A program made the position numbers and the translations under genes. Below the pieces are notes generated by a model. The model worked only from the letters and a program-made list of their open reading frames with translations. It was not told the origin of the DNA and ran no database searches. Of a stretch of DNA of 32,855 nt, positions 1 to 32,855 are shown in pieces. This DNA comes from a virus. The stretch is from the IMG/VR virus record IMGVR_UViG_3300033571_001841, positions 1 through 32,855 of that record; one strand, 5' to 3'. How positions within the stretch are numbered: position 1 is the stretch's first letter; every line of letters starts with the position of its first letter.

Positions 1-2514
1 GATGCAGTACCACCATTACAAGACATTGGTCACACTGATACAATGTTTGAATCAGTTAAAGGCTACATTGCCGCACCCGGTACATTAAAGAGTATTACTT
101 CTAGAGCACCGGCACATGCACCATGGTCTAATGCTAATCAAGGTGTCAACGTAAGCACTAGCTCAAATGCAAGTGATAATTTACCTGATTCACCTAGTTC
201 AAGCGTAGAGCAAGCAAATGAAGCTGCCTCAGTAGCACCTACAGGAAATCCTGTGCAGCCTGCGGCATTGTCAACTGTTCCTGCAACTCCTGCAGTAAGC
301 GAAGCAATGGATCCGCAAGCAACTGCCGCAACGGTCAGTGCAGTCGCAACCAATGCGGCAACAGGAGCGGCAGCAGCCGCTGTTGCAACAGGTTCAGGTA
401 TCGTTCAAACAGCACAAGGACAAGTAGCATCACTTGGTGCATTGGCACAATCTCCTGCGCAACTTGAGGCTGCCGGCATATTAAAACCAGGTTCTTCTGC
501 TTTAGTTGACTCACTAGTTAAGTCAGGATCTCCGTTATCACAAGCACTACCAAACAACTTGTTCACTGGACAAGGTGGTATATCAAGCTTAACATCCTTC
601 GTAGGCAATCAAGGTGCACAGATTTCAGGTATGGTTTCTAACTTACAAAAATCACAAACTGCATTAACAGGAGCAGGATTGATATCTGGTAAAGAATCAT
701 CCACTTCAATTGCTGGTTTAATTATGTCAGGTGCTACTGCCGGTATTTCTAACACAATTAATGCAGTCAAGAATCTAGGAACATTAGCTTCTAATATTTC
801 TTTACCTAGCTTAGGATTACCCGGTGTAACTAATCCAATCACAAACGCTATCAGTTCAGGTAACTATGCAGCCGGGCTAGCACAATCAAGTACAGGTGGA
901 TTAGGATCCATTATGAGTACTGTTCTTCCTGTTGCAGGATTGATTGCAGGTTCTAAATTAAACAGTAAAGGATCAAGTGCAGCCGCATTTGGTTTGATTG
1001 CCGCGTCATTGACTGCATTACCGCGTGGCCCGGTAAACTTGAGATCCAATTCTAATGCTAACTATGACCTAGCAGTAGCAAGATCATCTGGATACAATGA
1101 TCCATTTAATTCTGCCGCTAGATTATTAAGAACAACTGGACAAATTTTAGGTGGCAGAAATGCTAGAGTTACTAGTGCAGTTGCCGGAGGCATCACTGCT
1201 ATCGGTAGACTGAATGGTGCTAATACACCGTCTCAAGCATTAACTGGATTGACCGGAGTACTTGGATCTATCGGATCTATCGGATCTGCTTTGGGTAATA
1301 AGTCTATTGCTAAAGCTTCTAGGGATGTTAATGCTATCATAGGTGTATCCAAGCAACTAAATAGGAACCTATCAACTATTGCTAATGCCAAGACAGCATC
1401 ACAGGCCTTAGGTGGGTTGATTGGTGTCTTTGGTGGTGTAGGTCGTGGAGCATCTATATTTGGTAATAAGAATGTATTGAATAGAACTAGAGATGTTAAT
1501 AAGATTTTAACCAACACCGGTCAAATTTTAAGAGCGTCAAACGTATTGGCCACAAGTAAGAATATAAATCAAACATTGGGTGCATACGGATCAATCATCA
1601 ACGCCGCAGGAAGAATTGCCGGCGTGTTTGGTAAAAACAGTAAGAGCACAGGATTGTTTGGTATTCCTGGTGGACAGTTAAGTGTAGGATCAATTGTCAA
1701 TAAGTCATTAGGATCATTGGGTATCCCTAAAAATCCTGCATTGAATTCTATTATTACTAATGCAGTAACCGGGGCAATTAATAAGATTGCATTCCCTAGT
1801 GCAGTTAAAGGTGCCGCAGGGTTAGCCGCAGGCTTGCCTAATCTACCCTCAGGATTACCTGGATTACCAACAAGTCAGATTACAAATGCACTGAGCAGTT
1901 TACAATCAGCCGGACAAAATCTAACAGGTTTAGCGTTAAATGATTTGACATTGGGAGAAGCAGGGCCACTTAATGCGGCAATGTCTGCTATTGGCTTTGG
2001 TGGTGCCGGCGCAATTAAGATGCCTAGTATTGGTCTAAACACTAACGATGTCGCTGAAGTAAATGGACAAATCAATTCACTATTAGAAGATAGTAGAATT
2101 CCTAGACCAGACTTTGGTGATATTGATGAGTCTGCGGTAGCATTACTAGATGCAATATTAGCTCAAAACGATCAAATAGACAGCGCATTTGAAGAAATTG
2201 ATAGTTTAACTATTGAAGTAGAGTCTGCTAGGGAAGAATACTTCACATTAGAAAATAATTTACCGCAGGGTTCACCTGAAGTAGAATCTGCTAGAGAAGC
2301 TTGGATTGCACTAAGTCAAGATTTAGAAGATAGGTTAGAAGCAATTAATGGTGTTATCAATCAAGCTGCCGCTAGTAATGAACAGAGTGAACAGACATTC
2401 GCAGGGTATACTGGTCCGTCTGTCGTATATGCGGCAGATGGTACTAGCTCACCAGTAGATAGTTTAGGTAATGCAATACGACCATTGATTAATGGCAGTT
2501 TTGGTACAGGTTAA
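1..2514 (+). CDS. Large Ala/Gly/Ser-rich baseplate (hub-associated?) protein, 5' partial
   Basis: The frame is open from base 1 and the first ATG (base 43) has no Shine-Dalgarno sequence, so I read this as the C-terminal part of a gene that starts upstream; at least 837 residues lie in the window. The visible part begins with a segment containing SRAPAHAPW, which resembles a motif I associate with hub/lysozyme (gp5-like) proteins of marine T4-like phages; that is recall, not proof. A Ser/Ala/Pro-rich linker follows, then a long Gly/Ala/Ser/Leu-rich region. Around bases 1110-1640 there are about three tandem repeats of 55-56 residues (NTPSQAL, KTASQAL, KNINQTL starts). The C-terminus has an acidic, probably coiled-coil stretch (about 2120-2395). 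It is directly followed by gp25, consistent with a structural role in the baseplate. Function of the low-complexity part is unknown; a tape-measure-like or hub-extension role is possible. Confidence 0.75.
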   Translation, partial: DAVPPLQDIGHTDTMFESVKGYIAAPGTLKSITSRAPAHAPWSNANQGVNVSTSSNASDNLPDSPSSSVEQANEAASVAPTGNPVQPAALSTVPATPAVSEAMDPQATAATVSAVATNAATGAAAAAVATGSGIVQTAQGQVASLGALAQSPAQLEAAGILKPGSSALVDSLVKSGSPLSQALPNNLFTGQGGISSLTSFVGNQGAQISGMVSNLQKSQTALTGAGLISGKESSTSIAGLIMSGATAGISNTINAVKNLGTLASNISLPSLGLPGVTNPITNAISSGNYAAGLAQSSTGGLGSIMSTVLPVAGLIAGSKLNSKGSSAAAFGLIAASLTALPRGPVNLRSNSNANYDLAVARSSGYNDPFNSAARLLRTTGQILGGRNARVTSAVAGGITAIGRLNGANTPSQALTGLTGVLGSIGSIGSALGNKSIAKASRDVNAIIGVSKQLNRNLSTIANAKTASQALGGLIGVFGGVGRGASIFGNKNVLNRTRDVNKILTNTGQILRASNVLATSKNINQTLGAYGSIINAAGRIAGVFGKNSKSTGLFGIPGGQLSVGSIVNKSLGSLGIPKNPALNSIITNAVTGAINKIAFPSAVKGAAGLAAGLPNLPSGLPGLPTSQITNALSSLQSAGQNLTGLALNDLTLGEAGPLNAAMSAIGFGGAGAIKMPSIGLNTNDVAEVNGQINSLLEDSRIPRPDFGDIDESAVALLDAILAQNDQIDSAFEEIDSLTIEVESAREEYFTLENNLPQGSPEVESAREAWIALSQDLEDRLEAINGVINQAAASNEQSEQTFAGYTGPSVVYAADGTSSPVDSLGNAIRPLINGSFGTG
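1219..1638 (+). repeat. Three ~55-residue tandem protein repeats
   Basis: Repeat units start near 1225, 1390 and 1558 (spacing 165 and 168 bases). Each has a [NK]-x-x-[SN]-Q-[AT]-L start, a Gly-rich G-x-[IV]-x-[SG] segment, a G-[NK]-[KN] turn and, in the first two, an R-D-V-N-[AK]-I helix. The third is shortened after GVFGKN. The repeats are visible in the protein but diverged in DNA. Confidence 0.6.
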
Positions 2515-2519
2515 GGATG

Positions 2520-2527
2520 TATAAATA
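2520..2527 (+). promoter_or_regulatory. T4-type late promoter motif (TATAAATA)
   Basis: A perfect match to the T4 late promoter core TATAAATA sits between the stop at 2514 and the gp25 start at 2533. The motif begins only 13 bases before the ATG, so a transcript starting at the usual distance would be nearly leaderless. Confidence 0.55.
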
Positions 2528-2532
2528 ATATT

Positions 2533-2982
2533 ATGCCACAGTACATAGGATTTAGCACAATTGGTGCAAACTTACCAAGAACAACTAATGCCCCCACAGG
2601 AAACGACGGGGGCGTTGGTTCTGTTAAATGGTTTGTAAATACTGGCCGAAAATACAGACTACTTGATGAACAGTTAGTCATGCAAGATTTTGTCAATGCA
2701 TTGAATATCAGACAAGGACAGAAGGTAGGTCAACCGGGATATGGAACCACATTGTGGAACTTCGTGTTTGAACCTAATACACCTGACGTTCAATTTAAAC
2801 TAGAAACTGAATTACGTAGGGTAGGTAATTTGGATCCTAGATTATTAGTTAATACGGTAAAGGCATACCCACAAGAAAACGGAATTTTGTTAGAAATGGA
2901 AGTTGCAGTAGCACCTTTCAATCAAGCTAATTTATTATCCGTCTTTCTAAGTTCTTCTACAAGCCGCGCGGCAATACAATAA
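2533..2982 (+). CDS. 25: Baseplate wedge protein gp25 (GPW/gp25 family)
   Basis: A 149-residue protein whose C-terminal two thirds match the GPW_gp25 family found in contractile tails and related injection machines. The diagnostic stretch is about residues 47-110: VMQDFVNAL, then RQGQKVGQPGYGT, then LWNFVFEPN, then an amphipathic helix ending ELRRV and a beta strand region. The family protein is part of the inner baseplate wedge, near the sheath initiator position. The length is close to that of T4 gp25 (132 residues), with a short extra N-terminus. The only ATG-type start available is 2533, because an in-frame stop lies at 2512-2514; there is no properly spaced Shine-Dalgarno, only AAGGA at 2513-2517, 15 bases away. 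gp6 follows immediately, the expected wedge partner. Confidence 0.93.
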   Translation: MPQYIGFSTIGANLPRTTNAPTGNDGGVGSVKWFVNTGRKYRLLDEQLVMQDFVNALNIRQGQKVGQPGYGTTLWNFVFEPNTPDVQFKLETELRRVGNLDPRLLVNTVKAYPQENGILLEMEVAVAPFNQANLLSVFLSSSTSRAAIQ

Positions 2983-2983
2983 C

Positions 2984-3006
2984 CCTAAAAAAAGTCGGTT
3001 TTTAGG
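2984..3006 (+). terminator. Short hairpin after gp25 (weak terminator candidate)
   Basis: CCTAAAAA (2984-2991) and TTTTTAGG (2999-3006) form a perfect 8-bp inverted repeat around a 7-base loop just after the gp25 stop. The stem is AT-rich and no T-run follows it, so termination would be weak; an RNA-processing or stability element is equally possible. Confidence 0.3.
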
Positions 3007-3009
3007 TAT

Positions 3010-3018
3010 GATAAATAC
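3010..3018 (+). promoter_or_regulatory. Late promoter motif (GATAAATAC) upstream of gp6
   Basis: GATAAATAC matches the T4-like late promoter core and lies 18 bases before the gp6 start codon, leaving room for a short leader with an AAGAGA ribosome-binding sequence at 3023-3028. Confidence 0.5.
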
Positions 3019-3035
3019 TTAAAAGAGATATACCT

Positions 3036-6000
3036 ATGGCTACAAGTTCACGACAGTCCGCATTATTCGGTGTAAACGATTGGCAAGCAATTTACCAAAC
3101 CTTTCGTGAAGCCGACTTCAGAAGCTACGATTATGAAACCCTACGTAAGAGTTTCATCGATTACTTACGTGTATACTACCCGGAAACATTCAATGATTTC
3201 ACTGAATCTAGTGAATTTATTGCCCTACTTGACGTTATAGCGTTTATGGGTCAAGGTCTTGCTTTCCGCAATGACTTGAACACACGTGAGAACTTCATTG
3301 ACACTGCTGAACGTAGAGACAGTGTTATCAAACTAGCTAATTTGGTTAGCTATACGCCTAAACGTAACTTGGCTGCTCAAGGTTATCTAAAAATTGTAAA
3401 CATACAAACTACTCAAAACATCACTGATTTGAATGGTACAAATTTAAGCAATCTTCCTATTCTATGGAATGATCCTGCAAACCCAGCTTGGATTGAGCAA
3501 TTCAACACAATTATCAATGCGGCATTAGTTGATACACAACGTATTGGTCGTCCTGGAAACATAGCAGATTTATTAGATGTTACCACTAGTGAATACACAC
3601 TAAGAATACCTAATAATGCATTGCCAATCGTCCCGTTCACTACTGTAGTCGATGGCATTGCGATGAATTTTGAACTTTGCAGTGTAACTAGTGTAGACGC
3701 AGATTACATGTACGAGATTCCTCCTGCTCCTAGCGGTCGTTTCAACATGTTATATCGCAATGATAAGCTTGGTTATGGTAGCCCAAATACAGGTTACTTC
3801 TTCTATTTTAAGCAAGGAACATTACAAAACTTTGATTTCACATTGGAACAGCAAATTGCCAATCAAGTAGTAAACATTGATATTGACGGTGTTAATAACA
3901 CAGATACATGGTTGTATCAATTAAATCAAAACAATGGTACTAGAGTATTATGGAACAAAGTAGAAAACATTTACGCTGACGCATACTTACAGACAGAAAC
4001 AAGTAATAGAACTATATTCTCTGTAAACTCACGCTTCAATGACCAAGTAAGTTATGTGTTTGGTGACGGCGTTTTCAGTCAAATCCCTGTAGGTACTTTC
4101 CGTGCTTATGTTCGTGGGGGAAATGCATTGACATACACTATTGATCCTAACGAAATGCAGGGCGTAACTGTTTCTTTTAGTTACATCAATAGAACAGGTA
4201 AAACAGAAATTTTAACGTTGGGTCTTGAGTTACAACTACCAGTATCTAACGCACAAGTACGTGAACCCCTAGCGCAAATTAAACAACGTGCGCCAACACG
4301 ATACTATACTCAAAACCGTATGGTTAATGGTGAAGATTACAACAACTTCCCATATACGTTGTATAGCTCTATTATTAAGTCAAAGGCTATCAATCGTTCA
4401 AGTATTGGTGTCAGTAAAAACTTAGATTTGTTGGATCCTACAGGAAAGTATTCAAGCTTAAACAGCTTTGCAACTGACGGTGCATTATGGCAAAATGATA
4501 CCAATGGTTTTGAGTCGTTGACAATCAACACTGTTGGTAACATTATTACGTTCTTAACAGACACTATGGGTAGTGTACTATCAAGTAACCGTGTCGTTCA
4601 GTACTACACTCAAAACTTCCCTCAGTATTCGATTAATACTGCTTCAGGTGATGGTACCATATACTGGAATGCAAGTACAGTTGATGCTAATTCATTGACT
4701 GGTTACTTCTTTAACATCACTGATGGTAGCCCATTACCAGTGCCAATTGGCACATACTCTACAAACAATGTAAAGTACATCACGCCAGGAGCATTAGTAA
4801 AATTTACTGCTCCTAGTGGATTCTACTTTGATAACACAAATCATCTTGTTTCAGGTATTGCCGGCCCAAGTAATCAAACATACTTTTGGACTACCGTGCT
4901 ATCAGTTATAGGAGATGGTTATAACAACGGTGAAGGTAACTTTGCTAATGGCACAGGCCCTGTTACATTAAATGGTTATGTACCTGAAGGTGCAATACTA
5001 ACTACTGTACTACCTGCATTTGATAATTCTTTGTCTAACGAAATTGTACAAGAGTGTATCATTCGTATGGAATTACAACAAAACTTTAGTTTAGTTTTCA
5101 ATAACTCATTGACTATTGCACAGGATCGTTGGAGTATCAAACAATACAATGACGCCAATTGGTTTGTAAATTTTGAATTTACAAATGGAAGATACAATGT
5201 AACATATCGTTCATTACGTTACTACTTTGGTAGTGTGCAAGATACACGTTTTAGTTTTGAACGTGACAAGTTGGTTTATGATCCACTTAGCGGTAAAATC
5301 TTACAAGACTTTATTAGTGTGTTAGCGACAAACACACAGCCAACGAGCAACAATCCCCTATCGAAACCAGTAACAATTAACATTGTTGGTCAGACAGTAG
5401 AGAGCGATGGCTACATTAATGATTTTGAAGTTGAAGTAGCAAGTAATGATATTAACAATCGTGGATTGATTATTAATCCTGACTTCTTCCAAACAGTAAC
5501 TGGATACACCACAGGCGGAGCCAATTCAGGTATCTATGTATTCTTTGAGTTAGTAGAAGATGCAATTAGTTTGTCTAGATATCAGATTGTACCAACAAGT
5601 GATGTAGTTCAATATCAAACTAAGACACAAATAGAAGTAGCTAAATATGAGTACCCACTAGGACAACTATTTTATGCATACGGTGAAAATGTGTTTTGGA
5701 AAACAGTTCAAGATCAAACAGTGAACACACCTTTCTACGTATTGGTTGCACAACCACAATATTCTATAAGACCAGGTCGTCAAGGATTGCAATTCCAATA
5801 TCGCCACAATAGTAACAATACTACACGTATTGATCCAGCTACCACAAACATTATTGACTTGTACGTAGTCACACAAAGCTACTATACACAATATCAAAAC
5901 TATATTAGAGATACATCTAACACAGTCGCCATGCCGCCTAAGCCAACTATTAATCAATTGAGCGAAGAATATGGTGAATTGAACAATTATAAAATGTTAA

Positions 6001-6401
6001 GTGACAGTATGGTACTGAACAGTGTTGTTTTCAAACCATTGTTTGGTCCTAAATCAGCTTCAAACTTACAAGCAACCATAAAAGTAATCAAAGCATCAAA
6101 TACAAATGCAAGTGATAGTGAAATTCGTAGTGCAGTATTGACAGCAATGAATGTATATTTTGATATCAACAATTGGAACTTTGGAGACACCTTCTACTTC
6201 AGTGAGTTAAGTGCATATTTGCATGACCAAGTAGGTGAGTACATTAGTTCCGCAGTTCTAGTACCAAATGATCCTACAATGAAGTTCGGAGATTTATATG
6301 AAATAAAATGCTCACCCTATGAGATTTTCGTCAATGCGGCAACCGCAAATGACGTATTGGTTATAGCTGCCCTAACACCAGCTGAATTACAAATTGCATA
6401 A
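3036..6401 (+). CDS. 6: Baseplate wedge protein gp6
   Basis: A 1121-residue member of the T4 gp6 baseplate wedge family. The N-terminal 120 residues carry the family pattern: a short helix region (DYETLRKSFIDYLR), an EFIALLDVIAFMGQ segment, the FRNDLNTRENFIDTAERRDSV-type helix (about residues 80-100) and a SYTPKR motif. The C-terminus has the family's dimerisation-type region with VYFDINNWNFGDTFYFSEL (about residues 1040-1060) followed by a hydrophobic YISSAVLVPND strand. gp6 forms the ring that holds the wedges of the baseplate together. T4 gp6 is 660 residues, so the middle of this protein is greatly enlarged, with a beta-rich section from about residue 420 to 900. A weak AAGAGA lies 7 bases before the ATG. 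It sits between gp25 and the giant gene and was probably co-expressed with both. Confidence 0.95.
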   Translation: MATSSRQSALFGVNDWQAIYQTFREADFRSYDYETLRKSFIDYLRVYYPETFNDFTESSEFIALLDVIAFMGQGLAFRNDLNTRENFIDTAERRDSVIKLANLVSYTPKRNLAAQGYLKIVNIQTTQNITDLNGTNLSNLPILWNDPANPAWIEQFNTIINAALVDTQRIGRPGNIADLLDVTTSEYTLRIPNNALPIVPFTTVVDGIAMNFELCSVTSVDADYMYEIPPAPSGRFNMLYRNDKLGYGSPNTGYFFYFKQGTLQNFDFTLEQQIANQVVNIDIDGVNNTDTWLYQLNQNNGTRVLWNKVENIYADAYLQTETSNRTIFSVNSRFNDQVSYVFGDGVFSQIPVGTFRAYVRGGNALTYTIDPNEMQGVTVSFSYINRTGKTEILTLGLELQLPVSNAQVREPLAQIKQRAPTRYYTQNRMVNGEDYNNFPYTLYSSIIKSKAINRSSIGVSKNLDLLDPTGKYSSLNSFATDGALWQNDTNGFESLTINTVGNIITFLTDTMGSVLSSNRVVQYYTQNFPQYSINTASGDGTIYWNASTVDANSLTGYFFNITDGSPLPVPIGTYSTNNVKYITPGALVKFTAPSGFYFDNTNHLVSGIAGPSNQTYFWTTVLSVIGDGYNNGEGNFANGTGPVTLNGYVPEGAILTTVLPAFDNSLSNEIVQECIIRMELQQNFSLVFNNSLTIAQDRWSIKQYNDANWFVNFEFTNGRYNVTYRSLRYYFGSVQDTRFSFERDKLVYDPLSGKILQDFISVLATNTQPTSNNPLSKPVTINIVGQTVESDGYINDFEVEVASNDINNRGLIINPDFFQTVTGYTTGGANSGIYVFFELVEDAISLSRYQIVPTSDVVQYQTKTQIEVAKYEYPLGQLFYAYGENVFWKTVQDQTVNTPFYVLVAQPQYSIRPGRQGLQFQYRHNSNNTTRIDPATTNIIDLYVVTQSYYTQYQNYIRDTSNTVAMPPKPTINQLSEEYGELNNYKMLSDSMVLNSVVFKPLFGPKSASNLQATIKVIKASNTNASDSEIRSAVLTAMNVYFDINNWNFGDTFYFSELSAYLHDQVGEYISSAVLVPNDPTMKFGDLYEIKCSPYEIFVNAATANDVLVIAALTPAELQIA

Positions 6402-6411
6402 GTAATATATT

Positions 6412-9400
6412 ATGGCATCAAGAATTAGAACACTAAATTTTCTACCAGACGTTTTCCAAACACCTACGAACGCACAGTTTTTAGCCGCAACATTAGACCA
6501 AATTGTTGCACAACCAGAGACAAAAAGAATCGAAGGGTACATTGGTACTAAGTTTGGTTATGGTATAAACGCTAAAGATTACTATGTAACAGAACCAACA
6601 AAAACTCGTAGAGATTATCAATTAGATCCAGGTGTTGTCTTTACTAAAACTAACGAATCTGTAGCAAAAGATTTTATCAGCTATCCTGGTATCATTGATG
6701 CATTGAAACTTGAAGGTGGCGTTACTGACGATAATAATCGTTTGTTCAACAGCCAATTCTATTCATGGGATAGCTTTACTAACCTAGACAAGGTTATTAA
6801 TTATAACCAGTACTATTGGATTCCAGAAGGTCCTGCAAGGGTAGTTGTTTCCAACGAAACAGTTTACTACGCCAACGACTATGCAGTGTATGACCTACCT
6901 AATGGATATAATATTATACCGTTGACAAGTGCTGACAGTTTAGGTTCTACGAATCCTACATTAACATTGTTGCGCGGTGGTACTTATACTTTTGCTGTTA
7001 ATCAAGATTCACAATTTTGGATTCAAGGTGAACCAGGCGTTACTGGATTTAGTAACACACAACCTAACGTACAAACTCGTGATGTTTTAGGTGTTAACAA
7101 TAACGGAGCTAGTCAAGGCATTGTTACATTTACTGTACCTCCAAAAAATGCACAAGACGAATATAACTTCCCTGGTAACAACTTAGTAAGTTTAGTATCA
7201 AACCTCCCATTCGCACAAGTTAATGGTTATAGAATTTCTGATTTGACAAATGGAATCGATGGAGTAACATCACTTGATGGACTAACCATCATGTTCTATA
7301 ATACTGGATTGCCAAATGAAGTTGGCTATGTATCTAACTTCTTTGATTACACACCGTATGACGAAAACAATGATCTAACTTCATTGCAGACAATAAGTAT
7401 CACTTCTACTAACAGCTCCACAGACGCTATCACATGTAATAGCACTGCAAATTTAATAGTAGGAAATGCAATAGTATTCAATGGCACTCCTTTTGGTGGC
7501 ATATCTCAGTATTCAACAACATTACCTAACACAATTTATTATGTAGAGTCAATTATTAACTCTACTCAGTTTACAATTTCTACAACACCTAATGGATCTA
7601 TCTATCCATTAACTACAGACACCGGATCTATGACTGGGGTAATCAATCAAGGTCAATATGAACAAGGATACTATACTAATGTTAGTGAACATTTTTACAC
7701 AGTTCAACTCATCGGTGATCCTTCTGATCCTGTAATTAGATTAGTAGAAGCTTCTGCAATTCCAGTAACTCAAAAAATTACAGCATCATTTGGTGTTCAA
7801 TATGGCGCTAGAAGTTTTTACAGAACTGCCAGTGGTGCGATTCTAATTATTCCATATATCAGCGCACCATTAGATACACTATATTATCAAGATAGTAGCT
7901 CTCCAACTAAAGTAGGGGCAATTAGATTAGTAGAAAGCAATATCACTAACACATTAAATGTTGATACTGATATTATAGGTCAATCTCAATTCACTGCTAC
8001 CAATGGTATTGTATTTACTAATGGATTGAAAGTTGTTTTCCAAGGTGATGTTATTCCTAGTAACTATTTGACTGGTGAATACTATGTAGAAGGTGTAGGC
8101 ACTTCAATTGAACTATTACCTGTAGAGGATTTTATTGCGCCTGAAGGTTTTACTGCCACCACATATGTGCCGTGGGACGTTTTAGGTTGGGACTCTACTG
8201 ATTGGGAAGGCAATTCCTATATCCCAGTTACTCCTGATTACATTACTATTGCACGTAATAGTATAGATAAAAATGCATGGTCTCGTAGCAATCGTTGGTT
8301 CCATATTGATGTTATCAATGCTACTGCAACCTATAATAACAATCCAAACTTAGTTACATTATATGCAACTTCGGAATATAAGGCAAAGCGTCCTATTATT
8401 GAATTCTACCCTAACATCAAGATGTTTAATTCAGGTTCTGAGGGTAAAGCACCAGTTGACTATATTGACACTAGAACTACAGATGCATTCACATATGTTG
8501 CAGGTCAACAAAATTACTATCCAGACGTAGAAGTATACACTGCTTATACAGCTACTATAACTAGCACCAATTATCTTGCTGATAGAGTGATTCAAACAGG
8601 AAGTAACTCTACTGGTGTTTTTACTGTTGCTAGTGGCTACAATACTACAGGGTTTAATGTAAATGACTTAATTGTTTTTGACGATATAACACCGGGATCA
8701 GGTATTACTACCGGCGGATCATATTATGTTGCTCAAGTTGTTTCAAGCACACAGTTTAAAATTTCTGCAACAAAAGGCGGTGCTATAGTAATACCAGCAG
8801 TTTCTGTAACTGGTCCATATAGTTTTACATGGTCACCACTTAGTACAACAATTACGATAGCCAATGATGACATTTTTGGTAAGTTGAACGCACCAGGTGC
8901 GTTCACTGTAGGTCAATATGTTACTGATTCTACTAATGCTCTACCACGCAACACACAAATCAGCGCAATTTCAGGTACAACAACACTGACATTGACACTA
9001 GATTGGGACGAGGGTGGAAATTATTTTACACAACAAACTAATGCGTCTATCATTGGTACTGATACAACAAATGACAATTATGCATTGTTTGACGGGTCAA
9101 GAATTGTCTTTACACAAGACACTGATATTAACGTAAAGAATAAAATTTACATATCAAGATTCTCTACTATTTCAGGATCATCCGTACCAGTCATTACTCT
9201 AACTGAAGCTAGTGACGGTGAAGTACTCGCAGATCAACAAACTGTTGCTCTACGTGGATATTTCAATCAAGGAAAAGAATTTTGGTACGATGGTATCGAT
9301 TGGATAGAAGCTCAACAAAAGACAAATTTGAATCAATCACCATTATTTGATGTATTTGATTCTAACAACATTAGTTTTGGTAATTCTGAAATATATGTAG

Positions 9401-12400
9401 GCACATCGTTTACTGGATGTAAATTATTTTCTTATGGAATTGGATCAGGACTAGACGATACAGTGTTAGGTTTCCCGGTAAGATATAGTTCCATAGATAA
9501 CGTAGGAGACCTAAGCTTTGACGTTTCTTTAAACTTAGATACCTTTGATTATGTTAATGGAACTGAACCAGTAACTCAAAAAGTAAACACTGGATATGTG
9601 TTCCAGTATAACAATCGTATAGAATATAATAGACAGCTTGGATGGCAGACTGCGGTAAGCCCAAGTATACAGTATCAAATATTTGAATTTAATTATGATC
9701 CGCTAGTACCCACAACTGAATTTGTTTGTGATATTGCTAAGTCAAGTTCAGATTCAACAAACTGGCCTACTATTGAAGTGTATGTTAATAATGTCACAGT
9801 TCCTCATGATGAATATACTGTGGTAGTTGGCCCGGACACAACTACAGTAACTTTAACTACAGATCCAATAATAGAAACAGTCATTCAAATTTTAGTATTG
9901 AGTGACCAAGTAAGTCAAACAGCGTATTATTCTATACCTGTTAACTTAAACAACAACCCATTGAATGCAGATATCACTGTTGCAAACTTAGGTGATATTC
10001 GTGGCCAGTATCAAAGTATATTTTACAATAACCCAAATACAACCGGTGAAGTATTTGGTCCAAACAACTACCGTGATCTAGGTAATATGGTACCGTGGGG
10101 CGATAGGATTATTCAAAATAGTGCTAGCATGGTTTTACCAGGAGCATTCTTACGTAAACAAGAACATAACCTGTTCAATGCATTAATGTTTAACAGCAGA
10201 GAATATGTCAAGTTTAAAAACCTATTGGCATATACTGTGCAAAACAGTGACTATACGCAACGTTATGATCCAGCTACATTATTAGATGATGCATTGGATC
10301 AAATCACTGCATCAAAGAACGACAGTCAACCATTCTTTTGGTCTGATATGCTACCAAACAAAGCGGCGTATGTTTCTAATACCTACTCATTTGCAAACAG
10401 TTTGGATGTAAGTATCTATCCATTGACAAGAGTATATGATTATACTACTGCAAATTACTACGGGGTATTAGTATACTTGACACGCACAGCACTAGGCGTA
10501 ACAACAACACAGCAATTAATTAAAGGACAGGACTATACCATTAGCACTACTGCACCTTCGTTAACTGTTTCATTAGACTTGCTACCGGGTGACGTAATTA
10601 CAATTAAAGAGTATAATCAAACTTATGGCTCTTACGTACCAAACACACCAACTAAGTTAGGGTTGTATCCTGCTTATACACCTGAAGTAATACTAGATAG
10701 TAATTACAGCACTCCTACTTATTTCATTCGTGGTCACGATGGATCATACACAAAACTATACGGTGAATATGATGCATTGACTGGATTACTAACTGATTTT
10801 AGAGATCAAACTAGTTTGGAATTCGAACTACGTGTATACAACAACTTAAAGATTAGTTCTGTTATACCTATCAAGGAATATGAAGTTGTTCCTGGTTTCT
10901 TTAGAGAAATTGACTATACTTACGAACAATGGTTGTCTATTTATAGCTCTGGTTTCTTAAACTGGGTAGGTCAAAATCGTTTGAATTATAAGATCCAGTT
11001 CTATAACAGCAATGATAACTATTCTTACAACTACTATCAAAGCGGAAATGCAATCAACAAGGCACCTATATCACAGGGCTATTGGAGAGGTATATATCAG
11101 TATTTCTATGATACTACAACACCGAACACTACACCATGGGAAATGTTAGGATTTACTGAGATGCCATCATGGTGGACAGGTCGATATGGTCCTGCACCGT
11201 ATACAAGTGATAACTTAGTTTTGTGGACTGACTTATCAGAAGGTATAGATTGGAACAACGGAGATCCAGTTGTAATTCCACAAGCCGTTCGTGATGGCTT
11301 ATTAGAAATTATACCAGTTGATTCTGCTGGAAACTTGCTACCACCGATAGATTCTGTAGTAGGTGCATACAATCAAAGATTATTCCAACGTGATTGGAAA
11401 GTTGGTGATGGTGCACCAGTTGAATTTAGCTACCGTCGTTCTAGTTCATATCCATTTGATCTAATGAGAATAATGGCGTTGACTAAGCCAGCACAATTCT
11501 TCAATTTAGGAGTTGATGTAGACCATTACAAATACAATGCAGAATTTAATCAATACTTGGTAAACAACCGTAGTCACTTGAGAATGAGTGATATCGATGT
11601 GTATGGATCAGGCACACCAGTTACTAGTTATGTAAACTGGGTTGTTGACTATGAAAAACAAGTCGGCATAAACGCCACAACAAACATTACAGAAATGTTT
11701 AACAACATGGATGTTCGTTTAGTTTATAGAGTAGCCGGCTTCACTGACAAATCACTATTGAAGTTTTATGTTGAAAAAGGTACACCAAACAGTAGAAATG
11801 CTAGTTTGTTGATACCTGATGAAAGCTACAGCGTATTGTTGTATGATAACCAACCATTCAATAGAATTGTTTATTCAGGTGTTATCGTTCAAATTAACAG
11901 TACAGGTGGATATAACATATTTGGTAATTCACAAACTAATGCTTACTTCAAAACTTTAAAACCAAAATACGCAGGAAAATATGATACAATAGAAGTTGAA
12001 GGGTTGTCTGTTAAAGTAACACCTGAACACTATTCAACTGAACAACTTATACCTTATAATACTACATTATACACAGCACAAGAAGTTTCGCAATTCTTAG
12101 CTGATTACGGTGCATACTTAATTAGTTTAGGTATGAAGTTTGAAGATACTGAAAGCGGTCTAGAAATTAACTGGGCTCAGATGATTGCTGAGTTCTTGTA
12201 TTGGGCACAAACCGGATGGGCACCTGGCAGTATCGTTACATTGAATCCATCTGCTAAGAAATTGACTATTGACAAAGATAGCAATATTGTGCAACCATTG
12301 ACAATACAACAGTCTAACTTTGTATTGAATCAAAACTTATACCCAATACAAACAAATGATCTTTCTATTGTTCGTGAGGGAACTGCATTCAGCGCAACAG

Positions 12401-15400
12401 CATTGAATGATGGAGATACTATTTCGTATGGACAGTTCAATTTGAGCAACTTTGAACATGGTATTGTTTTTGATAACGTTACCTTGTTTGGGGATATTAT
12501 CTATAACTTGACAACTGGATTACGTCAGAATCGTATTGCATTGCGTGGTACAAAGAGTGCTGATTGGAATGGTACAGTTAACGCAGCCGGCTTTATCTAT
12601 AATCAAGATAATATCAAAGAATGGAACCGTACAGTTAAGTATACCAAAGGTGAAATTGTTAAGTACAAGAACAAGTACTGGATCGCTACTAAAATTATCC
12701 AAGCAAGCGAAATATTCAAAGAAGCTGATTGGAAACGAACAGATTACGATGAGGTTCAAAAAGGTCTGTTACCTAACTCAAGTACACGTAGTTATGAAAG
12801 TTCATTGTACTACGACATTGACAGGGCTAACCTAGAGAATGATGCAGACTTATTGAGTTTCAGTTTGATTGGATATAGACCACGTGACTACATGGCTCTT
12901 GCAGATTTGACTGATATTACTCAAGTCAACGTGTACAAGAACATGATTAAAAACAAAGGTACATTGAATGCAGCCTCTGCATTCAGAGGTGCAAACTTGC
13001 CACAAGGCGGGATTGATTATGAAATCTTTGAAAACTGGGCTATTAAAGCAGGTGAGTTTGGCGGTGTACTAAACAACAACTTTGTTGAATTTAGAGTTAA
13101 TGAAAAGAACATGACAGGTAATCCTGCAATCGTAGGATTGACTGACGGAGTATACAATGTAGGCGTACAACAAGAAGTACCATTGTATTCATTGTTTAAC
13201 TACGGAAGACCTATCACAAATGTTGACGTATTGCCCACAAATGAAGTCGATACTCCAAATACAATTTATCCAGATGCAGGTTATGTAAATTACAACGATG
13301 TAAAAATGTCTGCATTCTTCTATTCTCAATTGGGAGTAGCAGTTGACAAGAACGGTTCTATCGTACCTATTGAAGATTTCTTTGTTCGTGATTATGTATG
13401 GCTAGCTAATTACCTAGAGCGTTGGGAAGTATATACTCCTGTTGCTATGGGTCAAGTAGTATCAGCAAGAAATAACTTGAATGAAACAGTAACAATTACG
13501 TTCAACAAACCACATAACCTAAGACAATATCAACCGTTTGCAATTGTAAACTTTGATTTAGCTATCGATGGTTACTACCTAGCAACTATTGTTATTGACC
13601 AATACAGAGTGTTAGTAAACAGAACACTAGACACAAGCATCAAGACTATTACAGGTCAAGGCGTTGCAATGAAGTTTAGTTCTCAACGTGTTGCTACACC
13701 TGCTGAAATAGCAGACTTGCCACTAACTGACGCTGAGTTTAGAAAAAATACAGTATGGGTAGACACTAATGGTTCTGGTTCTTGGGGAGTTTATCGTAAA
13801 GGTATTAACTACACATTAACTAGCCAAGTAACAAAAACTTCTAGCCAATCGTTAGGTAGTGCGGTTGCGGTTGGTGATCAATTGGGTTACTTAATAAGTG
13901 ACGCTGACCTAGGTCAAGTGTATCGTTACACCTACAACGATCTATCACAATCATATGAATTAGTTCAGACTATTACCGGCAGTGCATCTTTTGGTAGCAC
14001 TATTAGCTATGCCGGTGACGTTTATGCAATTGCACAAACTACGGGTGGTTCTAGAACTGTTAAACTATATCAACTACAGAACACAACTACTAGTGACGAT
14101 TTGGTATTGATACAAACTATACCATACGAAACAGGTGCAACTACTTGGGGAACATCTATTGCAATGTCTGGAAATCTAGATTGGATCTATATATCTGACA
14201 TTGACAACAACACGGTTCACGTATACCAACGTTCTAATATATCAACGACCGCTGGCAATTTTGAATCTACAGAAACATACGTTATCAATGAAATAGGTAC
14301 TACCGATTTTACTTTGATTGGTGCAACATCTAACGATGTTGGTGTGAAGTTTATTGCAACTGGTGTAGGAACAGGCACTGGTGTAGCTACTAAGATTACA
14401 TACAATGTGGTAACTATTATTGATGGTGATGCATTGGGTTTAACGAACCCTGGTGACAGATTTGGTTACTCAATTTCTACGGACTATGACGGTGATGAAA
14501 TTGTCATAGGAGCTCCGTACAAAGATTACGGTGCTTATGATAAATGGGGCCAGTCATATGTATTTCAAAAGTTGTATCAGAATATAGAAATTCAGTACAA
14601 CACAATTGCACCTACATCACAAACATTGCAGTTAGCATGGACACCTGATACAACACAATTTACAGTTACTGCAACTAATGCTACTACAGATAGAATTACA
14701 TTGACTGTAGCAATGGATCCAATAGCAGATTTAGATAAACCAATCATATTTTCGGGTTCAGGATTTGGGGGAACAGAAATTGTCACTGAAAAAGTTTATT
14801 ATGTTTCTACTATTTCAGGATCTAATATTACTATCAAGCAAACCAGAGAAAGCACAACTGATGTTGCACTAAGCACGGCTGCCGGATTAACCAACACATA
14901 TGCTTATCTACAAGACGATACTCTATTTGTATCTAAGAATGGTACATTAGTTCAGGATAACAATTATGCTGTAATCAATGATACATTGATTTACACTAAC
15001 TCTTTAGATGCCGGAGATATTTTAAATGTAAGTGGTCATTTCATTACTATAGTTCAGACTCTTACTACTGAACAGACTCCTCAGACCGGAGCACAATTTG
15101 GCACTAGTGTTGCTACCAATATACATGCTAGTGAAATACTAGTAGGTGCTCCGTATCAATTGAATACACAAGTTTCTGAAGGTGTTGTTTATCGTTACAC
15201 TGATCCAGGAGTAGTTTATGGAATATACACTGGTACTACAGATTGTAATGTCACTACTACTAGAAAATTACTAATCAATGGATTCTTAACTTACATACCT
15301 GCAGGCGACGCAAGTGATGCCGCTGATGCTATTAATTCTGCACAGATTACTAATGTGGCTGCAACTAACATTGATGGTAAATTGGCTATCTTCTTAATAG

Positions 15401-18400
15401 ATAGTGATCTTGCACCTGCTTTTGAGAAATTATTCATAGGTGTAACTGACGATCAAACACTAACTGAATTGGGTATTCAAACATATACGTTGACACAAGA
15501 AATTTTGTGTCCACACACTGAAGGCCCCACACAATTTGGTACAGTAATAAAATTCAACGAATATGGTAGCTTTGTTGCAAGTGCTCCGGTAGGAACACGA
15601 TTCAGTGCAACTACATTTGATTTCATTGATGATGAAAATCAAGACAATGATACATTGTTTGACAACAATGCAACTAATTGGATAGACGAATCTCCTAACT
15701 TTGGTGCTGTTTACATGTTTGATTACATTTCACAGTACAATGAAAGTTTAGCTAATATTGGTAAGTTTGTTTATGCACAAAGCGTCAACTCACCTAATTT
15801 AGTGTATACTCCGTTTAATACGTATGACCAAGAAACTGACGTAACATCAAGTAATCAACCTCGTTACGGTACTGCATTAGACTTTAATAACTACGGTGTC
15901 ATTGTAGGTACTCCTGGTGATGTTGGCGCTACTACTGGTACTGAGTATGCAGGGTCTGCGACAGTGTACAACAACAGTTTGCGTGTCAAAGATTGGTCAC
16001 TATACAGATATTCTGCTCCTATAGTAGATATCAATAAACTGTTCAACATACAATTGTTTAGTGCCGAAACTAATCAAACACTAATCAATTTGGATTACAT
16101 TGATCCATTGCAAGGAAAAATATTAGGTGCGGTTAGAGAAAACATTGACATAGTATCAAATGTTGATCCGGCATCATATAATAATACAGCAACTGTTAAT
16201 GGTAATCTAGTATGGGGTGCAGATTATGTTGGTAAGATTTGGTTGAACACTAAAAACATGCGTTATGTGAACTATCATCAAAACGATGATGTGTCATATA
16301 ACAGTCAATATTGGGCAACATTGTTCCCAGGTAGTGATGTTGCAGTTTATAGTTGGGTTGCAAGTAACGTATTGCCTAGTAGCTATCAAGGACCAGGAAT
16401 TCCTCTAAGCATCAACTCATACTCAATACAATATGTAATAAATGAATCAGGTGCTCTGACTCCTGTGTATTATTTCTGGGCTAGAAACACCAATATCATT
16501 AATGATAGTAAAACATTGTCTGACAGTATCATTGCGTCATACATTGAAAATCCTAAAGCATCTGGTATTAGTTATTTCAGTCCTATACTACCTAGCGTTT
16601 ATGGATTATACAATTCAAATGAATACATCAATGCAAATGATAGCGTATTGCACATTGGTTTTGCAACCGGAACAAACAATGATGTTTCACACGAACAATT
16701 CAATTTGATACGTGCTGGATTTGCAAGTGATTTCTTACCTGGAGTTCCATTGTTGTCTAACGAAGCTCCTGACAGTTTATATGATAGATTACTAGACAGC
16801 TTGTGCGGTGTAGATGAAACTGGTGCAATTGTTCCTAACCCATATTTACCAAAAGCAGTTCAAACTGGTATATTGGCTAGACCTCGTCAAAGCTTCTTCT
16901 TTAATCGCTATACTGCGTTAAAGAATTACCTACAGTATGCAAACAGTATATTGGCTCAATTTCCAATCACTGAGATTCGTCAATCATCATTCTTAAATTC
17001 GAATGGTATTTTTTACGACACTGCTGACTATTGGGAATATATTAATTGGTGGTCTACTGGCTATGACAACAATACTAAGTCTGCACTACAAGTTTTAAAT
17101 TATGCAGATTTATCTACACTGTCTGTAGTAACAGGTACGATTGTATCAGTTACATCAAATAGTAACGGTAGAACAGAAACGTATGTATATGAATCCAGTG
17201 GTAACTGGAGACGTATTGGCCTAGAAAATGGTACTATCAGATTCAAAACATCATTATGGGATTATGAATCAGTTCGTTTGGGATTTGGTGATAATTTCTT
17301 TGACACTGATCTTTATGATATTTACCCAAGCGAAGAAACACGTAAAATTGTCCGTGCATTGAACGAACAAATTTACACTGATGACCTTTTAGTATACAGA
17401 AACCGTAGTTTAATTTTGTTGTTTGAATACATTCAAAGTGAAACTACTGAAAATCAAAACTACTTGCCATGGTTGAATAAAACATCATTCATTGATGTTG
17501 CTCATACTATTCGTGAACTACGTCCTATTGAAGTATTCCAAAGTGATAACCAAGATTTCTTATCCGGTTACATGAATGAAATTAAACCATACCACGTAGT
17601 TATTAAAGAATTCTTATTCAAATATACAGGTGAAGAAGTTTATGGTGGTAATATCACTGACTTTGACTTACCTTCAAAATATAGTGCGGCTCAAGCGCAG
17701 TTCATAACACCTCAGTTAGTATACGCTAATTCTAATGGTGTAAATCAGTTCACACCTGATGATCCTATATGGGAAGAGCAAGAATATTCACAATGGTTTG
17801 AGAATCATGGATTATCAATAACTGGTGAAAATGAAGTGCAGATGACCACATTAGCTTCATACCTTTCATTGAACACGAACTCATTTGCAGTAGATAATGC
17901 ACAGGGTTTCCCTATCAATGGTATACTAACAATTGGTACAGAGCAAATAGGATATTCATCTGTTGATAGAGCATTGAATGTTTTATCTGGTTTGACTCGA
18001 GGTGTAAACGGAACTACAATAGCACAGCATATTCCAGGTCAATTGATCTATATGAATTTACCGGCTGTTCTATTGTTAGATGGTGGTAGAGGATATGTAG
18101 AACCGCCTAAAGTAACAGCGTACATAGATACTACATTGTATCCTGCTCCAACTGTACCTGCTGTACTGACTGCTGTTATGAATTTGGATAGTGTATTAAG
18201 AGTTGACGTAGTTAATCCTGGCCAAGGGTATGCAGTATTGCCTAAGATCATAATTGATCCAGCAATAACAGTACCGTTTACCAGTGCAGATGTAAACATC
18301 TTCTCTAACACAATTCAAGTATATGCTCCATTATTGCAAACAGGTGATCTTGTTCAATACAAGGTAGGAACTGACAGTACTGCTATTGGCGGGCTAGAAA

Positions 18401-21400
18401 ATAATCAATGGTATTATATTAATGTTTTAGAAACAGTACCATCAGTTGTTATTGGATTTTACGATAACTACGCTGATTGTATAGATAATCATGATAGATT
18501 AAGATTGTTTGATGCAGGTACAGGTTCAAATCACACGATAAATCAAGGTGCAAAAGCAAGCGCAATTTCTACGTCTGCCCCGGTTAGAGAGAATGACATT
18601 GTTTTGAGATTCGACAGAACCACATACGATTCTCAAGTTTTAGAATGGTTAGCAGGAAGATACTATGGTGCTTTCTATGCTGGTACTTACTCAAATAGTG
18701 AGTCAGTATCCAGTTCATCTATATCGCTACAAAGCACACAACCTCCAATCGCAGATATATTGGCAAGTGCTCAAGGTGTTGCGTTTGAAATCACTGACCT
18801 TAGAAATGAACGTGTAGTAAATTACAGTTCATTCATACGTTATGTTGATAGCACATACGCCGCAAATGAAGTCATAAGACTAGAACTACAAGACGATGGT
18901 TCAGGTAATCCAAACGCATCAGGTGGTACTATTGGTTTCTATGTTGGAATGCCGATCAAGTTCACAGGTGATGTTGGATCTAGTGGTATTATTACTAATC
19001 AAGTTTACTACGTAAACAGCATCATCAACCAAACTGATTTTACTATATCTGAAAGCAGTACAGGTAGTCCAATCAAAGTATTGTCTAACTGGACAGTAGG
19101 TCCTGCAGGATTACAATGTTACGTTGGTGAAGTAACTGATACTGCGGTTATTACGGTTAACTATCCGGGCATTTTAAATGTAACTGCAACTCAATCAACT
19201 GTAAACAAATTGACAGTGCCATTGAATGTTACTGGTTCAGGTGGTACTGAAGGATTCTATATCAATCTACCAATCTTCTTTACAGGCACAGATTCTAATT
19301 TACCACAAAACGGTGTGTTTGGTGGTATTGTAGAAAACGAAGTATACTATGTTACAACAGTGGTCGACAACCAAACGTTCACCATGTCTGAGGAGAAAGA
19401 CCCACAAACATTTAATGTAACTGCAACGGTTGCTTCTACTGATACTGTTGTAATAGATGGTGACACCTCAAAGTTAACAGTAAATGAACCTATAATCTTC
19501 AACACAATGGTTGTTGCAGGAACAGAAACATCTTCATTTGGTGGATTAGTTTCAGGAACTACATATTACGTATCGTCTATTGTAAGCCCAAGTTCATTCA
19601 CTATTTCTACATCAATTAACGGGGCAATAGTTGCATTGTCTAATGTATCGGCTGCATCTAACACCTCTGCTCTATGCACAAGTCAGAAAAATACCTTAGC
19701 ATTAACAACTACAACAGGTAATAACATGGTTGTCAACGTTAGCTTGCCAGTAAGCCCAGGACAAGTTAATGGTCAGTTGTTCACCCTATATGAAACTTCA
19801 GGGCAATATCCGAGTCTAGACGGCACTGATGGTAATTTGATTACTAGGGGATTAGCCGCATTGATAGGTCAAAGAACTATTGATAGTGTAGTAGTTGATG
19901 TTAACGCAATTGTATTAACTAACTTTAATCCAGGCGATACAGTAGCATTGGGATTGACAAACATTTACATCAACATGCCAATTGAAATTTCAAATGACTT
20001 GTTCTATAACAACGTACTAGTTCCTGGAACTACATATTACGTAGTAGAAAAAGATACAATTGAAATTGAAGTCACAAACACATCATCTTCAACTAATGAG
20101 TTGACTTGCGATACTACTGAGCTATTATTCGCTGATATGCCAATCATATTCTCGGGCGCTGGTATTGGTGGTGCTGAAATTGATGTTGAATATTGGGTTA
20201 AGGAAGTTGTAAGTGATACTAGATTCACTATTACTAATACACCAGGTGGTTTAGAACTAACCTTATCTACTGCTAGTGGATTGATGACAGGTACTGGATT
20301 ACCTTATATTAAGGTTGCTACCAATATTGGAGATCCTGCAATATTCCCAGGTAACACACAGCAAAGTGCTTCTATCAGCGCCGCAAATCCAGCTGTAATT
20401 ACAGTCAGTGGAGCACCTTCAGACGGTGACACTGTTATTTTCAGAAATGGTGAAGCTCCTGCAGGTATGGCGTTGAACACAACCTACTATGTACGTAACG
20501 CAACCAACACTACATTTAACATTTCGTTAACATCTACAGGCTCGCTAATAAACACTTCGGCTGGTGTAGCTAAAACGTCAACAATGGTTATAACTGAGAC
20601 AACTACAATAGATCAAACTCCACTAACAGTTCCTCAATTTGATGTCAGCTACATCTTAGGTGGCTATAGAGTATTGATTACCAATCAAGGATCAGGATAT
20701 GCAGTTGATAATACAATTGTGATCCCGGGCACTGATATGGGAGGAACCACTACATTAAACGACTTGACGTTAACTGTAAACACAATTGATAGTGAAGGTG
20801 AAATTTTAAGTGTTATTTGTTCAGGTACAGTGCCAGGTGACAGTAATCAATATTACTTGAAAGTTATTTCTTCTACAGAATTTGAATTGTATGCAAATCA
20901 GTTGATGACAGTTCCTGTTAGTGGATTGAACTTACCATATGTAGGTATTACTGAAACTACTGTTACAGCAACACAATCATCGACAGATATTATTACAGTG
21001 TCAAGTACATCAGGATTTAGTGTAAATGATGCAGTAGTCTTTACTGGAAGTAGTTCAGGTGGAATGGTTCAAGGTCAAACATATTACATATTGGACAATA
21101 TTAATTTTACTGCAACTACATTGCAAGTTAGTGAAACCCCAAATGGTTCTGTATTTCAGTTAACAACTGCGGTCTCTCAAAATTATACAATGGCTAAGTT
21201 TGGTTCAGTTGCGTTGTTACCGGAACCATTCATATTCAATCAGAGCATTGTTAAGTATAACAACCGTGTTTATGTTTGTGTTGTATCAAATAACGACCAA
21301 GAGTTTGTATTTGGTAAGTGGGAACTATTAACTAGTGGTGATCGTAGACTAAATGCAATGGATCGTGTAATGGGTTATTATCAGCCTACCGTAAATATGC

Positions 21401-24400
21401 CTGGCAAAGACTTGTCACAGTTGTTTGAAGGGGTAACATATCCAAATAGCACATACTTAGGTAATCCATTCGCACCGGATCAACAATATGCAGTAGATAC
21501 TATTTTACAAGATCAAGCGTTCTATCCTACTGATGTAGATATACATGCTGTAGTTTGGGACGGCACTAGATATATTGCTGCCGCGGATATGTCTACATAT
21601 TCAAGTGTGTTGTCTAGTTTAACTACTGATGAATGGGCTATACAAAAACTAGCAAACACTCCGATCAATACAACGGATATGATTTATGCTGGTGGTTATT
21701 ATTTGTTAACTACAAATAACTCTGCAACACCTATCTTCAGAAGTGAAAATGGCATTACATGGACAACAAACGGTTACTTTACTCCATGGGGTTCAGTACC
21801 ATATGACACTACAACATATGACTTCACCGCACTAAGCATATCTTCATTGAATCTAAATTCAGTAGGATATAGAAATGGAATATGGGTATCAGTAGGAGAT
21901 GGCGTAATATCTAGTGATGATACTTACATTTGGAGACAACGTTTTACATTTGGTAATCCTCTACTAACTAATATACTATACGGTGTAAATGGTATTGATA
22001 TTACTGCATTCCAAGGCTTCATTGCAGTGGGTAAAGGTCAACAGATGGATTACTCTAGTGGCATTGGAGTTACAATCAATGTAAGCATTATATTAACTAG
22101 CACTGACGGAATTACATGGAATCAATTAGCACCAGTAAGTTCTAAAGGATTGTACGGAATAACACACAACGGTACAAACGCATTAGCAGTCGGTGAAGAT
22201 GGTGTAATCTATATTTCTAATAACGGTGGCAATTGGTTAGGCGTAAATGAAGTAACTGTTATTAGCGTCAACGCATCATCAAACTACCTAAACGTAACTA
22301 GCACAACTGGATTCGCAGTAAACGATCAAGTAGTATTCTCTACCTCGTTTAACGTGTTTACTGCAGGAACAACATACTATGTTAAGACTATTGTTTCTGG
22401 CACTCAATTACAATTGAGCACTACATTAGGAGGCTCAGTCGTCACATTAACTGCGGCAGATCCTTCTACAACCACATACATGTCAGCTATTGCTACACAT
22501 GATTTAGTAGACGTTCTTTATGCTAATGGTGTTTATGTTGCTGTGGGCGATAACGGTTACGTTATAACGTCAATGAATGGTTATGATTGGGCACAAAGAA
22601 CGACAGGTACATCAGAAAACTTGAATGGCATAGCATACAATGCAGATGATGATATATGGATTGCAGTTGGTGAGAACAATACAATTCTAGTAAGTTATAA
22701 TGACGGTACTGATTGGACTAGTTCTTCTGTCTTTGCCCCTCAAACAACAACATATGATGTTCAGGGCGCAGAATTTACATATGGTTACGGTCCAGAAGAA
22801 CTGGTGCCAGGTGTTGTAACTGACAACATTACTATGACTGTTGCTACACGTCCTGGTACTAATTGGGACGAAACGATTTATCAACATGTTGGTTATAATG
22901 TTGTAAGTATTGAATTAACTCCTACATCAGGTACACAAACTTTATACAGCTTTGACGTTGGCAACTTGTACAACATACAAAATCCAGCACAAATAGCAGT
23001 TTATGAAATCAATGGTTCTACTGGTTTAGGTACTGCTATTTACAACACAGTAGACTACACAATAAATTGGGTAGATTTTTCTATTACGTTGAACAGTCCT
23101 CTACCATTCACACCAGTGACAAATAAGCTACGTGTTGATATCTATGAAGTAGGTAACGGAAATCAATTAGTCAAGGCTAGCACCAAGACTGATCCAATTC
23201 GTATGCACGAAAATACTGGTTGGAATGAAATTTATGTAAACTGTAACTATTCTGGACAAATCTATCAAGGTTCAGGTGTTATAAGACCTGATACTAATCC
23301 AGTTGACGTAGAAGCCACCGAAACAGATTCAACCTCTAACACTATATTGTGTGCAAGTGTTAAAGATTTCTTCTTGAACGAACCCATCACATTCCAAGGT
23401 GCAGTGTTTGGTGGTTTAGCAGAAGATACAACGTATTACGTTAAAACTATCAGTTATGTAACTAACAGAATCACAGTGTCTACGACTATCAATGCAGGCA
23501 CCGGCACAGCAGGACCTACATTGGCATTGACTGATGCTACCGGTTCTATGAATATTATTATTAAAGTTGGTTATGGTGAAGTATGGACTACTCCAATCAT
23601 TTATCACAATGGTAACAAACTATTATTGGGCACCACTAGCACTGTTACTAGAACAAAAGCTAGCAACAATGCAGTGACAACCAATACGACCGGTGGAATG
23701 ATTGTAGGCGAACGAATTGTGTTTAGTGATACTATGTTTGGTCCAGTATTGGCTCCGCAGACAACATACTATGTCAAAACTATTATAGATGCAAATGAAT
23801 TTACAGTATCTGCGACATTAGGTGGACCTGTCTTAGCATTAACTGATGCAACAGGCGGTGCAGAATTCATTACTAATGATTATGCATTTGGTATTGCGGA
23901 GAATGGAATAACTGCATCTATCATATTTGCTACAGGTGACTATGATGATAATGTAGACTACATAACTTACACATTGTTTGGTGAAACAACACCTACACAA
24001 TATGGTTATACAATACCTGAAACTCAGTTGATTACTGCTGATGGTACAGTAGGTCCGTTCAGCTTAGATAATTATGTTTCTGATAACAACCCAACTAATG
24101 CGGTTGTAGAACTTAATGGTCTTCGTTTGATTAATACCACTGATTATACTATTGATGACAACACCAATGAAATTACATTCACTAGTGCACCAACATTAGG
24201 TGATGTAATAGCAGTGACTACATACAACCAAACAGATCGCCAATACTTGAATACACAATATGGTATCACCGGTATTACTGTTTCAGACATTGTAGACATT
24301 AACAATACTATCACACCTTACTCCGCAACTACTAACTGTACTAATACTACTTCAGGTACAAATCGTATTACATGTGTATCAACCGGCGGATTCGCTGTTG

Positions 24401-25896
24401 GTCAAACAGTAGAGTTCAAAGGTGCAACTGCATTTGGTGGTCTTGCTATTGACGGTACTGTATACTATATCAGAAGTATTGTTAGTGGTACACAATTTAC
24501 TATCGAAGATGAAGATGGTAACATTGTAACATTGTCAACTGCAACTGGTTTAGTCATAGCTTACGTAGGTGGTCAACAGGCAGTACGAGTTATTACTGGA
24601 TCTGCCCACAACCTCAGCGAAGGTGATCTTGTAAGAATTGATGGAACAGTTGGTTCTGTACAATTGAACAACAATACATACTATGTTCATGTTATTAACT
24701 CCACCGAAGTAGATTTATACTTAGATCAACCATATAACTCGGGATTGGCAGCAATTAACTATCCAGTTACTAATATTTCTTCATATGTATCCGGTGGATA
24801 TATATGGGCAAACAATTCATACACACTACAGAACTTAGAAGTAACTGATACTACAAATGATCCTATCTTAGGTAATTATTTAACTGTCAGTTCGGTTGAC
24901 CAATTAGTAGTAGGTACTCCTGTAGTGTTTACTGGTACCGTATTTGGTGGGGTATCTACTGATACTACGTACTACATTAAATCTTTGGTAAGTGCTACAG
25001 AATTTTCTATATCACTTGTGCGTTATGGTGATGAAGTAGTGTTAACAACTGCATCAGGATCTATGTATGTTACGCAGTGGGAACAGGACAATGTTGATAG
25101 ATTATGGGTAACGGTAAACGGTTATCGTGTACCTTCAGCTAGCTTGAGATTAAATCCCAACAATGAAGTCAGTATATTAACAACCATTGCTTCTGCTGAT
25201 GATGTTATCATAACAAGTATGATGCCAAGTGCAACACCTAACGAAGAGGTATTCTTAATCAACGTTAACCAACAAGGATCGGGTGTTGCTTATCGTGCAA
25301 ATACTCAAACTAGAACTTGGTTAGTAGCTCCATTGAGCAACACCGATACTATCATTTATGTAGATGACGTTACTAAACTTACTGACGTAGTTACGCAAGT
25401 TGAAACAGTTCCTGCAGTTGAAGATGGATATTTCTATATTGGTCTAGAAGCAGATAAGAGAATTATCTCTAGTGTTACTGTTTACAACAATACTACTAGT
25501 CAGACTATCTCTAGCAGTAACTATGAAATAGTGATAGAAAATCTATCTCCGGTATTGAAGATTACTGCAGGGGCATATATAACCGCAGGAAATTCACTGA
25601 CAATCACTGTGCTTGAAGGAAACTTGTTATACGTCAACGGAGAACAAATTAAGTTTAGTTCAGTAGACCTTGCAAATAATGCAGTTACCGGATTACAGCG
25701 TGGTACTAATGGTACCGGAGAACAAACGTTTATTCCGTTATATTCAGAGGTTTTTAGTATATTGTCTAACAACCAAATGTCAAGTGTGGACTATTCTGAC
25801 ACTTGGAATTCTGCGGTCTATAATACCGTTGAGGGTGACCCATTACAGATTAGTACTACGGAGTCAGCAATTTTCTTGCGAGGCGATGTTAACTGA
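6412..25896 (+). CDS. Giant 6494-residue baseplate/tail-fibre structural protein
   Basis: One uninterrupted frame of 6494 codons (roughly 700 kDa), directly after gp6, where T4 carries wedge genes 7 and 8. The first ~300 residues (SRIRTLNFLPDVFQT; ATLDQI) and a later stretch near 17,280-17,640 with SDNQDFLSGYMNEIKPYH match conserved text that I recall from large structural proteins of marine T4-like phages. Visible architecture: baseplate-type N-terminus; a cupredoxin-like segment (6952-7170); modules 1-2; a long Tyr/Asn-rich core; a Trp/Tyr carbohydrate-binding-like patch (12622-12750); a seven-motif FG-GAP propeller (13849-15975) with insertions; a second conserved core (16.0-17.7 kb); then a fibre-like array of beta modules to the end, containing an Asp-box propeller (about 21,500-22,720). 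No signal peptide or membrane segment is evident. No Shine-Dalgarno precedes the ATG; the leader is only TA-rich. The likely role is the outer wedge plus adhesive periphery, possibly replacing gp7/gp8/gp10-type proteins; exact equivalence is inference. Confidence 0.9.
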   Translation: MASRIRTLNFLPDVFQTPTNAQFLAATLDQIVAQPETKRIEGYIGTKFGYGINAKDYYVTEPTKTRRDYQLDPGVVFTKTNESVAKDFISYPGIIDALKLEGGVTDDNNRLFNSQFYSWDSFTNLDKVINYNQYYWIPEGPARVVVSNETVYYANDYAVYDLPNGYNIIPLTSADSLGSTNPTLTLLRGGTYTFAVNQDSQFWIQGEPGVTGFSNTQPNVQTRDVLGVNNNGASQGIVTFTVPPKNAQDEYNFPGNNLVSLVSNLPFAQVNGYRISDLTNGIDGVTSLDGLTIMFYNTGLPNEVGYVSNFFDYTPYDENNDLTSLQTISITSTNSSTDAITCNSTANLIVGNAIVFNGTPFGGISQYSTTLPNTIYYVESIINSTQFTISTTPNGSIYPLTTDTGSMTGVINQGQYEQGYYTNVSEHFYTVQLIGDPSDPVIRLVEASAIPVTQKITASFGVQYGARSFYRTASGAILIIPYISAPLDTLYYQDSSSPTKVGAIRLVESNITNTLNVDTDIIGQSQFTATNGIVFTNGLKVVFQGDVIPSNYLTGEYYVEGVGTSIELLPVEDFIAPEGFTATTYVPWDVLGWDSTDWEGNSYIPVTPDYITIARNSIDKNAWSRSNRWFHIDVINATATYNNNPNLVTLYATSEYKAKRPIIEFYPNIKMFNSGSEGKAPVDYIDTRTTDAFTYVAGQQNYYPDVEVYTAYTATITSTNYLADRVIQTGSNSTGVFTVASGYNTTGFNVNDLIVFDDITPGSGITTGGSYYVAQVVSSTQFKISATKGGAIVIPAVSVTGPYSFTWSPLSTTITIANDDIFGKLNAPGAFTVGQYVTDSTNALPRNTQISAISGTTTLTLTLDWDEGGNYFTQQTNASIIGTDTTNDNYALFDGSRIVFTQDTDINVKNKIYISRFSTISGSSVPVITLTEASDGEVLADQQTVALRGYFNQGKEFWYDGIDWIEAQQKTNLNQSPLFDVFDSNNISFGNSEIYVGTSFTGCKLFSYGIGSGLDDTVLGFPVRYSSIDNVGDLSFDVSLNLDTFDYVNGTEPVTQKVNTGYVFQYNNRIEYNRQLGWQTAVSPSIQYQIFEFNYDPLVPTTEFVCDIAKSSSDSTNWPTIEVYVNNVTVPHDEYTVVVGPDTTTVTLTTDPIIETVIQILVLSDQVSQTAYYSIPVNLNNNPLNADITVANLGDIRGQYQSIFYNNPNTTGEVFGPNNYRDLGNMVPWGDRIIQNSASMVLPGAFLRKQEHNLFNALMFNSREYVKFKNLLAYTVQNSDYTQRYDPATLLDDALDQITASKNDSQPFFWSDMLPNKAAYVSNTYSFANSLDVSIYPLTRVYDYTTANYYGVLVYLTRTALGVTTTQQLIKGQDYTISTTAPSLTVSLDLLPGDVITIKEYNQTYGSYVPNTPTKLGLYPAYTPEVILDSNYSTPTYFIRGHDGSYTKLYGEYDALTGLLTDFRDQTSLEFELRVYNNLKISSVIPIKEYEVVPGFFREIDYTYEQWLSIYSSGFLNWVGQNRLNYKIQFYNSNDNYSYNYYQSGNAINKAPISQGYWRGIYQYFYDTTTPNTTPWEMLGFTEMPSWWTGRYGPAPYTSDNLVLWTDLSEGIDWNNGDPVVIPQAVRDGLLEIIPVDSAGNLLPPIDSVVGAYNQRLFQRDWKVGDGAPVEFSYRRSSSYPFDLMRIMALTKPAQFFNLGVDVDHYKYNAEFNQYLVNNRSHLRMSDIDVYGSGTPVTSYVNWVVDYEKQVGINATTNITEMFNNMDVRLVYRVAGFTDKSLLKFYVEKGTPNSRNASLLIPDESYSVLLYDNQPFNRIVYSGVIVQINSTGGYNIFGNSQTNAYFKTLKPKYAGKYDTIEVEGLSVKVTPEHYSTEQLIPYNTTLYTAQEVSQFLADYGAYLISLGMKFEDTESGLEINWAQMIAEFLYWAQTGWAPGSIVTLNPSAKKLTIDKDSNIVQPLTIQQSNFVLNQNLYPIQTNDLSIVREGTAFSATALNDGDTISYGQFNLSNFEHGIVFDNVTLFGDIIYNLTTGLRQNRIALRGTKSADWNGTVNAAGFIYNQDNIKEWNRTVKYTKGEIVKYKNKYWIATKIIQASEIFKEADWKRTDYDEVQKGLLPNSSTRSYESSLYYDIDRANLENDADLLSFSLIGYRPRDYMALADLTDITQVNVYKNMIKNKGTLNAASAFRGANLPQGGIDYEIFENWAIKAGEFGGVLNNNFVEFRVNEKNMTGNPAIVGLTDGVYNVGVQQEVPLYSLFNYGRPITNVDVLPTNEVDTPNTIYPDAGYVNYNDVKMSAFFYSQLGVAVDKNGSIVPIEDFFVRDYVWLANYLERWEVYTPVAMGQVVSARNNLNETVTITFNKPHNLRQYQPFAIVNFDLAIDGYYLATIVIDQYRVLVNRTLDTSIKTITGQGVAMKFSSQRVATPAEIADLPLTDAEFRKNTVWVDTNGSGSWGVYRKGINYTLTSQVTKTSSQSLGSAVAVGDQLGYLISDADLGQVYRYTYNDLSQSYELVQTITGSASFGSTISYAGDVYAIAQTTGGSRTVKLYQLQNTTTSDDLVLIQTIPYETGATTWGTSIAMSGNLDWIYISDIDNNTVHVYQRSNISTTAGNFESTETYVINEIGTTDFTLIGATSNDVGVKFIATGVGTGTGVATKITYNVVTIIDGDALGLTNPGDRFGYSISTDYDGDEIVIGAPYKDYGAYDKWGQSYVFQKLYQNIEIQYNTIAPTSQTLQLAWTPDTTQFTVTATNATTDRITLTVAMDPIADLDKPIIFSGSGFGGTEIVTEKVYYVSTISGSNITIKQTRESTTDVALSTAAGLTNTYAYLQDDTLFVSKNGTLVQDNNYAVINDTLIYTNSLDAGDILNVSGHFITIVQTLTTEQTPQTGAQFGTSVATNIHASEILVGAPYQLNTQVSEGVVYRYTDPGVVYGIYTGTTDCNVTTTRKLLINGFLTYIPAGDASDAADAINSAQITNVAATNIDGKLAIFLIDSDLAPAFEKLFIGVTDDQTLTELGIQTYTLTQEILCPHTEGPTQFGTVIKFNEYGSFVASAPVGTRFSATTFDFIDDENQDNDTLFDNNATNWIDESPNFGAVYMFDYISQYNESLANIGKFVYAQSVNSPNLVYTPFNTYDQETDVTSSNQPRYGTALDFNNYGVIVGTPGDVGATTGTEYAGSATVYNNSLRVKDWSLYRYSAPIVDINKLFNIQLFSAETNQTLINLDYIDPLQGKILGAVRENIDIVSNVDPASYNNTATVNGNLVWGADYVGKIWLNTKNMRYVNYHQNDDVSYNSQYWATLFPGSDVAVYSWVASNVLPSSYQGPGIPLSINSYSIQYVINESGALTPVYYFWARNTNIINDSKTLSDSIIASYIENPKASGISYFSPILPSVYGLYNSNEYINANDSVLHIGFATGTNNDVSHEQFNLIRAGFASDFLPGVPLLSNEAPDSLYDRLLDSLCGVDETGAIVPNPYLPKAVQTGILARPRQSFFFNRYTALKNYLQYANSILAQFPITEIRQSSFLNSNGIFYDTADYWEYINWWSTGYDNNTKSALQVLNYADLSTLSVVTGTIVSVTSNSNGRTETYVYESSGNWRRIGLENGTIRFKTSLWDYESVRLGFGDNFFDTDLYDIYPSEETRKIVRALNEQIYTDDLLVYRNRSLILLFEYIQSETTENQNYLPWLNKTSFIDVAHTIRELRPIEVFQSDNQDFLSGYMNEIKPYHVVIKEFLFKYTGEEVYGGNITDFDLPSKYSAAQAQFITPQLVYANSNGVNQFTPDDPIWEEQEYSQWFENHGLSITGENEVQMTTLASYLSLNTNSFAVDNAQGFPINGILTIGTEQIGYSSVDRALNVLSGLTRGVNGTTIAQHIPGQLIYMNLPAVLLLDGGRGYVEPPKVTAYIDTTLYPAPTVPAVLTAVMNLDSVLRVDVVNPGQGYAVLPKIIIDPAITVPFTSADVNIFSNTIQVYAPLLQTGDLVQYKVGTDSTAIGGLENNQWYYINVLETVPSVVIGFYDNYADCIDNHDRLRLFDAGTGSNHTINQGAKASAISTSAPVRENDIVLRFDRTTYDSQVLEWLAGRYYGAFYAGTYSNSESVSSSSISLQSTQPPIADILASAQGVAFEITDLRNERVVNYSSFIRYVDSTYAANEVIRLELQDDGSGNPNASGGTIGFYVGMPIKFTGDVGSSGIITNQVYYVNSIINQTDFTISESSTGSPIKVLSNWTVGPAGLQCYVGEVTDTAVITVNYPGILNVTATQSTVNKLTVPLNVTGSGGTEGFYINLPIFFTGTDSNLPQNGVFGGIVENEVYYVTTVVDNQTFTMSEEKDPQTFNVTATVASTDTVVIDGDTSKLTVNEPIIFNTMVVAGTETSSFGGLVSGTTYYVSSIVSPSSFTISTSINGAIVALSNVSAASNTSALCTSQKNTLALTTTTGNNMVVNVSLPVSPGQVNGQLFTLYETSGQYPSLDGTDGNLITRGLAALIGQRTIDSVVVDVNAIVLTNFNPGDTVALGLTNIYINMPIEISNDLFYNNVLVPGTTYYVVEKDTIEIEVTNTSSSTNELTCDTTELLFADMPIIFSGAGIGGAEIDVEYWVKEVVSDTRFTITNTPGGLELTLSTASGLMTGTGLPYIKVATNIGDPAIFPGNTQQSASISAANPAVITVSGAPSDGDTVIFRNGEAPAGMALNTTYYVRNATNTTFNISLTSTGSLINTSAGVAKTSTMVITETTTIDQTPLTVPQFDVSYILGGYRVLITNQGSGYAVDNTIVIPGTDMGGTTTLNDLTLTVNTIDSEGEILSVICSGTVPGDSNQYYLKVISSTEFELYANQLMTVPVSGLNLPYVGITETTVTATQSSTDIITVSSTSGFSVNDAVVFTGSSSGGMVQGQTYYILDNINFTATTLQVSETPNGSVFQLTTAVSQNYTMAKFGSVALLPEPFIFNQSIVKYNNRVYVCVVSNNDQEFVFGKWELLTSGDRRLNAMDRVMGYYQPTVNMPGKDLSQLFEGVTYPNSTYLGNPFAPDQQYAVDTILQDQAFYPTDVDIHAVVWDGTRYIAAADMSTYSSVLSSLTTDEWAIQKLANTPINTTDMIYAGGYYLLTTNNSATPIFRSENGITWTTNGYFTPWGSVPYDTTTYDFTALSISSLNLNSVGYRNGIWVSVGDGVISSDDTYIWRQRFTFGNPLLTNILYGVNGIDITAFQGFIAVGKGQQMDYSSGIGVTINVSIILTSTDGITWNQLAPVSSKGLYGITHNGTNALAVGEDGVIYISNNGGNWLGVNEVTVISVNASSNYLNVTSTTGFAVNDQVVFSTSFNVFTAGTTYYVKTIVSGTQLQLSTTLGGSVVTLTAADPSTTTYMSAIATHDLVDVLYANGVYVAVGDNGYVITSMNGYDWAQRTTGTSENLNGIAYNADDDIWIAVGENNTILVSYNDGTDWTSSSVFAPQTTTYDVQGAEFTYGYGPEELVPGVVTDNITMTVATRPGTNWDETIYQHVGYNVVSIELTPTSGTQTLYSFDVGNLYNIQNPAQIAVYEINGSTGLGTAIYNTVDYTINWVDFSITLNSPLPFTPVTNKLRVDIYEVGNGNQLVKASTKTDPIRMHENTGWNEIYVNCNYSGQIYQGSGVIRPDTNPVDVEATETDSTSNTILCASVKDFFLNEPITFQGAVFGGLAEDTTYYVKTISYVTNRITVSTTINAGTGTAGPTLALTDATGSMNIIIKVGYGEVWTTPIIYHNGNKLLLGTTSTVTRTKASNNAVTTNTTGGMIVGERIVFSDTMFGPVLAPQTTYYVKTIIDANEFTVSATLGGPVLALTDATGGAEFITNDYAFGIAENGITASIIFATGDYDDNVDYITYTLFGETTPTQYGYTIPETQLITADGTVGPFSLDNYVSDNNPTNAVVELNGLRLINTTDYTIDDNTNEITFTSAPTLGDVIAVTTYNQTDRQYLNTQYGITGITVSDIVDINNTITPYSATTNCTNTTSGTNRITCVSTGGFAVGQTVEFKGATAFGGLAIDGTVYYIRSIVSGTQFTIEDEDGNIVTLSTATGLVIAYVGGQQAVRVITGSAHNLSEGDLVRIDGTVGSVQLNNNTYYVHVINSTEVDLYLDQPYNSGLAAINYPVTNISSYVSGGYIWANNSYTLQNLEVTDTTNDPILGNYLTVSSVDQLVVGTPVVFTGTVFGGVSTDTTYYIKSLVSATEFSISLVRYGDEVVLTTASGSMYVTQWEQDNVDRLWVTVNGYRVPSASLRLNPNNEVSILTTIASADDVIITSMMPSATPNEEVFLINVNQQGSGVAYRANTQTRTWLVAPLSNTDTIIYVDDVTKLTDVVTQVETVPAVEDGYFYIGLEADKRIISSVTVYNNTTSQTISSSNYEIVIENLSPVLKITAGAYITAGNSLTITVLEGNLLYVNGEQIKFSSVDLANNAVTGLQRGTNGTGEQTFIPLYSEVFSILSNNQMSSVDYSDTWNSAVYNTVEGDPLQISTTESAIFLRGDVN
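6952..7170 (+). other. Cupredoxin-like beta segment, copper ligands missing
   Basis: The segment LTLLRGGTYTFAV, then FWIQGEPG, then GVNNNGASQGIVTFTVP (residues about 181-250 of the giant protein) matches the pattern of cupredoxin-like domains common in marine proteins. Those domains usually continue into a Cys/His/Met copper-binding end; here the chain runs into a YNFPGN region with no such ligands, so it is at most a structural relic of that fold. Confidence 0.5.
7399..7638 (+). repeat. Beta module copy 1
   Basis: Copy of the ~80-residue module: STDAITCNST start, GNAIVFNG-x-FGG turn, TIYYVESI strand, TQFTISTTPNGS strand and a TGSMTG end. Carries a Cys after the first strand, as copies 7, 11 and 13 do. 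Confidence 0.75.
8587..8832 (+). repeat. Beta module copy 2 (divergent)
   Basis: Recognised by VNDLIVFDD, GGSYYVAQVVSSTQFKIS and a GGAIV strand, but the front end is degenerate compared with the consensus. Confidence 0.6.
12622..12750 (+). other. Carbohydrate-binding-like W/Y patch
   Basis: The pattern W-x(5)-Y-x-K-G-E-I-V-K-Y-x-N-x-Y-W followed by a downstream ADW resembles small CBM5/12-type or fibre-associated modules (W...Y..G..V.Y....Y.A...W). A similar segment recurs at 21229-21342. The assignment rests on the aromatic spacing only. Confidence 0.35.
14275..14403 (+). other. 43-residue TTDFT insert module
   Basis: The segment IGTTDFTLIGATSNDVGVKF followed by a GTGTG run is a short module that I recognise from many marine phage fibre proteins. 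Here it lies between propeller blades 3 and 4. Confidence 0.55.
14659..14910 (+). repeat. Beta module copy 3 (inside the FG-GAP propeller)
   Basis: ATTDRITL, KPIIFSGSGFGGTEI, KVYYVSTISGS and LSTAAGL follow the module order. It lies between propeller blades 4 and 5. Confidence 0.7.
15208..15500 (+). other. Insert resembling the flagellin hook IN motif
   Basis: Between propeller blades 5 and 6 lies about 95 residues with ASDAADAINSAQITNVAAT followed by NIDGKLAIFLIDSD, the INxAxI-x-x-V-x-A pattern seen in flagellin hook IN motifs and in some phage fibres. Similarity is by eye only. Confidence 0.35.
17860..18051 (+). repeat. EQI/GLTRG fibre module, copy A
   Basis: SFAVDNAQGFP, then ILTIGTEQIGYSSVD, then GLTRGVNGT: a common phage fibre module. 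It opens the repeat-rich C-terminal third. A GRGYVEPPKV / GQGYAVLPKI glycine-tyrosine pair follows at about 18,090-18,255. Confidence 0.6.
18880..19110 (+). repeat. Beta module copy 4
   Basis: GMPIKFTGDVGSSGIITNQ, VYYVNSIINQTDFTIS and a STGSPI strand; the front strand is poorly conserved. Confidence 0.65.
19177..19413 (+). repeat. Beta module copy 5
   Basis: NVTATQSTVNKL, NLPIFFTG, VFGGIVENEVYYVTTV and QTFTMSE follow the module order. It abuts copy 6 directly with the same NVTAT opening. Confidence 0.7.
19414..19686 (+). repeat. Beta module copy 6
   Basis: NVTATVASTDTVV, EPIIFNT, SFGGLVSGTTYYVSSIV, SSFTISTSINGAIVALS. Tandem with copy 5. A degenerate half-copy (NMPIEIS ... GTTYYVVEK) follows at about 19,939-20,052. 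Confidence 0.75.
20068..20295 (+). repeat. Beta module copy 7
   Basis: SSSTNELTCDTTELL, MPIIFSGAGIGGAEI, YWVKEVVSDTRFTIT, LSTASGLMTG. The TTYYV core is changed to EYWV. Confidence 0.75.
20368..20595 (+). repeat. Beta module copy 8 (divergent)
   Basis: NPAVITVSGAPSDGDTVIF, LNTTYYVRNATNTTFNIS and an STG strand. The FGG turn is replaced by an APAGMA loop. Confidence 0.6.
20959..21192 (+). repeat. Beta module copy 9
   Basis: TVTATQSSTDIITVSSTSG, VNDAVVFTGSSSGGMVQG, QTYYILDN, TLQVSETPNGSVFQLTTA. It follows a GSGYAVDN/NDLTLTV fibre segment (about 20,690-20,950). Confidence 0.75.
21229..21342 (+). other. Second carbohydrate-binding-like W/Y patch
   Basis: NQSIVKYNNRVYVCVVSNN followed by FGKWELL repeats the K/Y-N-N-x-Y ... 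W layout seen at 12622-12750, just before the Asp-box propeller. Confidence 0.35.
21535..22722 (+). other. Seven-bladed Asp-box (BNR-like) beta-propeller with one insertion
   Basis: Six Asp-box-like S-x-[DN]-x-[GT]-x-x-W turns lie at 21742 (SENGITW), 21913 (SDDTYIW), 22099 (STDGITW), 22216 (SNNGGNW), 22570 (SMNGYDW) and 22693 (SYNDGTDW), and a degenerate first one ends in DEW at about 21,630. Each is paired with a strand like GVYVAVGDNG or DIWIAVGENN. The fold is that of sialidase/YCF48-type propellers; no sialidase active site is recognisable. Module copy 10 lies between blades 5 and 6. Confidence 0.65.
22252..22485 (+). repeat. Beta module copy 10 (inside the Asp-box propeller)
   Basis: NASSNYLNVTSTTGFAVND, VVFSTSF, AGTTYYVKTIVSGTQLQLS, GGSVVTLTAADP. 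Its edges fall cleanly between two propeller blades. Confidence 0.75.
23308..23556 (+). repeat. Beta module copy 11
   Basis: STSNTILCASV, EPITFQGAVFGGLAEDTTYY, VKTIS, ITVSTTI, LALTDATGSM. Contains a slightly longer GTGTAG loop. Confidence 0.8.
23641..23871 (+). repeat. Beta module copy 12
   Basis: ASNNAVTTNTTGGMIVGE, IVFSDTMFGPVLAPQTTYY, VKTIIDANEFTVSATLGG, LALTDATGG. Confidence 0.8.
24328..24570 (+). repeat. Beta module copy 13
   Basis: SGTNRITCVSTGGFAVGQ, VEFKGATAFGGLAIDG, VYYIRSIVSGTQFTI, LSTATGL. A shorter fibre unit (HNLSEGDLVRIDG ... YYVHVINSTEVDLYL) follows at about 24,583-24,750. Confidence 0.8.
24835..25074 (+). repeat. Beta module copy 14
   Basis: NYLTVSSVDQLVVGTPVVF, TGTVFGGVSTDTTYYIKSL, TEFSIS, VVLTTASGSM. 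Last clear copy before the C-terminal module. Confidence 0.8.
25621..25752 (+). repeat. EQI/GLQRG fibre module, copy B
   Basis: LLYVNGEQIKFSSVD, then GLQRGTNGTGEQ matches copy A at 17,926-18,040 (TIGTEQIGYSSVD, GLTRGVNGT), closing the repeat-rich third of the giant protein. Confidence 0.6.
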
Positions 25897-25898
25897 AA

Positions 25899-25907
25899 GA
25901 TAAATAA
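25899..25907 (+). promoter_or_regulatory. Late promoter motif (GATAAATAA)
   Basis: GATAAATAA starts three bases after the stop of the giant gene and only 14 bases before the ATG at 25913, so as a promoter it would leave almost no leader for that small gene. It could still drive the gene at 26065. Confidence 0.4.
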
Positions 25908-25912
25908 ATAAT

Positions 25913-26065
25913 ATGAGCAATAAATCCACAGAAACTACAGAAAAAACACACAAAAAGCCTGAATCCAAGCCTAATGAGCATGGGGGCTTTTACTTTTCTT
26001 CACATCTAAAGATTTTTGATCCAAACACCAAACAAGTTTTAGTTCAAAAAAGAGGCGATAACTAA
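25913..26065 (+). CDS. 50-residue small virion-associated protein (too short for usual gene finders)
   Basis: ATG at 25913 opens a 50-codon frame ending at TAA 26063-26065, sharing one base with the next ATG (TAATG). It fills the only sizeable gap in this part of the window. The first 23 residues are charged and Lys/Glu/Thr-rich; the C-terminal half contains GGFYFSSHLKIFDPNTKQVL. The part LKIFDPNTKQVLVQKR is clearly similar to residues 12-29 of the next protein (FLKIHDPNTGEILVDKK), so the two look like a short and a long version of one family. I recall similar small proteins in marine T4-like phages at this place. Function is unknown; a virion role is inferred from position. No Shine-Dalgarno is visible. 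Confidence 0.75.
   Translation: MSNKSTETTEKTHKKPESKPNEHGGFYFSSHLKIFDPNTKQVLVQKRGDN
25953..25991 (+). terminator. Hairpin with T-rich tail inside the small gene
   Basis: AAAAGCC (25953-25959) and GGCTTTT (25985-25991) are perfect complements around a 25-base loop, and the sequence continues TTACTTTTCTT-like. An alternative shorter stem uses AAGCC at 25967-25971. It may terminate or attenuate transcripts from the giant gene, or may be chance. Confidence 0.25.
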
Positions 26066-26685
26066 TGTCAGGAATACAAATAACATATCAGATTGAAGGT
26101 TTTCTTAAAATCCATGACCCCAATACCGGGGAAATTTTAGTGGATAAGAAAAATGCTATCAATTACGAGAATATGTCGGAAGCAATTGCTGACACATTAA
26201 GCAGTCGTGGTTACGGTGAAATTTATGAAATGGCCTTCGGAAACGGTGGCGCAAGCGTAGACGAAACCGGTGTTATTACATATCTGCCGCCTAATACAAC
26301 GGGTCAAAATGCAGCCTTGTATAATCAAACCTATACAAAAATTGTTGATGACACTAGTGTTTTCAACTTAGATCCTACACGTAACAAAATGACAGTTTCT
26401 CATACAACAGGGAAAGTTTATACTGACATTTTGGTTCAATGTTTGCTAGATTACGGTGAGCCTGCAGGGCAAGCCGCGTTTGATAATAGTACTCAAACGG
26501 ATGGTGAGTATGTCTTTGACGAACTTGGATTATTAGCCAATTACGGCACGGACAACGACGGGAATGTTATAACCAGACTATTAACGCATGTTATTTTTCA
26601 CCCCGTTCAAAAGTCTCTAAACAGACAAATTCAGATAGATTACACGGTTAGAATTCAAGCACTAACTAACTTGGTAACTATATAA
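26065..26685 (+). CDS. Virion structural protein, 206 residues
   Basis: The protein opens with QITYQIEGFLKIHDPNTG and continues with a conserved block around AIADTLSSRGYGEIYEMAFG; the C-terminus has the characteristic TRLLTHVIFHPVQKSLNRQI. I recognise this text from T4-like marine and cyanophage proteins annotated as virion structural proteins; no biochemical role is known to me. An AGAGG ribosome-binding sequence (26051-26055) lies 9 bases before the start and inside the preceding 50-residue gene, with which it overlaps by one base, so the pair is probably translationally coupled. The N-terminal DPNT motif is shared with that small protein, suggesting they interact with the same partner or come from one duplication. 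Beta-rich, no membrane segments. Confidence 0.85.
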   Translation: MSGIQITYQIEGFLKIHDPNTGEILVDKKNAINYENMSEAIADTLSSRGYGEIYEMAFGNGGASVDETGVITYLPPNTTGQNAALYNQTYTKIVDDTSVFNLDPTRNKMTVSHTTGKVYTDILVQCLLDYGEPAGQAAFDNSTQTDGEYVFDELGLLANYGTDNDGNVITRLLTHVIFHPVQKSLNRQIQIDYTVRIQALTNLVTI

Positions 26686-26694
26686 GATAAATAA
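26686..26694 (+). promoter_or_regulatory. Late promoter motif (GATAAATAA)
   Basis: GATAAATAA directly follows the stop at 26685 and lies 32 bases before the ATG at 26718, with a strong GGAGTG ribosome-binding sequence (26705-26710) in between. This is a normal promoter-leader arrangement. Confidence 0.55.
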
Positions 26695-26717
26695 GAAGAA
26701 TATCGGAGTGATTTGAA

Positions 26718-27935
26718 ATGGCATATACAATTGTTAAAAGTGATGGGACAGTTTTAACGACAATACCTGACGGTACAATTAATACAACCAGCACATCTAT
26801 CGGCCTTCCTGGCAGAAACTATGCTGGTTATGGACAAACTTTGGATACAAACTTTGTTCACCAATTAGAGAATTTTGCGGATACTACACCCCCATCTAAT
26901 CCATTACGCGGTCAACTTTGGTATAACACAAATAATAGTACATTATATGTTTGTCCTACTGACGGTGAAGCAAATGCTTTAGCTTGGTTAGCACTAACAT
27001 CAACTAGTTCAGGTGGTACAACTACTTTTGGTGCATTAACTGTTACAGGAAACGTTCAAGCAAATAATTTGGCTGCAACCAACAATATTACAGGTAATGC
27101 GGCATCATTGAATTATCTTACAGTGTCAGCAAATGCTAATATTGCAGATGGAAATCTAACGACAGCAAACATAGGTACACTACGCACGACTACAATTACT
27201 ACTGGAGCAAATTCTACTGCCGGTACGATAACAGGTACGTGGACAGCAAACGGTGGATTATCGGGCAACGCCATCATTATAACTAATGGTAACTTGTTTA
27301 TAGGTAATAGTGCAGGTGCAAACTTATACGGTGTTAGAACAGACAAGTATATGTATGCTAACGGTGATCCTATCAGTTTTGCAGGTACATATAGTAACAG
27401 TAACGTTGCTAGTTACATGCCTGTTTACAACGGCGCAATTCTTACTACAACTACACAAGCAACTACATTGACAACAGGTGCAAATACTACACCAGGTACA
27501 ATTACTGGTAACTGGACATTAAGTGCAGGTTCAAGGTTCAATGCTACATACGCCGACTTGGCCGAACGTTTTGCGGCTGATAGTGTATATGATGCAGGTA
27601 CTGTTGTTGAATTGGGCGGTACGGAAGAAATTACTGCTGTTCAGTATGAACTAAGTGAAGATGTTTTTGGTGTTATTTCTGATACTGCTGCCTATCTAAT
27701 GAACGCAGGAGCAGGTAGTGACAAAACTCACCCGCCCGTTGCAGTTTCAGGACGAGTAAAAGTCAAAGTTACAGGCATAGTTAAAAAGGGTGAGCGATTA
27801 GTTAGTGCAGGCAATGGTATCGCACGTGCGGCAAAAGCAGGTGAAGCAAATGCATTCAACACTATTGGTAGATCACTTGAAGAAAAAACAACAACAGACA
27901 CTGGCACAGTTGAAGCTATTGTTATTATAAGATAA
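26718..27935 (+). CDS. Tail-fibre-like protein, 405 residues
   Basis: The N-terminal 80 residues contain GRNYAGYGQTLDTNFVHQLE followed by FADTTPPSNP and RGQLWYNT, an attachment-type head that I recognise from marine phage fibres. The middle is a Thr/Asn/Gly-rich beta-repetitive shaft; TTGAN[ST]T-x-GTITG-x-WT occurs twice (27190-27243 and 27466-27519). The C-terminal ~129 residues begin YADLAERFAADSVYDAGTVV and run through SGRVKVKVTGIVKKGERLV to the end; this end domain is widespread in fibre-like proteins of aquatic phages. It has a GGAGTG ribosome-binding sequence and its own late promoter motif. A receptor-binding or fibre role is likely; the partner and target are unknown. I see no catalytic motif that I can name. 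Confidence 0.85.
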   Translation: MAYTIVKSDGTVLTTIPDGTINTTSTSIGLPGRNYAGYGQTLDTNFVHQLENFADTTPPSNPLRGQLWYNTNNSTLYVCPTDGEANALAWLALTSTSSGGTTTFGALTVTGNVQANNLAATNNITGNAASLNYLTVSANANIADGNLTTANIGTLRTTTITTGANSTAGTITGTWTANGGLSGNAIIITNGNLFIGNSAGANLYGVRTDKYMYANGDPISFAGTYSNSNVASYMPVYNGAILTTTTQATTLTTGANTTPGTITGNWTLSAGSRFNATYADLAERFAADSVYDAGTVVELGGTEEITAVQYELSEDVFGVISDTAAYLMNAGAGSDKTHPPVAVSGRVKVKVTGIVKKGERLVSAGNGIARAAKAGEANAFNTIGRSLEEKTTTDTGTVEAIVIIR

Positions 27936-27944
27936 GGATAAAAG

Positions 27945-28895
27945 ATGAGTTACGCACAATTTGGTTTAATTGAAGCCACAGACTTCAACAATCTTGTTGG
28001 TGGTAACCCTGTAACTTCAAGCGGTAAATTGAATACTGTTTGGGCGACTGGTGGTACAAACGCAGGATATGGGCAGACCGCGGTTGCCAACGTTACAGTG
28101 GGCGGTACTGTTGCTGCCACAGATTGGGCTAACCTTGTTAACAGAACTTCAAACTCTGCAAGCCATCAAGGAACAAGCATTACATCTGTTACAGCACCAA
28201 GTGCTGGAGGAACAGTTACATATTTGTCAGCTATTCCTACTAACCTAACTACTATATACACTAGTAGATTAAATGCTGCCGCACAGGGTTCAACTACATC
28301 AAACACTGCAACTTATGCAACTACTTGGAGTTCAGCACTAACATTTACACATACCGCTACATTTGCTAACGGTGACGCCGCACGTTATTTCTTTAATGCT
28401 GGTGGTCAACTAGCGATAACTTGTTCGCATCCAAGTGGCACTGGTATCAATTTGTTATTGAATAACCTTGCAAGTAACGTTGGCACTGTAGTTTTAAGTA
28501 GCCCAACATCGGGTACAGTAACGATTGCTGGTACTAGTTATAATGGTATAACTAAAGTGGGCGGCGGTGGAAACTCTCCAACTACATCACCAAATACTGG
28601 TTACTTTGCACTAACAACATCTAACGCTACTGTCTTTACTCAAACTGCAAGTACAGGTCCAAGTGGTTATCTAAGTACTTTCATTCGTGTACTTGTTAGA
28701 AGTAATGGTACTCAAGGATCAAACGGCGACGCCGGATCTGTTATTACTATCTCTACTATTTGGGATGAAGTTCCCGATGGTCTAACTGCGGCTGCCAACT
28801 CAGCAACTACCTTAACAGTTCGTCCACCAGCAACTACACACATAGCTAACACTTGGGGTGCAATTACCCTAGCTGGTACATCAACCGGATCATAA
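27945..28895 (+). CDS. Virion/tail-fibre protein, 316 residues
   Basis: Starts 9 bases after the preceding stop, with TAAGGA (27933-27938) as ribosome-binding sequence overlapping that stop. The N-terminus has the conserved wording LVGGNPVTSSGKLNTVWATG and AGYGQTAVANV; the middle has GDAARYFFNAGGQLAIT and HPSGTGINLLL; the end has NGDAGSVITISTIWDEVPDG and TVRPPATTH. I recognise this whole protein type from many marine phage genomes, where it is called a structural or hypothetical protein. It is very rich in Thr, Ser, Ala and Gly and poor in charged residues, as expected for a beta-structured particle protein. Placement next to the fibre gene suggests a fibre tip, fibre chaperone or decoration role; the exact role is unknown. 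Confidence 0.85.
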   Translation: MSYAQFGLIEATDFNNLVGGNPVTSSGKLNTVWATGGTNAGYGQTAVANVTVGGTVAATDWANLVNRTSNSASHQGTSITSVTAPSAGGTVTYLSAIPTNLTTIYTSRLNAAAQGSTTSNTATYATTWSSALTFTHTATFANGDAARYFFNAGGQLAITCSHPSGTGINLLLNNLASNVGTVVLSSPTSGTVTIAGTSYNGITKVGGGGNSPTTSPNTGYFALTTSNATVFTQTASTGPSGYLSTFIRVLVRSNGTQGSNGDAGSVITISTIWDEVPDGLTAAANSATTLTVRPPATTHIANTWGAITLAGTSTGS

Positions 28896-28920
28896 TTTTT
28901 AATCAAGTGCTTGTGTCTAT

Positions 28921-28928
28921 CTAAATAC
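28921..28928 (+). promoter_or_regulatory. Late promoter motif (CTAAATAC) for the accessory operon
   Basis: CTAAATAC is the variant of the late promoter core that I associate with T4-like cyanophages. It lies in a 48-base gap, 23 bases before the ATG at 28944, and is followed by a strong AGGAG ribosome-binding sequence (28933-28937). It is the only promoter-like motif I see for the block of overlapping genes downstream. Confidence 0.55.
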
Positions 28929-28943
28929 TCTTAGGAGTGATCT

Positions 28944-29249
28944 ATGGACACAAAAACTTTAATTAGCGAAGCTAAAGCCCGATTTAGCCACAACGCAGCC
29001 AAATCATATCTAAAGGAAAAATATGAAACTCGGTTGATAGTTGCCGAGCAAGGCGGGCTTTGGAGAGCAAATCTCCAAACAATCAATTTTTTAAACAATT
29101 CTCAATCAGATACTGTCATTCTTGTTGATAGTTTTGAGAATCCGGTACAAGTAAACCGTGCAGAATTACTAGCCAAACTCAATGAAACATATGAATCTGT
29201 TATGGGCGAATGGCTAACCGAATGGGCAGAACTAGAGAAGAAACGATGA
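28944..29249 (+). CDS. Conserved phage protein of unknown function, 101 residues
   Basis: A 101-residue, mixed alpha/beta protein with wording I recognise from marine T4-like phages: TLISEAKARFSHNAAKSYLK, then EQGGLWRA, then FLNN, then VILVDSFENPVQVNRAELL and a C-terminal EWLTEWAELEKKR helix. No function is known to me. AGGAG six bases before the ATG is the best ribosome-binding sequence in the window, which fits a first gene in an operon. The stop overlaps the next start (ATGA). It stands between fibre genes and glycosyltransferase-like genes, so a role in assembly or in accompanying those enzymes is possible but unproven. Confidence 0.85.
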   Translation: MDTKTLISEAKARFSHNAAKSYLKEKYETRLIVAEQGGLWRANLQTINFLNNSQSDTVILVDSFENPVQVNRAELLAKLNETYESVMGEWLTEWAELEKKR

Positions 29250-30055
29250 GTAGAGGAGCACTACTCTTTGCCTTCAACTCACCCAAATACAATTACTACG
29301 CAATGGCGGAGTATACCGCAAAGAGAATCAATCATTTTTTGGGCATGCCTGTAACCATAGTTACAGATAAATCCAGTATACCTAATAATCCATCTTACAA
29401 GTTTGACAATACTATTGTTGTTGAACCCGATAAGAATAACATTCGTGATTATATGGTTTGGATTAACAAGGGTAGATACCAAGCGTATGAACTTAGTCCA
29501 TACGATGAAACCCTATTACTAGATACAGACTACATGGTTAACAGTGATAGTTTGTTGAAAACATTTGATATATGTGAAGATTTTTGCTGTCACGATACAA
29601 CGTCATTCTTGATGCATCCCAAAGCACCTCAAGAAGTATTGAGCGCATATAGCTTCAAAACACTGTGGGCTACAGTAATTACATTTAAAAAGACACCTCG
29701 AGCAAAACAAATCTTTGAATGTCTAGAAATGGTTCAGAAAAACTATGAACACTATGCTAACATTCATAGTTTTATTGCTGGCGTATATCGCAATGATTAT
29801 GCATTGACACTGGCATTACGCATTGCTAATGGACACCTTATAGATCATAGTGATATTATCCCGTGGAATTTAGTTCACGTTGGTAAGAACACCTCAGTAT
29901 ATTCAGATACTGACAATGAATTCAACACAGAATATACAGTGATGTTTGATAACTGGCAACGAGGTAAGATTCGCAAAGAATATATTAGTCTCAAAGGTAC
30001 AGATTTTCATGTGATGAACAAAGAAAACTTTATGGAGTTAATTAAAAATGGATAA
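29246..30055 (+). CDS. Glycosyltransferase-like protein (GT-A type, DTD motif)
   Basis: I choose the ATG at 29246 (269 residues), which overlaps the preceding TGA as ATGA and has AGAGAAG upstream; the in-frame ATG at 29210 would lie deep inside the preceding gene. The layout is that of GT-A glycosyltransferases such as the GT8-type group: an N-terminal beta-alpha unit (ALLFAFNSPKYN), a strand VTIVTDKSS, then SPYDETLLLDTDYMVNSD with DTD at residues 93-95, the usual metal/nucleotide-sugar site. Near the C-terminus is GTDFHVMNKENF. The protein is paralogous to the next one (both have SPY-x-x-T before the acidic motif). The donor sugar and the acceptor are unknown; the family assignment is by motif only. 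Confidence 0.75.
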   Translation: MSRGALLFAFNSPKYNYYAMAEYTAKRINHFLGMPVTIVTDKSSIPNNPSYKFDNTIVVEPDKNNIRDYMVWINKGRYQAYELSPYDETLLLDTDYMVNSDSLLKTFDICEDFCCHDTTSFLMHPKAPQEVLSAYSFKTLWATVITFKKTPRAKQIFECLEMVQKNYEHYANIHSFIAGVYRNDYALTLALRIANGHLIDHSDIIPWNLVHVGKNTSVYSDTDNEFNTEYTVMFDNWQRGKIRKEYISLKGTDFHVMNKENFMELIKNG

Positions 30056-30851
30056 AGGGTTCGTTATTATTTCACAAGATGGTGGAACTTTAGACACATA
30101 TCAAAAATGTGCAGAAGCATTAGCAAAGAGCATAAAACGCACAATGCCAGATGCAAAAGTGTCTATCATCACTAACAACAAAATTAAAAATACATCGCTG
30201 TATGACAAAATCATTCCATTGCCGTACGGTGACCAAGCACCTAAAAGCTATTGGAAACTAAACAACGACTGGCAAGTATATGATGCTAGTCCATATGAAT
30301 ACACTATAAAATTAGAAGCAGATATCTATCTTCCTCGTTCGATAGATCATTGGTGGGATGGATTGAAGCATCGTGATTTGGTAATATCTACAAAGATAAG
30401 AGATTTCAAACAGGACATTAGCCCATCACGTGTATATCGTAGATTCATTGATGACAACAAATTACCTGATATGTATAACGCAATCACATACTTTAAGAAG
30501 TCTGATACTGCTAAACGGTTTTTTGAAATGGTTCGTTATGTATTTGAAAATTGGTCTGACATTAGAGCTACTTTGAAAGGTAGTCCATATGAAGAAGCAA
30601 CCACTGATTGGGTATATTCATATGTAGCACATGTCATGGGTGTTGAAAATTGCACGTTGCCCGGATTTGACGAAATGAGTATGGTACATATGAAGCGACT
30701 TATCAACAATCTCCCTACTGAAGATTGGACTGATGCCTTAGTGTATGAGATACTTCCACATACATTGCGTATCAATTCTTGTCCACAGCTTTACCCTTTC
30801 CACTATCATATAAAGACTTTTTCTAATAAAATACTACAAGCCTATGACTGA
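30048..30851 (+). CDS. Glycosyltransferase-like paralogue with EAD instead of DxD
   Basis: 267 residues, overlapping the previous gene by 8 bases, with TGGAGT about 10 bases before the start. It follows the same plan as its neighbour: GFVIISQDGG opening, VSIITNNK strand, then ASPYEYTIKLEADIYLPRS with E90-A91-D92 where the neighbour has D93-T94-D95. A middle block with DWVYSYVAHVMG and a C-terminal HYHIKTFSNK complete it. The altered acidic motif may still bind a metal, may indicate a different donor, or may mean a non-catalytic partner subunit. The end overlaps the next start by 8 bases. Confidence 0.75.
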   Translation: MDKGFVIISQDGGTLDTYQKCAEALAKSIKRTMPDAKVSIITNNKIKNTSLYDKIIPLPYGDQAPKSYWKLNNDWQVYDASPYEYTIKLEADIYLPRSIDHWWDGLKHRDLVISTKIRDFKQDISPSRVYRRFIDDNKLPDMYNAITYFKKSDTAKRFFEMVRYVFENWSDIRATLKGSPYEEATTDWVYSYVAHVMGVENCTLPGFDEMSMVHMKRLINNLPTEDWTDALVYEILPHTLRINSCPQLYPFHYHIKTFSNKILQAYD

Positions 30852-31197
30852 AATTAATCAAGATGATGAAATATTAATTCTTTGGGAAGCACCAAAGATT
30901 GAGATACCTGAGTTCCGTTTGTACTATGATGAAGATACTGGTAGGGTTATTTGCTACTCCTGCGAAAAGCTAGAAGGTAAATACATTGTCATTGACTCAC
31001 TAACTTATGCTCAAGCTAGACCAGACGTTCGAATTATTAATGGTAAGATTTCAACTGCAAGTAATCATGCAATTGTATCTAAATTAATGCCACATCCTAC
31101 TAAAGGTCAGATATGTGAAGAGGAAGATATAAGCGTTATATCAGTCGAAGGTAATAACACTATCAGATGGAAGTTAAACACATATGAACTCAAGTAA
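30844..31197 (+). CDS. Conserved phage protein of unknown function, 117 residues
   Basis: Small acidic, beta-rich protein with a conserved FRLYYDEDTGRVICYSCEKL, a GKYIVIDSLTYAQARPDVRI block (about residues 45-65) and a C-terminal NTIRWKLNTYELK. I recognise this type from other marine phages but know no function. No convincing ribosome-binding sequence precedes the start, which lies 8 bases inside the previous gene, so translation is probably coupled to it. It is placed between two sugar-enzyme candidates, and its own end overlaps the next gene by 14 bases. Confidence 0.8.
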   Translation: MTEINQDDEILILWEAPKIEIPEFRLYYDEDTGRVICYSCEKLEGKYIVIDSLTYAQARPDVRIINGKISTASNHAIVSKLMPHPTKGQICEEEDISVISVEGNNTIRWKLNTYELK

Positions 31198-32137
31198 TAT
31201 TGTAGATGTTGCAGACTTAGACTGTATCTATCTCAGTTACGATGAACCGCAGAAAGAAGAATTCTGGCTAAAGATTAAGAACATGGTGCCTTGGGCAAAG
31301 CGTGTCGATGGCGTCAAGGGTTCAGACGCCGCACACAAAGCCGCAGGTGAAGCAAGCGAGACAGAACGATTTATTCTTATTGACGGGGATAACATGCCCG
31401 ACGAATCTTTCTTCAATATGCAACTCGACTTTACAGGAAAAGATTCTACTTATCAATTGGCACAATTTCGTTGGAAGGCAGTAAATGCTATCAACGGACT
31501 ACGTTACGGTAATGGTGGCATGAGTTCTTGGACAAAGAGTTATGTCCGTAACATGCAAACGCACGAAGCACAGAAAAGCGGCGACAGTTCACGTATTGCT
31601 GACTTCTGTTTAGACAGTAAAGACAACTTGTATTGGGCAATGTATGATTGCTATTCAACTACATATCCCAATCATACTCCGTTTCAAGCATGGCGTGCAG
31701 GTTTTCGTGAGGGTGTCAAGATGGTTCTTGACAAAGGCGAGAAGCCTGATGCTACTGAGTTCAAAGAACGTGTAGCAAGTCGCAATCTAAATAACTTGAC
31801 GATTTGGCAAAACGTTGGTGCCGATGTTGAGAACGGCATCTGGGCTATATATGGTGCTCGACTTGGAACATACATGACAATGCTTACTGAGTGGGATTGT
31901 CATAATGTACAATGGTTTGATAACTATCCTGTACTATGGGAAGAACATGAATTCAGAGATCCAATAGTGCAATCAGAATTGCTTGGTGAGGCATTACATG
32001 ACAAGTTGGGATTACCAATGTGTACACTAAGTGCCGAACAGTCAAAGTTCTTCAAACGTCACTATCAGTCTGACTATCACAATCAAGGCCCATTAGTTAC
32101 TGAGATGGAAGTCATTCGTAGAATCGAAGGATGGTAA
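31184..32137 (+). CDS. Sugar-nucleotide-type enzyme candidate (DGDN motif), 317 residues
   Basis: The N-terminal third follows a glycosyltransferase GT-A plan: LDCIYLSYDEP opening, VPWAKRVDGVKGSDAAHKAA, then ERFILIDGDNMPD with the acidic motif D67-G68-D69-N70. Later conserved blocks are RYGNGGMSSWTKSYVRNMQT, CYSTTYPNHTPFQAWRAGFR and DVENGIWAIYGARLG. I recognise this protein from many marine phages, usually without a function. The YSTTYPNxTPFQAWR block is strongly conserved and may form the active site. TGGAAG lies about 10 bases before the start. The likely role is transfer of a sugar or a related group, but this rests on the DGD motif and on the neighbours only. Confidence 0.7.
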   Translation: MNSSNIVDVADLDCIYLSYDEPQKEEFWLKIKNMVPWAKRVDGVKGSDAAHKAAGEASETERFILIDGDNMPDESFFNMQLDFTGKDSTYQLAQFRWKAVNAINGLRYGNGGMSSWTKSYVRNMQTHEAQKSGDSSRIADFCLDSKDNLYWAMYDCYSTTYPNHTPFQAWRAGFREGVKMVLDKGEKPDATEFKERVASRNLNNLTIWQNVGADVENGIWAIYGARLGTYMTMLTEWDCHNVQWFDNYPVLWEEHEFRDPIVQSELLGEALHDKLGLPMCTLSAEQSKFFKRHYQSDYHNQGPLVTEMEVIRRIEGW

Positions 32138-32855
32138 TGAGCGAAAGCCACGAACAAAAACGAATCAAAGAGATTAGGATCAAAGTCGAAAACGAAGTTG
32201 GTCCTACGTTCTGCCTTGCAAAATGGCATCACGTAACTATGTACTTGCAATCAGGAGAGACACATAGTTGCTATCACCCTCAACCTCATAAGATTCCCTT
32301 AGAAGAATTATATGACAATCCTTCTGCGTTGCATAATACACAGCAGAAGAAAGAAGAACGTAAACTAATGCTCGACGGTGGCAAGCCTACTGGCTGTCAG
32401 TACTGCTGGAACATTGAAGCAATGGGTCCTGATTATATTAGCGACCGACACATTCGTAACGCAAGTATCTTCACTGAGGAACGATATGAACAAACTACAA
32501 AGGGTCCGTGGAATCAAAACATCAACCCCGAGTACATCGAAATCAACTTCGGTAATGAGTGTAACTTCAAGTGTGGCTACTGCCACCCTAAGTATAGCAC
32601 AAGCTTCTACAAAGAGATTGAACAGAACGGTCCGGTTACTAACGTAAAGAATCATCGCTGTGATATCGATTGGATGAAGTTATATCAACGTGAAGATGAT
32701 AACCCATATGTTGACGCATTTTGGGAGTGGTGGCCTGAGATGCGTAAGACATTGAATATCATGCGTGTCACTGGTGGCGAACCTACACTACACAAGAGTA
32801 CATGGACATTGCTTGAAAAGATTGAAGAAGATCCTATGCCATGGTTAGAGTTGAA
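32137..32855 (+). CDS. Radical SAM enzyme with N-terminal twitch/SPASM-like cysteine region, 3' partial
   Basis: The ATG at 32137 overlaps the previous stop by one base (TAATG), with GAAGGA five bases before it. 239 residues are visible before the window ends. C142-x3-C146-x2-C149 (ECNFKCGYCHP) is the radical SAM iron-sulfur motif, and TGGEPT at 212-217 is the matching SAM-binding motif. Ahead of the core lies a second cysteine set: C26 (FCLAKWHH), C45 (SCYHP), and C87-x2-C90 (GCQYCWNIE), in the order of a SPASM/twitch auxiliary-cluster domain but placed N-terminally. I associate this with the family of phage radical SAM proteins with an N-terminal twitch domain. Substrate is unknown. Its place at the end of the sugar-enzyme block suggests a joint pathway. 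Confidence 0.9.
   Translation, partial: MSESHEQKRIKEIRIKVENEVGPTFCLAKWHHVTMYLQSGETHSCYHPQPHKIPLEELYDNPSALHNTQQKKEERKLMLDGGKPTGCQYCWNIEAMGPDYISDRHIRNASIFTEERYEQTTKGPWNQNINPEYIEINFGNECNFKCGYCHPKYSTSFYKEIEQNGPVTNVKNHRCDIDWMKLYQREDDNPYVDAFWEWWPEMRKTLNIMRVTGGEPTLHKSTWTLLEKIEEDPMPWLEL

Follow-up and report, generated by a model that had tools for sequence, protein, structure and literature searches.

The sequence analyzed here (the window) is the whole of IMG/VR virus record IMGVR_UViG_3300033571_001841, positions 1 to 32,855 (32,855 bases). It contains a giant gene for a virion protein, which is preceded by genes for two baseplate wedge proteins:

2533-2982, + strand: gp25-like baseplate wedge protein (Pfam GPW_gp25 and PHROG baseplate families)
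3036-6401, + strand: gp6-like baseplate wedge protein (phrog_10646 and phrog_219; 41% identical across 493 aa to its PA5oct counterpart)
6412-25896, + strand: giant virion structural protein, a single ORF of 6,494 aa that holds all of the modules described below
26065-26685, + strand: 206-aa protein, orthologue of PA5oct gp357 (phrog_11259; 38% identity)

A 405-aa protein encoded at 26718-27935 gave a borderline match to Peptidase_G2, a domain of intramolecular chaperone autoprocessing that is typical of tail spikes and fibres.

The giant protein matched phrog_10938, 'virion structural protein'. The gene order gp25-gp6-giant, with the giant gene directly after gp6, was common to the window and the jumbo phage PA5oct, in which a gp5-like hub gene is followed by two small ORFs on the opposite strand, the gp25-like, gp6-like, and giant genes, a small ORF, the gene for a 201-aa protein, and a gp10-like gene. 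In PA5oct, the homologue (gp355) carries the annotation of a virion structural protein by ESI-MS/MS. A core of approximately 3,000 aa was homologous to PA5oct gp355, RaK2 ORF070, and SCTP-2 gp140, with 27-30% identity by tblastn; these homologues, members of phrog_10938, are 3,300-3,860 aa long. Comparison of profile slices showed that aa 1-300, 450-2400, and 3000-3900 were shared with PA5oct and the C-terminal end weakly so, and that aa ~3900-6300, the region carrying 11 of the 14 modules, had no counterpart there. Although the core is homologous and the PA5oct gene neighbourhood is the same, no module was detectable in the PA5oct, RaK2, or SCTP-2 homologues.

The giant gene occupies the position of T4 gp7, directly after gp6, and its product is a virion component. 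Searches with three core profiles (E<=1) returned no baseplate chain among the PDB sequence matches. As these searches gave no sequence match to gp7, it is from gene position that we infer the giant protein to be the counterpart of a T4-type gp7. Within the giant protein, FG-GAP_2 repeats at window positions 13600-15900 (aa ~2400-3160) formed a propeller-like region that includes module M03 and had no clear counterpart in PA5oct, RaK2, or SCTP-2. The conserved core contained a weak CBM_5_12-like motif at 12619-12684 (aa 2070-2091; 13.4 bits, below the cut-off), and Pseudomonas phage vB_Pa-PAC2 has a homologue annotated as a chitin-binding type-3 domain-containing protein.

Copies of the module

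The initial annotation had reported about fourteen copies of a module of approximately 80 residues, with one order of motifs, between 7399 and 25074. A motif search of the ORF located 14 copies, each with this motif order, spanning 7381-25095 in the window, and an HMM built from the 14 copies scored every one of them at 64-92 bits. The copies are listed below with their HMM scores; fractions give the number of giant proteins, among the 19 compared in the next section, in which the site is filled.

M01, 7381-7659, + strand: 92 bits; insert in the N-terminal region; 9/19; empty sites seen
M02, 8569-8844, + strand: 69 bits; ~12/19
M03, 14647-14922, + strand: 70 bits; within the FG-GAP_2 region; 16/19; empty in L086-L088
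M04, 18856-19143, + strand: 72 bits; 19/19; barrel in model
M05, 19174-19470, + strand: 72 bits; 19/19; strands in model
M06, 19399-19689, + strand: 79 bits; abuts M05; 19/19; modelled barrel, Z 8.8 to E1 FCCH
M07, 20053-20310, + strand: 92 bits; 18/19; folded alone in the model described below
M08, 20347-20607, + strand: 64 bits (20 when left out); most divergent of the 14; 9/19; empty sites seen
M09, 20947-21204, + strand: 85 bits; nearly all relatives; barrel in model, matching E1 FCCH and a phage tail tube at Z 8.7
M10, 22243-22500, + strand: 81 bits; 7/19; flanked by two propeller-like xxVAVGxxGxIxxSxDGxxW repeats; site cleanly empty in 11 relatives
M11, 23296-23562, + strand: 79 bits; 16/19
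M12, 23632-23886, + strand: 88 bits; 18/19
M13, 24325-24582, + strand: 84 bits; 12/19
M14, 24823-25095, + strand: 91 bits; 19/19
Diverged barrel adjoining M13, 24577-24804 (aa ~6056-6131), + strand: Pfam E1_FCCH, 25.4 bits (cut-off 29.5)

Recovery by an HMM, the check proposed in the initial annotation, held even when each copy was left out in turn: all 14 were found, with E values of 2.8e-8 to 1.5e-23 and 20-69 bits. Among the controls, 50 locally shuffled versions of the protein and the reversed protein, a single domain fell below E 0.01, at 4.4 bits. Since the shuffled scores did not exceed 4.4 bits, the T/S/G-rich composition does not explain the module matches, and the leave-one-out HMM together with these controls ruled out a chance or compositional artefact. 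Identity between modules averaged approximately 28% in protein and 43% in DNA, with a DNA maximum of 52%. The copies were thus as well diverged in DNA as had been claimed; this maximum ruled out recent tandem duplication, and the mean supported the repeated old duplication that had been proposed. Fourteen is a minimum count; diverged relatives lie near aa 4485-4552, 6055-6109, and ~3960-4040, and it is likely that the giant protein contains three further diverged barrels. No Pfam model recognized the module, and PHROGs and NCBIfam gave no family at the module positions beyond weak matches. It is well supported that the module family is real, that its fold type is known, and that it is nameless in the domain libraries searched.

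Site occupancy, inheritance, and other carriers

The giant protein had 79 relatives in IMG/VR, nearly all of which had the gene as a single ORF. In relative L036 it appeared as two overlapping ORFs (6983-15724 and 15663-22901), as also in L099, which would reflect an indel, an assembly error, or a frameshift; in the relatives L049, L050, and L074, it was one ORF. For the site alignment, 18 complete relatives (5,797-7,757 aa) and the window protein were compared, giving 19 giant proteins. These had approximately 16 module sites in common, with occupancy ranging from 7/19 (M10) to 19/19 (M04, M05, M06, and M14). At the M01, M03, M08, and M10 sites, the relatives free of a module had intact flanks and a clean gap. 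The presence of M04, M05, M06, and M14 in every giant protein suggests that some copies are needed and not freely optional.

Between genomes, copies sharing a site were 43% identical, versus 28.5% for copies at different sites, and the nearest neighbour lay at the same site for 215 of 231 copies. In a quick tree of 207 copies (~78 columns), site labels required 26 changes and genome labels 188; the copies therefore group by position, a grouping that the initial annotation had put forward for testing. Of 237 giant-protein copies, none was closest to a copy from a non-giant protein within a limited sample of 314 non-giant copies, and about a dozen looked copied between sites of giant genes. Within that sample, import from other proteins was thereby rejected as the main source of the modules, and exchange between phages, which had been suggested as an alternative to duplication, did not hold as the main source. 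From the same-site neighbours, the site-grouped tree, and the lack of outside neighbours among the 237 copies, the best reading is old inheritance in place with occasional copying from site to site.

Such copying is also what a selfish or neutral expansion would involve, in which modules duplicate within the gene and are kept because they are nearly harmless. In line with this explanation, copies at different sites were 51% (L094 S01 and L090 S12b) and 54% (L083 S02 and L091 S13) identical, L096 carried a singleton insert, and occupancy varied between relatives. We nevertheless regard it as very improbable, because the modules have long been inherited at fixed sites with their barrel signatures intact at a mean between-genome identity of 43%, which suggests purifying selection on both fold and presence.

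The wider distribution was surveyed in viral contigs with the strict DNA pattern FGG-x3-GTTYYV, which would miss diverged copies. At least 119 viral contig stretches matched, and all 119 listed contained HMM-supported modules. Among the matches listed, 556 modules lay in 136 ORFs, 89 of which were unrelated to the giant protein by module-masked BLAST and fell into ~11 families. Modules occurred in tail sheath proteins (phrog_10581, Phage_sheath_1C), so that the barrels are also found on contractile sheaths, and in tail fibres and a virion structural protein (phrog_5838). The sheath proteins at L160:2628-6575, L170:550-4449, and L177:1210-5142 (L177 assigned by similarity) were ~1300 aa long, with 1-2 modules in a long N-terminal region. 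Nameless proteins at L109:3-7424 and L158:2-5506 (-), which are possibly rod-like fibres, carried 24 and 21 modules, and a 2630-aa protein at L175:2628-10517 combined three modules with six CBM_5_12 (chitin-binding type) domains and BNR repeats. The tail fibre of Caulobacter phage KSC, a candidate carrier, failed the HMM. Across 257 billion bases from 85,000 genomes of bacteria and archaea, the strict pattern gave four matches and no module by HMM; this strict motif thus gave no indication of a cellular source.

Predicted fold and known barrels

An AlphaFold2 model of M07, based on an alignment of 88 diverse copies, had a pLDDT of 94.5 and six strands. A second model, covering aa 4136-4940 (pLDDT 81.9), placed the same barrel in M04, M06, M07, and M09, in support of a single fold for the copies, which the initial annotation had proposed to test. 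The predicted structure of the module is therefore a beta barrel with six strands, of the E1-FCCH/P22-I-domain type. The Foldseek and VIA lists were headed by the FCCH barrels of the ubiquitin E1 enzymes UBA6 and UBA1 (UBA6 residues 204-292, Z 8.4, 80 aligned, 3.3 A). Below them came tail-tube domains of phages, residues 215-344 of P22 gp5 (Z 7.0), barrels of the EF-Tu type, and an endosialidase (4hiz, Z 6.5); values of Z 7-8.8 for a small barrel are modestly above background, and according to the tool's warning Z < 8 may represent a common arrangement. The closest models in BFVD belonged to proteins from uncultured phages and bore the annotations lectin-like, ChiC_BD, pectate lyase, tail fibre, and tail spike. 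Designed beta-trefoils and nanobodies in the PDB match lists were rejected as short compositional matches.

Pfam E1_FCCH (PF16190) was the best structural match to the modelled module, its ~80 residues corresponding to the whole module (Z 8.4-8.8). Unlike E1_FCCH of ubiquitin-activating enzymes, the module has no link to ubiquitin chemistry. None of the 14 copies reached the E1_FCCH Pfam score (E<=10), this family was absent from those listed for the 88 diverse copies, and its only sequence match in the giant protein was the diverged barrel adjoining M13. Because the curated score was not reached, the module lies outside Pfam E1_FCCH and is not filed as a member.

The P22 coat I-domain is, like the module in its predicted fold and with its empty sites, a six-stranded barrel inserted in a larger virion protein. 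In contrast to the many modules of a baseplate protein, however, the I-domain is present in a single copy, in a capsid protein of the HK97 fold, and has long D- and S-loops. The module profile found the P22 coat protein weakly (hmmsearch, E 0.025). Profile-profile comparison by hhalign with ten diverse coat I-domains, which were taken from a phage collection because relatives of the P22 coat in IMG/VR differed too little, gave 71% and E 3.7e-5, as against 0.026 or worse for unrelated control windows; among the four controls that scored better were a real module and likely diverged barrels. Common descent of the module and the P22 I-domain is thus supported but not proven, and since the capsid setting is absent, the host being a virion protein of the baseplate region, the module is not filed as a P22 I-domain.

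In the procapsid, the I-domain of P22 contributes to contacts between subunits (PMC9965877), and the barrels might likewise be obligatory assembly contacts between baseplate subunits. The weak but controlled similarity of sequence and fold to the I-domain, together with the sites filled in 19/19 giant proteins, is consistent with this explanation. It is quite unlikely, however, given that half of the sites are empty in some relatives and that the homologous cores of PA5oct, RaK2, and SCTP-2 have no module at all.

The barrel of the K1F and phi92 endosialidases (Pfam End_beta_barrel, PF12195) belongs to a tail protein that also bears a beta-propeller, and M03 and M10 of the giant protein likewise sit in propeller-like regions, but the sequence similarity is weak, with one or two copies matching PF12195 at E 0.0085 or worse. 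The siphophage tail-tube proteins of T1, FCWL1, and Mystique have a similar barrel (M09 and the Mystique tail tube had 24% identity in 72 residues), but, unlike the modules, these barrels are not scattered insertions. Phage capsid, tail, and fibre proteins may carry Ig-like domains as optional beta additions. The mode of use of the Ig-like domains is the same as that of the module, whereas the module's predicted fold is probably a barrel related to FCCH and EF-Tu domain II and not an Ig sandwich; Ig_7 matched 5 of 88 copies weakly (E 0.029), and the structural matches listed were FCCH, EF-Tu, and I-domain barrels.

Proposed role

The initial annotation knew of no function for the module and suggested an adhesion or spacer domain. 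The first statement needs amending with respect to the fold type, that of the E1-FCCH, P22 I-domain, and endosialidase barrels; the second is partly supported, the spacer forming part of the explanation we prefer and adhesion a rival to it.

Across 139 diverse copies, Thr, Gly, Tyr, Phe, and Ser accounted for most of the conserved positions and no charged residue was invariant; Lys/Arg/His and Trp were scarcer in the modules than elsewhere in the giant protein. Conserved Gly, Tyr, Phe, and Thr without an invariant charge are easier to reconcile with an added structural domain than with an enzyme or one conserved binding site. Considering the insertion pattern, the absence of conserved polar residues, and the analogy with known insertion domains, we propose, with a probability of roughly 0.6, that the modules are autonomous barrels, inserted as spacer or decoration domains that enlarge the periphery of the baseplate. 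Optional occupancy, several virion hosts, and the lack of modules in cultured homologues fit such domains. Each barrel would fold alone and could enter surface loops of an assembly protein, leaving the core undisturbed. The barrels of aa 3900-6300, together with the propeller-like repeats there, would then form an enlarged baseplate periphery of spacer, decoration, and stabilizing material, with new copies arising mainly by copying between sites within the same gene and then being inherited in place.

Alternatively, each barrel may carry a loop-borne, low-affinity site for host polysaccharide, the many copies, present in several subunits of each virion, together providing polyvalent and reversible adsorption. 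The barrel of the K1F endosialidase carries one of three polysialic-acid binding sites and is a hotspot of host discrimination (PMC12632334), and since that barrel and its phi92 counterpart are similar in fold to the modelled module, glycan contact is a serious rival. The chitin-binding domains and BNR repeats accompanying the modules in L175, as well as the lectin-like, ChiC_BD, pectate lyase, and tail fibre or spike annotations of the BFVD neighbours, also favour adhesion. However, a conserved polar or charged cluster was absent across the 139 diverse copies, End_beta_barrel matched one or two copies weakly, and modules also occur in tail sheath proteins, which are usually without receptor contact; we consider adhesion possible but improbable. 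In a broader and doubtful version, the module would be a branch of a phage-wide superfamily of insertion barrels that includes the P22 coat I-domain and the tail-tube and endosialidase barrels, a second add-on of general use in phages beside Ig-like domains, present in more than 80 copies per virion if there are six subunits, and forming a polyvalent, glycan-contacting collar of the baseplate.

Returning to the spacer or decoration barrels, the module behaves like known phage insertion domains such as the P22 I-domain and the Ig-like domains. The giant baseplate proteins of large uncultured phages are left nameless by annotation pipelines, and the profile built from the giant protein and its relatives recognizes the module in giant proteins and in ~11 further families among the matches listed. 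The naturally empty and filled sites offer a direct system for testing the effect of added barrels on particle stability, reach, and adsorption. If the link with the P22 I-domain is true, one insertion domain would be common to head and tail proteins.

Follow-up and report, generated by a model that had tools for sequence, protein, structure and literature searches.

Integrin alpha chains (e.g. alpha-L, 5e6s) share with the phage propeller described here seven four-stranded blades of the FG-GAP type and the place at which the ring opens and, like it, they bear an inserted domain. The integrin alpha-I domain sits between blades 2 and 3, and the integrin calcium motif, D-x-[DN]-x-[DNS]-G-x-x-D, lies in lower loops. 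The phage inserts instead interrupt blades 3, 4 and 5, each falling between the third and fourth strand, and the phage propeller, unlike that of integrin alpha, is embedded mid-protein. Other viral FG-GAP propellers are known from predicted structures (Foldseek E 4e-26 to 1e-7 among the top chains listed; the absence of a family from these chains carries no meaning): they come from uncultured Caudovirales, Megaviridae, Atu_ph07 (a 'Hemagglutinin protein') and cyanophage S-TIM5 (a virion protein), and are separate proteins or known here from the fold match alone. The best viral match, A0A6J5L8L4, is an uncharacterised phage protein of greater length that may be of the same kind. Among open-licence PMC papers we found none that describes an FG-GAP propeller in a baseplate protein of a phage.

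Two further systems bear on this locus. Phage structural proteins contain promiscuous Ig-like domains, which are small and come and go in-frame; the TTDFT cassette described below resembles them in its in-frame coming and going within virion proteins, and differs in having no match in Pfam, PHROGs or PDB and in sitting, at many sites, within loops that belong to other domains. The giant virion proteins of RaK2, 121Q and PA5oct (phrog_10938) have a matching framework on both sides of the propeller and the same place after a gp6-like gene; they are 3323-3857 aa long and lack an FG-GAP propeller at this site, compared with 6494 aa for the protein analysed here.

The giant protein and its relatives

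The window, a 32,855-nucleotide stretch of viral DNA, encodes the 6494-aa protein directly downstream of a gp6-like gene (Table 1), an order also annotated in PA5oct, 121Q and RaK2; T4 gp7 likewise lies directly after gp6. Successive parts of the framework matched phrog_10938 in profile searches (E 3.2e-84, 1.7e-115, 1.1e-21 and 2.7e-27), and by blastp the framework matched all seven cultured relatives, whose homologues are 3323-4555 aa long. The PA5oct homologue is marked ESI-MS/MS, that is, seen in virions. PHROGs assigns the family to head and packaging, which speaks against a baseplate location. Two framework profiles searched against solved structures gave nothing below E 0.06 and, with hits accepted up to E 10, no T4 protein. 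As the framework lacks a solved-structure match, its location is taken from gene order and the annotation of its relatives, which suggest a baseplate-associated protein of jumbo myophages.

Relatives were drawn from two sets of loci: propeller queries (L001-L098, the best 80 of 373) and a query led by PA5oct (L179-L258, the best 80 of 526; 13 with an unmeasurable framework gap). The propeller alignment comprises 61 of 70 distinct regions from the first set plus the window, with near-copies and the identical L007 excluded. That identical region comes from a separate contig of 139 kb, and relatives from many samples carry the propeller, which rules out chance or an assembly artefact.

Table 1. 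Features of the giant protein gene and its surroundings, with positions in the window
Feature	Position	Strand	Residues	Description
gp6-like baseplate wedge gene	3036..6401	+		phrog_10646 E 9e-260, phrog_219 E 4.7e-22
Giant virion protein	6412..25896	+		single open frame, 6494 aa; framework phrog_10938-related
Framework flank before propeller	13717..13812	+	2436-2467	conserved; mean entropy 0.80, 61 sequences; found in 61/61
N-terminal strand	13813..13833	+	2468-2474	model strand 33-39; predicted outer blade-7 strand, closing the ring
Blade 1	13852..13977	+	2481-2522	model strands, blade profile
Blade 2	13990..14124	+	2527-2571	model strands, blade profile
Blade 3	14158..14424	+	2583-2671	model strands, blade profile; broken between strands three and four
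TTDFT cassette in blade 3	14239..14397	+	2610-2662	flanks map to 2609/2663
Blade 4	14470..15063	+	2687-2884	FG-GAP_2, model; broken between strands three and four
Blade-4 insert	14590..15018	+	about 2727-2869	small beta unit enclosing module
Module copy in blade-4 insert	14668..14886	+	2753-2825	63.2 bits to window module profile
Blade 5	15106..15507	+	2899-3032	FG-GAP_2 (under cut-off), model; broken between strands three and four
Blade-5 insert	15205..15486	+	about 2932-3025	faintly Flagellin_IN-like
Blade 6	15547..15783	+	3046-3124	most conserved blade; mean entropy 0.87-0.94
Acidic loop of blade 6	15595..15702	+	3062-3097	strongly conserved, entropy 0.87; low model confidence
Blade 7, inner three strands	15874..15972	+	3155-3187	model strands, blade profile
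Framework flank after propeller	16021..16185	+	3204-3258	conserved; entropy 0.78; recovered in seven cultured relatives
Second propeller	21523..22731	+	about 5038-5440	seven-bladed type, unrelated repeat family; model pTM 0.76
Module copy in second propeller	22267..22458	+	5286-5349	61.6 bits

A predicted seven-bladed ring

For residues 2468-3187, structure prediction gives a closed propeller of seven FG-GAP blades. Blade motifs, seven in all, begin at 13840, 13981, 14137, 14452, 15088, 15526 and 15856, the number given in the first-pass annotation; its range of 138-156 bases for the spacing of the first three agrees with the measured 141 and 156, and its four enlarged later gaps (315, 636, 438 and 330 bases) were reproduced to the base. 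The AlphaFold model that it had proposed as a check (pLDDT 83.5, pTM 0.85) contains seven strand sets in a closed ring. Among the top chains listed, the best solved match is integrin alpha-L (Z 33.8, 334 residues, 2.5 A), and integrin alpha propellers match in alignments spanning model residues 30-756. Because these alignments begin at model residue 30, the N-terminal strand is assigned to blade 7. The ring aligns to integrin alpha across all inserts and each insert is missing in some relatives, which supports the view that the three inserts are additions to a closed seven-bladed ring and not integral to its fold. Natural variants thus took the place of an in-silico deletion, and none of the outcomes named beforehand as refuting (a model with no propeller, a blade count other than seven, or inserts built into the fold) was seen.

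Pfam FG-GAP_2 (PF14312) matches the whole region (E 1.8e-8, 34.9 bits against a cut-off of 23) and, at an E threshold of 0.01, 58 of the 61 relatives (from the best 80 of 373 loci). When the blades were cut apart, blade 4 scored 28 bits and blade 5 scored 15 bits, below the 23-bit cut-off, and blades 1-3, 6 and 7 gave no FG-GAP_2 match. A blade profile made in this analysis, which is not independent, since most of the sequences behind it belong to the window's own family, finds seven stretches in the window and 0-2, none above 3.6 bits, in each of ten propeller-free segments (L187, L182, L188, L189, L198, L181, L037, L035, L038 and L193).

Inserts in blades 3, 4 and 5

Three of the four enlarged gaps hold inserts, as had been proposed, each lying in its blade between the third strand and the fourth; the fourth gap (330 bases) is native, consisting of the conserved acidic blade-6 loop (model 627-662; pLDDT about 41-48 at model 631-656) and a linker. 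A candidate calcium site in this loop is offered as an idea only. The identities proposed for the inserts stood in part: the TTDFT unit was confirmed, 'module copy 3' is present within a composite insert, and the flagellin-hook label proved weak, as Flagellin_IN (PF07196) scores 17.1 bits on the blade-5 insert against a cut-off of 22.7 (relatives: 5 of 26 at E up to 0.1, best 3.4e-4). The suggestion that the inserts are binding domains found no backing, since none of the three reaches any Pfam cut-off.

In blade 3 of the 61 relatives (from the best 80 of 373 loci) the 48-residue TTDFT cassette is absent in 10, single in 49 and double in 2, and its gain and loss require at least six changes on the tree, five of them forced by well-supported branches. 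Among close relatives such coming and going could be traced for TTDFT only; the blade-4 and blade-5 inserts appear fixed (61 of 61, from the best 80 of 373 loci), a count that is silent on propeller losers because these loci were picked by a propeller query. In the distant L228 (best 80 of 526 loci) the blade-4 beta unit is present without the module, and in L058 and L089 a TTDFT unit lies inside the module, adding a further level of nesting. No known-family match was found for the propeller copy of the module. Candidate families gave faint and scattered matches and were rejected: E1_FCCH (25.3 bits against a cut-off of 29.5) matched another repeat unit, a weaker one around residue 6059, and P22 coat and endosialidase chains reached E 0.02-0.7.

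Filled and empty propeller sites

From anchor to anchor, the framework gap at the propeller site measures 963 aa in the window against 330 in PA5oct, 218 in 121Q and 217 in RaK2, and 211-2732 aa in the 67 measurable loci of the IMG/VR set (best 80 of 526). No FG-GAP propeller was found at the corresponding site of these three cultured phages, and the propeller sequence, searched against 50,697 cultured phage records, returned no propeller relative, only its TTDFT part being matched. FG-GAP_2 was detected at this site in four of ten segments sent to Pfam (L228, L234, L237 and L225). By the blade profile, L248 has seven blades without large inserts, all three being missing; L234, which lacks the blade-4 and blade-5 inserts, gives six stretches and not seven, so that seven blades there is a reading by eye; L228 gives eight, two of them read as one blade 6; and L243, L255 and L237 give four each. 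In the MAFFT alignment to the window the N-terminal half of L234 and L248 is out of register, and blade positions in both were taken from the blade profile and from reading the sequence. The L234 propeller contains a CBM_5_12 carbohydrate-binding module (27.0 bits, cut-off 26.2). At the propeller site of SCTP-2 a LamG-like domain was seen by eye only, and was rejected as Pfam gave no family.

The locus illustrates how a phage tail protein can double, from about 3300 to 6494 aa, through nested whole-domain insertion with its framework kept, and relatives mark each step. Tentatively, the giant protein may be an insertion platform several levels deep (framework, propeller, beta unit, module, TTDFT) whose small parts are mobile; jointly, and with equal reserve, these parts, above all TTDFT, might land in-frame in the loops of unrelated domains of many phages, rebuilding the host-contact surface of jumbo phages piece by piece.

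Possible functions of the propeller

We favour, with moderate confidence, the reading that the propeller occupies, as a single domain, a fixed variable site in a baseplate-associated protein, docked by its conserved blade 6 and contacting the host through its variable blades and inserts. It would have been spliced as one domain into this site of the framework; as the ring closes beside its opening, insertion would leave the framework undisturbed. Blades 3, 4 and 5 each carry an additional domain on the strand three-four hairpin, which in standard blade geometry places the inserts together on a single disc face. Blade 6, acidic loop included, is conserved like the framework and probably docks the disc to the baseplate, and the faster-changing blades and inserts would face outward, probably contacting a host-surface sugar or protein in adsorption, so that phages could retune host contact by exchanging inserts. 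The sequence comparisons suggest that the modular propeller may touch the host cell; receptor reading, as first proposed, is plausible and putative. If the propeller does contact the host, it would provide a modular handle on host choice in widespread, uncultured jumbo phages.

The propeller evolves faster than most of the framework: its blocks (residues 2471-2990) show 46-55% identity against 64-79% for most framework blocks (13 loci). It is far from hypervariable, with 47-78% identity to the window across the 61 sequences (from the best 80 of 373 loci), and other blocks of the giant protein vary about as much (5071-5460, 50-51%; 4551-4680, 52%; 13 loci), so relaxed constraint accounts equally well for its rate. 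It is possible, if rather doubtful, that propeller and inserts are architectural spacers or glue that enlarge the baseplate or brace neighbours, the inserts being tolerated passengers in permissive loops with no part in binding. Cultured relatives manage without a propeller, the blade-4 and blade-5 inserts are present in every aligned relative, and TTDFT insertion looks indiscriminate. Our census of long frames found 173 TTDFT units scoring 25 bits or more. Of these, 74 lie at the propeller site, 57 occupy clean empty sites away from it, and 42 have ambiguous flanks and were dropped from the site count. The 27 clean positions, less two for the doubled unit at the propeller site, leave 25 other sites of the giant protein, each with its empty form in the window and many outside any propeller. 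In DNA, TTDFT copies that share a locus resemble one another no more than copies from different loci do (medians 0.60 and 0.61), which agrees with a passenger role and gives no support to intragenomic copying. Against spacers, the propeller, despite its large size, is intact in all 61 aligned relatives (loci from a propeller query, best 80 of 373) yet evolves faster than the framework, and lineages that have retained it carry different domains swapped into it, one of them the carbohydrate-binding module. Should there be no host contact, the scattered TTDFT cassette would still raise the question of how a domain of 48 residues reaches so many sites in-frame.

A strict integrin-like, calcium-dependent adhesion head with a protein ligand on its upper face is very improbable. 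In structure searches integrin alpha propellers rank first (Z 30-34), but integrins fill the match list because the solved FG-GAP structures with seven blades are theirs; the strict calcium motif is missing in 61 of 61 sequences (from the best 80 of 373 loci), the Pfam match is to FG-GAP_2, and the inserts, on strand three-four hairpins, would lie opposite the integrin ligand face. Strict integrin identity is accordingly rejected. An integrin-type propeller with other domains on its loops is also a display scaffold already tested by nature.

Many phage propellers are enzymes, and the second propeller resembles virginiamycin B lyase (2z2p_A: Z 29.1, 271 residues, 2.4 A), but a lyase- or glycosidase-like domain trimming host surface polymer is highly unlikely here, as no enzyme family scores above cut-off for the FG-GAP propeller and fold similarity alone proves no activity. 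In ten relatives the second propeller is shorter by about 80 aa.

The propeller and its three inserts

The first-pass annotation had described, within the giant protein, a seven-bladed FG-GAP propeller split by three foreign inserts, and this anatomy is right and well supported. Motif positions and a blade profile recover the seven blade motifs at the same places and spacings; FG-GAP_2 exceeds its Pfam cut-off here and is matched in 58 of 61 aligned relatives, drawn from the best 80 of 373 IMG/VR loci found with propeller queries. The AlphaFold model, run on these 61 sequences (pLDDT 83.5, pTM 0.85), contains seven sets of strands that sort into seven blades, and its top solved-structure matches are integrin alpha propellers: 5e6s_C aligns with Z 33.8 and 2.5 A over 334 residues across model positions 30-756, so that of some 727 residues the remainder are loops and inserts. 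The alignment starts at strand 2468-2474, which we take in the model to be blade 7's outer strand; it would close the ring the way integrins do.

The inserts fill three of the four enlarged gaps between motifs, each lying between the third and fourth model strands of consecutive blades (3, 4 and 5); in the fourth gap, blade 6 contributes a conserved acidic loop, with a linker making up the rest. The insert first read as a module copy does contain the module, within a larger composite unit, whereas the supposed flagellin-hook-like unit is present with only a faint likeness to Flagellin_IN. None of the three reaches the cut-off of any binding family in Pfam. In blades of this kind the strand 3-4 hairpins share one face of the disc, and the inserts would therefore lie on a common face.

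Features of the giant protein and its neighbourhood
Feature	Nucleotides	Residues	Strand	Remarks
gp6-like baseplate-wedge gene				5' of the giant-protein gene
Giant-protein gene	6412-25896		+	6494 aa, stop-free frame
TTDFT insert		2610-2662		blade 3
Composite insert		about 2727-2869		blade 4; contains repeated module (2753-2825)
Faintly Flagellin_IN-like insert		about 2932-3025		blade 5
Second propeller, unrelated, seven-bladed type	21523-22731	about 5038-5440		AlphaFold pTM 0.76; module copy inside

A propeller inserted in a conserved framework

The framework of the giant protein, encoded in this 32.9-kb virus record, resembles phrog_10938 over the first half of the protein and once more past residue 3400, and by blastp matches seven cultured jumbo phages (PA5oct, Atu_ph07, SCTP-2, 121Q, RaK2, Vibrio 2.275 and Phosso) with homologues of 3323-4555 aa; the PA5oct gene is annotated as detected by mass spectrometry. 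For phage CBB, an account in PMC5259590 gives 21 unique peptides for the structural protein CBB_236, numbered beside the gp6 gene, and from this position we infer that it is a homologue. Downstream (29210-32853), beside tail genes, genes resembling glycosyltransferases and one for a radical-SAM-type protein were read by eye.

The FG-GAP propeller is itself an insert in this framework. Two framework anchors are separated by 963 residues in the window, 330 in PA5oct, 218 in 121Q, 217 in RaK2, 278 in Vibrio 2.275, 519 in SCTP-2, 1544 in Atu_ph07 and 1537 in Phosso, and by 211-2732 aa across the 67 measurable loci among the best 80 of 526 from IMG/VR. FG-GAP_2 occurs in four of ten site segments searched against Pfam. 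The site spans 2447-2732 aa in L193, L196, L197 and L202, and the blade profile gives no FG-GAP signal in L193. Searched alone against 50,697 phage records, the propeller sequence matched only through its TTDFT part, giving no propeller. Foldseek matches to other viral proteins include FG-GAP propellers, so the fold is not new to viruses; such propellers and promiscuous phage domains are known kinds, here nested in one giant baseplate-associated protein.

A CBM5/12-like stretch below the Pfam cut-off (residues about 2066-2117, about 12607-12760), missing from the aligned cultured relatives, is likely another domain insert. The repeated module (~70 residues), of no recognised family, has 14 copies above 40 bits in the giant-protein gene (for example 7402-7626 and 23647-23856). 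The second propeller best matches virginiamycin B lyase (Z 29.1); of 52 distinct relatives, 3 (L021, L032 and L054) lack it altogether and show a clean empty site in its place, and in ten it is ~80 aa shorter.

Conservation and possible role

Conservation across the propeller region is highest in blade 6 with its acidic loop and in the two flanks. Identity over 13 loci is 46-55% in blocks 2471-2990, 55-79% in most framework blocks and 50-51% in the second propeller. Blade 6 may dock the disc, leaving the rest exposed; host contact would be the likeliest use of the exposed parts, and receptor reading is a reasonable guess. Relaxed constraint also fits the propeller's evolutionary rate.

Gain, loss and exchange of inserts

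Blade 3 carries no TTDFT unit in 10 of the 61 relatives, one in 49 and two in 2; presence changes at least six times on the tree, five of these forced by well-supported branches. A TTDFT unit also lies within the blade-4 insert in L058 and L089 and in blade 7 in L075, L078 and L079, and L028 has extra TTDFT-like units within its blade-5 insert. At this site the distant L228 and L236 have a divergent propeller (205 and 202 bits); read by eye, L228 keeps a blade-5 insert of the window kind, a different beta unit replaces TTDFT in blade 3, and the blade-4 beta unit lacks the module. In L234 the inserts occupy blades 2 and 3, one being CBM_5_12 above cut-off; its blades 4 and 5 carry no insert. 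The seven profile blades of L248 are 50-87 residues apart without large inserts. Each insert is thus dispensable in some lineage. FG-GAP propellers at this site in L237, L240, L257, L243 and L255 have far larger inter-blade gaps (up to about 860 residues) and probably carry larger inserts.

IMG/VR contains at least 497 stretches coding for the TTDFT unit (~48 residues), which nothing in Pfam, PHROGs or PDB matches. Within a locus, the copies resemble one another in DNA no more than they resemble copies of other loci, so there is no sign of recent intragenomic copying. Of 173 units in long frames, 74 lie at the propeller site and 57 where the window has a clean empty site, the latter at 27 positions, 25 of them besides that of the propeller-site unit.

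Follow-up and report, generated by a model that had tools for sequence, protein, structure and literature searches.

Nested domain insertions at a seven-bladed propeller in a giant, putatively baseplate-linked virion protein of a candidate jumbo myovirus

The main feature of the viral record of 32,855 bases analysed here (the window) is a single ORF of 6,494 aa, which is open throughout (Table 1). Its conserved core is matched in two parts by the ‘virion structural protein’ profile phrog_10938 (E 1.9e-201 and 1.3e-57), placing the protein in that family, and the gene directly upstream encodes a gp6-like baseplate wedge protein. The same order of wedge gene and giant gene is found in the cultured jumbo phages Phosso, Atu_ph07, Munch, RaK2 and Paride. 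The core shared by the phrog_10938 giant proteins (RaK2, Munch, Atu_ph07, Phosso, Paride and SCTP-2) corresponds to residues 1–170, 500–700, 890–2300 and 3190–3800 of the window protein; the cultured members, however, are 3,326–4,555 aa in length and have no sequence counterpart of the propeller-bearing C-terminal region described below. With the propeller itself as tblastn query, the phage database yielded no more than a 19 % match, to a tail fibre of Caulobacter phage KSC, and the propeller flank found no match among the cultured phages of the collection. The location in the virion thus rests on the conserved core and on synteny, from which we infer a baseplate-linked or tail-associated protein of a jumbo myovirus. 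In T4 the gene following gene 6 encodes the baseplate wedge protein gp7, and at a guess the giant protein could be its counterpart. Scanning genome contigs with the propeller flank returned zero relatives, and therefore no sign of prophages.

Two further genes lie downstream of the giant gene. A 405-aa ORF (26718–27935) matches phrog_14394 over its first 75 residues and phrog_6427 and phrog_22593 in its C-terminal part, and is possibly a fibre with a conserved C-terminal domain. Behind the tail genes a radical SAM protein is encoded at 32131–32853 (phrog_13987, E 6.5e-6); in Sinorhizobium phage Phosso a radical SAM gene is likewise located shortly behind the giant protein gene.

Table 1. Features of the window that bear on the interrupted propellers, in order of position
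Feature	Coordinates	Strand	Basis
gp6-like baseplate wedge protein, directly upstream of the giant gene	3036..6401	+	phrog_10646 baseplate wedge subunit, E 9e-260
Giant virion structural protein, host of the propellers, 6,494 aa	6412..25896	+	Open ORF; phrog_10938; tblastn to jumbo phage giant proteins
First propeller, FG-GAP type (approximate limits)	13429..15951	+	PF14312 FG-GAP_2, E 3.6e-8; FG-GAP-like repeats by sequence
SYTI module between FG-GAP repeats	14251..14388	+	HMM score 65; close relatives have a homologous copy
Copy of the FCCH-like module within the FG-GAP propeller	14656..14898	+	HMM score 46; missing from the corresponding place in L068
Left anchor, conserved backbone preceding the propeller (LPEPF...LQDQAF)	21217..21522	+	HMM from relatives; also in propeller-less loci
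Seven-bladed beta-propeller, including the inserted module	21520..22734	+	AlphaFold2, VIA, conserved Trp
Blade 1, model residues 7–45	21538..21654	+	DSSP of model
Blade 2, residues 51–82	21670..21765	+	DSSP of model
Blade 3, residues 112–143	21853..21948	+	DSSP of model
Blade 4, residues 152–202	21973..22125	+	DSSP of model
Blade 5, residues 211–241	22150..22242	+	DSSP of model
FCCH-like six-stranded beta-barrel module, residues 244–323, linker of blades 5 and 6	22249..22488	+	Own model; VIA Z 8.0; HMM score 72
Blade 6, residues 329–360	22504..22599	+	DSSP of model
Blade 7, residues 368–400	22621..22719	+	DSSP of model
Right anchor, conserved backbone following the propeller (YDVQGAEF..GYGPEELVPG..)	22735..23304	+	Alignment; near-direct joint to left anchor in L150, L151 and L155

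A seven-bladed propeller had been proposed at 21535–22722 in a first-pass annotation of the letters, and the predicted structure agrees with those limits to within a few residues. The AlphaFold2 model, built with 43 homologues (pLDDT 91.1, pTM 0.90), consists of seven four-stranded blades in a ring, which assigns it to the seven-bladed fold class, and of a separate strand-rich segment at residues 244–323. VIA-align superposes 266 residues of the model (range 2..394) onto seven-bladed propellers with Z 29 and rmsd 2.3. The seven Trp-ending turns that had been seen by eye are real: W39, W81, W138, W200, W239, W357 and W399 (numbering of 21520–22743) are each Trp in 88/88 aligned relatives. The VAVG-like strands described with them are clear in blades 3–7 and degenerate in blades 1 and 2 (AAAD, LTTN). 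The label ‘Asp-box type’ holds only in part; SxDGxxW can be read by eye in most blades, but the Pfam BNR/Asp-box models (PF02012, PF13088) all stay below their gathering scores, with no BNR match on the window and, in the relative L067, a BNR_2 score of 18.5 bits against a cut-off of 31.4. Neither the propeller nor the module copy between blades 5 and 6 was assigned to a confident family by Pfam, PHROGs or NCBIfam.

An unrelated phage protein with Trp-ending propeller repeats was encountered around position 4001 of L083 (IMGVR_UViG_3300028805_000060). It carries in-frame TGA where Trp is expected, with 8 TGA against 6 TGG in the stretch; this phage therefore probably reads TGA as Trp.

The strand-rich segment is an 80-aa module in the linker of blades 5 and 6, and the propeller closes around it; the limits in the model differ by a few nucleotides from those first given (22252–22485). 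Folded alone from 20 module copies it gives six strands at pLDDT 93.5. Its best structural neighbours among the VIA matches listed are the FCCH domains of ubiquitin E1 enzymes, with Uba1 and Uba6 in the top ranks (Uba1 183–262, 73 aligned residues, rmsd 2.6), and the margin over other barrels is small. Next come phage tail proteins, namely the head-to-tail entry FCWL1 (18–99, Z 7.6) and the T1 tail tube (18–99, Z 7.1), and further the I-domain of the P22 coat protein (227–347, Z 7.1), the phi92 endosialidase (258–340, Z 6.4) and the LKA1 tailspike (288–372, Z 5.8). A Z of 8 lies at the edge of chance arrangements and Foldseek E-values for the module exceed 0.09; since such a match is modest, the comparison speaks for likeness of fold and is not proof of descent. 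The gathering score of E1_FCCH (PF16190) was not reached: the copy between blades 5 and 6 has no match, and a C-terminal stretch of the giant protein scores 26.3 bits (E 8e-6) against a cut-off of 29.5. In the literature searched, no description of a phage FCCH domain turned up. With an HMM built and iterated on the studied loci, 16 copies of the FCCH-like family were counted in the giant protein, along with one copy of a second module (SYTI, below); by this count the copy between blades 5 and 6 is the eleventh, rather than the tenth as first numbered.

That the module is an insertion was to be judged from relatives in which the same propeller lacks it. All 13 close relatives carry the module at the site, a uniformity that taken by itself would have spoken against an insertion and that was overturned once the search was widened by means of the flank. 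A search with blades 1–5 yielded 58 loci, among them L067 and L068 with the site empty. A wider set was then retrieved by the conserved backbone behind the propeller, independently of the propeller itself; identical stretches were merged, L008 was left out for its short flank, and L163, in which a nested SYTI module breaks up the barrel, was scored as filled by hand. Of the 90 distinct loci scored, 58 are filled, 29 have the same propeller with an empty site and 3 (L150, L151 and L155) are without the propeller altogether, the backbone running on in frame across 5–7 residues. Empty sites hold an ordinary inter-blade linker, e.g. WLATSSGTTETLRDVIY in L068, of the same kind as at other blade junctions. 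An assembly or frame artefact can practically be dismissed as the source of the insert, as the reading frame continues through the site without a stop and the same arrangement recurs, with diverged sequences, in dozens of independent contigs; nothing was found in support of an artefact.

Additional irregularities were seen among the relatives. A third kind of insert, of about 75 aa (...GGNGANTARCSINDVIITITNPGSGYPVGESIAYLG...), occupies the C-D loop of L126 blade 7 and is missing from the near relative L127, and blade 7 of L041 contains another insert. In the L070 contig the giant ORF loses its frame ahead of the propeller (upstream of 5977), either through an assembly error or as a genuine break.

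A tree built on the flanking backbone alone requires at least three changes for absence of the propeller, a minimum forced even by the starred branches alone. L150 lies beside L127 (86), L155 beside L146 (94) and L151 beside L161/L162 (100). As every propeller-less row thus stands beside propeller-bearing rows, repeated loss would be the simplest reading of these sequences, with gain possible. Among propeller-bearing rows the same tree gives two changes for the module, the second of which (L125/L144 versus L079, L131 and L146) has a support of 82–91 only. In the module tree the copies from the linker of blades 5 and 6 cluster together, separate from every other copy tested (SH-aLRT 94, on only 77 columns), which fits one old insertion followed by vertical inheritance and occasional loss. 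Entry of the barrel at this site was thus likely a single old event and not frequent hopping. An FCCH-like copy in blade 2 of L080 and L068 groups elsewhere in the module tree and is probably a separate insertion.

The direction of these changes could also be reversed, with the barrel an original part of the propeller family and the 29 empty-site loci having lost it by deletion. The backbone tree has no safe root, its midpoint depending on the very long L080 branch, and the family has likely seen one loss or more (L079, L131 and L146 near L125/L144). Against this stand the ordinary linkers at the empty sites and the spread of the empty state over most branches outside the barrel-bearing clade; in addition, similar propellers such as Ycf48 have, to our knowledge, not been described with a barrel at that place. 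We consider an ancestral barrel improbable and retain insertion as the preferred reading.

The second module, SYTI, is 46 aa in length (consensus AGSFVVGxTYxIxxxGTTDFTxIGAxSNTVGxxFxATGxGxGTGTA) and forms a family distinct from the FCCH-like barrel. No family in Pfam, PHROGs or NCBIfam matched it, and no copy was found in the cultured phages of the collection. It is nested inside the barrel between blades 5 and 6 in L055, L070 and L081/L163, and located in A-B hairpins of the propeller in blade 3 (L070), blade 6 (L097, L098) and blade 7 (L013). Further copies are found at very many sites, often within FCCH-like modules (also in L021, L010, L036 and others). Joining the flanks by script brought back an FCCH match for 57 of the 151 distinct SYTI copies, with several positions of the model represented. 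The element that recurs at many sites and nests in other modules is SYTI, not the barrel family. It is conceivable that SYTI is an in-frame mobile element that enters domain loops, including those of inserted modules, by a transposition-like or copy-based route, and giant phage proteins would then grow by nested invasion. We regard such mobility as unlikely; within a single genome, SYTI copies are for the most part about 65–72 % identical in bases, thus giving no general sign of recent transposition, and one recent-looking pair (L060, 61 codons apart) shares 86 %.

Two unrelated propellers of the same protein are indeed interrupted by one module family, as had been suggested, and each of them has a natural counterpart with the site empty. 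In the first propeller, of FG-GAP type, the gap between b4 and b5 measures 164 aa in the window, where the module is present, and 160–172 aa in other close relatives, versus 80 aa without the module in L068; at the second propeller the 29 empty loci serve the same purpose. It had further been argued that the module inserts preferentially into surface loops. Insert points in the second propeller do all lie in loops of the model or at a loop edge (background 47 % loop outside the module). A preference is unsupported, however, because the site between blades 5 and 6 was probably filled once; only 2 of the 16 copies were found interrupting propellers, and the remaining copies of the window are located elsewhere in the giant protein. 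In propellers the D-A linker, which here holds the barrel, lies on the face opposite to the A-B and C-D loops.

A propeller joined to a small barrel invites comparison with glycan-cleaving enzymes such as the phage endosialidases, in which case the barrel might serve as an accessory polysaccharide-binding site. The overall plan is common to both and, as given above, the phi92 endosialidase is among the structural matches of the module model; the corresponding sequence comparisons, one module copy with Pfam End_beta_barrel (E 0.011) and the module profile with EndoNF (E 0.67), are not significant. In the K1F endosialidase, loops of the barrel influence which hosts get infected (PMC12632334), which is a hint, by analogy only, for the barrel studied here. 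Across the 88 propellers, however, no conserved catalytic set was seen: conserved positions are structural (Trp, Gly) and only D53 and D134 are charged positions conserved above 85 %. With seven blades where endosialidases have six, an endosialidase-like activity seems rather unlikely, and the propeller is probably not an enzyme. That propeller and barrel are both optional favours a surface role, either host-facing or as spacing.

Taken together, domains have very probably been inserted one within another at this locus, in a giant virion protein linked to the baseplate of a jumbo myovirus; the computation directly yields the predicted fold, the insertion and natural empty sites at each level. 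At the first level the propeller would be an optional cassette flanked by a conserved backbone segment on either side, at the second the barrel would have been inserted once into the linker of blades 5 and 6, and at the third SYTI would have moved into the barrel or into a hairpin of the propeller in some relatives. The pieces may be exchanged as DNA cassettes through recombination near domain edges. They could represent non-essential domains for binding or spacing, exposed on the surface around the baseplate and gained and lost without breaking the core, with a putative binding role akin to that of the endosialidase tailspike barrel, which contributes to glycan contact. Modularity of phage adhesion and baseplate proteins is already known; here a natural before and after state is available for every nested step, i.e. 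bare backbone, propeller without barrel, propeller with barrel and barrel with a further module. Such pairs make the growth of giant phage proteins, and the tolerance of particular loops to inserts, testable on real sequences.

Receptor-binding and baseplate proteins of phages show ongoing domain-scale mosaicism (PMC10684548). Phage Ig-like domains are likewise small beta domains added to surface proteins; they and other cases of domain shuffling involve other folds, whereas three nested levels are present here with an empty site for each. Ycf48/Hcf136-like and BNR/Asp-box propellers share the Trp-ending repeats, and Ycf48 is among the top Foldseek matches, yet no Pfam or NCBIfam model of theirs reaches its cut-off on the propeller studied. 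For the module, E1 FCCH (PF16190) is the closest fold among the matches listed, although the ubiquitin-activating context is absent for the phage module. Endosialidases form trimeric tailspikes of their own, which have a catalytic site and six-bladed propellers. Those of K1F (EndoNF) and phi92 also combine a propeller with a small barrel of similar fold, a likeness at the level of topology only; unlike them, the present propeller has seven blades and a position inside a 6,494-aa baseplate-linked protein, and no conserved catalytic set was seen in it. In the P22 coat I-domain and the insertion domain of LKA1 gp49 a small barrel interrupts another fold, as here, and the LKA1 domain has been noted to resemble that of P22 (PMC5701251). 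The interrupted fold is a capsid fold in P22 and a beta-helix in LKA1, versus propellers here, with about 16 module copies in a single protein. A repeated module family of uncultured phages may thereby be tied to the beta-barrel insertion domains of the P22 coat, the LKA1 tailspike and the endosialidases.
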